Assembly (NCBI RefSeq): GCF_000264995.1
Contig: NW_006767434.1
Span: 2,620,344-2,684,343, forward strand
From: Punctularia strigosozonata HHB-11173 SS5
Taxonomy: Eukaryota > Basidiomycota > Agaricomycetes > Corticiales > Punctulariaceae
Reading direction: 5' to 3'
DNA: 64,000 nt
Shown here: in pieces, positions 1 through 64,000 of the stretch
How positions within the stretch are numbered: the first letter of the stretch is position 1
How the letters are laid out: every line of letters starts with the position of its first letter
Program-made: the position numbers and the translations under genes
The notes under the pieces: generated by a model
Told to the model about the DNA's origin: nothing
Database searches by the model: none
The model's input: only the letters and a program-made list of their open reading frames with translations

Positions 1-1607
1 TTGTGGTGGGCAATTTCGTGCTCATGTATCGCCATACCACTGCAGGCTCATGCGCAGGATACAGTGCCGCGCCAGCAACAGGATATTTGTCGGACATCCG
101 TTGTGTAAGCACTCATGCGATCGTCTGTCCTTGCTCTCCTAACGGTTCGCTCAGGCAGGGATATCGAGTGGCAAAATCTTAATATGCAGTTCGCCATGGA
201 GAATCAAGTAGCCCAACAACGGGCGATATTGATTCCGAACTTCCTTAAGCCGTACGCCTATCCAGCATGGATGATATCGACAGCAGTGCTGACGTAATGC
301 TCTGAAGAATCCTTGCCCCCTTACTGCTCAACGTTAATAAGGCCGTGAAGGATGCCTCCCGCGATCTAGGCCCCATCGTAGAGGAGCGAAGACGTCAATA
401 TGATCAGTACGGCATTGATTACCCCGATAAACCGGTGAGTCGCGTGTTCGCTCGGCGGCTGAAGGGTTCTGACGTCGCGAGCGCAGAATGACTTCGTGAC
501 GTGGATGATGGACGTGGCCGAGGGTCCGAATCGTCAGGTTGAAGATCTCGTAACCAGAGTCCTGAATCTGAACTTTGCAGGCTCGTATATCTCCTTCTCC
601 TCCTCCTTCTCCTACTTCAATGTAGCCTGAACCGTTTCGTCTGCAGCGATACACACCTCCACATTGGTGAGCAAGGGTTGCTCCGACCGCACCATAGGAT
701 GACATATGTTTTGGACGCATAGACGATGACGCACGCACTATATTCATTGGCAGCAAATCCGGAGCTATGGCTGCAGCCTCTTCGCGAAGAGGTCGAGCGC
801 GTGGTCGCTGAAGATGGGTGGACGAAGGTGATAGAATATCGAAGGCAGAGATGAGATTATTATGCTTACCCTCCTGGCGCGCAGGTTGCCATGACCAAGA
901 TGCACAAGGTCGACAGCTTCATCAAAGGTGAGACACAAGGGGGGTAAGCGAACACCATTCTCATTGATCCAAATCAGAGTCAAGCCGGATAAACTCCTTG
1001 AGCGGAAGTATGTGACTCACAGTTCCTACTTCGTCCAACTGATGATATCGTCACGACAGTCAGCCTCATGCGTCTAGCACTGAAGGATCATACATTCTCG
1101 GACGGCACTCTCATTCCCAAAGGAACTTCTTTGGCGGCGCCCGCCATAGCCACACACGAGGATGAAGCCAACTACGACGATCCTTTGAGCTTCAACCCAT
1201 GGCGCTTTTCGGACGTAAGGGGGAGCGAGGGTGAAATTGCCAAGCACCAGTTCGTCAACACAAATCCAGGGGTAAGCCTCAGGCAGCTTCCCCAGATCAG
1301 ACCTGATCGTCGTACTCCCAGTTCCTTACCTTCGGACACGGCAAGCACGCATGGTATGTCCCCAGCCTGAAAACGTGTGATGCGCAAGCCTTAATGTCAC
1401 CGCAGTCCCGGTCGATTCTTCGCCGCGAATGAGCTCAAGCTGATGCTCGCGCACCTTGTGGTCAACTACGACGTGCAACTCGAGAACAGTTCTCACATAC
1501 GCCCACCCAACGTCTATTTCGCCGCCAACTGCCTAGCCAATCCAACGGCCAAGGTTTGCTTCCGCAAGAGACAGAATGATGTCGGGGCTTTCCATGATGA
1601 CAATTGA
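1..1607 (+). CDS. Cytochrome P450, C-terminal part (5' end outside window)
   Basis: Haem-thiolate monooxygenase, normally anchored in the ER membrane and fed by P450 reductase; substrate unknown. Only about the last 300 residues lie here. The exons join through GT-AG introns: one exon ends near 104 (IFVGHPLC) and continues at 155 (RDIEWQNLNMQFA). Further on are NDFVTWMMDVAEG, an I-helix region AAIHTSTL..TH(A)LYHLAANPELW, the K-helix ExxR as ESSR (next to about 980), FNPWRF, and the haem loop FGHGKHACPGRFFA, whose cysteine codon is split by an intron near 1350-1410. The C-terminus is FRKRQNDVGAFHDDN and stop at 1605-1607. All joined exons are open, so it looks functional. The style is that of fungal ent-kaurene-oxidase-like P450s. 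It is clearly a different family from the P450 at 45.6 kb. Confidence 0.88.
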
Positions 1608-1824
1608 GGTTGTCTTACAATACATCTTCCGCGAGATCTTCTAGGAAGATTGTCCTTAGCGCTACATGTACACATTGCGAGGAATCTGTAGTTGTTGTTA
1701 TAATTAGACCTCACGAAGCTTTGGCTGTGCCGTCGCTTGATCAACGCGAAACGCGTAGGGCCGCGGCTTGTGTTCAACTTGTGTGGCGAGCGGTGCATCT
1801 ACTCGCATTGTTTCACCATCCTGA

Positions 1825-2677
1825 ATGACTGTAGATGATTCCTCTGCTCAATATGCAGCTATCCTGGACAGCGTCAATGGCGAGGTTTCATTCTTTCGCA
1901 ACTTGATGCGAGCACGCCCAGTTGGCATTCATCGCCACTTCCACGTCCTTACAATTCGCAATGGCGTGCACAAGGACACTGGCGAGGATGTCTCCGTGGA
2001 AGATATATGGAAGAAGCTCAGAACTTGCTATGACCTTGATAATCTTGAAGCTCTTGTATGCATCCGATACCTTCATTCTCCAATATGCCACCCCATCCAT
2101 ACGAACTGTCCAGGAACCGGAAGGTTATGATCCCTCGGGTGAACCAAGTTCGCCCCGTCAAGTCGAATCGCCTTCACCGACCGACAATCTTGCATCGCAT
2201 CCGTTCTTTCGCTACGAATTCGTCTTACCGGCGGACGAACACCTAGAGGCTGAAATCGCACGCAGGCGTATGCGGAACTCAACGTCGCTTCCCTCGTCGC
2301 CCGTAGCTACCCCTCCGCCTCCGCTAAAAGGGCGTCGTTCGCTCGGCAGGGGCGTTAAGGGTAAGGGAAGGAAAGCGAGCTTGGCGGGACTGGTGGGTGG
2401 GGACAGCGACAGCAGCGCGTTGACGCAAGAAAGCGGAGAGGATGACGATGCGAGCATCGCGCCTACTGTAACAGGCACTGACGCTGGAACCGAAGATCTC
2501 GATGAGGAGGATGAGGAAGCGGAAGGCCAATCTCCGGGTAAGCTACCGGCGACGCTCTGCGTGTCCTTATACTGAAGACACACAGCCCCGACAAGGGGCA
2601 AGCGCGGGAGGCCCAGGAAAATGGTTGCCCGGACGTCGACAAGGGGAGGGAAAGGTATAAAGAAGCGCAAGCGATAG
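1825..2677 (+). CDS. EAF7: Eaf7/MRGBP-like subunit of NuA4 histone acetyltransferase (CT20 family)
   Basis: Non-catalytic subunit of the NuA4 acetyltransferase, nuclear, with a role in H4/H2A acetylation and transcription. The first exon carries the family signature: GEVSFFRNLMRARPVGIHRHFHVL, then DIWKKLRTCYDLDNLEAL. An intron of about 57 nt near 2056-2113 leads to EPEGYDPSGEPSSP, then HPFFRYEFVLPADEHLEAEIARRRMRNS, again typical of Eaf7. The C-terminal half is low-complexity and acidic (ESGEDDDAS, DLDEEDEEAEG). A second intron leads to a basic tail with an AT-hook-like GKRGRPRK and a final GIKKRKR, a likely nuclear signal. ATG at 1825 gives the whole conserved block. The gene converges on UFD2, with only about 63 bp between the stops, so 3' UTR overlap is likely. 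Confidence 0.9.
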
Positions 2678-2740
2678 CGGTCGTGGGTCTAATCGTGCAC
2701 TGTATGATACTGATGCTACATTGGTCATAACGAACTTCCC

Positions 2741-5700
2741 TCAGTCAATGGTGATGTCCATGTTCACAACGTCGCCCTCTGGAATATCCAAAGCGGTGTT
2801 CTTGTTCTTGCGTTCGTGCAGGAACGCGTCGATCTTGGCCTTCAGTTCAACATCTGCCGAGGAGAATGTGTGCATCAGACGCCAGCGAGTCACACACCTG
2901 CCCAAGGAAGAACGTACTTGGAATCACTTCCTCAATCTTCAACGGTTGTCGGTTGAATGGGTCCTTAGTGTCTGAGAGCAAATGTGACTTGATCGTAGAC
3001 CGGTCGATCACAACACGCGAAGAAGGCAATGTGACGGGATCTCGCATCAGAGTGAACATGAGTGGGTCTACGGCTTGTGAGCTCCTGGCACAGGCCCCTC
3101 TCCAGGTAAAACACGTACCCAGGTACTCATCAGGGATTTCTCCTAGGTCATCTTCGGCCTCTAGTGTGGCCTTAGTCTCCTCGACCTTAACGACAAACAA
3201 CCTCAGTTGTTCGATTTCCGGATCCGTTTTCAGCGCTCGTTTTCTTGCAATCGCCGCCGCTCTCTCGAAGAGCTCCTTCTTGTAACTCCTCCCGTCGTTG
3301 GCCACTGCCCTAGCGAACTCGCCCTGGTCCGATAGGTTCAAGTACACCTGCAGAATATCCGATAACAACACTCGCGGGTCGAAGCTGTACTTCTCTGCAT
3401 CCTTGACCTTCAACTCAGTGCACTTGGGACCAACGAGCGCGTCAAGGTTGTAGTCGAGCATAGCTGCCAGCCTGTCGACAATTTCTGGAAGCATGAACGG
3501 TGCCTTGGTCTCCGCAGTGAAAATCTTCAGCAGATTCACCGTGCTCTTCCCCAACGAACAATAGCCGGAGGCCATGCGCTCGAGCGTACGCAACTCTTGC
3601 TCTTTCTCCTTCCGATACTGCATTGATTGGGACTCCCAGACAGCCCTGTTCTCCATCTCAGTTTGGATATTATGGATCTTCGCCAAATCCGCGAGCGATT
3701 CGTCCATCAAGTACGTGACATCGTTAATCATCAGATTCACGAATCGCACGAACTTTTCAACGTTCCTAACAGATATTCATGCGCTCAAACTTGGCCGAAA
3801 CTATACAGGAAAGATGTTCACGTACCGTGCCTCGGTTTGTAAAGCTTTCCGGTGATCAGGGTTATTCCACACGACCTTCAGGATGTACGCGATATTGCGT
3901 CTGGAATCTACCACCATATTCAGAGTATGCCACGTATGAATACGAATGGTCACACTGACTGAATTTATCATAGAATTGCGAACTCGCGCCGGTCTGCTCG
4001 ACCTCTGCGAATCATAAGACACGGACGACCACAACGAAGGTATCGCATACCGCAATAGAAGTGGGTCAAGGCAGACATAAGATGTTTCAGGGCCACTGGG
4101 TGCGAGTTGAGGGTTGCGGTCAGTGGCCCTTTGCGATCCGGTCCTTGGCCATAGACACCCATGAACAAGACCTACAGGTGTCTGTCAGGGAATACCGCTT
4201 CCCCGAAGGAAAAAAATACAGTACCTCGACGAGCTTAGCTTTCAGGAACGGATTTTGGATATACCATGTCGACGTAAGGAAAGTCAAGCAGAATATCGTC
4301 AGTTCTGTTTTCCCCGTGAGTTCGACAGTCCCCGCAGAATGACTGCCACGTCGTTAGTCTGGATCCTCACAGTACGGAGAGAACGACGGATTACCGTGTG
4401 ACGAAGACCATATATTCGATAACATCTTCAATCATGTACTCGGGCAACACTCTGAATGCCAGCGGCACATCCTTTGGTAGCGGTAGCCTACGTGGAGTTT
4501 CAGAATCATATTCAGACCTCGTCGATGAGACAATCGCACTCAACAAGGGGTGTCGGATGACGGTGCTTCGGATCGACAAATCGTATGATCCATGTTGAAA
4601 CGAAATTGACGAAGGTCAAGGAACGGAGCATAAACTCCGGATCCTCCAATTGTATTTGCAAGGTCAACATTTGCGTGTGTAGCTTGGATTGTTGAGCCTG
4701 CCCCGCGGTGTGAATGAATTGACTCTGTGTATGGGCGGGTGCCTTACCTTCACAGTGTTGATGGCAGCCTCGACGCGAGCTTGCAGGGATGACTGGGCGC
4801 GCAATTGGCATTCAATTCAATACGAAACGGCCAGATAGGACGTACGCCCATCCATGACCCGTCGCCTTGCAGTGTCTCAATGTGTCTCCGCAGGTCATCG
4901 TAATGTTTTCCCATGTCTTCGAACACATTGATGGTTGGTAGGTATCCGCAGTTGAAAAGCGCAGCACAAAGGTAGAAGATGTCCGATATGAAGTTCGGCG
5001 CAGTGGCTGTTCAGGTTATCAATCACCTGGTTCAGAGACGGAAGTCAGAGGTATGAAGCTATCGCACCCGAAGGGTCTCGATTATCTTCCGCCCATCGAT
5101 TAGCTTCTTCACTAGTTGCCTTGATGCGAGTTGTCTCTTTCAGGTCTACTCTGGAAGAGTGGGCGAAATATTGAGGATCAATCTTGTCCACCTATGGCAC
5201 ATAATCCTCAGATAGGCCGGCACCGTCGGCGAATTGGTGAAAACTTACCTTCGTGTAGTTCGCATCCATGAACGGCTCAGCGAAGCGGAACAGTATATCT
5301 TGCAGATTAACCATGAAGGAATCGGTCGCGACTGTAGCAGGGTCGACCTGGTGACAAACGAAGGTCCACCTGAGCAGGTCGCCGAAATCGCGTCCGAACG
5401 ACTTACCTGTAAACCTGTGCGTTTCACATTCAAAGAAACAGCACGAGCAAAGTACTGCAAAACCGCCTCCCTTGCCTGTGGCGAAGCTCGAACGACCTGA
5501 TTGAACACTTGGAAAAGAGTGGACTGGCAATGCATCATGAGCTGAGCGATGCAGCCCGATAGGCAAGCCCTACAAACCTGAAGAGTCTTCAACGTTCCTC
5601 GCAAGCTGGCGAAGAACGAATCTATCTCGCTCTTCAGGCGCTTCTCAGGATTGGCAAAGTAAGTAGCTCCAACGTAAGGCTGGCAGATGCCTTCAGAATT

Positions 5701-7174
5701 GCTAAGTCAAGTGAGTGACGCACGTAGCTCACCCATTCTCGGCCAAAGACACCCAAGCGCAGGAGAGGACCCATGAGGCTGAGATGCTCGAAATTGTGGG
5801 CATTCGCATGGGGAGGATTCCATTCGGGCAACTGTGTGATCATGGTCGCGATCGGCTTGATGGCAACAAGGGCCTCCAAACCGGCCAGGATCCCGCGCCA
5901 GGCGTTGTCCGCCCCGGCTAGACCTTCCGGACGCCAGAGCGAAGGGTGTGTCAGGAGCATCGTCCGCACGACGGGTCCCAACACATCCGCCAGTTCGCTG
6001 GGATCATCGAAGCGATTCGCCATATCTTGTAAGAAATGAACCACTTCACCCGGACCTAGCACTTCGGGAGACGTTGATGTCGATAGCAGAGGGGCCGAGA
6101 GCGCTGACATCGATACCAGTGACGCGGTGAGTTCGTGGGGACCCAGCTGTTTCCTGTAGATCATTAAAATGAATAAGACAATGCGGGTATCGGATCATAG
6201 AACGTACCCTTCCGGTTGCGGGAACATGTTTGGCTCCTGCAATGTCAAGCCCGCGTAGCTCACAAGGAGGTCTCGCAGTTTGTCCAGGGTGGGGAGCACT
6301 TGCTGCACTTCGGATGCAGAGTACCCCTGCATCGTATGAGTACGTCTTTAAAAGAGGAGGAGAGTGTAAATATCACAACCTTCTTCTTCAGAGCATCACT
6401 GGCAGCATTCAACCGCTTCCAACATCCAACAAGATACTCGAACACGGTTTGTTGTGCGGGAAGAGACGCAAGAACCGACAAGTATTCCATGTCATCTCTG
6501 AAGAGGTGCTCAATGCAACGTGAATGGGCGAGGTGAGACGGAATACTCACGACATCGCCTGAGGATCAATATCCAGTCTGGCGATGAGCAGGCGATCTAT
6601 CAAATCTGTGTTCAAATGGAATGGCGGAGCTGTATGATGGATTATGAATATGGTGCTAGGGTCGAAATGGCAATTACGCACCAAGCCCTTCGGATTCCAA
6701 TTCGTTGGCAAGATGCTTGAGCCACACTGTCTCCCAGCCGCTCTTCTCCGCGACGCCTTTCTACGGAGCTATGGTCAGTTAGAACAATGCGATGAAGGGT
6801 CTCACTCACATCCAAGGTGACTTTCAAAACGGCACCGATCGTGTCATGTTCCCATGCTGGCACGTCCAGCTTCAGGTAGGTCTGCGGTGGCTTTTTCTTC
6901 AAAGGCACGGCTGATGATGGAGCTGGGTCCTGTACACGCTTAGGAGTCGTACTAGATACGGGCTTCGGAGTCGGCTTGGGCTGGATACCCGAGGAGGCTG
7001 ATGAAGATTCAGGACCGGGAGAGGGAGATGGCGAACTCGCGGCAGATGACTGGAGTTTCGCGAGGCGCTTCAACCTGATCTAAGATTATATCAGTCAACC
7101 CATCTCGTTCAGAGCGGTAAAGTAGAATCTACTCGGTCGGCATCATCTTGAGGATTGGTAGGCGGTTGACTCAT
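2741..7174 (-). CDS. UFD2: Ubiquitin conjugation factor E4 (Ufd2), U-box ubiquitin ligase
   Basis: E4 enzyme that extends ubiquitin chains on substrates of the UFD/Cdc48 pathway. The many-exon minus-strand gene starts [14 protein letters not shown] at 7174. The N-terminus is Ser/Pro-rich and basic ([29 protein letters not shown]), then [21 protein letters not shown], the Ufd2 core helical repeats (for example [24 protein letters not shown] and [24 protein letters not shown]), and the C-terminal U-box [31 protein letters not shown], with [13 protein letters not shown]. The end is [25 protein letters not shown]. The span of 4.4 kb with short introns fits a protein of about 1,100 residues. Core and U-box are both complete. 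It is tail to tail with EAF7 and divergent from the RTA1 gene. Confidence 0.93.
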
Positions 7175-8058
7175 GGTGTAGACGCGTACCAGGTACCAGT
7201 AATTGACATAAGCGCCTGTAGGCGGTGGCTTAATCGGCTTCGGTTAGAAGCGCCCAAACGCTCACAGGCACGTCCGGAACGCGGCATCTGCCGACGTCGA
7301 CGGTACTACACTGTACTTTTACGACCATAAGTTCGTTCCCAGTCCCTCCTTACCCTTGAACTGAACCTAAATCAGGGTTTTGTCCCCTGTCCCCTCCCAT
7401 TTCGGCCGAAGTTTACGGACCGTGGGAGTTGTAAGCACCTACTGTGAGAACAAAGCAATCTGATTGATATCAGTTCACAAGCTTCCCACGGGTCTGAACT
7501 TACAGCGTGTCCTCTGTCCCCAAGGGGTCCGCTTAAACTTATGGTGGTAAAAGTACAGTAGTACTCCTGAGCAAGCAAACATACGCTACGGCATCGGTAG
7601 TGCTAACGAGCCGCCTGCAGACTTTTCTGCATTTTCTGCGGAATGCCGGACATCCGATCTCGGCGCTGCCTGCAAGATTGATCGCAGTTCCCGCCTATCC
7701 ACTCGAGTTTGATATACTGACCAGAACTCTGATGAACGTTGTTCCTCGTTACTCGAAGGCTGTACTCCGCAATAACGTTGCCAAGACGCAATGACCACCC
7801 GTAGTGACTGTCCTCCATCCGCAGTTGATGCTTGAGCTGGCGGGAAGGGCGCGACTCGCTACCGCTGCCGTCGCACCTCGTTTTCCGCAGTTGGCGGCAT
7901 GCGGTTCTGTGCTATCTGATTGTGGAGTACTGCGGGTTATCTTGGAACATGCGTGGTAACTTTGCCGGTATAAATGGCATGCGACAAACGGAATGTCGTC
8001 GATATCCACTTCTCATCCATCCACCACTTCGTTTTTGCTTCTTGCGTCCAGCTTTGAT
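7175..8058. other. Divergent intergenic region UFD2 / RTA1 gene
   Basis: About 885 bp between two divergent start codons. Apart from the MITE at 7306-7561 I see no coding sequence with recognisable homology. Short frames near 7600-7830 do not continue across splice sites and are probably chance. Confidence 0.5.
7306..7561. mobile_element. Non-autonomous DNA transposon (MITE, Tc1/mariner-like TA target site)
   Basis: The left end CTACACTGTACTTTTACGACC.. and the reverse complement of the right end CTACTGTACTTTTACCACC.. match over about 26 positions, with one 2-base insertion and one substitution; both run into ATAAGTT. A TA dinucleotide sits immediately outside each end (7304-7305 and 7562-7563), as a TA target-site duplication would. 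Subterminal sequence is also partly inverted (ACGGACCGTGGGAG near 7410 against CTTCCCACGGGTC near 7485). The element is 256 bp with no coding capacity. The family assignment rests only on the TA duplication and could be wrong. Confidence 0.75.
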
Positions 8059-9524
8059 ATGCCGGGTAAGTAACCATCTCCAAAATCTCGATTCACCATT
8101 CTGACGTTGCGCACAGTCATACCATCATTCGTCTTTTCACGAGCTACTGAATCCAACGAGAACAACGCGTATGGTTATATCCCTACTCTCTGGATTTGTG
8201 CTCTTTTTGTTTCATTATACGGACTATCTACTCGTAAGATCAACTTCGCGCATCTCAGGGATATGACGGTTAAACATTGCCCTAGTGATTCATACCGGAC
8301 AAGCTATCTATTACCGGCTATGGTGGCTTTTCCCGACTGCGGTGCTTGCTGGTCTTGGCGAGGTACGCCATCATTGTCGTTGCAGCCGCAAGTTCCAGCT
8401 CTGAATCGTGTCGAGTCAGATCCTAGGATGGTCTGCCAGGCTATGGAGTAGCAAGAATGTGGATGCCGCTAATCCCTTCTTGATACAGTTAGTCCATATC
8501 TTTTGCGTGCTTCGTGCTATATGCTCACGGTCTCTCTGCAGGATATCGACAACTATTATCAGCCCAACGCCTCTAGTCGCTGCGAACTTTATCATCCTTG
8601 GCAAGGTTATTGCCCTCTTGGGCCCGCAATACAGTCGCTTAACACCCAGGTGGTGTACGTACATGCACTAGTGTGCTTGAGCCTGACACTAACTCGTCTG
8701 ATTTCCGTTCAGACACGACTGTGTTCCTTACTTGCGTAAGACACTCGATCAGGTCTCGCAAAAGAGGCGCCTAACGTAGTTCCAATAGGACATCGTGGCT
8801 CTCGTCGTACAAGCGTATGGTGGTGGAACTGCCACTGGCACTCATCCCGTCCTCGGAGGCAATATCATGTACGTCGCATAACAGATACGCTCATATCTAT
8901 GCAAGCTAACTATTGATATGGTAGGCTCGGAGGCATTGTTTTCCAGCTAGTCGCCATCACGATCTACACCCTCCTTGCCGCCGAGTTCCTATTGAGAGTC
9001 CTGAGGGATAGGCCGATTCGGGCAGCCCCGCCCGTACCCGTCGTGCTCGAAAAGTTGCCTTCGGATAGCAGTGTTCGAGGGTTCCTGCCGACCGTACAGC
9101 AGCCGAAGCTTTATGGAAAGCTGCGTTTGATGGTAATTGGCCTGTGCATCAGTACTGTGGTTATCTACATCCGGTGTGTGGTAGCGACATTGCAGCTTCT
9201 ACGCCATCACTGATATAGCCACGCCGCAGATCTATATACCGCACGATAGAGCTCTCAGACGGTTGGAACGGACGTGTTATCCACACTCAAGTATACTTCA
9301 GTAAGTGTATCGCTGTGTTTTGAGTTTGAAATCTAACACCAGCTTCAGATGTTTTGGACGGCGCCATGATCACGATTGCTATGTTTACGTTCGTACAATT
9401 GCTCTGCAAGGTTCGCGCCACTTCTAACATAACTCACAGCTTGAACTTTTTCCATCCCGGGCGGCTACTCTCAGGCGGTCACACGGCAATTTTGAGTCCC
9501 CCAGAGACGCCAAAATACAACTGA
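8059..9524 (+). CDS. RTA1-like seven-helix membrane protein (lipid-translocating exporter family)
   Basis: Member of the fungal RTA1/RSB1/PUG1 family of plasma-membrane proteins, linked in yeasts to resistance to 7-aminocholesterol and to sphingoid-base export. Exons joined by eye give YGYIPTLWICALFVSLYGLST, LIHTGQAIYYRLWWLFPTAVLAGLGE, ILGWSARLWSS, then the family hallmark QISTTIISPTPLVAANFIILGK, followed by LGPQYSRLTP, DIVALVVQAYGGGTA, and a last pair of helices ending FNFFHPGRLLSGG. About seven hydrophobic segments are present. The start chosen is ATG 8059, with a first exon of only seven bases (ATGCCGG) before a GTAAGT intron; a longer 5' exon cannot be excluded. Exact substrate cannot be read from sequence. 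Confidence 0.9.
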
Positions 9525-10202
9525 CGGAGCTTACGACTCATGTACGGTCTTACCTTTAGAATACTCATCGCAATGGACGATTATATCAATACGTGGATCA
9601 CGTATACTCATAGCCGAGCATCGATCAGTAGCATTGATAACTCTTGAGTGAAAGGCGGGTGCTGCTATATCTGAACTATAATAAGCACGCAGCGCTTGTC
9701 CGGAGCGGATATCATGTCTCGCGGGACGTCTGAAAAACAAGGATCACAAGCTCAAGAGAACAACAGAATAACAACAGGCAACACAAGTAGGCATCCCATG
9801 AAACTGACCAATTAACACTCCCCCAGTCTGTGAGACAGATAGACATAGTACACAGGTGAACAACGAGAGACATTTATTGAGTTTATGACCGATGTAGGGA
9901 TACTCGGTGTCCTGTAACCCTGCGTGTAGAGTACATGGGGGAAACACGGTCACAGTTGCGAGGCTCCATCCTTCCGAAGTTTCATTGGTCTATCCGGGCA
10001 CGCAGTCCTTCACAAGGCTTTTGAGCACCACGAGGCGGAGAGTCGTAAGTATACCAGACAATACAAAGGGCATGGACCAGGGAAAACAGGCATGCCGAAT
10101 CGGGAGGTCGAACGCGCGCAGCTGTACAGCCGTTCCCACGCCTCCCAAAATCCATCTTTCCGCGTTGTGTCGACTTGATTCACGCCCCCGCAAGACTTCA
10201 AG
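9525..10202. other. Gene-free stretch upstream of RPL17
   Basis: About 680 bp between the RTA1 stop and the ribosomal protein gene. Small frames on both strands show no family motifs. It presumably holds the RTA1 3' UTR and the RPL17 promoter and 5' UTR. No clear TATA or known ribosomal-protein element was identified. Confidence 0.5.
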
Positions 10203-11071
10203 ATGGGTTCGTGCTCGCTGCTGGTCCTTTCGGAATTGACGTGCTGACCGTATCACAGTTCGTTACGCATCAGGCCCGCTTTACCCAAACCCCGAAAAGA
10301 GTGAGTTGATCTCTGGTTGAATTACCGTACAACTTCGCCGACCAGAACTGTAGCGTCGCGGGCCCGCGGGGAGTACCTCCGCACGCACTTCAAGAACATG
10401 CGCGAGGTGGCTGCCGCACTCTCCGGTGCGTGTTTGCAATGTTGCAGAAACACTGAAGACTGATGTCTCTACCTTGGCAGGCCTGAAGCTCACGAAAGCG
10501 TACTCCTACCTTGGCGATGTCGCCGAGCATAAGCAGGTCATTCCTTTCAGGCGATTTGCGGGTGGTGTTGGGCGGGCTAGCCAGGCGAAGCAGTTCAAGG
10601 CGACTCAGGGTGCGCTGCGCCACTTCAGGTCCAGTAGTTTAAAACAGCATGGAGTCTGATTGCTGTGTACAGGTCGCTGGCCTGAGAAGAGCGTGAAGTT
10701 CATCCTCCGCCTCCTCAAGAACGCTGAGGCGAACGCCGATGCGAAAAGCCTCGAACTCGAGGACCTCTACATCAAGAACATCGTTGTGCAGCAGGCTCCC
10801 GTGAGTTGATTCAGCAGTCATGGGCATCACGAGTGCTCACCATCTATCACGCGATTACATTCTTCCTCAGAAAACCCGCCGCCGTACTTACCGTGCGCAC
10901 GGTCGCATCAACCCCTACCAGGGCCACCCCTGCCACGTAGAGGTCATCCTCTCCGCCACCGATGCCGAGGTCGAGAAGGCCACCGACAAGGCACCCGTTG
11001 CCCGCGCGTCGCTCACCGGTCTCAACAGGAGGCAAGTCGCCCGGAGGCGCATTGAGGCTGCCCGGGATTAA
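10203..11071 (+). CDS. RPL17: 60S ribosomal protein L17 (uL22)
   Basis: Cytosolic large-subunit protein lining the polypeptide exit tunnel. The first coding exon is only ATGG (10203-10206). A GT-AG intron then leads to TTCGTTACGC, giving [15 protein letters not shown]; the next intron gives [25 protein letters not shown], then [66 protein letters not shown] and [10 protein letters not shown]. The last exon is [25 protein letters not shown] and a basic tail RRIEAARD, stop 11069-11071. It is full length for the family (about 190 residues). A minute first exon with the start codon followed at once by an intron is common for ribosomal protein genes in fungi. Confidence 0.96.
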
Positions 11072-11343
11072 GGGTGTTGGACGTTGGTCACGACGGAGGA
11101 CACGCTGATACATGTGTATGGTTTATGCTATGCATACCTGCAATCGATTGCTCATGCATATAAACTATCGTATGAGCTGCTCAGTGCTCACCCGTTCTCG
11201 ACGGGGCACTGTCCGCGTGCGAAATGAACTGCGCATACCGTGCCGAGTTATGTGGAAACACGTTCCTGTGATCGCACGATTACTTCACACTTATCAACGC
11301 GAGACTATCCAGCTCGCCATTGCTCTCCTTGATCACCTTCAAT

Positions 11344-12942
<1,599 letters not shown>

Positions 12943-13598
12943 ACGAATGTTATACAAGGCGCGGAGATTTGTGCCAATGCCCGAGCAGGATCATGTATGA
13001 GTTACAGCTAAATTCATTACGATAGACCGTTTTGCGCCAGCTCTGCTTTCGGGTTTTCTTTGCTACCCGCCAGGGGCTTCTCCAATATGTATAAGACCAT
13101 GCTGGATTTGGGTGAATGCGGTGTATCGTACCTACGAATGCCCCAAATGCCGGCCAGCCGAGCGGGGCCTCCTGCCCGGAAAGACTCTTCCCCTGAAGCG
13201 GAAGAAGTTGCAATCGTGAGCAAAGCTGGCGCGAGAGGTCTATCGTAATCGCTGGCACTGTCGTGTTACAATAATTCCTGCAATCGAACGGTTGCACAAG
13301 CAATCCAAAGCAATCAGCATTAAGATGCATTAGCATACGCTCTCACTCAATAGAGCTGATTTGCTGCCAATATTTCTCTACGGAAACCTCGGTCAACTTG
13401 CTTCTCCATCGATGAGAGGCCGCGAATTGACCTCGTTGCATATCCATCAGCTGCAAATCAGCTCTAATCTACTAGAAGGATGTCACCACGATTGTGATGA
13501 CCTGAATGCGAGCAGTGTTGTGCACAACAACAGTGGTTGGGACATTGTCATGCCGAAGACGATACTACGTAGTTACAGCGCTGCGTCGAACATCATAA
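12943..13598. other. Gene-free stretch between convergent genes
   Basis: About 650 bp between the GDP-fucose synthase stop and the reductase stop. A short plus-strand stretch around 13120-13220 reads TYECPKCRPAERG and ends in KRKKLQS and a stop. It could be a zinc-ribbon relic, but I could not attach it to a gene. Confidence 0.4.
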
Positions 13599-14820
13599 TC
13601 ACAACCCCTCTTGCGGATGCACGATGAGCTTCGCGCCACTGACTTTACCATCCTGCAGAAGTTTCAGACCACCTTCAATGCCGGAGAGCCCTCCCGAGAT
13701 GACACGAATGCGATGAGGCTGGGGCAAAGTGGAATCATTTCCGGTGTTCACGTACGCTCGATGGCCCTCACTCACCTTGATTGATCCATCGGCCAAAAGC
13801 CCCGTAAGTCTGGCGAACAATTGTCGCCCGATATCGATTTGATCGGGAAAATTGACATTCCCTTTCACCCAGGCAAAGCCTTTGCTCTCGTCATTGGGTA
13901 GGCCTGCAACTGGAGCGAGTGTCACGACGAGTTGACCACCCGGCGCAAGTAATTTCCATCCCGCCTGCTGCGTCTCGGGCGTGCTGATGCTATCGTATAC
14001 CACCTGAAGTGGTTCATCGGTGATACTGTGAACTTCAGCTAGCAATGATTCAACGGATGCCGAACGCGACAGGACATGCGTTGCTCCGATGGACTTCAGA
14101 TGTTCGACATGACGGTCGGAAGCTGTCGCGATAATGGGAGAGAATCCAGAAAGCCTGGCAAACTGGATGGCTAGTAAGCCATTCGTCAGACAATGCCAAT
14201 CATCAGACACAGCTTGATCTCAATGACTAACCGTACTCTCCGACTGAGCTGGAACCACCCAGGACCATGAATGGCATCGCGGAATATGCGGAGGGTGTTT
14301 CCCAGAACGGAATCAGCCCCGCTCCACCTCCCCAGACGGCAGACCTCCGGTTGTAGAGCCCAAGAAAGGCGGTACAAAGGCTCATGGGTACAGATGCCGC
14401 TTCATCGAGGGTGAGGTTTTCTGGGACTTTCGCAGCCAGGTCGGCTTTGACAATAGCATATTGCTGATACGCTCCGCTCACGAACGCCCACGCGGGCTCC
14501 CACAATCTATGGATACCGGTTTAGCATCAGTCAAGGCATGGGCTAAAGGTGCACCCTTACACTTTGTCTCCCTTCTGAAAGCGAGCGACGCCATCCCCAA
14601 GTGTCTCGACCGTACCAGAGCCATCGGACCCTAGCACCCCTGGATATTCGATGTAATCGAGACCGCGAGTCTGGATCTTCCAGTCAACGTTGTTGAGGCC
14701 GGCAGACAGTACTTTAACGAGTAGTTCTCCATGACCAGGAGCCGGCACGGGTCTGTCCTGCAGCACGAGTGGGCCGCGTTTGGTTTCAAGAACAAGTGAT
14801 GTCTGCTGGAAAGCTGCCAT
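13599..14820 (-). CDS. MDR-superfamily quinone oxidoreductase / trans-enoyl reductase-like protein
   Basis: NAD(P)H-dependent medium-chain dehydrogenase/reductase of the zinc-independent type. Three exons: MAAFQQTSLVLETKRGPLVL with VPAPGHGELLVKVLSAGLNNVDWKIQ and YPGVLGSDGSGTVETLG (GroES-like fold); then GAYQQYAIVKADLAAKVPENLTLDEAASVPM, CTAFLGLYN and VLGGSSSVGEYG, the nucleotide-binding glycine stretch; then AIQFARLSGFSPIIATAS.RHVEHLKSIGATHVL, DEPLQVVYDSIST and a C-terminus ending GGLKLLQDGKVSGAKLIVHP. No cysteine or histidine set for catalytic zinc is visible. Length (about 365 residues) and motifs resemble the stand-alone enoyl reductases (ToxD-like) found both in and outside fungal clusters. 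Its neighbours here are housekeeping, so no pathway is implied. Confidence 0.87.
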
Positions 14821-15417
14821 GTCCCAAGAATAGACGTATCCCACAGGTCTTATCCGACTGCGCAGACGCTCCTCGTCTTATATGTACCTCCAGAGTGTGC
14901 AATCTAGAAGTTATACGGGGCAGCGCTGTGTCTCACGCCGTCGGATGCGGAATCGATGAGAATGCATTATGGCTCTCGAGTTGGTTGGATGGGGTACCGG
15001 GTCATGTCAAGATCCATATGGAGCATGCAAGGTTGTGCGGAAAGCACTGGTTATCACCGGACCACCGGACGAGAAGCCGCCTTGACGTAATGGTTATCCC
15101 CGCTTGTTGAAGAGAGTGCGCGCAGAGATGGAGACTATTATTGACCGCTGGCCAAACAACGTCCTGCAGGAACGATGCCGAGTTCCAGGATGACACTGCA
15201 AGTATGCGAACAGACAGACGAGATTCGAACAAACACCTACATACAACACCCATGACACGCGACACCTACCTACCTGCCTACCTACCTACCTACCTAACGG
15301 ACAGTATCTTCGACCTCTGTTGACGCCGTTGAGCGGCCACCAGACCAGAGAAACCCCGTAGCCTTCTCTTTATTCATTCGGACCGACACCGTGGACGCAT
15401 AGCCTTGCAGCTGCAGC
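14821..15417. other. Divergent intergenic region reductase / histidine phosphatase
   Basis: About 600 bp between divergent starts with no recognisable coding sequence. It contains an ACCT microsatellite at 15264-15295 and no other repeat that I can see. Confidence 0.5.
15264..15295. repeat. (ACCT)n microsatellite
   Basis: Eight tetranucleotide units in a row, with one unit reading GCCT instead of ACCT. It lies about 120 bp upstream of the histidine phosphatase start codon, probably in the 5' UTR or core promoter. Confidence 0.85.
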
Positions 15418-16646
15418 ATGTCGACAGGCACCCCTATGATTACCTTCACCTTCGTGCGCATGGTTTATCTCATCCCACAACGGAATTTCCGTTCAAAGCC
15501 GGAACTCTCAGATTAGGCATGGCGAATCTACCGATAACCTGGTGAGCATGTCATTTGTGGCTCGTCATCGAGCCTCCCGTTCATCTTGTCCCTTCCGGAC
15601 CTTCCTCGCAGCGTTCTGTGTGGGCAGGTGCGCCCGTACGGTTGCGTTGCGTCCGCTGCTGATGAGTCGCTCTCGAAGGATGGTCGGATGCTCCTCTTTC
15701 GAATCACGGCATGAACCAGGCTCGAGCGCTCGCGGAATACTTCTCTGAGACACACTTCAGTGCCGTATATGCATCCGACCTCCTGCGAGCGCGTACGACG
15801 GCAGAAACATTGCGCGATTCTCAGCCCGCCTACCGACGCCTAGCTACCCCCGTGTCACCAACGATGTCCGATGCTGCCACTTCTGCCGACCCACCGCCTT
15901 TTGTAATCAGTCCTCTTCTCCGGGAACAAAACTTCGGCCTTGCAGAGGGACGTCAATGGAGCTGGTCTCCAGACCCTCAACTCAGCACGGAGGAGCATTA
16001 TATGCGCGGCGTCTACCCCGCGATCACGGAACGTTCTGGTAAATTTCCTCAAGGTGAAAGTTTGGATGAATTGGCGCAAAGAGCGGATCGCGTACTGGAT
16101 GAGCTTCTTCTGCCCGAGGTACACAAAGCCGTGCAGTCTGGCGAGAGGGGAATCATGATCGCCGTCGTTAGCCATGGCCTATGCATCTCGTGAGCTGGAA
16201 CCACTCCACAGCAATAACCTGGGCCATTGATGCCGATCCATTGCAGTGAGCTAATGGCTGCCTTTATGCGACGAGACAGTGGATCAGGCAACGATATGGG
16301 TGGACGCTACCGCGGCATGATGAACACCGCTTGGCATCGTATATCCGTAGAACTGCGGGATACGGCCGAACGACAAGCTCCTTTCCTCCCAAGCGCGAGG
16401 TTGCCCCCACTGATAGTGCGTGTAACACACATCAACCAACATGATCATCTAGACCAAGTGGTGAGTGTGACCTTACGTGCTCATCCGCACCACGCAACTG
16501 CTGGTCACTCTGTTAAGGCATCGTCGCTGATCGGTCATCCTTGACAGAAGCGACAGAAAGCAGGCATCGGCTCTTCCGCGTATGATCCCAAGCAAAGGGA
16601 CATTCGAGCGTTTTTTGGGGGTGCGGGTCTTCCTAGCAAAGCATAG
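15418..16646 (+). CDS. Histidine phosphatase (phosphoglycerate-mutase-like) with C-terminal PIP-box-like motif
   Basis: Branch-1 histidine phosphatase; physiological substrate unknown. The exons join as MSTGTPMITFTF + IRHGESTDNL, the catalytic RHG motif, then RSVWAG + WSDAPLSNHGMNQARALAEYF, ASDLLRARTTAETL, LREQNFGLAEGRQW, FPQGESLDELAQRADRVLDELLLP, and the second catalytic His in VVSHGLCISELMAAFMRRD. The last exon (after an intron around 16462-16546) gives KRQKAGIGSSAYDPKQRDIRAFFGGAG. QRDIRAFF at 16593-16616 matches the PCNA-binding consensus QxxhxxFF. The intron from about 15471, with acceptor CTCAG, is needed to restore RHGE; a downstream TTAG acceptor would put the frame out. Coding is intact throughout. 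Confidence 0.87.
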
Positions 16647-16914
16647 GCCTTGTTTTTGCTACCATCAGCAACGTTCTTCCTCAATTCTTCGTTGCATTCG
16701 CAATGTAAATATAAGAAAGGGTGAACCACGATGTTGACCACGCGTACGGGCGGTCGTGATAGTCCGCGACGAACGAGATCATGGGTCGTATTAGGTGACT
16801 AAGAACCGGATGCCCATCAGACAGCATGTTGTGCGCTAGGAGGTGTCGTACGCACTGCTCAAACATCACTGCCTCACGTAATGTGCCCTCGCATGATTAC
16901 GGTCATCGGACGAC

Positions 16915-17279
16915 TCATGCACCGTAGGGCAAGAGCTTGTGTAGTTTCGGCGTTTGTGCTCCATGTGAGTACACGGTCTCGCCTAGCTTGTTTTTCCGGG
17001 ACGGACGCTTGTGAACGTTCAGATGGCTATGCCCGGCGTGCGCCTGTCGGAAAGAACAAGGGAGGGATCATCCGAGTGTCAGAGCTCTAGGCAAACAGAG
17101 CAGACATTCCAGCTCACGCGTTTGAACAGTCCATTGGCAATCGACTTGAACCGCTTTTTCGCGCCAGAATGCGACTTGAGCTTGTACCCTGCACCCAATG
17201 TCGCCGACGTCGAGAATAATTGCGAGGATGTCCTTGAAGTCACCAGCCTCGCGACCGACACCAAGCGAAGAGCCAGCAT
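16915..17279 (-). CDS. Mitochondrial large ribosomal subunit protein bL35m
   Basis: Small two-exon gene for a mitoribosome large-subunit protein. Exon 1 begins MLALRLVSVARLVTSRTSS, an Arg/Ser-rich presequence for mitochondrial import, then GYKLKSHSGAKKRFKSIANGLFKR, the bL35 signature (basic KSHSGAKKRFK). A 74-nt GT-AG intron follows, then AHAGHSHLNVHKRPSRKN, also classic bL35, and an end LHKLLPYGA that matches the LPY(A) end of bacterial L35. The joined protein is 96 residues. The arithmetic closes exactly: 96 codons, a stop and the 74-nt intron fill 365 bp. It lies between the histidine phosphatase and the Rictor gene, and ends 156 bp from the Rictor stop. Confidence 0.92.
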
Positions 17280-17435
17280 GAGGAGTAGAGAGTGGCTGTG
17301 TACACATCGCAGGGATCCAGACCCGGCGTTCACCGAGGTCGTCTTTATGATATCCTTGTACACTACTTACACGCGAAAACGTAGCAATACACACAAAAAC
17401 CCAAGCGAATGCCGAATCACGAGCGAAGTCCCGGT

Positions 17436-20400
17436 TTAGTGGTCAAAGCCTACTATCCTACTCACTGGCCGCAAGCTCATCACCGGCCGGTCGCGAATGA
17501 CGTTGGCCGTTTTGTTCTCTTCGTCGCTCTCATCTTCTTCATCACTTTCTTCAACCCTGTGAGCTGGTCGGGGGCGGCCAAAAATGCTCATGACTCTTTG
17601 AGAAGTTTTTCCATTAGCATCCTTGGGAGAAGGTTGCAGTCTGACGGATTCCGCAGCCTCTTGCAGCGACTTGACCATGTCGGCGTCGAGTTTGAACTCG
17701 AAGAGATCCATGATGTATCTTCGGACAGGCAGGCGGTAATGCTGAGTAGACAGAATATGAAAGGCCCGGTATATCATTGTGGGTGAAGAGAATATATGCC
17801 GGTGTTCAGGGCGTGCTTTCATCCTGGGAGGGCTCGACGTAAGCGCGTACACATCCCGTTTACAGTAGTAACTCACTTCGCCAATGTGCGAGATGCGGCG
17901 TTTGCGACGACAGCGTTCGCGAGGTTGTGAATGGCAGCTATCACCTCCTGTTCCGCCTCCGTCGCGGGAGGAGCCAAACGCGTTTCTTTCGGCACCTCAG
18001 CAGGCGCCCAGGGCGGAATCTTTTACCGTCAGTTTATTGTATTCCAGTGCAACGAGAAGTCACATACGGAGGCAAATTTCCGAACGTCCATGGGTACACA
18101 AATACCTGTTGGAATACCCAATGGTGACAGAGTTGCCTCCCACTGATAATCTGTCAGGATTTCCGCTCCCAAAGGAGTCGAAGATATGAGGCCCAAGACG
18201 TAGAAACATGTGCTGGGGACCTATGTCAGTGACGGCGTAACATGCACGCATCAATGAGAGAATACATACCCGCGGACCGAAAGCGTCAATGATTGTTCTG
18301 CTATCTCCAAAATTACCGGAATGATGTCCGTTTCCTCCAGGAAAGGTAAGCCGCCTTCCGTAGCACCGATATGGCCCTGCGCAACGCGTGTGCACTCTGG
18401 TGGAATGAACAATACACAGCAAGACTCACGACAGCCCACAGGGTACTCTTCAACTTCAAAATCACATCCGGGTCAGCATTCTCCGACGCTTGTTGACGAA
18501 TGAAATCAACGAAGTCATTGAAATGCCCTTTCTCCTGTAAAACCTGACAACCCAAGTCTGTCTTCACCATTTCGCCGTAGAAGTGCGGAGGAGAAAACCC
18601 GTCGAATGCGCTGAGCCGTGGTCATCAGAACGCATTCCTGTGTGATGATCTATCATCATTACGCACAGCAAATCCTCATCCTCCTCCGAAGGACATAACT
18701 TGAAAAATTTGGCTAAGATGACTTCCACTTGTACGGCGTAATGTAGATTACGCTCCTAGATACCCTTCGATGATTGTTATATGAGTCACAAGTGCAAAAG
18801 ACCCACGTGGAACCAGATATCCATCTCGCGGTCAATATATCCAGCATCGTGAAGATATCTGAAGCCTACGGGCGTGGACATGAACCTAACATTGGTCAGT
18901 ACAAGTACCCAGGGCAATCATTCCCTTCCTTACTTCAAGAGCAGCGGATGTCCCAGCTCGCCGAGGTGATCCAGGTTCGGCTGCATGTCCACCACTAACC
19001 GCAGGCATTCCAGATCTTCGCAGGCCTCGTCTAGGAAGCGGACCGCCATGTCGCACACTTCCATAGCGGGATCGTACAATTGCGTCAATAGCAAGCGTAA
19101 CGTCCATGTATTCGGCTTGCTTTTCCTGATCAGTTCGCCGAGGTGCTCAGTTGCGTATAAGCGTATAGGCTATAGAGGGTGAACCACATCGTCTTCAGCT
19201 TGCAGTGTGAACTACATCATATTCACCTTGTAGCTTGATGTTAACGCCTTTGACAGGACTATGCGGGAATGACCATCACTAGCGAATGGTTTCAGCTGAA
19301 AGTCAACTCATCGACAAGGGAGGACGTGCAAGGAATAGTCCAAATTGTCGATAATTCCTTTTATCAAGTCTTCACGACTCCGCAGATCCAGCAAATGGTA
19401 GAAAGCAGTGAAGACCTTGAACTTTTCCAACAACCTGGTACATTCGGAAATGAGAGAGACGCGCGGATGTGTGGATCGATACCAACTCAATGCCTTCTTT
19501 TTGTTTGCTCAAGGTTCCCAGCATTTCGAAGTATCCATATGTCAGGGTGGTCTGAACTCTTGTCTTTGAGAAGATCGGATCGATCTCTGGGGTTCCATTG
19601 AACTAGGATGTCGGCGGTGAGCCATCGCGAATGCAGATAGAGCTCTGTAGCACTGACGGGATCCAGCTGGGCGAATGCTTTGACAATATCTCGAAGGAAG
19701 GGGTCCTCCGTCGAAAGGAAGCGCTGTCCATCCGGACTTGCCATCAAAGTAGTCAAAAGACTGCAGCCCAGCTTCACCCAGCGATTATCCTACGCCTCGC
19801 CGTCGATGTTTAGTCCCATGTGAAGGGAAACCGAGAGTTAGGGACATACCTTTCGTGGAATATCGGAGAATCGATGGCTGAAGGGATGGAAGAACGACAT
19901 CAATCGTCGCATGTATTTCGAAACCTTGATAGCCTCTTCCAAACGTTTAGGGTTGAGGAAGGCGCCTTCGATAAGATCTTGCAGGACGTCGAAATTCCAC
20001 TTCGTGTAGTCTTTGGTGAGCGTGACCTGCAGAAAACGTTCCAGCGTTCAACATCGCGATGGAGTTACTACCTTAGTCAAGCCTACCCCAGTTTCTAGCA
20101 GAGCCTGAGAGAAAGTTCGATCGTCAATTTGCATTCCAGATTTGATCTTAGACTGCTCCACAGATCGCTGTCCTCGACGAACAGCATCCTCCACCGAGTT
20201 TGCTCTGTAACATATTGAGATAAGATCTTTTGGACCGCCAAGCATTTGTGTGCGCGGATAAATAACGAACCTGGGTCGCGTAGTGTTTTTGACGGCAGTC
20301 GGCTGTATCCTGGAAGTATTACGATTGAAGCTGTCGATAGCATTGAGTGTTGACGTGCCGATTATCCGATGCTCATTCAAGTGGTAATCCGAAGCCAGGT

Positions 20401-22746
20401 TGAAGACTCGAGGGACAGACTATGATCACTCAGACATGTCAAGCATCAAATCACTGATTTCCCCACATACCTGAATCTCCGCTGCCATGGAGAGGGGTAA
20501 TAGTCGATTCGCCAGCTGCAGAACCTCCGCCATGAGTAACGTAGCTTTCCTTGTTAGGTTTGAACCGGCTGGCGTTTCCTCTAACATTGACGTCAGAGCC
20601 TGCCAATAAATTAGATTGTTGAAGCCACGACTATGAACTCGGCCTAGGACTTACGTCCAGAAGGCCCGCTTTCGTAAAAACCAGAACAAACAGTGCAATA
20701 TACTGGTCGGTCAGTTTGAGAGCTTCTGGTTCGCGTTCAGCAGAATCCGTCGCCTCGGAATCATTCTTGTGCTGCCTTCGATATACTACACTTATGAGTG
20801 AGAAATCGCGAAAGGAAATATCTGGCTTACTTGTCAATCGCCGACCGTCGATAAACTGCTGCGTCCAACCGTGGGCTTTGATATCCAGAAGATCGAAGAA
20901 CATATCCAATACAATTTCCTGACCATGGAGGTGAATGATGATTACGAACCAAAATAATGGGAAGCGTACCCGTGTCTCCAAGGAAGGTATCCGCAGAGTG
21001 TTAACAATTGCCCGGATAGCCAGCATGTTATTCATACAAAAATACATGAGGCCTACGTGGGGTGTTCAGGCGAAGGCTTTCAAGTATCAGATATCATCAC
21101 GGGCTCACCGCTCCAGGTCCGGAACATCATGGCAACGACCTTTGAGTGTCTTCGCATTTGTTCCGAGTAATCCGGACCTTTACCGTACGCGTCCGTGATA
21201 CCTTGCAGAGCGATCTATAGGACGTTATGTGCTTTCCTTACTATGAGGATAGGGAGTTGATGGTACCCACCTCGAGGTCTGTGCCGGGGAAAAGATATTT
21301 CCTTGTACGTGGCGAGTTCACGATGTTCAGGAAAGCCGACGCAAGCAGGGGAGATATATCCGGAGGACCTTCGGCCATGGCATGCAAGAGGAGTAATAAC
21401 CCACCCGTCCTCGCCATCAGGTCGATATCAATCAAGACTATTCAGACTCGCGCTTCAACGACAGTCATTATGAATGGCAGGAACATCAACGCACGGATCT
21501 CGAGCAAAGTCTCAAGACATATCGGTCTGAAAGGATCTTCGGGTTGTTCTGCGACTGCGATGAAGGCACGCATCACGGAGTCTGAGAGCGGTACGTTTCC
21601 TTTGCCAGAACCGGAATGTCCGACGTCGCGGTCCGAGCCAATCTCCACGATGGTCCGAATGAGCTTGACAACCTGCTCTTTCTCCACGGCGTGCTTGCCA
21701 TCCCGCGCTAGTGACCTACGCCGATGTCAAGCACCACAACTGCGTAGAATAACACAACCGCTCACTTGACTATATACCAGTCAAGGGGCCGGTCTTGAAG
21801 ACGCTCAATAGACCCGCGATCGACGAGGGCATGTCGCACGAGTCTGTAAGCACATGAACGGCATTCCTTGGAGGCAGAGTCCGCGAGACAAGGAGTGATG
21901 CTTCACTTCCAGGATCAGTACGAGATCATGCCTGACAACAGGACCACATACGCACGGACAACCTCAGCGATGTCCAGCTCATATCGCACACGGAGGTTCC
22001 TTTGTAGGATCGCAGTAAGCTTGTTCATGTAGCTAATTCGCGTTCCGTCCGTTTGTGGGTCCTCCGTTTTGACTGGGGCTTGGCGCGATGACGACGACGC
22101 AGCAAATGCAGTAGGGGACTGCGGTTGGCGATCCCATGTCGTGAGCACCTTCAACCACGATTTGGTTTGATTCAAAGCGGTTCTGAAGTCCTCTGTGCAA
22201 TGTGAGCCGGGGAATACATGATTCATCTGAAATGTACCTCGCTCTTTCGTATTCTCCTCCTTGGGCCGTGACTGGGTAGGCTGGGTAGGACCTTGTTGCT
22301 GGTGGCTTCCGGACTCGGGTTTTCCCCGAGCTGCTGGTCTGGTTACTGGACGGACGATCAGAGCTACGAGTTTCGATAGACAAGCAGACCCCAACATTTG
22401 TCTATCTTCGCCTTGATTTCGGCTACTCGCTTCCGACTTTCGTCGTATTCCGCCTCTACAGCTCCGCGCATATTTCCCTGCGTGGGATCAGTAACGCTTC
22501 GGCCGAGATATTCAATTCCTCACCTTCAACAACTCGTACCTCCCAGTTTGAAGCATGTTCTCCGCACCCTCCATGATCCGCATTTCTATTCCGAGACGCT
22601 CGACCAGCTTGTCAAGCTGGAACATTGTTAGCCCCCACACGCCGAACGTCTATGATAACGATCACACGAACCTCAGTTTCCTCATGAACTGCGCGATTCA
22701 ATCCATCCTGTGTATTGCCGTTGACGAGGGTCATCGACGATCCCAT
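17436..22746 (-). CDS. Rictor/Ste16/Avo3, TOR complex 2 subunit
   Basis: Scaffold and substrate-recruiting subunit of TORC2, which acts on AGC kinases, actin and sphingolipid control. The gene covers 5.3 kb with many short introns. The start at 22746 gives MGSSMTLVNGNTQDGLNRAVHEETE; an HR1-like coiled segment follows (QLDKLVERLGIEMRIMEGAENML, NMRGAVEAEYDESRKRVAEIKAKIDK). The Rictor N-terminal helical-repeat region has YMNKLTAILQRNLRVRYELDIAEVV, MEKEQVVKLIRTIVEIG, RPICLETLLEIR and LDMFFDLLDIKAHGWTQQF. The C-terminal Rictor domains are clear: VKTDLGCQVLQEKGHFNDFVDFIRQ, LKLKSTLWAV, GGLPFLEETDIIPVILEIAEQS and YRLPVRRYIMDLFEF. The extreme C-terminus is acidic (ESDEEDESDEEN). An in-frame stop just upstream of the ATG supports this start. 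No break was seen. Confidence 0.9.
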
Positions 22747-23075
22747 GGACTATTGCATGATTAGATCCACACGTTTGCCAATGACCGCGACCGTGCTGAC
22801 CGGATACGAACCGCCCACCTGCGCGCTATGCGTCGGCCGGTGTACGGCGAGTCCGTTCGTGCGGCTCTCCATGGCCGGGTCGATGCCGCGCCCAATTTCC
22901 TGAGTACAATATTTCGGGGGCGGAAACAGTGTAAGGCCCAGTAGGCCCAGTAGTAGTACTCCCCCTACTCGTGAAGACAAGAGAGCGAAGTAGCGACAAG
23001 ATGACGTGAAGAGCCCGCGTGGGTAGCGGGGCAGTCCGTTCGGAGACCGCCTCCAGCGTCTTCACTCTCGCCACC
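22747..23075. promoter_or_regulatory. Bidirectional promoter, Rictor / NDUFS4
   Basis: A 329-bp gap between divergent start codons must serve both genes. It contains two direct GGCCCA elements 9 bp apart (22935-22940 and 22944-22949). No TATA box is evident. The function of the GGCCCA pair is inference. Confidence 0.5.
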
Positions 23076-23826
23076 ATGTCCCTCCTCCATCCGCTGCTGC
23101 GCAACGCAAGGAACGCTGGTCGTGTGGCCCCTATCTACCGTAGGATGGCCAGTACTAGCGCAACCCCCGCCCCAACAGAGTCACGGGAAGGCAAGGACGC
23201 CGCTACGGAAGAAATCGTTCCGGTGCCCAACCGTGAAATCGTAACAGCTGACGTAGCTAGCGGCGCACCGAGCAAGTCGTTGATACACAGGTTCATAGTG
23301 TCTCATCACTCATGCTTACGCACAGCCCAACTTCGACACCGCTGCGTCCGCATTTACCAGCCGACCAGGAATACCATGCAAAGCGGCGAGTCCAAGGGCA
23401 CCCGCTGGAGGGTTGACTGGGATATCCTACAGGGTGGCGGACGATGGGAGAATCCATTGATGGGATGGGCAAGCTCGTAAGCTCTTGATGTTCGTCATCG
23501 TAGCCCTTGCTTGAATTGTGCCACAGGGCCGATTACATGCAGGGGACGAGGCTGTCGTTCCGTACGAAGGAGGATGCTATACACTTCGCGGAAAAGCAAG
23601 GTTGGGATTACTACGTGTCAGTTCATCCATGGATATGTGCATTTCGGCTTAACCTGACGATACCTGTACAGTCAAGCACCTCCCGTGACCAAGATTCCTC
23701 CCAAGAACTACGCCGAGAACGTATGTTCCCTGCCCCCCATACTTCCACATCGTGCATGACGATGCTAACCCCTTGATACAGTACGTCTACAAACCACACA
23801 AACTTCGCATTGCTCGTACGAAGTAG
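23076..23826 (+). CDS. NADH:ubiquinone oxidoreductase Fe-S protein 4 (NDUFS4, 18-21 kDa subunit)
   Basis: Accessory matrix-arm subunit of mitochondrial complex [27 protein letters not shown] is a basic, hydroxylated import sequence. An intron follows GAPS, then [46 protein letters not shown] (written here over consecutive blocks), the core of the family. The next exon gives [30 protein letters not shown], then [16 protein letters not shown] and a last short exon [14 protein letters not shown] with stop at 23824-23826. The family motifs ARNTMQSG-like, GWASS and YSENF-like are all present. The ATG is in an ACCATG context. It is divergent from the Rictor gene and tail to tail with glucoamylase. 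Confidence 0.95.
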
Positions 23827-24046
23827 ACCGCCTGTATACGATAGCATTACCGACAGCGCTAGATGGCAAATGGCATGGGGTATATCCTATTCTATGGTTG
23901 AACTGTGTGGTAACATTCGACTATGGGCCGCGTGGTCTCAAGCTTGGCTGATATAGTCCGACCGATATACAAGTCATAGATCCTCATCACCGAGGGAAAT
24001 GGTTGCGCCTACGCAATAACCAGCGCACTGACGATTGCTTCGTCCG

Positions 24047-26155
<2,109 letters not shown>

Positions 26156-26208
26156 CTTAAGGAACGTGTTAAGAATCACAATTCTACAATCACGCTGGCT
26201 CTAAGACA

Positions 26209-26215
26209 TTATATA
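26209..26215 (-). promoter_or_regulatory. TATA-like box of the glucoamylase gene
   Basis: Reads TATATAA on the minus strand, 54 bp upstream of the glucoamylase ATG at 26155. The spacing fits a TATA box with a short 5' UTR. Start-site mapping would settle it. Confidence 0.5.
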
Positions 26216-26310
26216 TCCTCGACGCTCGGTGACGTGAGGGTGCCGGGCGTGTCATCGAGTTGTCACCGGCCCGCATGACCAGGAATGGTATCTATTTCGG
26301 GGTGGATAGA

Positions 26311-26322
26311 GCGGGGGCGGGG
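26311..26322 (+). promoter_or_regulatory. Two adjacent CreA/Cre1-type motifs (GCGGGG x2)
   Basis: GCGGGG occurs at 26311-26316 and again, directly abutting, at 26317-26322. Both fit the known fungal carbon-catabolite repressor consensus SYGGRG. They lie about 155 bp upstream of the glucoamylase ATG, where glucose repression would be expected for a starch-degrading enzyme. A six-base motif occurs often by chance; the tandem pair and the position are what make it plausible. Confidence 0.4.
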
Positions 26323-26863
26323 CGACCAACGTTGATGGTCGTCGGATGGTCTGACGATTTGCGCCTGCAGCTCGACCGGCCATGTGCAATGGGCAGAAGA
26401 AAGCGGCAGTGCACATATGACCGTCCGCTCGGTCGGAGTGATGCTCATAGGCACTGACGCAGTGAAACACAGGCGGGCAAAAATAGGCAAAAGCGCAATA
26501 GCCGCAGCGGATATTTGGCGGTCGTAGACTCAGTATTGTCGCGGGTTCCTCGTAGCGTCTCCGAAAGAAAGACTGGTGTTGGTAGTTAGGACGTGCTGGA
26601 TCCAGAATCACATGCATCCGGCCGTATCCAGTCACAAAAACGGGTATGAAAACACTCTGGTGCGTCAGTGCGGTCCGATGTCAGGAAAATTCGTTGGTTG
26701 AACGTTCGAGCATTTTCGTCTATTCTCAATCAGGATCAGTCCATAGAAGTATCAACTTCAAGTGGGCGTGAGCCAGAGAGTCAAGCAAGGTCAGTAAAGT
26801 ATGCCGGTGGCGATGCTATCCAGATGCCGGTGGCGCAGCAGATTTTTCTGTGCTCCTCCTCCG

Positions 26864-26947
26864 CAATCCGCGTACCTCGCCTGCACTCAGGCAATCCGCG
26901 TACCTCGCCTGCACTCAGGCAATCCGCGTACCTCGCCTGCACTCAGG
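26864..26947. repeat. Minisatellite: three perfect 28-bp tandem copies
   Basis: The unit starts CAATCCGCGTACCTCGCC and ends TGCACTCAGG. Copies at 26864-26891, 26892-26919 and 26920-26947 appear identical, followed by a CAA start of a further unit. The array ends 51 bp before the NAT10/KRE33 start codon. Each copy ends in a CAG that could be an alternative 3' splice site or a 5' UTR element. Confidence 0.95.
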
Positions 26948-26998
26948 CAACACGTCGTTGACTCTCCATAAATTGGGTCTGCGACAAGCGATACAACT

Positions 26999-29900
26999 AT
27001 GAGGAAACAACTGGACCCCCGAATCAAGGACTTGGTCGACAATGGCGTCAAGAAGAACCACAGATCGTTCATAGTCCTGGTCGGAGACAAGAGCAGAGAT
27101 CAGGTCGGCCCTTTTCACGTTCGTACCATGAGCAATGCTCATGTGCGTAGATCGTCAATCTTCATTTTCTTCTCTCACAAGCTCGAATATCTGCGAGGCC
27201 GTCGGTCCTGTGGTGTTACAAGAAGGAGCTAGGCTTTACGAGGTCAGTCCTGCTACCACTGACAACATCCGATGGGATTACAGTCCTTACCATCTTGAAG
27301 TCATCGTAAGAAACGGGAGGCAAAGATCAAGCGGGATGTGAAGCGAGGTATTCGGGAAGCAAATGAACAGAATCCATTTGAGATTTTCGTGACTGTCACC
27401 GACATCCGCTATACGTGAGTCGTGGGATATCCCAGTCGTTGATTAATGTGCTCAATATGTGATCAGCTATTACAAAGAATCGCATAAAATTATCGGTCAA
27501 ACGTTTGGAATGTGCGTCCTGCAGGATTTCGAAGCCATCACCCCCAATCTCCTCGCTCGTACCGTCGAAACCGTCGAAGGTGGTGGGTTGGTTGTACTCC
27601 TCCTCAAAACCATGACCTCTCTCAGGCAACTGTATACCATGACTATGGTATGTTATACGAATACCCTGTAAACCCGTGGCGTCTCACTGTGTTCAGGACG
27701 TCCACTCTCGATACCGCACATCCGCTCACGATACAGTTGTCGCCCGCTTCAACGAACGATTTATCTTGTCCCTTGGTTCATGCGATGATTGCCTTTTCCT
27801 TGACGACGAGCTCAACGTCCTTCCGATTTCTCGTGGCAAGAATATCCGTCCCATCGAAGATACAGGCAAAGGAAAACAGAAATCCAAGTTAGAGGTGGAA
27901 CTCGGTCAACTCAAGGACAGCCTCGCAGATACAAAGCCTATTGGAGAGCTGGTGAAGTTGGCGAGGACGATCGATCAGGCACAAGCTGTCCTCACGTTCG
28001 TTGATGCCATTGCGGAGAAGACGCTGTCCTCGACTGTGACGCTGACAGCTGGACGTGGACGAGGAAAGTCGGCTGCGTTAGGTCTAGCAATCGCGGCCGC
28101 GCTTGCTCACGGATACTCGAATATATTTGTGACGAGTCCAAGTCCGGAGAACCTGAAGAGCCTCTTCGACTTTGTCTTCAAGGGGATGGATGCGTTGGGT
28201 TACGAGGAGCACCTCGACTATGATATTCTCCAAAGCACCAATCCCGACTTCAACAAGGCTATCGTGCGTGTTAATATCTTCCGACAACATAGGCAGACTA
28301 TACAGGTACGCAGGACACCGCGAATATGCAGTGCTTTCTCCTGACCTGCGATGCAGTATATACAACCTCAAGACGCACATGTACTAGGGCAAGCTGAACT
28401 GGTCATTATCGACGAAGCCGCAGCAATACCTCTGCCTCTCGTGCGCAATCTCATCGGCCCTTACCTGGTGTTCATGGCTTCGACTATCAACGGATACGAA
28501 GGCACTGGCCGTTCCCTGTCCCTGAAACTCATACAACAACTTCGCGAGTCTACTCGACCATCTCTGAGCAAGGATGTTAACAACACCGAGGGTGCCGAGG
28601 CTGCTACGACGTCCTCGTCTTCCAAGAAGGCTCTGAGCAAAGCGCCAGCGAAAGTCCGAACGCTTCGCGAAATCAAGCTCGAAACACCAATACGATATGC
28701 GCCTGGTGACAAAGTAGAGAAGTGGTTGAACACCTTGCTCTGTCTAGACGCCACCGTCACATCCGCAAACAGGGCTCAAGGGTGCCCGCACCCGTCGTCT
28801 TGCGAGCTCTTCTACGTTTCCAGGGATACCTTGTTCAGTTTCCACCCTGTGTCAGAGACCTTCCTACAACGAATGATGGCGTTGTATGTGGCCAGTCACT
28901 ACAAGAATCAGCCCAACGATTTGCAGCTCATGTCTGATGCGCCTGCGCACCACCTCTTCGTTCTTTTACCCCCCATCGCGGACGATGAGACGCACTTACC
29001 GGAACCATTGGTGGTGCTTCAAGTTGCTCTCGAAGGAAACATTAGCAAACAGGCTATTATGGATAGTCTCGGTCGCGGATACAGGGCAGGTGGAGATATG
29101 ATACCTTGGATAATATCACAACAATTCCAGGAGAACAAGTTCGCTCTCCTGTCAGGTGCACGTGTCGTACGTATCGCTACCCACCCAGACTATGTCAACG
29201 TGAGCCCTCCTGTGCCCTGCATCTCTCCTCCCATTGATGTTGTACTCAGATGGGATACGGAGCTCGCGCGATGCAAGCTCTGAACTCGTATTATAGCGGG
29301 GAGTACTTTGACTTGGCTGAATCATCACGGGCAGAGGAGTCCTACCCAAACCCAGCAGACGTCGATGAGGTAGGTTCACGCGTCCGTCACCAGCACGATT
29401 CCAATTGACCGTTTCCATCGTAGTCCACCAATTTGTTGACGGACGTCCCATCCATCCGAGCCCCGACAGCCATGCCCCCGCTGCTTCAGCGCCTCCCTGA
29501 AAGAAAACCCGAAAATCTTGACTACCTCGGTGTTTCCTATGGACTCACATCTCCATTACTCAGGTGACCCGCGCGCGTCTTCACGAACCCTTCTTTGGAC
29601 TGACCCAAACAGGTTCTGGAAACGGGCAGGTTATGTGCCACTATATATACGCCAAACGACGAGCGAATTAACGGGCGAGCATACATGTGTCATGGTACGC
29701 GGCCTCAACAGCTCCGTGAAAACCGAGCTAGAATGGCTTGGGGAGTTCGCAAAGGGTGAGTAGCTTGACCATTATTCCCAAAGCTGATTCCTGATAGAAT
29801 GTAGATTTCCGCCATCGATTCCTCAGCCTCCTGTCTTTCAAGTTCCGGGAGTTCGGTAGCGTGACAGCGCTCAGCGTCTTGGAGGCCGCCAATGCAGGCG

Positions 29901-30796
29901 TCAAACTACTGGAGAACGAAGGGATCAAAGGTGCTGAACCGCCTTCATTCTCCACGCGTTGATTTGACAATTCCATACTTATCAGACCTCACGGCCCCGG
30001 AGCTATCAATCTTCGTGACGCCGTTCGATTTGAAGCGCCTGGAATCCTATGCAAATAACATGCTGGATTATCATGTCATTCTTGATTTGCTGCCGACGGT
30101 CGCATCTCTCTTTTTCGAGAAGCGACTAGGTGACCAGGTTTTACTTAGTGCAGTGCAAAGCTCCATATTGCTCGCTCTAGGCTTGCAACGGAAGACAGTA
30201 GAGGAAGTAGAAGTGCGTGAATGATTTCCTCCGTGAATGGTCTTGCTGACTGATCCCTCTGGTGTCTCTAGTCAGAGCTTCAGCTTCCGGTCTCACAGAC
30301 GCTGGCGCTCTTTGTGAAGATAGTCCGCAAGATAAGCAAGCGATTACAAGATATTCAAAAAGCTGCAATCAGCGCCGAGTTGCCTGCCGCAGTTTCGAAC
30401 GGACCTCGTATCCAGAGCAATGGCGCTGCGGAGCCCGTAGAGAGCAAGCTGCAGGAGGAACTCGAGGAAGCGGGGAGAGAAGTTACATCGGCGCTACGTG
30501 AGAAGCAGCGCGCCATGATCGATTCCCTGGACCTAAGCAAGTCAGTCTTTCCGCATTCCGTGAAATACTGGTCCGCAGCTTATCAGGCTTCGTTGAATTA
30601 AAGGTATGCGATTGCCGACTCCACCAATTGGGATGCTGCGAAGTCGCAAATCGCGAATAGTCTCGGCCAGAAAAACCGTACGAATATCGTGAGCATCAAG
30701 AGTGATGGGGCGGGGCAAAAGCGCAGCCGTCAGGAGGACGATGAGAAAAGCAAAGAGAAAAAGCCCAACAGGAGATCCAAAAAGGTGAAGCGGTAG
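26999..30796 (+). CDS. KRE33: RNA cytidine acetyltransferase (NAT10/Kre33/TmcA family)
   Basis: Nucleolar ATP-dependent enzyme that makes N4-acetylcytidine in 18S rRNA and, with adapters, in tRNA; also needed for small-subunit assembly. MRKQLDPRIKDLVDNGVKKNHRSFIVLVGDK is the family start. The N-terminal domain continues with CYKKELGFTSH, KESHKIIGQTFGMCVLQDFEAITPNLLARTVETVEGGG (read in pieces). The RecA-like helicase part has the Walker A region TAGRGRGKSAALGLAIAAALA, PQDAHVLGQAELVIIDEAAAIPL and STINGYEGTGRSLSLKL. The GNAT domain has ARVVRIATHPDYVNMGYGARAMQAL. A coiled, basic C-terminus ends KKPNRRSKKVKR. ATG 26999 gives the conserved N-terminus exactly. Size (about 1,000-1,050 residues) is normal. 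The last introns lie around 30,210-30,275 and 30,540-30,600. Confidence 0.95.
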
Positions 30797-31112
30797 CCTT
30801 ACTGGGATCCATACACGCGTTACAAATATACTCTTCGTGTGCGAGCGGCAATGCAACGCTCCGTGCCGACTGGGGCCGTTATCACATCACATTACCCCCA
30901 TGATATACGAGATGATGTTGCAAGCTTCGGTCTTGCACGCTCGGGAGCGGCCAGCAGCGTGTAACGGAGATGTTCGAAACGAGGTTACATATGCAATGGG
31001 ATGTCATTGTCTAATTAGGTCATGGTATCTGGAAATAAGATGAATGACATATGATGTGTTCAAGCGTGTAAGGGTCTAAGGGGTACAAAGGTAAAGCGAG
31101 ATGCCTCGACGT
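30797..31112. other. Convergent 3' intergenic region NAT10 / ISWI
   Basis: About 316 bp between two stop codons. No coding or structural signal was noticed; it presumably holds both 3' UTRs. Confidence 0.5.
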
Positions 31113-34100
31113 TCATGTCCTCTTCTTCTTCGATGCTCGTCCAGTCGGCGTAGATGATCGTGACGCCTTCTCCTCCTTTTTAATCTCTTCGATGGCCCGC
31201 TTCTGTGAGCAAAATCAATCCAATCATGATGGGCCTTGGGAATATACAACACAAACGAACCTTGCCCCTCGAGGCGGTCGATTTGCTCTTAGCCTCGGCC
31301 ATCTGCTTGGCTTCCTGCTCTGCTTCCTTCTCGATCATACCGAGTAAGGTGTTGCAGCGTCTTTGCAACTCCGTCGGACTGCGGCTTTTAAAGAACCAGT
31401 CGAACCGGAAGACGGGGAATTCGGAGATGTCCTTCTTTATGCGCTCGTAGACATCCTCCGTCCGCATACCATAGTAATGCAGGCGGCAAAGCAAGTACCG
31501 ATCCTCTTCCTCACTATAAACTTTGCCCTTTGTCGTCGGATAGTTGAGCTCCAACTCCTGCATCGGATATTGCACCGAGTTGACTTTTTTGGCAAGGAGA
31601 TTCTCTAAATTGTCACGTTTATTACGCTTCGCTTCACCTTCCTTGATCCGCGCTTCTATCCGAGGATACTCTGGGTGGCGGTGAGAATGTCCACTAGGTA
31701 TTAGCTCGAGGGCACATACCAGGGAGATCCATCCACTTCTCTCGGAAGACTGGATAATACTCTGCAACATCATCAGCGTTCTTATCCTGAATTTCTGTCG
31801 CGAGTAGCTCGTAATCGTCCGTCCTGTGTCATACGGTCAGCCAAGCCGTTTCCGGGAAGCGAGCAGATCCGATCCGTACCAGCCGTAGGTTTCCAAGGCC
31901 CGAACAAATTGCTGGAAATCACGACGACTCCAGTCCTCGAAGCCTTCTGCAATCAACCGTTCTTTCTCCACCTGCTCCTCTTCAGTTAGGGGTTCGGCTA
32001 GTGAAGGATCACATCAGCTTGCGCTGATCCATATGGGGGTGCTTGATATTACCATGGTCTATGAACTCTTGAGCAGCTTGCCGTTCCGCTTCCAGTTTCT
32101 CCGGGGTGTCCTCAGGACCTTGTGGTTCTCGTGCCGTAGCCGGAATGTCATTAGCTCGCTATGTATGCTGTCAGGGTTAGAAAGAGCGTCTGGCAAGGGA
32201 TTTCTGACCTTATGCGCGGCGAGCTCCTTCTCTTGCAACTCCGCCAGTCTTGGGGGGAAAAACTGGAAGTCTTGTCTGTAGGGAGTTTCAACATAGCATA
32301 CACTAAATTGGAGGATTTACTGACATAGCGATCTGCTTTGGCGCTCGTGGGATCTTCGCGGGCTTTTCTTGCTTTGAGGGACCGGCACGTAGAGTATCCT
32401 TGAAGTAGCTATCAACGGAGTAGTTTGTCTTGCGCTCTCGCTTCGACAACGATAACATGTTCAAGGTTAATGATTTTTTCTATGATGGTTTTTCGTGTCA
32501 GGAGGGCTAATGAATAAGATGCATAGGGACTCACTCCACCACGGAAATCCTCGCCATCCCATTGTTGTACAGACGCCTCGGATTTGAAGTTGCTCAGGTC
32601 TTCAAGGTTAAGTGTCTCGTACTTGCTGTTGATCTCCGCTGTTCGTTGTTCGCCGCGCTGAATGATAGTCTCGATATCGTCGTTGACCATCAAGCTGAGA
32701 CAGATTATGAGTACCGCGACTTGAAGACACGGAGAGGGTGACGCACTTATCGTTCGAGTTGACTATCTTCTCGGCGCCATGAGTAATCATCTCCAGCAAC
32801 TCTTCTTTGCTAGCCGCTTAACGACCGCCGGAAATCGTTAAAATTAGTCTAATACAAAAACATGTCGGGCTTACCTTTGTTTGCCTGCTGCTGTCTTCCT
32901 TGTTGTATGACGAGCTGATCCAGGCGCAGTTTCTGCGCGGCCCTCTCTAGCATACGCTCTTCTACACTCTCCTCCGTGATGAATCGAAAGACATAGACTT
33001 GCTTGGTTTGGCCGATGCGATGTGCTCGATCCATGGCCTGCAGATCGGCTTGCGGATTCCTGGGAGTGCGTCACAAATTGAGTCTTATCAGAGTTAGAGG
33101 CCATGCTTACCAATCACTATCATACAACACAACGATATCCGCAGTAACGAGGTTGATACCAAGACCACCGGCCCGTGTTGTAAGCAAGAATATGAACTTG
33201 TCGCTGCCGGGCTTGTTGTACTCGTCGATGGATGTTATCCGGTCTTCGTGCGCGGTACTGCCGTCAATTCGGCAGTACTCTAAAATAACGATGTTCAGTC
33301 TTACAGCCACCCTACAATGGTATGACGCGCGAACGTACTGTATTGCCGGAACAAGCAGTAATCCTCCAGGATATCAAGCATGCGGCTCATCTGGCTGAAG
33401 ATCAGGACCCTCGACCCCTTCTCCTTCATACTCTTCAACAACTTGTCGAGGATGACCATCTTGCCGCAGTTCTCGATGAGATGCTCGTCGGTGGTATACG
33501 GCGGACCGGGTTCCTGACGGTCTTCAGTAACGCCTACGTACTGAAGCGTCGGGATGACTTACTGCTCCGTCGAAAAGATATGGGTGGCAGGTGACTTTAC
33601 GAAGCTTTTGTGCAATAGTTTAGAAAAGACTTAATCCGGTATACGAGTGGCAGCTACCTGCATGACCATATTCATCAGCCGTGTTTTGCCTTCTTTCTTG
33701 CCCGTGAGACCTTGGATTATCGTACCGATATGTTGAGTAAGACGCTCGCGTAATAGTGAGAGATTGCGCTCACTGTTAACCGCATCGATATCTTTTTCCA
33801 GAACGGAACGGTACCATTTCCTCTGCATATCGGTCAGACCGACATAGATGTTGATCTCCTTCTCTGTACGACGAATCGTGTTAGTATTTCTCAACGACGC
33901 TGGGAAAAGACAGGGTACTTGGAAGAAGATTCTTCTCCACGTCCGCCTTCACGCGACGCAATAGGAAGGGCCTCAGGATCTTGTGCAGGGCTTCGACAAC
34001 CTTCTTGCTCTTATCCTCGTCACCCTCTGCTGTTTCGTCGTCCTTGTGCAAGAAGCTTTCCAGATCGGCATAGTCCGAGAAAATCTCCGGACAGATGAAG

Positions 34101-35492
34101 TTCAGTAGAGCAAAAAGCTCTTTGAGATTGTTTTGCAGAGGAGTGCCAGTAATAAGAAGCCGTCCTCGGGATGAGAAACTCCGGACGATCTGGGCCAGGA
34201 TTGAATCCACATTCTTGATGCGATGCGCCTCATCGATAACAATGTATTCGAAAGAGAGCTTCTTCAACGCCGATTTCTCGATCAAGCACAGTTCATAGGT
34301 CGTGATGCAGATCTCGAAATTCTGCGGAAGTATGCGATTGGCGATGATTTCAGCACGCTCGTCTTTGGACCCTGCGAGTACCACGATGTTGAAGTCGGGA
34401 GTCCATTTCTCAAATTCGCGAGCCCAGTTTTGGAGAGTGGATTTGGGAACGACGACGATATGCGGGCCGTTGCTGCCCAGATTGTGTTTCAGGTAGGAGA
34501 GGAACGATATTGTTTGCAACGTCTTGCCAAGACCCTGCATACCAGATGAGCGCAGATACACCAACAGAATTACCAGCATGCCCACCATCTCGTCCGCAAG
34601 AATCCCGTTCAGGCCATTGTGATGAAGTGAGATCATCCAATTGAGGCCTTGTAGCTGGTACGGACGCATGGTCCCGTGAATAACTGTCGTACAGTCAGAC
34701 ATGTGACTTGGTAGAAAGTCAAAGCTCTTACAGCTAGGGGATTCTTCGAATACGAAAGGCTGGTCATCGCCATCAACAGCGCGCTCCCCGTCCTTGAGCA
34801 TCTCCTCATCTTCTTCCTTCTCAGATTTCCTCCGTCTTGCATTCTTCTCATCCGCCTTCTTACGGCCACGTTTCTTCTGCTGTGGCTGCGCATCCATCAT
34901 GGCAGCATACTCAGGATCACGGGCTCGCTGAAAGTAGTTCTGAGACATTGCAGTGTAGATCCATCGACTACGCCCACACCTTCAGGTCAACGAAGTGCTT
35001 GAATAAATCTGTCTGTCCGAGTAGGAAGGAGTAGCGTTTGACAGCGTCTGCGATCTTCCGGGTCGTTAGACAATACGCGTCCACAATGTGCAAGGCAGCG
35101 CGCAAACCTTCGCTTTATCCATCTCCTGTCGCTTGAGTTGCAGAGTACCCTCATCCGCCTTCCGTTTGTGCCTCTTCTCCTGTCGTTCTGCTGCCTTTTG
35201 CATCCGTGCGGCCTTGGACGGGGACACAGGAGCCTGCGACGCGATCATCAGGCCTGTCTAGAAAACGGGGGAACCGAAACTGACCTCGGGCGCGTCGTCC
35301 CCCGTCTGGAGCTCGTCCTGTTCGCTCTCAGCGCCTGCATGCTCGCTGTATTCGCTCTCGGCGCCGACTCCTTCGCTAATCTATGGACGCAGGGCTGATT
35401 GAGCTGGTGAACAGGAATCCAGGTTGAAGTGAACGTACATCGCGTGATATCACGTTGCTTGGGACCACATCACTTAGTTGGTCCTCATCCAT
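31113..35492 (-). CDS. ISW1: ISWI-type chromatin-remodelling ATPase
   Basis: SNF2-family motor that slides and spaces nucleosomes. The start at 35492 gives [18 protein letters not shown], then an acidic stretch ([19 protein letters not shown]), a basic coiled region ([21 protein letters not shown]), [19 protein letters not shown], and [25 protein letters not shown]. The helicase core follows: [32 protein letters not shown], the Walker [13 protein letters not shown] (completed across a 51-nt intron), [18 protein letters not shown], the DEAH box in [71 protein letters not shown] (read in blocks) and [25 protein letters not shown]-like sequence follows ([26 protein letters not shown]). The end is a basic tail with stop at 31113-31115. 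ISW1 versus ISW2 cannot be settled by eye. Confidence 0.94.
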
Positions 35493-35881
35493 TGAGGTCT
35501 GAATTTGTCAAGCAATATATAAGCGCGTACTCATTTAAGGACGCGAAGCGAGACTGACGCTCATCGTGCCGCGTACAGCGCCGTGTGAGTCTTGGTGTAG
35601 GTGTCCAATCGAGACGAAGCAAAGATGGGGGCAGACGCGACACAGAGCAAGACAGAACAGAAGGTGAAGGTGGCGAAGGAAACAAACGCGTGTTGGTCAA
35701 GCAAGACTGCCGGCGCCAAAGGGTGGCTGAGGATGCAAACGATGGCGCGAGAATAAGCTCTCATAATAGGGCATGCCCCTGACGCTACGTGCGAAACTCC
35801 TACGACGCGTTGACGTTGCACGTTCGCCATCCTCCCTCCGGTTTTCTCCATCCCAACTCACCTTTCCCAACGCCAACGACC
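35493..35881. promoter_or_regulatory. Bidirectional promoter, ISWI / VDAC
   Basis: 389 bp between divergent start codons. A pyrimidine-rich stretch directly precedes the VDAC ATG, as in many highly expressed fungal genes. No clear TATA box. Confidence 0.5.
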
Positions 35882-37199
35882 ATGTCCTTGCCTCAGCCTG
35901 TTCCCCCGTCCTGGAAGGTGAGCTCCCCGTGGTCGGCGGTGTGCTCGCGATCTCATCAGCGACGACGCGTAGGACCTCGGCAAGTCGTCCAACGACCTCT
36001 TGGGCAAAGACTTCCCCACCAGCGGTGTCCAGCTCGAGGTGAAGACCGCGACCCCTTCCAACACCACTTTTAAGGTCGCCGGTCTCCGTGACAACAAGTC
36101 CGGCGGCATCAACGGTGATATCGAGGCCAAGTACACCGACAAGAAGAACGGACTTGTGTTCACTCAGGCCTGGACCACCGCCAACGTGCTCCGGTCTCAG
36201 GTTGAACTCTCGGACTACATCACCAAGGGTCTGAAACTCGACCTTGCGACTGCTCTTCTCCCTGACAGTGGCCAGAAGTCCGCGCTTATCAACGCGACTT
36301 ACAAGCAGCCCGGCCTGCACTCGCGCGCCTCGCTTGATCTTTTCAAGGTTAGTGAGCCTTTCGTGTCTTGATGCGATGGGTGATGCGGAGCAGTGTGCTC
36401 GACTGCGTGCTCAGCGGTTCGCTCCAGTGCGAGTCTGGCCTGATGCTCACTCTGCTTTGCCCGTCGAAATCGTTCAAAGTTGTGATGCGCGTACGGCGCG
36501 GTCGTTTGGATGCCGTCACGATCGATTTTGATGGTCGGCAGCGGCGATCCGTTGCATTTCGCATCCGAAGCTCGAATTTGCTCGCGCACAGATGCTCACG
36601 CTCACGTCTTTCTTCCAAAATCCAGGGCCCGACCTTCATTGCCGACACCGTGCTCGGCCGCGACGGATTCCTCGTCGGTGCTGAGGCTTCGTACAACGTC
36701 ACTGAGGGCCGCGTCACGAAGTACGCGACCGCCATTGGCTACAGCGCACCTGAATACGCCGTTGCCCTTCACGGTCTCGGCAATCTCAGCACGTTCGCGG
36801 CCTCGTACTACCACCGTGTCTCGCCTGACGTTGAGGCTGGTGCGAAGGCGGTCTACGACACCAAGGCTGCAGGTGCCGTCAGCCTCGAGGTCGGTGCTAA
36901 GGCGTAAGTTCAGTGCTTCTGCAGAGGGAGAGGTGCTCACATACCTTGTCGCAGATACCTTGATGCCGCCGCCTTCGTTAAGGCAAAGATCAACAACCAC
37001 GGTATCCTTGCCCTTGGCTACACCCAAGCCCTCCGCCCCGGTGTCCGTGCTACCTTCGGATTAGCTCTTGACACTCAAAAGCTCAACGACGTCACCCCTA
37101 CCGGCCCCGCGCACAAGGTGAGTTATTATACTCCACGCGTTGTCCTGATCAATCTTATGTTGGTCGCAGGTTGGAGCAAGTATCACGTTCGAGGGTTGA
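35882..37199 (+). CDS. POR1: Mitochondrial outer-membrane porin (VDAC)
   Basis: Beta-barrel channel for ATP, ADP and metabolites in the mitochondrial outer membrane. The first exon is MSLPQPVPPSWK, then DLGKSSNDLLGKDFPTSGVQLEVKT, KFKVAG-type strands, KSGGINGDIEAKYTDKKNGLVFTQAW, VELSDYITKGLKLDLATALLPDSG (with the GLK motif known in VDACs), and YKQPGLHSRASLDLFK. After a 278-nt intron comes GPTFIADTVLGRDGFLVGAEASY, then YSAPEYAVALHGLGNLSTFAASYYHRVSPDVEAGAKA, YLDAAAFVKAKINNHGILALGYTQALRPGVRATFGLALDT, and a last mini-exon VGASITFEG, the typical porin C-terminus, stop 37197-37199. Length about 290 residues, complete. Alternating strand pattern fits a 19-strand barrel. Confidence 0.95.
36348..36625 (+). 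other. Unusually long intron in the VDAC gene
   Basis: GT-AG intron of 278 nt between LDLFK and GPTFIADTV. Nearly all other introns read here are 45-75 nt. It carries no open coding extension joined to the gene. I cannot recognise a complete C/D or H/ACA snoRNA in it. Confidence 0.8.
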
Positions 37200-37425
37200 T
37201 AGACTATACTTCACTGTACGCTAATGCCTGCGAGAGTTTAATTTTGCTTGTGAACCGTTATCAATACTATGGCGCTTTGCAATTCCTGAGTATCAGGCAC
37301 GTTTTACCTCAAGTCATTATATTAGTTTCGCGAGGACCGGACGTGGTCAGTCACGTATACGAGCAACGGCAATTGAATGCACAACACAGCCACCATATGG
37401 GTCTGCAGGTTGGCGATCTGGCGAA

Positions 37426-39021
37426 ATGGACGATAATCTGGAGCCTAGCACCGAGACAATACTACGGAAAGACATTCAGGACGCTGAGGATGTCGAGTCA
37501 TCAGGAGACGAAGACGGCGGTCCAGATTGGACCAAGCTTCCGTTGAGCCTCACGCCATATCCACTTTTGCCCACCATTGACCTCGCATTCATCTTTGCAG
37601 AAAAGGTTTATATGCATCTATAGATCGGCCAATAATCCCGAAACGCGGAGAGAAGGATCATGAACCAGCAGAAGGCGGAGAGACACGTCGACAGGCGTTC
37701 GTGCTCGAACGCGCTCGCGATGCCATGTTCACCGCTCTTCGCGCAACGCGCACGACCGCGAATAAAAACCTCAGCTACGCGGTGTGGTACCCAAAGCTGG
37801 CTCGTGCACACGTAACGGTGTCCAGGGGAATTCATTTTGTGTCTATGGGGCATTCCGTTGCCAGAGGGTATGGGGAGGACAAGGCCAGAAAGCGGATCGA
37901 ACTGCTACCTGAGGAAACGATCTATCTAGTGGAAAGAGGTGCTCTATTTTGCTGGAAGTATCAGGAGCATCTCGACCAGAAGATTCACGTTCAATGCGAC
38001 TCGGAAGATGCTTTGCTTGGCGCTCCAATGAGTGTTCAACAGACTTTCGCCGAGATGATTGGAAGAGAGGACCTCACATTGGAAAAGTACCAAGTCAGTA
38101 GTTACCTCCTCTTGTCAATTGTGCTTGAACTTAAGTCTCTCAGGTATACGCTTACCTCAAGCGACTTGGATACGTCGTGACTCGAGCGCGACCACCGTCG
38201 CCCGCGTATCCAGCTCCCCCTCCTTACTCCTTAATGGCTCTCGGCAAAGAGCACCTCCCAGACCTGAATGGCTCGATCATGCAGCGCTTTCGCAAGGCTA
38301 TCTCCTTAACCTTAGGAATGTTCCTGGACGTGTTCGCTCGCAACGTGGCGCTAGACTGGTGGCAACCTCTTCGTCCACAGTTGACGTATCATTCCTTGCT
38401 GAAGTCACTGAGGCTCATACCCGCGGGGCATAATATCCCGCTGTTCTGTCACAACCCCAACCAGGATAAGGCCGAGAACGAAAAAAGCGCGATCAGCCAG
38501 TCCTACGAGATATTTTACAACCTCTACAAGCCATCCACCCCGTTCCGTAAGACTGCGCCGCCTCAGCCAGACTTCTCCGTTGTTGTGATAGAGTATGTTC
38601 GTTACGTGCTCATATCATGCGAAACCTAACTCAATGGGCCCCTTACAGTGCGAGGACGACGCCGATGCCGACGCTTCGTGAGCTCCGTGCGCTATTTGAC
38701 GTCCTTCCAGAGCTACCACCGCCCATGCCTCGTAAGAGGAATATCTTGAACACACAGACTGCACCCAAGCAGGATAATAAAAAGGACCCGCCTCCATCCG
38801 TCGACCGATTGCCTTTATTCTCATCTGTCCTGCGCCGTATCTTCCTTAAGATGTTTGCGCCTTCACGCGTCGTTGAAGTACCCACACCCGCCCCAAGGCC
38901 AAATCCGTTTGTAGCCCTCAAGCAAGGCAAGAAGAACATTGTGATCGCCGTCGTGGATGCGGGGACGGTCGGATTCTTCCGCTTAGGTATGGGTGCATTT
39001 GAAGAATGGCCCATGCTTTAA
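37426..39021 (+). CDS. SEN54: tRNA-splicing endonuclease subunit Sen54
   Basis: Structural subunit of the heterotetrameric tRNA intron endonuclease. MDDNLEPSTETILRKDIQDAEDVESSGDEDGGPDWTKLP is the acidic N-terminus. A phase-2 intron near 37543-37602 leads to KGLYASIDRPIIPKRGEKDHEP, then AFVLERARDAMFTALRATRTTANKNLSYAVWYPKLARAHVTVSRGIHFVSMGHSVARG, the Sen54 N-terminal domain, and ELLPEETIYLVERGALFCW. Next come TFAEMIGREDLTLEKYQVYAYLKRLGYVVTRARPP, then a diverged C-terminal part with FFRLGMGAFEEWPML and stop at 39019-39021. The last exon reads through a possible GTATGG donor, because WPML matches the usual Sen54 ending better. The gene follows VDAC on the same strand, 226 bp downstream, and is the last housekeeping gene before the accessory region. 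Confidence 0.9.
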
Positions 39022-39363
39022 GCTGCCTTATTCCATTTCGAATGGGATGAACTCTATTCTTTCTCCCAGGCAGTACTATGAACGTCCACCCGTCACACCT
39101 CAGATCAACCCATAAAAGTTCATGAAATGGGCATTTCGAAAGATCCCGCCGTGGACTCCTCAGATATGACAGGCATCTCTTGGGACCTTCTCCGAACTTC
39201 GCAATATTGTCTAGCACAGCACTTGCGCCGGCAATTGATCTCCATTCGCGTTCGGTTTCGCGCTCCACCACAATCAGCAGCATTGACAGCCCCACGGCTA
39301 CAGACATGCAACAATATGAACCGGTCTACAAATAACACAGTGATCCAGGAATCAGGTTGGCGT
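39022..39363. other. Convergent 3' intergenic region SEN54 / FMO1
   Basis: 342 bp between two stops at the border of the housekeeping block and the oxidative-enzyme block. No feature was recognised. Confidence 0.5.
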
Positions 39364-41752
39364 TTACTCGTCGACGAAACCGAGCTCGCGAGCGAGTATT
39401 TGCAGTGCCAAGTGCTTGCTGAAAAATCTGGAGTGTTGGAATGCACCTGGCGCGAACCACAATCCAGGTTGTCCTGTCGGGCGGTAACACCTAGTGAGCT
39501 CGCCCTCGGCATCGAGGCCCCAGACCTTGTTTCCAATTTTCTCGGTGATACCAGGTCCAAACAGGTCTATCGCGTTGGTGATGATGGGCTTGTTCCCAGT
39601 CCTAAAGTTTGACATCAGCGACTGGCGCTAGAAGGATCCCTGAGAGTACATACGCAAGAACGACGACGTCGGCTTCAATGCGTGAGTCGTCTGCGAAAAC
39701 AACATGGTTGTCCTCGAAATGATCGATGTCAACGCCGCTCTTGACCTTGATCTTCCCGTCGATGATGGATTGCGCACAACCGAAGTCAAGCACTGCGGAA
39801 TCCGAGCATTAGCTTGGGAGCTGTCGATACGCAACGCCGATACTTACAGGTGCCACTGCTGACTTTCTCGAAGAAGAAGCCAATGAGACCCACTTCACCC
39901 TTACCCGGTTCGACTTCCCATGTTAACCGGAAGCCTTTCTCTCTAAGACCGTCGTGAATATCCTGGTCCATTGCCTTAAGGCGGGCTGTTCCGCCTCCTG
40001 CAGCGAACTTCATCGCCAGCCGGTAAGGCATGCTGTGATTCGCAAAATCGGCGTCCTCTATAGCACGGCTTTCGGCGAAAGCGACGGAAAAGATGGCAGC
40101 GTCTGCGGTGCGCGAGGAGATTACGCATGTCGCTGAGCGTTGTACCATCGTAACCTCGGCGGCACTATGGTTCGGGGAGAGGAAGGACTGCGCAACATCG
40201 CCTGCAGCATTGCACTAATAACACCGTTTGAGCCCGCAATTCGTGATCGATAAGGATGGTATAGTACTCACAGCGCCGACTACTACTGCCTTCTTCCCAG
40301 CCCATTTGTCGAAATCCTTGTGATCATCACTATGATACAGTGCACCCTTGAACGACTCCATGCCTGGCCATGTCGGCATATGTTTTCTGCCGTTTCCAGT
40401 AGCCATGACGATGTGTTTCGGGTTAATGGTGACGATTGTTGACCCTGTTTCTGGAACGGGATTCGGCGTCATAATAGTGGAAGCGCAAATTAGGTCGGGA
40501 GAACGTACGACCGTCTGCGGTCTTGACTGTCCTCTGGATGGCCACCGTCCATCTTCCGGTTTTCTCGTCATACGTCGGGGCCGGATCGGAGAGTACAGTA
40601 GAAGATGTCCACAGGACGAGATTCTGGCCGACTGCATAGGCTTCAAGGAAGTCAGCCACCATGTCCTTCGGCACGAACTTAGGGTACGTTTTCCTATCGC
40701 AGAAGCATCAGTCACCTTGCTCTCGTATGAGGCGCAACGGTAGAAGGCAGCCCACGGGTATGGATGATATAACACTGCGCAGTATAAAATCAATCGATGG
40801 AGAAACGGGCTCGATATGTCCTTACTTACTAGCGCAGTGGTGTGCTGAGGTATGCAGCGACAAGTTCGGGTACCTGTCCATAAAAACCAGATGAAGTTGA
40901 CGGCATTGCACATTATTTCTGGCACTTGCCTTGCACGCCAAACATCGCCCACCCTTGACGACTTCTCTATGACCAGAGCACGAATGCCCAGTTGTTTCAT
41001 ACGAGCTGCACACATCATGCCTGCCTGACCCCCACCCACTACGGAAGAACGAGTCATTGTGGCCACCCGAACGACGCAATGCCATTACTCACCAATCAAA
41101 ACTGTTGGATCTTGTTCGGTACTTGCGATCTGCTGCGCCCTGACTTCGGGCCAAGGTATCTTGTGGCCATCGAAAATGCCCGTTGGACGCTCCTTAGGCT
41201 CTTCATGCCCAACAAAGTCTTCAACATTCAAGAAGAGAGTCAGGGCCTTGTAGCCTGGCCCGCCGTCAGGACCTGGTTGTGACGGATCCGGCACCAGTCG
41301 CACGAGCCCACGCCCGACGCGATCTGGGTTCGCAAGCTTGAATGTGAAGGTGGACATCACCCCGACCACACCGGCAGGGGCGCCAGGGATAGGAAAAGGC
41401 GAAGGAGGACCAAGGCTCGAAGTTGTCTCAATCTTCACATCGCTGAGGCGAGCATGTGCCAAACGTGTCACTGCTTCGCCCTTGCCTTCGCGTGGTTGGG
41501 AGAGATAGGAGGTGATCTTCTCTCGCCCTTCAAGTGAGTGGAAGTCCCACCCAAAACATAGAAGATCTGGACCAGGTTCAGCGATATATGCTTGCCAAAG
41601 AATGCAGACATGCCTCTCATCCATCCTGTAGGTAGAAATAATGCAGCGAGCTGATCGGGATCTGCGCTCGCACCAGCCTTCTCAAGTTGTGCAAGCCAAT
41701 TGGTCGCAATCGCCAGTATGTCTGTCGCAGGTGCAGGTGCGTCGGTCGCCAT
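39364..41752 (-). CDS. Flavin-containing monooxygenase, copy 1
   Basis: FAD- and NADPH-dependent class B monooxygenase; FMO or Baeyer-Villiger-type chemistry on N, S or carbonyl groups, substrate unknown. The start at 41752 gives MATDAPAPATDILAIATNWLAQLEKAG; the first about 190 residues form an NTF2/SnoaL-like extension (LAALFLPTGWMR, DLLCFGWDFHSLEGREKI). Then DPTVLIGGGQAGMMCAARMKQLGIRALVIEK is the FAD Rossmann motif, followed by RVGDVWRARYPNLSLHTSAHHC, YPWAAFY, PKDMVADFLEAYAVGQNLVLW, RPKHIVMATGNG..KHMPTWPGM, the FMO fingerprint-like FKGALYHSDDHKDF, and the NADPH motif KKAVVVGACNAAGDVAQ. The C-terminus is FQHSRFFSKHLALQILARELGFVDE. It contains a GC-AG intron (40874-40929). It is paralogous to the gene at 54.3-56.8 kb, about three quarters identical by eye over the N-terminal domain. 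Confidence 0.9.
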
Positions 41753-43283
41753 GTTTCCCTGAAGGTCTGAGGGACTGAGTGGCTCACAAAGGACTCTGCG
41801 CCTATGAATTTATCGGATTCGAAGTGCCGGCATGCCGCAAGTCGCTGAGCGACAGAAAATGGAACAAGATTAGCAAGACCTCAACTCCCGAGCCCCTGGG
41901 TTGATGCGGACGAGCAGGCAGTGCTCAGAACGGCGCACGGTGCTTGATGCTCGCACTGGGACAGCTTCTGACTGCATGAGAAACATTCCATGGTCATACA
42001 GGAGCCGCAGAGAACCGGCATCGTGATGCACGTACTGCACCGCGCACGAAGAGTGGTCTTCTGTTTATTATGGGGAACGACCTCTGAATCGACTTCTGGC
42101 CCATGTGTTAGATGGTGGAGTTCTTGTGGGATTCGAAATAGAGAATCGTTCGGGCGCTAAATCGCCGATATCCGCGGCTTTGTTGCTTGCGACACGTCCC
42201 AAACCGTACCCTCGGAGAATGCAGCGAAGTCTCAAAGAGTAAACTGGTATGCGTGCGAATTCGTAAGGCTGGGAACCTCAACCAGCTCAGCTGTCGTGCC
42301 GACCGCCGCACGAGCTAGCTCAGGTATGCTACCGTGCGAAGACTCTTCAGTTCGCAATCGCGCGGATTGATCATTGGGTTATCTGTCTTGGTGCCTACTG
42401 CAATCACGTCGAAGAGATGCGAAGACCCCTGCCAGACGTGCATTTCTCATCTCACCCAAATGCTAAAATCAGCTTCGAGCCCTTCACTCGCAGTCTCACA
42501 GGACGGGTAACCAGCTTGTGATCAACCCCCTTCTTGCTTCAAAGATCAGAAATAAATCGATGGTTGGTCTTCTACGCCGGAGGTTGACCATCAGAAATCC
42601 TGCGTAGGCGCCGCACGTGAAGGTGGATGCTCTATCGCTATTTTATATTCTGTACTAAAGCTGGAGTTGTGCATCTATTCTGTGGCTACCGCCCGGTGAA
42701 GGAACGACGCTAGTGAATCCCTAGTTCATGATTGAGATTTCAACTAACCGCGAGCGGTGCCGAGGTGAACACCGCTTGGAAAAACCAGGCTACCGATTGC
42801 CAGGAGCGGGCCCCTAATGATATCTTCAGCAGATTTGATGCAATTCGCTCTTCAGTCGGTCGCTCATACTCAACGGCAACCGGAAAGCAATCGTGACAGA
42901 AGAACGAACTTGTAAATTTAGAGTCAGGCTATGCAATAAACTCACTGCTACATGTGAACCCATCTAACTTCCCCACGTAAGGAAGAGGCATCCTTAAGCT
43001 TTACTAGGCTTCAGTACTCATGACATTCGAATGATTCTACGAATTCTGATGGACTTGAAGGATATGGAACGGCACCGCCGCAGTAACAAAGGGAAAGATA
43101 CGATACACCTTTGATTCCATGCCAAAACATCGGGGCAAAGATAGCAATTCATATGCGCCTGCTCACAGTTGTCGGAAGTTTATACAATCTCCGGGAACAT
43201 CTTCAGACTAAGAAGCAGTACGTATACGTACATAAAAGGGGGTGATGAGGCGCCCCAGACACTACTACTCGAGATCCGCCGAT
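41753..43283. other. Long divergent intergenic region FMO1 / ABM monooxygenase
   Basis: About 1.5 kb with frequent stops in all frames. No coding homology, inverted repeat or long tandem repeat was recognised. Short frames near 42110-42310 look like chance. Confidence 0.5.
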
Positions 43284-43809
43284 ATGAGTGCATCCTGGCA
43301 GCACATCGAGGGCGAGATCGTAATCAATGCTCAGGTGCGCTCCACGGAGCCGTCCAGACATGGGTTGACATAGGGCCGCCACGCGCAGCTGCACGCAAAG
43401 CCGGGTCAGGGTGATACGCTCGCGTCGTGGATCGAGAAGATGAAGGCCTGGGCGAAGGAGAACGAGCCTGGCACGCTCGAGTACACGTTTGCCCGCGATG
43501 CCCCTGACGGTGATGTCTTCGCTACATGGGAGAGATTTAGAGACGGCGACGCGTTGAAGGCGTGAGTGTGGACCACCATTAATACGGTGGCCCATGCTGT
43601 CGCCACTCATGACCAGATGTCCACAGGCATATGACCTCAGACATCATGAACGAGTTCAAGACGCAGAATCTGCTCGCCAAGGTGAGCAACCCATCATACA
43701 TTGATCCCAAACTAATCATCGACAATCACTGACGATATTGGATGCGCATGACGAATAGCCCCCCACACCCTTGTTCTATCATGGCAACATCAAGGGACTT
43801 GAGAAGTGA
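43284..43809 (+). CDS. Small antibiotic-biosynthesis-monooxygenase (ABM/YgiN-like) domain protein
   Basis: Cofactor-free dimeric ferredoxin-like protein. ABM-fold proteins oxidise quinols and polyketide-type aromatics, or act as cyclase-like or stress proteins. Four exons join as MSASWQHIEGEIVINAQ, GRHAQLHAKPGQGDTLASWIEKMKAWAKENEPGTLEYTFARD (in parts), DAPDGDVFATWERFRDGDALKA, HMTSDIMNEFKTQNLLAK and PPTPLFYHGNIKGLEK. The order AKPGQGD - LEYTFARD - FATWERF..ALKAHM is that of the ABM family (Y-x-x-x-R-D, E-x-F/Y, AHM). Total is about 114 residues. All three introns are GT-AG and short. It converges on the thioesterase gene 196 bp away. The reaction cannot be told from sequence. Confidence 0.85.
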
Positions 43810-44005
43810 AGATATCGCGTACACGGTCCGGTCCGAGCAGCAGTATACATATATAAATCGTCCATGATATGGAATGCTTGTATGGGAGTGTTAAAACGTG
43901 GTCCGTGGAGTGCATGAAACCTAGATTAGGGTATAAGCTCCGTGTAACGCACTTAGTGCGTAGCACGGCGGCTGTTGCCAAGTCTATATGTGCAGGATCA
44001 GCTCC

Positions 44006-45229
44006 TCAGAGCTTGGCTTCCTCTCGTCCCTTCTCAATGTGCCTCTTGAGCTTATTGCCCAATGGATGCGCCAGAGTCACCTGCGATGCTGTCGCAAGAC
44101 AGACAGCTTTCTCCCGCCACCCATCTGACTCGGTGCCGGCTCCGATAAGACCGGGAGATGACCAAATCTCGACACATCCGTCGTGCAGACCGTTCCGCAT
44201 GAACTTGCCCACAGAGTATAACCCGACGGATCGCTTGGACGTAGTGGGATCGTCTTTCGGGAACGGAGAGATGAAGTCGATGTGGAGTGCTAGGGTTGTA
44301 TATGAATAATATACTTCATCGCTGCAAGTAGGTCGTTTCAGCCACAGCACGACGTCAGACGGTATTGAGCACAGACCCGATGCCCTTGCCCACTGCGGCG
44401 GAGTACAGATCCGGCGTTCGCCCAAAGACGTCGGAGAAGAAGACGATGAGCGATTGCTCGAGAACCAGATCTTCGTCCGTGAAGTCGAACCACGCCGCCC
44501 ATTCCAAGCCTCCGCCAGCCTCGGGTGGAAGTAGCCCATGCCTTTCGCTGCCCGTGATCAACGTACGGGATCGGGCCTTGTTCCGCTTGAGTGGAGCAGG
44601 GTCGATCGCCCAGTCGACTCTGGTACGGAAACGAGCCTGAGGCATGGTAGGACTGGATATCGCCCGCGACGGATGGTGTGATAACGGGACATGTCGTGCT
44701 AAAGGAGAGCTCGGAGTGATGTTCAACCTGCTGCGTACTTGATCTGGTGGACCATTGGCAGTCGCTCCGGAGCCGAGCGAGCCGAAGATGAACGTGCATT
44801 TGATCCTGACATGACCCTACGTTCCGCAGGCGATGACTTATGGTTGATGGCCAACATATGGCAGAACATACCCTCTGGTGTAGCTCGGCCTCTACGTAGC
44901 GGAAACTACTGCCCTCGGAAAGTGGCCGTGTATGGATTTCGCAAGGGCCGATGGAAACGCCGCGCAGGTAGCTGGCTGAAATATGCAGGATGTCAGGCTG
45001 ATTTCTGCCTTCGTTCGCGTGGTAGGTGGCTTTAGCAACAATGGCCAAAAGATACCCTCCGTGGGGAAAACTATAGGGAACCAAAGTGTTAGGTTACGGT
45101 CAGGTATACCCCACTTATGCCGCACCTATCGTAGCACCATTGAGCATCGACGTCCGCGTCGTAAACGCGAGATCCGTCTGGGCGAGCCTCACGTAGCTTA
45201 GAGCTCGTCGCTATCGACAAGGGGGCCAT
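44006..45229 (-). CDS. Hot-dog fold acyl-CoA thioesterase-like protein
   Basis: Double hot-dog thioesterase family (TesB-like); likely hydrolyses or binds an acyl thioester. The start at 45229 gives MAPLSIATSSKLREARPDGSRVYDADVDAQWCYDR. A short intron leads to FPHGGYLLAIVAKATYH, the N-terminal hot-dog signature, then QPDILHISASYLRGVSIGPCEIHTRPLSEGSSFRYVEAEL, CTFIFGSLGSGATANGPP, a Pro/Ser segment ending FRTRVDWAIDPAPL, and GGLEWAAWFDFTDEDLVLEQSLIVFFSDVF. The second hot-dog continues SYTTLALHIDFISPFPKDD, then RSVGLYSVGKFMRNGLHDGCVEIWSSPG and GWREKAVCLATASQVTLAHP. The intron before SYTTLALHID (near 44330) can be placed in more than one way. It is head to head with the P450 at 45630, with 400 bp between the starts. 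Confidence 0.85.
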
Positions 45230-45629
45230 TCTCGAGTTGTTCGTCCTCACCGGGACCTCCATCGCCGCCCGTAACTAGTAGATCCTGGCATAACGATAGC
45301 TCGTGATTGATACGGAAGAAGCACTATGAGCGCTATCCAGAGAAGAGGCATGGCCGGATTGATGTGTTGGGTCATGGCCATGAGGCAGACCCGAAGAGAG
45401 ATGAGCGCTGCCCCGCTGTGGCTCCGGCGTCTTCCACCAAGCGAACGCGGAAACGAAGACCGAACCGTGAGAATTACGGACCCGCGGGCAGAGCTCGGCT
45501 CTGGGGGCGGAAATCGGGTCGCCGGATTCGGTCGCCCCCGTGTTCGTGTAAAGGACTATTCTCGACGCTCGACGCTCGACGTTAAAGACCCAGAGGGTAC
45601 CAGCATGCGCGGAACTTGGTGCATCAGCG
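45230..45629. promoter_or_regulatory. Bidirectional promoter, thioesterase / P450
   Basis: 400 bp between divergent starts, GC-rich, with several CGG and CCG triplets, including CGGAAACGAAGACCG (CGG-N9-CCG), a spacing some Zn2Cys6 activators use. Next to the P450 are short TCGACGC repeats (near 45560-45582). The zinc-cluster reading is weak inference. Confidence 0.4.
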
Positions 45630-47565
45630 ATGCATCCTTGGACAATCGTCCTCGCGCTTGCGCTGACGGGCTACGTCGTCCGTCATGCTTCCCGCCGGCG
45701 TCGCTCACCTTTACCCCCAGGTGCTTATACCTGCCGGACTGATGCGTTGCCGATGCGCTCATCGTTTTCTCATCTCTGCCGTCTCAGGTCCGAAAGGTCT
45801 ACCATTCTTCGGCATCGCCTCCAAGTTCCCTAAGGACGTGCCGTCGTGGATAACATACTGGAGATGGGGCCGCCAATACGGCTCGCCCATAGTCTACTTC
45901 AAGTTGTTGGGCAAGGATATGCTTGTCATAAACTCGCTCGAAGTTGCAATGGAGCTACTCGACAGTCGCGGCGCGATCTATTCCGACCGCCCGTCGAGCA
46001 CCATGTTCGGCGATCTCCTGGATCGTAGAAACTCCGTCTTCTTTGTAAAGTATGGCAGCGATCGGTTCCGGCAGTATCGCCGATTGCTAAACTCTCAACT
46101 CAACCCGAGAGCGGCGAGCACCTACGTGCCTCTGCAAGTCGAAGAACTGCGCAAATTTCTACGAGGCTTGCTGCGGACACCGGAGAAGTTTCGAGCGCTG
46201 ATCCGACGGTGACCAACAATTCGCACTCTCTTTCCTCAGTTCAGCTCACGGACGTCACCACAGGAACGCTGGTGCGGTCATCCTGAAAGTCACGTATGGC
46301 TACAGTGTAGACAGCGACGACGACCACTTTGTGCGTTTGGCCGATGATCGAATCCGTATATCTGAACAAGCCTCCGCGCCTGGGTGGATGGTCGACTCGA
46401 TACCTATCTGTGAGTTCTTGACCGGAATGTCGAAGAATCCCGGGAGCTGAAACACATACCAGTGAAATATGTCCCATCGTGGTTCCCAGGTGCTAGATTC
46501 AAGCGATTGGCAGCAAAATGGAGAGAGGAGGTCAAGGATCTGTGCCAAGTGCCATTCGCCTGGGTCAAGAACCAGATGGTACGCGAAAGGGTTTCTTTAT
46601 TGTATCGTGTTTGACGTAATTTTTTCAGGCTGCGGGGACTGCGATACCCTCCTTCACCTCGCAGCTACTGTCCGATATCGAGTCGGGTTCGACACCTGGT
46701 GCCTCCGCCGACGAACGCGCAGATCTCATCATGTGGGTCTCGAGTGGTCTGTATGCTGCCGGGACGGATACCACCGCATGCTACATGGCCAACTTCTTTC
46801 TGGCGATGACTCTGTTCCCTGATGTGCAACGTCGGGCACAAGAGGAACTGGATGCACTCCTTGGAGCCCAAGCACCGGGAGAACCAACCAGGCTGCCCGA
46901 ATTTACTGACAGGGGTAGGCTCCCGTATGTCGAAGCTGTCATCAAGGAAATACACAGATGGGCTCCTGCGGGTCCTATAGGCAAGCTTCCTACTATGTCG
47001 CTGGATCCATGGCTAACGTGCGATTCCCCGGTAGCGCTGCCTCATGCAACGACCGAAGATGACCAATACAATGGATATTGGATACCAAAAGGAACTTCCA
47101 TCATCACCAACCGTTGGTAAGAATGACACTCTCCGCCACATCCTATCCTCATCTCTGCAGGGCGATGTTACATGACGAAGACATTTACCCAGACCCGATG
47201 ACGTTCAATCCGGATCGTTTCCTCGAAAAGCCGGAATCCGATTCCGCATTAAATCCTGATCCTGAGACTATGATATTCGGTTTCGGCCGTCGCGCGTGTC
47301 CTGGCGTCTACATGGCCAACAACTCAATCTTTCTTGGTGTAACATCTATACTAGCGACGTTCAACATCTTCAAAGCCTGTGACTCCTCTGGGAAGGAAAT
47401 CAAGCCCGAAGTCAGATTTGCTCGAGCCATTGTCGCGTAAGTCGTGCACTCTCAGCTTTCCTCTGAGTATTCACTGATGATTGCCGGTGGTCTAGTCATC
47501 CCGAGGAATTTCAATGCTCTATTACCCCGCGTTCAGACGCTGCCATCCGACTCATCGAGTCTTAA
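45630..47565 (+). CDS. Cytochrome P450 (O-methylsterigmatocystin-oxidoreductase-like type)
   Basis: Membrane-bound monooxygenase, complete here. MHPWTIVLALALTGYVVRHAS is the N-terminal anchor, followed by RRRRSPLPPG and, after an intron, PKGLPFFGIASKFPK, the proline-rich hinge. Then WITYWRWGRQYGSPIVYFKLLGKDMLVINSLEVAMELLDSRG.IYSDRP, and FRQYRRLLNSQLNPRAASTY (WxxxR-like C-helix). An ILKVTYGYSVDSDDD exon follows. The I-helix is GLYAAGTDTTACYM, ExxR is EIHRW, the PERF motif is FNPDRFLEKPES and the haem loop is FGFGRRACPGVYMA. A last exon HPEEFQCSITPRSDAAIRLIES ends at 47565. All diagnostic residues are intact. It is unrelated in detail to the P450 at the left edge. Its neighbours (thioesterase, ABM, CFA synthase, SDR, FMOs) suggest hydroxylation of a shared substrate. 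Confidence 0.92.
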
Positions 47566-50078
47566 GATTTGTCGGACCCAATTGCAACCTTGACGCCCCG
47601 AACCACGCGTTTTATAAGGCCAAATTCATGATCCTGCTCTGCATGCTACGCGAATGACGAACCTTCACGCGCATTGTTCCAATATTCTTCATGTATCATA
47701 CGTACTCATTTTTCGATATCCAGTCTGGTCGGCCACACGCAACATGTGACCATACTCGTTCACATAGCTTATGCCGGGAATAACGCAAAAACCGCTTCAT
47801 CACTGCACGAGGCGGCTTCCATTCTGGTTCTGAAACCCGAGAGGCGTACAATTGTACACGGCCGTGTTCGCGACCCAAATCGGCGATCAGGCGCCCCACA
47901 CTCGACAGTATTTTTGGAATGTTGAGATCACGTCCCACGCCGACGAGAGATAGGACCAGCCTCATGTATGCGATGCACTTCGAACTGCTCCGAGCAGGCG
48001 TCAGTATCTCACCACCGAGATGAGGACTTCTACCCGAAAGCTACCTACTAGTGGTTAGCTGTGTCTTTGCTTCGTTGCCTGCGACTTTTTTCTACTGCCG
48101 CCAAAACGGGTTTATGACCCCGATGACCGATGGTATCTCAGTCGTAGATACTGAATACCAAGTTGGGATATCTTGATCTCATGTCCTCATGTGCTAACGT
48201 GCTTGAGCCGTGCTTGAGTTTGACCTCGCCGAGACGGCGGTCAAGAGTTATCTACACTGGGCCTATCAAAAAAGGCTTTTCGTACGTCTGGCTACACTAA
48301 GATTGTTAACGTTGTGTGCCAAAGAAGTTTGTTCAAAGCTCTATGTCACGGTTACTTGTCGAAACTTTCCCTCGAATTTGCAGGGACAGAAAGATCCGCG
48401 CTAGTGCATTTAAGTTGCATATCTGAGGCAAAAATATTGCTTGTGTATACAATACGTCTGCGACCGAGGAGCCCGCAGGGAGTTCGGCACGCGTCTCGTA
48501 ATCGATATAATATATGCCTCTGCACGATGTTTCATAGCAGTTGTCCTTAGTCTTCTTCGGCTGCGAAGCGAGAAACTGCAATCGCCACGCTTTATAGGAT
48601 GCAGACTAGAAACGAGTCGTGTTCAGCCTCGTTCCGTTGTCGGCCTTTTCGACAGCTCCTGTGCCATGCGACAAGTGAACCCTGGTGAAGTGCATAGCAC
48701 ACGTAAAGGCGTGTTGCGACCCCGACCCCAATCATTTGGATGTCCGAGATCCTGTAACGGGATTCAATAGATACAAGTAATGCATACGCCCCGGGGAGCT
48801 TAGACATACTTATACATATACACACCCGGAAAGCAATGCTCGTATACGGTCGTGAAAGCAAGCCGCCATCGTCTTCAGCTCAGCTCCGATTTGCTTGATA
48901 TGCGGAAATTGATTCCAGTATTGGAAGTCTCGTCACAAAACCCCTGAGAGTTGGTATAGATGCATCATAACCTTCATAGAAACGCAAGGGCCGATCATGG
49001 GGTTTGTAACCTTGTTTGGTCACCGATCATCTCGTATCCGAAGTAAGAGCGATTGGATTCGTGCGCATCATATCGCCGAAATTTTGAAGGCGATCGGAAC
49101 ATTGGACATTTTCCATCACCAGATGGGTAGCCCACCTCGTTCCTGTGCCTTTCATTGATATAAGCGCAAAGGTATGCCGTCAGATTGGATGCTTCATACT
49201 TATGTCTAAATTACACTTGGCTGATCAGACAAAAGGCGCTGCACAACTGGAATGCTTCCTGGTAAACATATTAGTAATGGTGACTGATGGACCCCGTGCT
49301 CGGTGTCTGATTCAAACTTTAGCACCAGCAAGATAGTGCTGGGCCTTTCGTCGACGGAGTCACGGACTGCCTCAGCTCCAGCCCGCGTATATTTGGGGGT
49401 GTGGCTCAATCGAATGTTCTGATGACGAGCTGCGATACCGCTGCGATCTTCTTGGACGTTCTGTGGATGTTGAACGTGCTTCGAAGTCAGAGTAATGTTC
49501 GCATCAGAGTAATGACAGTACATGTCGTGGCGCATAGTTTAGCCTCAAGCGTATCAAAGCGCTTTTGCTCCTGAGAGATCGAATCGAAGACGTTGGACGT
49601 TACGAGGTTGTTCCAAGCACATGATGTATTACTAATCACTGGAATGTCCAACGAATCCGCAGCAGAACAACAGTCACTCTCGAGTCTCGTTGGGAGGATG
49701 CTCCGGACACAAACCGTACCAATTGGGACGCGCGGTCTCAGGCTCTCGCGGTTGCAGCATGCCTGTGAGAAACAGGATAGAATACTTACGGGAAGCAACA
49801 TCATACGCTCCTACAACTCCCGGTGTGCATGCTGCAAGCACCCAGCGACACCTACTGTACACCTCACTGGGATGCATGGGAATGCTAGTCCGGTGTTCTC
49901 CGCTAAATCGCGACACATTCATTATCGACGACATGATAATACAAGTCATAGCCATATGATCGGATTAATGCCCAAAACCCAAGATAAGAAGAAGTACACT
50001 GCACGATGCGTGCAAAGGGCCAGAACAGGCCGGTCGTCTAAAGGGAATCCCCAAGGTTAAAGTTAGAAATAATCGCGA
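47566..50078. other. 2.5-kb gap without a recognised gene inside the enzyme cluster
   Basis: Flanked by the 3' ends of the P450 and the CFA-synthase gene. Frames of 60-155 codons exist (for example 49593-50060 on plus, 49674-49955 on minus) but none shows a known motif or joins convincingly with neighbours by splice sites. It may contain a rapidly evolving small gene or the remains of one. No terminal repeats were found. Confidence 0.5.
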
Positions 50079-52004
50079 TCAACATCTCGTGTTCATCTGG
50101 GCATCGGTGTCAAACCGGCGCGCGAAACAGCCCACATAGCTGAGACTCACGTCGCGTGCAAACACGAGCATGTGACAGGATAGATATCCGTTGGCGAATC
50201 CGGATTCGGCGGAGGGGAAAAGATAGAGCCATTTGCGTTTGAATGCTTCCAGCACTTGCGGGTGCCCTTTGAATTCGGGATGGCCATCTATTATGTCTTG
50301 CTCGATAGAAGGAACATTCAATCGGAAGCGTCGGTTCCACTCCCGCAGTGTTCGAGCGTAGTCTAGGTTGAATGAGGATGAGATATTAGTCTAAAGGCAG
50401 ATGCAAAAGACTGACGAGGTCCGTGATTTTCGACTGCTTCAAGTTGCAGGCGGCCTGAAGTAGCGGAGTTTGCGGCGTTCACAAGGGCGGTAGCGCTAGG
50501 GAGCGCCCCGTTTGGCCACATATAATAACGGCTGAAATCGGGGTTTCTGGTGGACAAGAGGGTTTCACATACATTCAACTTCGTGATGCGGGGAAAACTG
50601 ACTGAAATTCTGTGTAGCGAGCTTCTGGCAGCGTTGAGGAGGTCACTACGGCCGTCGCATTTCTCGGCTTCAGGGCCCAGTCCACCATTGAGAAGTAATC
50701 TTTGTAATGGCGAGTGCCAACATGCTGCGGGAAAATAGAATGATTACTCAGCTCCCTGAGACGGGAAGGAACCACTGACCTCAATCATTTCAATGCTGAC
50801 GAACGCGTCGAACGCCTTCTCAAAGTGCGGAGGCAGTTTGCGGTAATCCATCAGATGGACGCGAATGGATCCCTCCAGCCCAGCTTCCCGGATGCGCTCT
50901 TCTCCGAGCTTTTTCTGCTCCACGGAAAGTGTCAAGGTGTCCACCGTGCATCCAGTCGTGCGGACAGCCTAAGCCATGTCAGGATAACATCGACATTTAG
51001 GGGTTGAAGACGCTCGTACCTCTATGGCGAGTCCGCACCAGCCTGAGCCGAATTCAAGCACCCGATCGCCTTTCTTGATGCCAGCCTTGGCGATCACATG
51101 TTGTATCTTCCGCCTCTGGGCGGCCTCAAGGTCGGAAGACTTGCGGTCGTCAGTGAGGTCTCCGTTTATACCACCCTCCTCGTCGCTCCATAGAGCGCAC
51201 GAATACCTGCGTCGTGGAAGTCAGTTAGGCGCGGTTCGTCGACGAGCGTTGACTGACATCATCTCCTCGCTAAGGAACGCCTGCAGCGGAGGAGTCAGTG
51301 TATTATAGCTATCAAGCTGCGGATGGGACGGCACCTTGAACATGGAATTGGAGCCATCATATCCAGCGACCGCATTCAGTCTTGATCGGGAAGGAGATTG
51401 GCCAAACAGTCCGCTCCAGAACTTGTAGCCAGTAGCAAAGGCATTATAGAACGTCGTTGCGAGTCCACCAAGATTTGGAGCATTGTATATCCATAACTGC
51501 GATCTTTACATTAGCATTGCATACGCCAAAGCATGCCAGAATATTCACGTCGCATATGAGTCGCAAATCTTCTGTCTCGATTTCTCCGAGCATATACGAC
51601 TCGGCGACTGGTCAGAAACATCAGTCATGTTTCGGAACGGAGTGGAAGCATGTCACTCTCACGTACATCCGAGATCATTGGATCTACAAACACGTTAAAC
51701 CTTCGCTCGAATGAATCGTGAGGTATACTGACAGGAATAAACGCGACCAAAACTTCTCACTGCACACAGATATTTGCGCTACCGGGATGGTCTCTGATGG
51801 TTTGCCAAACACATAGGATTGATCACCGTCGTGAATTTCTAGCTGGCCGATCTGGATGCCTTGCGCGAGGACGGATAGGATGTACGACCGAGCTGACGAT
51901 TTGGGTCAATGAAGTTCCTCGACGCTGAATACTCGAGAGATAACGTTACCATAGGATCTGAACCAGGAGGTCAGTCCACGGGGAGCGGCAGGTGCAACGG
52001 TCAT
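50079..52004 (-). CDS. Cyclopropane-fatty-acyl-phospholipid synthase-like SAM methyltransferase
   Basis: Transfers a methylene or methyl group from SAM to a lipid double bond (CFA synthase / mycolic-acid methyltransferase family). The start at 52004 gives MTVAPAAPRGLTSWFRSYG; an intron leads to SRSYILSVLAQGIQIGQLEIHDGDQSYVFG, SEKFWSRLF, and ESYMLGEIETEDLRLICD, matching the CFA-synthase N-terminal domain. Then LNAVAGYDGSNSMFK, YSCALWSDEEGG, the SAM motif I GDRVLEFGSGWCGLAIE, VDTLTLSVEQKKLGEERI, VHLMDYRKLP, and EMIE + HVGTRHYKDYF, the bicarbonate-site EMIEHVG restored across an intron. Later are YYMWPNGALPSATAL, EWNRRFRLN and FKRKWLYLFPSAESGFANGYLSCHMLVFAR. The second glycine of motif I is followed by WC rather than WG. 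The C-terminal 28 residues after FAR are less certain. It is divergent from the SDR. Confidence 0.9.
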
Positions 52005-52662
52005 GTTTGCTGCTCAGGCAAGAATCTATGGATATTCGCGACGGAAGCAGCGGTTGGCTGAGCGCTGATGATCTCCGGGCCTCGCGTCGGATCAAGTAAG
52101 CTACAATGGAGTTCCGTTAACGGTACCGTTATAAGGACTGCAGCATGAGAAAGAACACACTGGTCGTGGCAGTGGGCTCTGGGCGCAGAACGAGGAGCTT
52201 GGCCGGCGGGAGGCGCCTTCTTGAGCAAATGCGAATATTCTGATAGCTTTGGCCACTGCATTGCAGCATGTCCCAAGGGTAGAGCCGGGTTCGCACCATC
52301 ACTGGGATGTTCTTTCCAGAAGACGAAGAGATATAGTTGGAAGCATCGGCGACGGAGTGAGGCTGCACCGCCGGAGAAGCGCGATCATTGCGCGGTGCCT
52401 CGTCCCAGTCACGCTGTGAACGCTCGGGTGAGCCGTGCCGCGATCGTCGTTGCCTGGACGAAGAGCGCGATCGCCAGATGTTGGGCCGGCTTGACCAGTG
52501 CGCAGACCACTGCCACGGCCAGCGCGCTTCCCACGCCAGCCCGCGAGAAGACGTTGCTCTCTATCGCTGATGAGAACAACTCCCCGTTCTGTTCGTCCGT
52601 GATGCTCGGCAACGGCCCTCCACTTTGCCGGTCCCGACACCGGCCTGACCTTGGAGAGCGCC
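52005..52662. promoter_or_regulatory. Bidirectional promoter, CFA synthase / SDR
   Basis: 658 bp between divergent starts. It contains the overlapping palindromes at 52114-52130. No coding homology was recognised, although long accidental frames occur between 52220 and 52660 on both strands because of high GC content. Confidence 0.5.
52114..52130. promoter_or_regulatory. Overlapping palindromic site CCGTTAACGGTACCGTT
   Basis: CCGTTAACGG (52114-52123) is a perfect 10-bp palindrome; AACGGTACCGTT (52119-52130) is a perfect 12-bp palindrome sharing its middle. Together they make three alternating CCGTT/AACGG half-sites. It lies about 110 bp upstream of the CFA-synthase start and 530 bp upstream of the SDR start. 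AACGG resembles a Myb-type core. Role inferred only from symmetry and position. Confidence 0.5.
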
Positions 52663-53968
52663 ATGATGTACCAAGGAAAGACCGCGCTCGTAACGGGTGA
52701 GTAGCGTCGCGTCCGACGTCGTCGTACCGGTCTAAGGCCCGTGTTCTTACAGGCTCTGCGTCGGGGATCGGCGAATACCTGGTCAACCACCTGTACCGTA
52801 ACGGGTACGCCCCGCTGCTACGTACCGAACGCGCATTCAATTCACCATATACATTAGCGCCACCGTCGTGTGCGCGGATATCAGGGAGAAGGAAGTGCAG
52901 AAGGTTGCGGACTCTTTGAACGCGCAAGGGAGCGCAGCTGGCCAGAAAGCGTTTGCCATCTCAGGGGACGTTACCAAATGGGACTCGGTCGTTGGCATGT
53001 TCAAGGCCACCGAAGAACTCCTGAAAAAACACACCGGCAAATCCAACATCAGCTTCGTATTTGCGTACGCCGTTTCGCTTTCACGCACTGCTCATACATG
53101 CCGAACAATCGTGCCCAGCAACGCAGGTGCTGCCGCGATCGGCTTCCCATTCCAAAGGGGCGAACCGAACATTACATCTATCTCAGTCAACCTAATCGGC
53201 GCGCTTTACACCATACAAGGTGAGGCAAACTGCGACATTCCTGCGGGATCCAAGAGGGCTCACACGAAGCAACACAGCTGCGATCAACCACTTCCGCAAG
53301 CACCGCGCGCCGGGCCGCATAATCGTCACAGCTTCTCAATCATCACTCCACCCCTTCGGCGGGGAGCCCATCTAGTGCGTATACTTATTTCCCGGCTAGA
53401 CGCTGTGCATAACCGTTCCTCCCCTGCAGCACGGCTTCCAAGCATGGGGTCCTCGGGCTCGTCCGCGCGACCGCTATCGCGCTTGAGAACGAGAAGAACA
53501 TCACTATCAAGTACGTAGAGACGTGTTCCGTGTTTAGACACGTGTTGTTGACCTCTTCACCGCAGCGCCATAGGACCTGTACATGCATTCCTTCACGTTT
53601 CTTCTCATGAGTCTGACACTGCGAATAGGGCAGCACTGATTCCACCCTGATGCCTGATGTGGTCTTACAAGGCATGAATTCCCGCGGCTGGGCAGTGGAA
53701 AAGGACACCAGTACGTGTCTCTATCTTCATGTTATCCCCGAACCATCCTAATATGTTACTCCTCAGTCATGCGGGCCTTTGACGTCTTCTTGAAGCCCGA
53801 TTCGAAGCTATCCGGTGCCTTCGTGGAGGCCATCGGTGACACCGTCAACCTGTTCGAGTTCCCCTTGCCAAGTACGTACAATTCGTGTTTGTGCCTCAAT
53901 CGATGGTTCTTGACATTCTGATCACACTGGCTACAGCCAAGGACACCGGGTTCAAATGCAAACTCTGA
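52663..53968 (+). CDS. Short-chain dehydrogenase/reductase
   Basis: Classical SDR, NAD(P)-dependent oxidation or reduction of a hydroxyl or keto group. The start MMYQGKTALVTG at 52663 (a second ATG follows at once) leads across an intron to SASGIGEYLVNHLYRNG, so TGSASGIG is the cofactor glycine motif. Then ATVVCADIREKEVQKVADSLN, GDVTKWDSVVGMFKA, NISFVFANAGAAAIG (NAG motif), NLIGALYTIQ, APGRIIVTASQSSLHPFGGEPIYTASKHGVLGLVRATAIALENEKNITINAIGP (read in blocks), with the catalytic Ser and the YxxSK Tyr/Lys intact across an intron. C-terminus VMRAFDVFLKPDSKLSGAFVEAIGDTVNLFEFPLP, then TKDTGFKCKL. D after the second strand (CADIRE) suggests NAD preference. It resembles 15-hydroxyprostaglandin-dehydrogenase-like SDRs. 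It is head to head with CFA synthase and tail to tail with FMO2. Confidence 0.9.
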
Positions 53969-54330
53969 GGCGAGCGCATGCCACGACTTTCACATCATAA
54001 GTCATTGAACATATGTTCCCTTAGGGACAAGATATATTTAGTGTTCGTCGTTGTACATGTGCGATTTGCATACGATGGCTGGAATATAGTCCAATAAATC
54101 ACGGATCGTATTGACTCCCAATAACACGCGAGCCAATCACTGGAACCCGCATGTAAACTCGCATCACATGATGTGACAACGGTTGCAACTGATAGCGAAA
54201 CCGTCTCCAGAGTCGGTTTCAATGTTAGTCGCAGCTGCTTTCATGTTGAGTGACGAATGTGCGCTCCCGGGTGCATCATAGGTTCTAAAACGTTGTCATC
54301 AGCGACCGCGTTCAGAATCCATCCCACGAC
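53969..54330. other. Convergent 3' intergenic region SDR / FMO2
   Basis: 362 bp between two stop codons. No feature was recognised. Confidence 0.5.
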
Positions 54331-56800
54331 CTACTCCGTGTATCCCAGCTCCTGAGCGAGAATTTGGAGCGCCTGTTTTACAATGGAGTGCGACCCTGAG
54401 TACGACTTTCCTTCGAGTGTTAGGGAATACACTCACCAGATGCTTGCTGAAGAACCTTGAATGCTGGAAGGCACCCGGACTGAACCACAAACCGGGTTGC
54501 CCAGTTGGCCGGTAGCACTTGGTCAATTCTCCTTCGGAGTCGAGTCCCCATACCTTGTTCCCGATCTTCTCAGTAACACCGGGGCCGAACAGGTCTGTAG
54601 CACTGGTGATGATGGGCTTGTTTCCAGTTCTAAGATTCGATTCGATTGAGTACCAAATAGTGAAGACGGGGCTAACGCGATGCTTACGCCAGAACCACGA
54701 CGTCGGCTTCAAGACGAGAGCCATCGGCAAAGACAACGGCGTTCTTCTCAAAGTGGTCGATTTCGACCCCGCTCTTGACCTTGATCTTGCCGTCAATGAT
54801 CGACTGCGCACATCCGAAGTCGAGCACTGGAGAGACACCACGAGAATAAGATTGCGCGACAGCGCGTAACAAGACATTGGGACTCACGAGTGCCACTGCT
54901 GACTTTCTCGAAGAAGAAACCGATGAGACCGACTTCGCCCTTACCCGGTTCGATCTCCCACGTCAGGCGGAAGCCCTTCTCGCGGAGGCCGTTATGTATG
55001 TCCTTGTCCATCTCCTTGAGGCGTGCTGTACCGCCGCCCGCGGCGAATCTCATGGCCAGACGGTATGGCATGCTGTGATTGGCAAAATCGGCATCCTCGA
55101 TCGCACGGCTCTCCGCGAATGCGGTAGAGAAGATAGCGGCGTCGGCCGTTCTAGAGGATATTACGCAGGTAGCGGAACGCTGAACCATCGTCACCTCCGC
55201 GGCACCATGCATAGGCGACAGGAAGGACTGCGCAACGTCCGCGGCTGCATTGCACTACGAAAGTGTCAATTCTGCATTGCCATAGGAGAGTTGAGACGTT
55301 CGCACGGCGCCGACAACCACAGCTTTCTTGCCCGCCCATCGTTCGAAGTTCTTGTGGTCGTCGCTGTGGTAGATTTCGCCCTTGAATTTGTCCATTCCGG
55401 GCCATCTCGGTACATTCTTACGCCCATTACCGGTGGCCATTACGATATGCTTGGGACGCGCATGCACTACTCGTGTTTCGGTTCCTAGGCACGTCATGAG
55501 TTGCCGCGCAGCGAGGACAAAGCTGAACGTCTCACGACCTTTGGATGTCTTGATGGTCCTGCGAATTGCAACAGTCCATCGCCCAGTTTTCTTGTCGAAA
55601 GCGGGCGCCGGCTCCGAGAGGACTTCAGAAGATTGCCAGATGACCAGGTTCTGTCCTATGGCATACGCCTCCAGGAAGTCTGCCACCATGTCTTTAGGTA
55701 CAAATTTGGGGTAGGTCTTCCTACGATGCACCAAGCTAAGATTAGTATGACAGATGGGAAAGTGGCGAAGTGCACTCACGGATACGGGTGGTACAGCACT
55801 GTTGAGCAGTTGATTGAGATACACGAGGGGCACAGGTCACATAAAGTTACTCACTCGCACAGTGATGCGCGGAAGTGTGTAGAGATAAATTTGGGTATCT
55901 GTGGACGAGTGCCTTGAGAGACTTCTCATTGAGATACCACAAGAATGATCACTCGCCTTGCCCGCCAGACGTCTCCAACGCGGGCGGATTTCTCTACCAC
56001 AAGGGCGCGAAGTCCCATGCGACCCATCCTTGCGGCGCACATCATACCCGCCTGGCCAGCTCCGACTGTTGACGTAGAGTATTGTATTAGTTACGGAATT
56101 AGTCGTCCGTAGACACGATAGGTCACTGACCAATCAAGACAGTGGGATCATTTTCAGTGTTTGAAATGATCTCCGCTTTCACTTCAGGCCAAGTCTTCTT
56201 GTGTTCGTCCCATATGCCCAGCGGTCGCTCCTTCGGCTCCTCGTGTCCCACGATATCTTCAATGTTCATGAACAGTGTCAAGGCCCTGAAGCTAGGCCCG
56301 CCACCAGAACCGGCTTGCGAAGGGTCAGGCACCAGTCGCACCAGCCCTCGACCCACGCGGTCCGGGTTGGCCAATCTGAACGCGAACGTGGCCATAATCC
56401 CGACTACTCCGGAAGGAGCGCCAGGGATCGGGAAAGGCGAAGGTGGTCCAAGGCTCGAAGTCGTCTCAATCTTCATATCGCTCAGTGCGGCGTATTTCAA
56501 ACGCGTCGAAGGTTCGCCCTTGCCCTCATGATCTTGCGATAGGTAAGACTCGATCTTCTCGCGCCCTTCGAGAGAGTGAAAGTCCCATCCAAAACATAGT
56601 AGGTCTGGGACAGCATTAGTATGGATCATATATGTTGGTCCAACGCACGTACCACGCAACCATCCGGTCGGCAGAAAAAGAGCGGCGAACTGCGCAGGGT
56701 CAGAGCTCGCGCCAGCCTTGCCCAGTCGCGCTAGCCAGCTGTCGGCAATGGTGAGCAATTCGGCGGGCGGAGCAGGTGTGGTGGTAGGGTCCGTAGCCAT
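54331..56800 (-). CDS. Flavin-containing monooxygenase, copy 2
   Basis: Paralogue of the FMO at 39.4-41.8 kb, same strand and same domain order. The start at 56800 gives MATDPTTTPAPPAELLTIADSWLARLGKAG, an NTF2/SnoaL-like part (FAALFLPTGWLR + DLLCFGWDFHSLEGREKIESYLS), IETTSSLGPPSPFPIPGAPSG, then DPTVLIG and the FAD motif, VWRAR + YPNLSLHTSAHHC, PKFVPKDMVADFLEAYAIGQNLVIW, HIVMATGNGRKNVPRWPGM, FKGEIYHSDDHKNFERW, KKAVVVGA, ATCVISSRTADAAIFSTAFAESRAIEDADFANHSMPYRL (in blocks), FGCAQSIIDGKIKVKSGVEIDHF and GNKPIITSATDLFGPGVTEKIGNKVWGL. The end is FSKHL + ALQILAQELGYTE, stop 54331-54333. An intron splits HL/ALQIL here but not in copy 1. A GC-AG intron (55899-55956) is shared with copy 1. Motifs are intact. 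Confidence 0.9.
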
Positions 56801-58732
56801 CGTGGTGTTCTTGGAGGGCGAATCGAGAGCCTCAAGCGTCTACTTCAACCTGCTGCAAATGTGTCAGCCTCATTGCACCCCGTGCAGCACAATATGCCCG
56901 GAGAAGAGAACATGTGCAGGATAAGCACGTCTTGGGATCAATTCTGAGCGATTGAATGAGATCCGGGCATGCGAATAACCGTATGACTGGTTTCATCTCG
57001 TGCCAACGCGGTTTGCACGCTGATGTTGCCCGTGTAGTGACATGCGAGTGAAGCCGGTCGATGCGACTTTCGCAGTGCGAAAGCGTTTGGGTGACGAGCT
57101 GAACGTCCACACTAGCTCGGTTGGGTAGGTGTGATGGGTTAATTCAGGGAAGTAAGCAGTCATCATTTACTTTGCGGCCACAGGCTCGTGCTTCCATTTG
57201 CAGGCAATTCGGCGACTACACAGCCTGTGAAGCAAACATACCGCCACGAGCAGATTCTGAAGATAGTCTTCTGGCCCCAGTCGCCATGCAGTTGATGACA
57301 CGATATGTCAAGGGCTATATATTGTTTGCTCTCGATTTCAGGGAAATAAGGCGGGACTCCGCTATCCAACTTCGGAAAGCTAGGGAAACTGATGATCAGG
57401 CCAAGATGTAGTGCGGAACGGTCTGCATACCCAAACCTACATAATCGTTGGAACATGGTCCGAAAGGGGAGCAGCTTCCATGCCTCCAGTGATACACAGC
57501 ATCGTCTATCGCATCATGTCTTCGTTCACGGAGGCCGGGCAGGTCGGACCTTCAAACTTTGCGATGGAGGGTGGAAGCCAAACTAGGGACTTGAAAGTGT
57601 GATAAACCCGCGCCTGGGAGCCCGCGGTGTTACGTCGCACAATCTGCGGATACGCAGTCAGCGGAGACGACCAGTCGCGAGTGAATTGACAAGCTGGATG
57701 GCCACACGCTCAAAGTCGTGACAATGCTCGGGCGCTTATTTATCGTGCTGGTCGTCATTCCCACACTGCTTCCACTGACTCACTCCTGACCATCTAACGC
57801 ATTAACATCCGTGATTGGCAGCGAGCTCACACTGCATCGTGGCGTAAACGGGGGCGCTCATGTCCGTCTTGTGATCACCTTCTCCACTTCCTTGGGAGAA
57901 AGACGATAATAGCAAGGTGCTGTCGCTTCAGCTTCGCTGGTTGCACATGGAGCAGTCCGGTCACTTGCACAAACAGTGCGCTCGTAAATGATAGGCCACC
58001 GGGTCGTGACTAGACTACCGTCAACACCATCCAATGAGAGAAGAGCGGAATGGCTCCTTCCAGCCCGGGAAAGCAACGCGACAGGAGGCGCCCGAAATAG
58101 CCCATTCCAGCTGGAATCGGACATTGCGGCCAGGTGACGCGCGAATCGCTCGTTTTCCTGAGTTTGTCCGCGTGTACAGCAATCGCGCGTCCTCAGTAGA
58201 CGGAACGACTGCGAACGTAGCAGTGCTCGGACGCGCTTAGGTTTTCTTGTGGAGGTTGTGTTCAGCCTGAGGTACGGTCAAATGGGACTCCCGTGTTCAT
58301 TGTTCAATTATTTCCAGGCATTCAGTAACAAGACAACCATCACACCGTTTCTGTGATGATGACGTGCGAAAGGCATGCAGTTTTGCTCAAGGTTTTATTC
58401 TCGCACCGGCGGATTCGCGACATGATAGCAAGTTACGGCACCGACCAGCGCCCATTTCAGCCGTCCTGATGATCACGTCCCCAAACACTCGGTTCTAGGA
58501 ATTGATGTGAACCCCTCCAGTTAGCCTTGCAACCTGGGGACTGCTTCCGTTGCGCGCGTGGAGACACGCTTATGTCCCTCTCACGCGAACTTCGCCAGGA
58601 CCCGTACCACAGCCTCCGACTGAGAAGGATTGGTCCAAAGGCTTGCTTTTAGTTCTACGTTGTTTGGAGTTGGTGCAGACTAGCTGCCTCCGAACTTTCC
58701 TTGCCCTTGTTAGCAAGCGAGGTGTACCAGTC
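56801..58732. other. 1.9-kb divergent gap FMO2 / DUF6534 gene
   Basis: No recognised gene. Small frames (57392-57602 plus, 57858-58124 minus) lack known motifs. No long repeats were seen. The size is unusual compared with the 330-890-bp promoters of the left half. Confidence 0.5.
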
Positions 58733-60208
58733 ATGTCCGCACCACCACCTCCAGCACCTCCGCTCCCGAGCTTGGGACTCACGCTCGGTGCCCTTTATGT
58801 CGGAGTCATCGTCTCCGTATTGTAAGTATGGTTTTCAGTTGTAGATGGAATGAACGGGAGGATGCAATACTATGTACCCGTTTGTGTTAGTCACAATCGT
58901 TCACACCTTGGTTTTCAGCTTGTTCGGTATAGCAACGCTGCAGACGTACAATTACTATGTCAACTTCCCCACGGACAAGATGCGATTGAAGGCGCTGGTA
59001 AGTCAAATCCCGTGCATGGTGCCTTCTCAAATTCACCATCGTCGATTAGGTGGGCGGTCTTTGGGTCATGGACGCCTTCCACTGTGCGATTATAGCGCAT
59101 GCCGCGTACCATTACGCCATCGCCAACTATTTCAACCCAGCGGTCCTGGAGTTCGGCGTCTGGTCGCTCGACATTGGCACCGTGGTCACGGCGATTGTAG
59201 CGTGCACCTGCCAGGCGTTCTTCACCGTACGGGTATGGGTCCTCGGCAAGAACTACATCGTGACGGCGGTGTGCGCGATCCTGTGTTTGCTCAGGCTGGT
59301 CCTCAGCATCGTCACGACGTACGGCTCGCTTCACATTCGCGACGTCGCCGTTTATGAGAAGAAATTCGGCTGGAGTATCCGTACAGGGTATGTCTTGAAT
59401 AATCGATCGTTCATAGTCCTCGCTGACGTCCGGCTCAGTCTCGGCGTTGCAACTGCCGCCGACGTGTGCATAGCGGCAGCTCTTGTTTACTATTTGTCAC
59501 GAAACCAGACGGCGTTCGCGAACACCAAGCGCTTGATCCAGCGGATGCTCAGTGAGTGGACCCGGCGCCCTGCATCAATTGGTAGCTCATCACGCCGCAG
59601 CTTTCACGATCGAGACATGCTTAATCACTTCGACGGTCACCGTCATTGATATCATTTGCGTAAGTGATTGACACTCACTGGGCGTTGACCGTCGACTGAC
59701 GTTGAGCCCTCGTATAGTTTGCCACCATGCCCGACAACTTTGTGTTCTTGGGCCTTTACTTCTTAGTGTCCAAGCGTCAGTTTATTTTGTTCCGTCGATG
59801 AGATGACGCCGCCTCAATGAATTTGTCAGTGTACTCGAACTCGCTGCTGACTTCACTCAATGCCCGTCAAAGCTTCAGGGAGGGCCATACCGGCCCCTCA
59901 CGCTTGACCACGGGCACCAGCGGCGTCGGAATCACGACGGGCACATACATTAACCGATCCAACCCATATGTAGGACATCGTGCTTACGCGTGCTATTCGT
60001 CAGTTGACGTTGTGTTCAGTCTTCAAAGATGTATGGCTCTGATATCAAGAGCGACCCGGATCCGATGGATGTTAGTGCAGGCGAGACCGTCACCGTGGGC
60101 GCTATCGAGTTGTCGGATGCCCGTAAGGTGAGATCCTCCGAGCTTTTTGTCAACGGTCATGCTAAACGTTCTCTCCAGTATCAGCCCCCGTCGCAATGGC
60201 ATGAGTGA
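58733..60208 (+). CDS. DUF6534-type multi-pass membrane protein
   Basis: Basidiomycete-expanded family of seven-helix proteins with unknown function. MSAPPPPAPPLPSLGLTLGALYVGVIVSVL, then LFGIATLQTYNYYVNFPTDKMRLKAL, VGGLWVMDAFHCAIIAHAAYHYAIANYFNPAVLEFGVWSLDIGTVVTAIVACTCQAFFTVRVWVLGKNY (read in blocks), ILCLLRLVLSIVTTYGSL, LADVRLSLGVATAADVCIAAALVYYLSRNQTAFANTKRLIQRML, FTIETCLITSTVTVIDIIC, FATMPDNFVFLGLYFLVSK and LYSNSLLTSLNARQSFRE. The order QTYxYYxxFPxD - LHxxFxxHALYxY - NYFNP - VWSL - SRTxF..TDxLIxRL - YSNSLLATLNxR is the family pattern. The cytosolic tail ends SDARK and then either YQPPSQWHE through a 51-nt intron or a 17-residue longer read-through. Confidence 0.88.
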
Positions 60209-61006
60209 TTTGTACCGACTACTATACCTACTCAACCAGCGAGCTCTCGACTGGTATGAGTGTAACAGATCGACGGCCTTATACCATAACCACTTGTTTC
60301 CACCTTGCCGCTTTATCCGGCCGAGTTGAAGCCAGGGGCTCATATGCTATTCTCGGATGTCCCAGTTTGTCACTCCTTAACGCGGTGACGATCGCTGTAC
60401 CTACAGCTCCGCGGGTTACCCGCTACTGTACCATATAGTATATTTATTGGTTCTCCCATGTCACTGTCTGGAGGTGGGATTGGGTAGAACCCGAATTGGG
60501 CATCAAACGGTGTGTTCAATGCCAATGAAGCCAACTTGGTTTTCGGTCCTAAAATTGCCCCGACAGACGCTGGCCGTCACGGAGCTCTCGCTTATCGTTG
60601 CCGGTATGCAGTGAAGGGCGCTGAGCCTGCGCCGGCTGATCTGCATGAGCTGAGCTGCTCAGCTCACCGGAGCGAACCGAGGGAGCATCTCGGCGATCAA
60701 CGTAATAAGCCGGCACGCGGGTGATGAAATGGAAGCCCGGTTACGTCAGAACACCCGGGCTACGCTCTCCCATGTCTTGCTATCTTAAGACACAGCAGTG
60801 AACAGCGATCTGGTTCTGAGGATGGCCGGGCGTCTGTCGAATTCATTCCGCCGCGCGGCACCCACGCCCCGCTCTGTGCCATCGCCGTGCCCGCCGCCTC
60901 GAGCACAGTAGGTGCCAGGGAGGTTCAACGGAGCCCCAGGACTGGCACCCGCTCTTCGCGTCCCCCACCACCGACGACGAGCGTCGAACGCGACGAAAAA
61001 GACGTC
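60209..61006. other. Gene-free stretch upstream of the MFS gene
   Basis: About 800 bp between DUF6534 and the MFS transporter. It holds the 21-bp palindrome at 60646-60666 and no recognisable gene. Confidence 0.5.
60646..60666. repeat. Perfect 21-bp palindrome (10-bp arms, one-base centre)
   Basis: TGAGCTGAGC, one T, then GCTCAGCTCA, its exact reverse complement. Each arm is itself built from TGAGC repeats. It lies about 340 bp upstream of the MFS start. It could bind a dimeric factor or be chance. Confidence 0.7.
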
Positions 61007-63114
61007 ATGTCTGAGCAAACCACCAACTCTCTCGACTCGACGCCCATCGTCTCCGAAGCCGGGCAGAGCAAGACGGCGGCAGCGGACGTGGAGAAATCGC
61101 CGGTCGAGCCTGCAGCGCCTGCGCCACCTCCTGCCCTTGACTTCCCTGACGGCGGCTTTCGGGCATGGCTCACTGTCTGTGGCTCGTCAGTGTCGTTGCA
61201 TCGGCGCTCTTTTTGTGCTCTGATGATTGACTTCGTACACGGTTGTGCAGGTGGTTTGCTCTCTTCGCGACCTTCGGGTGAGCTTCCTTGGTCCGATCGT
61301 GATGAAGGTTTGGTGCTCAAGGCACGCAGCTATATCAACGCGTTCGGAGTATATCAAGGTTTGTCCTGACCTCTCCTCTTTAAGCATGACTTGAACGCAA
61401 CGGTCAGATTATTACACCCGCATATATCTCAATAATGTCTCCGCGAGCACCGTCAGCTGGATAGGCAGCTTTCAGTTCTTTGTTCCTCTCATCATGGGCC
61501 TCTGGGCTGGGAGGCTGTTCGACGGCGGCTACTTCCGACCCATGATGCTCATAGGATCCTTGCTGTTCACGTTCTCGTAAGGCATGCTACACAGAGACGA
61601 AGTCGCCTTCGCTGATGGGCCATCCCAGTTTATTCATGCTCTCTTTAGCCAACAAGCATCAGTACTATCAGGTTCAGCATCGTCACACCTTGAGGTTTCA
61701 CAGCGCTAACCTCGAGTATCGTTTTTCTCGTAGGTGTTCCTTGCTCAAGCGGTCGGTATGGGTTTGGGCCTCGGTCTCGTCTTTACGCCTTCTGTTAGTA
61801 TACCCACCCACTACTTCCGTCGGCGGAGAGCCTTGGCTTCAGGTATCGCACTGAGTGGGTCATCCGTCGGCGCAATCATCCATCCCATTCTCTTGAAGTC
61901 AGTGTTCAGTGCTTCATGGCGCCGTTATAATGCGTGTTCATGTCTTCTCGCAGTCAACTGTTCTCCAGAATCGGATTTCACGGCGCCGTGCGCGCCAGTG
62001 GATATATGATCCTTGGATGCCTAGTGATCGCCAACCTGACGATGCGGACTCGTATCCCACCGAGGAAGGCAGGCGGACCGATGCCCACGAGTCTCAAAAC
62101 GCTTTTCAGTGATGTAGCCTATGTGCTCACTATCACGGGGTGAACCTGGCCCGCCTATGATATGCCAATCTTGCGCTCACTACATCATCCAGATCTTTCT
62201 TCTGTCAGATCACGGTGTATTTTCCTGGTTCGTCTATCACATCCACGATAGCCAATTGCGCTGTGATTTCACCCTCTTCTTCACAGCATTCTACATCCAA
62301 CTCTACGCAGTAGAACACGGCGTCGACCTCAATCTGGCCTTCTATTCCGTAAGCTATCCATCGGTACCGCATACATCCTCCGACCGACAGTATCTCCAGG
62401 TAGCGATCCTCAATGCTGGCAGCGTCATCGGCCGTATTTTACCCAACTTCTTCGCAGACAAGATCGGCCCGTTTAAGCTCGTCATCCCGTGCACGATCAT
62501 CTGCTCAGGACTGATGTTCTCTCTACTTGGTATCAAGTACGCGAACGGCTTTCCTGTTCCAGTCATGATCGTAACGCATACCGTTACTTGGTAGAAACAC
62601 AGGCTCTATGGTCGCAGTCGCCGCCGTCTATGGAATTGCATCGGGAGCATGTGCGCCACACCTCTGAATCTTAGCCCTCCATATGTCATGAGCGTTGATG
62701 ATCTCTCCTGCAGATCTCGCGCTCATCGTAGCCGTTGTCGCGTCGCTCTCGCGTAGCCCAGCCGAGATTGGGTACGTTGATCTCGATCATCCGATCTTAT
62801 GCTTAGCGAGATCTGCACTGAGCTGATTACCACGCTTGTCACCTCGTAATTTACCAGATTGAGGGTGGGCGTCGCGTTCTCGACAAACAGCTTCGCTGCG
62901 CTCGTTGGCATCCCCATCGCGGGTGCCCTGCTTGGTACCGGAAGCACGAATGACCTTCACTGGACGAGGGCTATCATATTCTCATGCGTGCGTGCCTTGT
63001 CCTGCTGGTGATCGCCCTGGGCGAACTCAAATGTCCATGATTTAGGTGTGCGTTGCGGTGGGCGCCGCTTGCTTCATCGCCGCGGCGTGGCATGCGTCTA
63101 CAAGGCGTAAATAG
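61007..63114 (+). CDS. MFS transporter, monocarboxylate/riboflavin (MCT/Mch) type
   Basis: Twelve-helix major-facilitator protein of the plasma membrane. MSEQTTNSLDSTPIVSEAGQ and a Pro/Ala-rich N-terminus (PAAPAPPPALDFP) precede DGGFRAWLTVCGSWFALFATFG, the family's first-helix motif, then YINAFGVYQDYYTRIYLNNVSASTVSWIGSFQFF, GLWAGRLFDGGYFRPMMLIGS, FLAQAVGMGLGLGLVFTPSVSIPTHYFRRRRALASGIALSGSSVGAIIHPILLNQLFSRIGF (read in blocks). After a loop: FFCQITVYFP + AFYIQLYAVEHGVDLNLAFYSVAILNAGSVIGRILPNFFADKIGPF, LVIPCTIICSGLMFSLLG, GSMVAVAAVYGIASGA, ALIVAVVASLSRSPAEIG and a last helix ending AAWHASTRRK. All motifs are present; several introns of 50-110 nt were placed by eye. Position at the cluster edge suggests substrate or product transport. 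Confidence 0.9.
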
Positions 63115-63383
63115 AGAATGATTCTTTGGCGCATGTTTTCGCGTATCTTGTTCTCTCAGTACCTCATCTTGATAATCGGAAACATTCAAGGGTCGCGCAG
63201 ATCCATTCGCGTTGCTCAAGGGTATCATGGAACAGTCCGTACAAAAAGAGTCTGATAAGTGATATGAATGGATATGCATGTCAGCATTTCGTTCTTTGAT
63301 GCACCGGTGTATTCGTCCGCTGGCCATTGAGGGTCACCGTCAACGTCCATAGGTGCCGCATCATCTATGACCATAGGCTCGTA

Positions 63384-64000
63384 TTACCGGACTTCCACGC
63401 CGGGGACGGCGGCCTGATCCACCCGGCGCCCATGCGTTAAAAGCACGATGATGTCCTTCACATCAAGGGTGTCATTTTCCTCCAAGTCGGCCAAGACTGC
63501 ATGAGCCAGATCACGTTTCTTCTTTTGCAACTGAGCATGGTGGTACAGGGGCATGTTCAGAACGCAATGATCTAGACGCTCCTCGAGCATGCCGCCCTCG
63601 CTGGTATCTTAGGTTGCGTATATAGTCACTGGACCCATTTGCCCGATGCGATGAGCTCGACCAAAGGCTTGTCCCTATGGATATATGAGCAGTCCGCGAG
63701 CGAAGCAAGGGCAAGAGAGACTCATTTCACGAGCAGGGTTCCACCATAGATCGCTCAAGATGACATAATTACAGCAAGAGAGGTCGATGCCGGTGTCACA
63801 CATGCAGATTGTCAGGCGAGAATGCAGGAACACAGAAGTATCTTGACCCACCAGCGCCGCCTGCCCCAGTTGTAGCAAATATTGCATGCCTTTGATCGCT
63901 TGATATCATCGGTCGATTTCTGGCGCTCCTCCAACAACATTTCGCCGTCCACTGCGAAGAAATGAGTTCATTCGTTGCGCGTTGACTCCACGGCACTGAA
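63384..64000 (-). pseudogene. SNF2-family ATPase, 3' fragment, probably decayed
   Basis: Minus-strand sequence entering from the right edge. It shows the C-terminal helicase lobe: CDTGIDLSCCNYVILSDLWWNPAREM, then QAFGRAHRIGQMGPVTIYAT and GGMLEERLDHCVLNMPL..QLQKKKRDLAHAVLADLEENDTL, ending RRVDQAAVPGVEVR. The block WWNPA..QAFGRAHRIGQ is diagnostic of SNF2 motifs V-VI. The two parts are in different frames across a possible 47-nt GT-AG intron near 63,674-63,720 that does not restore the frame, and a TAA stands in frame in TIYAT-DTSEGG. Upstream of motif V, sequence similarity quickly fades. It is therefore likely a pseudogene, unless unusual splicing or sequence errors explain both breaks. It is unrelated to the ISWI gene at 31-35 kb. 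Confidence 0.6.

Follow-up and report, generated by a model that had tools for sequence, protein, structure and literature searches.

A possible accessory oxidative gene cluster of nine genes in the agaricomycete Punctularia strigosozonata

Self-trained gene prediction combined with hand-checked splicing places nine genes at positions 39364–63114 of the window, the 64,000-nucleotide stretch of genomic DNA analysed here. We tentatively propose, with confidence somewhat short of even, that these genes form an accessory oxidative cluster that would modify a preformed small molecule (a ketone, an alcohol or an acyl-CoA) rather than build one. The gene order and families given in a preliminary description were confirmed by spliced models and Pfam matches for all nine genes, and the outer limits that it claimed are the ends of predicted genes. 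Its reading of the run as a lipid- or acyl-tailoring cluster holds for a run of tailoring genes without a backbone enzyme, but not for cyclopropanation, for a lipid substrate or for the DUF6534 protein as an enzyme. Among the papers listed in literature searches, none was recognised as a description of this nine-gene set. If the genes act together, genome mining keyed on backbone enzymes would overlook the metabolic cluster that they constitute. Three poorly known families would then be linked: fungal type II flavin monooxygenases (FMOs), the CFA-like methyltransferases that have expanded in mushrooms, and the DUF6534 proteins, which are proposed receptors; the run supplies concrete genes for testing the function of each family.

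The run begins with FMO1, a two-domain type II FMO on the reverse strand (39364–41752; 10 exons, 630 aa; Pfam FMO-like E=1e-20), followed by an ABM-domain small monooxygenase (43284–43809, forward; 109 aa; PF03992 E=1e-10), a 4HBT_3 hot-dog acyl-CoA thioesterase-like protein (44006–45229, reverse; 318 aa; PF13622 E=8e-17) and a cytochrome P450 with hand-checked splicing (45630–47565, forward; 7 exons, 535 aa; PF00067 E=1e-59). Next are a CFA-synthase-like (CMAS) methyltransferase with an N-terminal domain (50079–52004, reverse; 12 exons, 444 aa; PF02353 E=2e-52), a short-chain dehydrogenase/reductase (SDR) carrying TGxxxGIG and YxxxK (52666–53968, forward; 260 aa; PF00106 (adh_short) E=2e-31) and FMO2, a paralogue of FMO1 (54331–56800, reverse; 11 exons, 632 aa; Pfam FMO-like E=4e-22). 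The DUF6534 membrane protein, of a proposed GPCR class (58733–60208, forward; PF20152 E=2e-23), precedes an MFS carrier (about 61007–63114, forward; 447 aa; PF07690 (MFS_1) E=5e-27) whose 5′ end is uncertain, the predictor start lying at 60724 and the model being one of 27 stop-free splicings. Low-threshold prediction gave no full gene above 60 aa in the gaps 41753–43283, 47500–50100 and 56801–58732, and ten ORFs (nine in the latter two gaps, one overlapping the 3′ end of the CFA gene) had no Pfam match below 0.01. In NCBIfam, no family exceeded its cut-off for FMO1 or the SDR among the best 25 listed, and none was listed for the thioesterase or the ABM protein.

Eight of the nine genes form four divergent pairs, separated by intergenic regions at 41753–43283 (FMO1/ABM), 45230–45629 (thioesterase/P450, 400 bp), 52005–52665 (CFA/SDR, 661 bp) and 56801–58732 (FMO2/DUF6534). 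The strand switches at seven of eight steps within the run, compared with 8 of 18 to its left (P about 0.017 at the left-flank rate), which is consistent with an accessory oxidative cluster. Against such a cluster, no transcription-factor gene was seen within the run, and its five upstream regions show no excess of shared 8–10-mers over random sets: 11 8-mers occur in at least three regions (13.2 in random sets), one occurs in four (equalled by 24% of random sets), and the 9-mer count is 0 (4.5 in random sets), with random sets sampled from all sequence and the test covering fixed words rather than degenerate motifs.

The lack of an excess of shared promoter words would also be expected of a loose neighbourhood of unrelated accessory genes, gathered in the same regions of the fungal genome without a common pathway, an explanation that we consider rather doubtful. 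It would accord with the surroundings of the run as read from predicted proteins, since the 30 kb to its right include a peroxidase, an aspartic protease and a P450, past predicted housekeeping genes; beyond 63 kb on that side are an SNF2-type helicase and a mitochondrial carrier. The left 39 kb, previously said to be almost only housekeeping, is mostly so by the same reading, yet it also contains a partial P450 (891–1607) and RTA1-like, alcohol-dehydrogenase-like and glucoamylase-like genes. A loose neighbourhood would likewise suit the setting of the two CFA paralogues nearest in sequence (66% and 56% identical): in their 10-kb loci they are surrounded by unrelated genes, so that the pairing of CFA with FMO is not obligatory. 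This observation also weighs against the oxidative cluster.

The scarcity of the run's families elsewhere argues instead for genes that belong together. In 16 loci placed arbitrarily, which hold 36 genes with a score of ≥20, only one gene matched any of the nine proteins (phmmer, E≤0.01), in a test whose families were defined by the run itself. Matches in the flanks amounted to 1 of 17 genes (score ≥10) on the left and 0 of 6 on the right, although single-sequence phmmer overlooked an MFS-like gene in one arbitrary locus (L014) and the right-flank P450. Rare families are moreover adjacent: a thioesterase and an ABM gene fell within 2 kb of each other in 162 of 200,000 random placements, and thioesterase, ABM, FMO and CFA genes fell within 20 kb in none of 200,000, a post hoc test that ignores the general clustering of fungal accessory genes. 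Among the places listed for the 33.6-Mb genome there are at least two ABM, three 4HBT_3 (PF13622) and 12 PF02353 loci, and at least five FMO genes matched in both domains, at four loci.

No second full copy of the cluster was found in the fungus's own genome, and the paralogues stand apart, with FMOs on contigs C24, C14 and C1, an ABM gene on C10, CFA genes at 11 other loci, and thioesterases on C6 and, by family search, C1. The C14 FMO paralogue is adjoined by a P450 of another kind. A partial look-alike at C6:1454–1472 kb, which comprises a CFA paralogue and P450, hydrolase, DUF6534 and MFS genes, favours the oxidative cluster. In post hoc counts from incomplete match lists that exclude the window's own cluster, DUF6534 genes had a related P450 no more than 5 kb away at 3 of 23 listed places (0.33 expected), and neither P450–CFA (1 of 11 within 10 kb; 0.32 expected) nor DUF6534–CFA pairing (1 of 11; 0.17 expected) was unusual.

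Profile searches of the run's 2.9-Mb contig (C2) support the earlier view that these tailoring-type genes are not accompanied by a PKS, NRPS or terpene synthase. None of the 15 ketoacyl synthase (PF00109) matches in the genome lies on C2, nor do any of the 14 exon matches to Terpene_syn_C_2 (PF19086), the one terpene-cyclase family covered. The nearest among 18 listed AMP-binding matches, from a search in which 14 of 47 candidates were scored, is at C2:2413438–2414139, outside the window by ~206 kb on its left side, with ~245 kb between it and the cluster. Canonical fungal biosynthetic gene clusters have such a backbone enzyme in or beside the run, and none was seen here in the families searched. 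Backbone-free clusters, such as those for kojic acid, itaconate and ustilagic acid, are known in fungi; their tailoring enzymes and transporter take a primary metabolite or a fatty acid as substrate. The present run resembles these clusters in combining tailoring enzymes and a transporter without a backbone, but differs in gene content and in that no pathway regulator was seen, and we know of no backbone-free fungal cluster whose gene content it matches.

By their sequences, FMO1 and FMO2 are of the bacterial type II kind. The nearest solved relative of FMO1 is JsFMO of Janthinobacterium svalbardensis (PDB 8ACS; 8acs_A, E=2e-84), a Baeyer–Villiger enzyme described in the accessible text of PMC10028610 as oxidising ketones and sulfides. 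The match covers residues 14–70 (i-Evalue 1.4e-4) and 153–626, and since Pfam gave no SnoaL/NTF2 match in either FMO, the N-terminal domain is assigned from this alignment. An N-terminal extension, an FAD/NADPH monooxygenase domain and equivalents of His216 and Arg571 are common to JsFMO and the pair, which favours an oxidative cluster. However, the present FMOs are eukaryotic and duplicated, and both have Thr in place of the JsFMO active-site residues Tyr458 (query position 505) and Asp217, the former being conserved in all N-terminally extended type II FMOs investigated so far according to the same text (PMC10028610). Ketone oxidation by the pair is therefore uncertain, which counts against the proposed cluster; by eye, position 458 is Tyr in the C24 paralogue and Phe in that on C14. 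The two copies lie 15 kb apart and are identical at 521 of 629 positions (83%), with low dN (0.11) and saturated synonymous sites (pS 0.75). Both have therefore been kept under purifying selection, with strong constraint on each, in line with an oxidative cluster. A segmental duplication extending beyond the FMOs was rejected, as long direct repeats are confined to the FMO genes.

The CFA-like protein has a CMAS domain scoring 178.4 bits (curated cut-off 27) and matches E. coli CFA synthase (6bqc_A, E=8e-32) with its N-terminal part aligned too; equivalents of Cys139, Glu239 and Tyr317 are kept (YSCALW, MIEHVG, HYARTL). These features, and the nearby acyl-CoA thioesterase-type protein, would fit a lipid cluster in which an unsaturated acyl chain is cyclopropanated or methylated and then oxidised, a scheme that we nevertheless regard as highly improbable. 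Unlike the E. coli enzyme, the protein has Thr for His266 and Ser for Ile268 at the bicarbonate site, His266 being the bicarbonate ligand (PMC3132707 and PMC11387697, accessible parts), and Gly for the His of the HYD motif. The Thr/Ser pair recurs in six of eight aligned paralogues, making the protein one of seven such family members, the other two having Gln and Ile; Gly, Ser or Ala replaces the HYD-motif His in the six related paralogues. In cotton, family members in which Gln takes the place of His266 are described as cyclopropane synthases (PMC3132707, accessible part), and no cyclopropane synthase with Thr at this position was found in the available portions of PMC3132707 and PMC11387697. 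Because of the Thr/Ser replacements, which six paralogues share, methylation is the safer assignment, and the proposed cyclopropanation does not find support. Nothing decides for a lipid substrate either, since the FMO pair is equally compatible with ketones or sulfides. Besides E. coli CFA synthase, a close known counterpart is the CFA-synthase homologue cfs1 of Coprinopsis cinerea, which is needed for fruiting (Liu 2006, as cited in the accessible text of PMC4082614).

The DUF6534 protein scores 83.6 bits against PF20152 (cut-off 28.2), a domain that it has in common with DUF6534 candidate GPCRs of Agaricomycotina. Since the accessible text of PMC12842992 presents DUF6534 as a proposed receptor class, its role as a pathway enzyme is not supported. 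Association with biosynthetic clusters is reported there for Pth11-like and Class 12 receptors, whereas the present gene, a DUF6534 member, lies beside a run of enzymes. A backbone-free make-and-sense unit, in which the altered CFA-type methyltransferase and the Tyr-less FMO pair would modify an acyl or ketone substrate and a dedicated DUF6534 receptor would read substrate or product, is a more specific scheme that we consider distinctly unlikely.

In the accessory oxidative cluster proposed here, the P450 would hydroxylate the substrate, the SDR would oxidise the resulting alcohol to a ketone, and the type II FMOs could add oxygen to the ketone (Baeyer–Villiger) or to sulfur, each copy possibly serving a different substrate or step. 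The CFA-like enzyme could act as a C-methyltransferase on an alkene or an acyl chain, whereas the ABM protein may oxidise an aromatic or quinol intermediate; the thioesterase would cut an acyl-CoA. The MFS carrier would move substrate or product, which the DUF6534 protein may sense.

P450, SDR and Baeyer–Villiger-type FMO also constitute the classical order of ketone degradation. The run could thus be a catabolic or detoxification cluster. Its MFS carrier would take up terpenoids or aromatic acids that come from wood or from competitors; after hydroxylation and oxidation to ketones, the FMOs would cleave these compounds and the thioesterase would release them. Such a cluster would need no backbone enzyme and would suit the long manganese-peroxidase-like gene 10 kb to the right, but a CFA-family methyltransferase has no obvious role in breakdown and no ring-cleavage or β-oxidation gene was recognised in the run, leaving this alternative rather unlikely. 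The manganese-peroxidase-like gene hints at a wood-decayer lifestyle, despite Val in place of its distal His, and the host agaricomycete is probably a white-rot fungus.

Gene models built with a self-trained, splice-aware predictor, with splice sites checked by hand, yielded nine genes at 39364-63114 of the window (bases 2620344-2684343 of contig C2 in the 33.6-Mb, 32-contig genome). Their order is FMO1 (-), ABM monooxygenase (+), hot-dog thioesterase (-), P450 (+), CFA-like methyltransferase (-), SDR (+), FMO2 (-), DUF6534 (+) and MFS carrier (+). A Pfam scan of the whole spliced proteins confirmed for all nine the family named in the preliminary description, and the observed run is sound. 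None of the final models contains an internal stop, the MFS model being one choice among 27 stop-free splicings, and intron borders are GT-AG, with GC-AG also used in FMO1 and FMO2. Low-threshold prediction found no extra full gene of more than 60 residues in three gaps, and ten ORFs gave no convincing Pfam match. The strand switches at seven of eight steps (P ~0.017 against the rate among left-hand genes), with four divergent gene pairs.

Sixteen 10-kb loci at arbitrary positions held 36 predicted genes with a prediction score of at least 20, and one of these resembled any of the nine proteins, as did 1 of 17 genes to the left and 0 of 6 to the right; the query families were the run's own, and a single-sequence search overlooks distant members such as an MFS-like gene in one outside locus (L014) and the right-flank P450. 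When genes were placed at random, 162 of 200,000 trials brought the thioesterase and ABM families to within 2 kb of each other, and 0 of 200,000 gathered all four rare families into 20 kb, for families picked post hoc with the run already seen. Since the families were so chosen and fungal accessory genes are non-randomly placed, these figures show unusual company and fall short of proving a shared pathway. A loose neighbourhood of unrelated accessory genes is a minority possibility worth weighing, because promoter words common to five of the run's upstream regions are not in excess.

The left 39 kb, previously described as almost exclusively housekeeping, is mainly so, but includes part of a P450 at 891-1607. 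This P450-like gene (approximately -818 to 1607) crosses the window's left edge and is predicted in two pieces with housekeeping genes around it. The right flank begins with what we take to be a SNF2-type helicase and a mitochondrial carrier, followed within 30 kb by a presumed kinase-like protein, aspartic protease, manganese peroxidase, zinc-finger protein and P450. The carrier (65223-66345, ~2 kb right of the cluster) presumably resembles an S-adenosylmethionine carrier; the cluster holds a SAM-dependent enzyme, and this proximity is probably ordinary. The long manganese-peroxidase-like gene (C2:2693396-2694701, window frame 73053-74358, spanning loci L010 and L011) aligns to the whole solved chain of 1MN1 (E=7e-158); its distal His is Val (RLAFVDA against RLTFHDA). 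Terpene cyclases were sought on C2 through one family, Terpene_syn_C_2, with no match there and 14 exon matches elsewhere; ketoacyl-synthase likewise had none on C2 and 15 elsewhere. The nearest of 18 AMP-binding matches listed lies ~206 kb left of the window, and a weaker, closer match is possible because 14 of 47 candidates were scored.

FMO1 and FMO2, 15 kb apart in the same direction, share 521 of 629 residues and are each other's nearest relatives; other FMO genes matched in both domains (C24, C14, C1) show 36-57% identity over matched exon stretches, and weaker matches lie on C17 and C19. Long repeats linking the pair are confined to the two genes, non-synonymous divergence is 0.11 and synonymous sites are saturated. 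Three introns of the pair have a GC 5' border (41567-41613, 40874-40929 and 55899-55956), and the intron following WRAR has it in both genes. The nearest solved relative of FMO1 is 8ACS (E=2e-84), the type II enzyme JsFMO, which has a SnoaL-like N-domain and oxidises ketones and sulfides (PMC10028610). Here the N-domain is assigned from the 8ACS match (residues 14-70, i-Evalue 1.4e-4), and SnoaL/NTF2 had no Pfam match in either protein. With JsFMO numbering inferred by matching residues (offset 16), the equivalents of catalytic His216 and structural Arg571 are kept, whereas Asp217 and Tyr458 are both Thr. In JsFMO, D217A and Y458F each about halve activity, and no residue tested there is essential (PMC10028610); the pair is therefore plausibly active, but a Baeyer-Villiger reaction is uncertain. 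A type II FMO paralogue (C14:460592-465628, locus L035) adjoins a convergent P450-like gene of a different kind, read by eye.

The CFA-like protein has a CMAS domain and aligns over residues 57-390 to E. coli CFA synthase, retaining Cys139, Glu239 and Tyr317 but carrying Thr for His266 and Ser for Ile268. Among the eight of 11 other PF02353 loci that were aligned, where gaps at these sites reflect rough gene models, the pair is Thr/Ser in six and Gln and Ile in two. In the E. coli enzyme a bicarbonate ion is bound by Glu239, His266 and Tyr317, and activity falls without the ion or its ligands (PMC11387697, PMC3132707); cotton family members carry Gln at position 266. The earlier interpretation is weakened in what it says of lipids and cyclopropanation, and SAM-dependent methyl transfer is the safest predicted function. 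The two nearest CFA paralogues are surrounded by unrelated genes.

The thioesterase has a single weak solved relative (3BBJ, E=6e-4), with 4HBT_3 at two other places among the genome matches listed, and the nearest solved relatives of the ABM protein carry no functional name. The SDR has TGxxxGIG and YxxxK motifs, and its second strand is followed by an acidic residue, at a position where acidity marks NAD preference; this suggests that it uses NAD and hence would work in the oxidation direction.

We tentatively favour an accessory oxidative cluster acting on a preformed molecule, a candidate single pathway without a backbone enzyme, in which the P450 would hydroxylate, the SDR oxidise and the FMO pair oxygenate, with CFA-type methylation by the CFA-like enzyme, release by the thioesterase, transport via the MFS carrier and sensing via the DUF6534 protein. 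A breakdown pathway for wood-derived compounds would account for the oxidases equally, and we consider it a minority possibility. DUF6534 is a proposed new GPCR class of Agaricomycotina, and other GPCR classes are reported to occur inside biosynthetic clusters (PMC12842992).

A partial look-alike at C6:1453804-1471869 (loci L033, L007 and L034) clusters P450, alpha/beta hydrolase, DUF6534, CFA-like and MFS genes, its CFA paralogue being 43% identical to that of the window. At 3 of 23 places listed (C4:688-692 kb, C7:369-373 kb and C6:1456-1468 kb), a DUF6534 gene has related P450 exons no more than 5 kb away, against 0.33 expected under random placement, which could reflect receptor-enzyme pairing or shared accessory regions.
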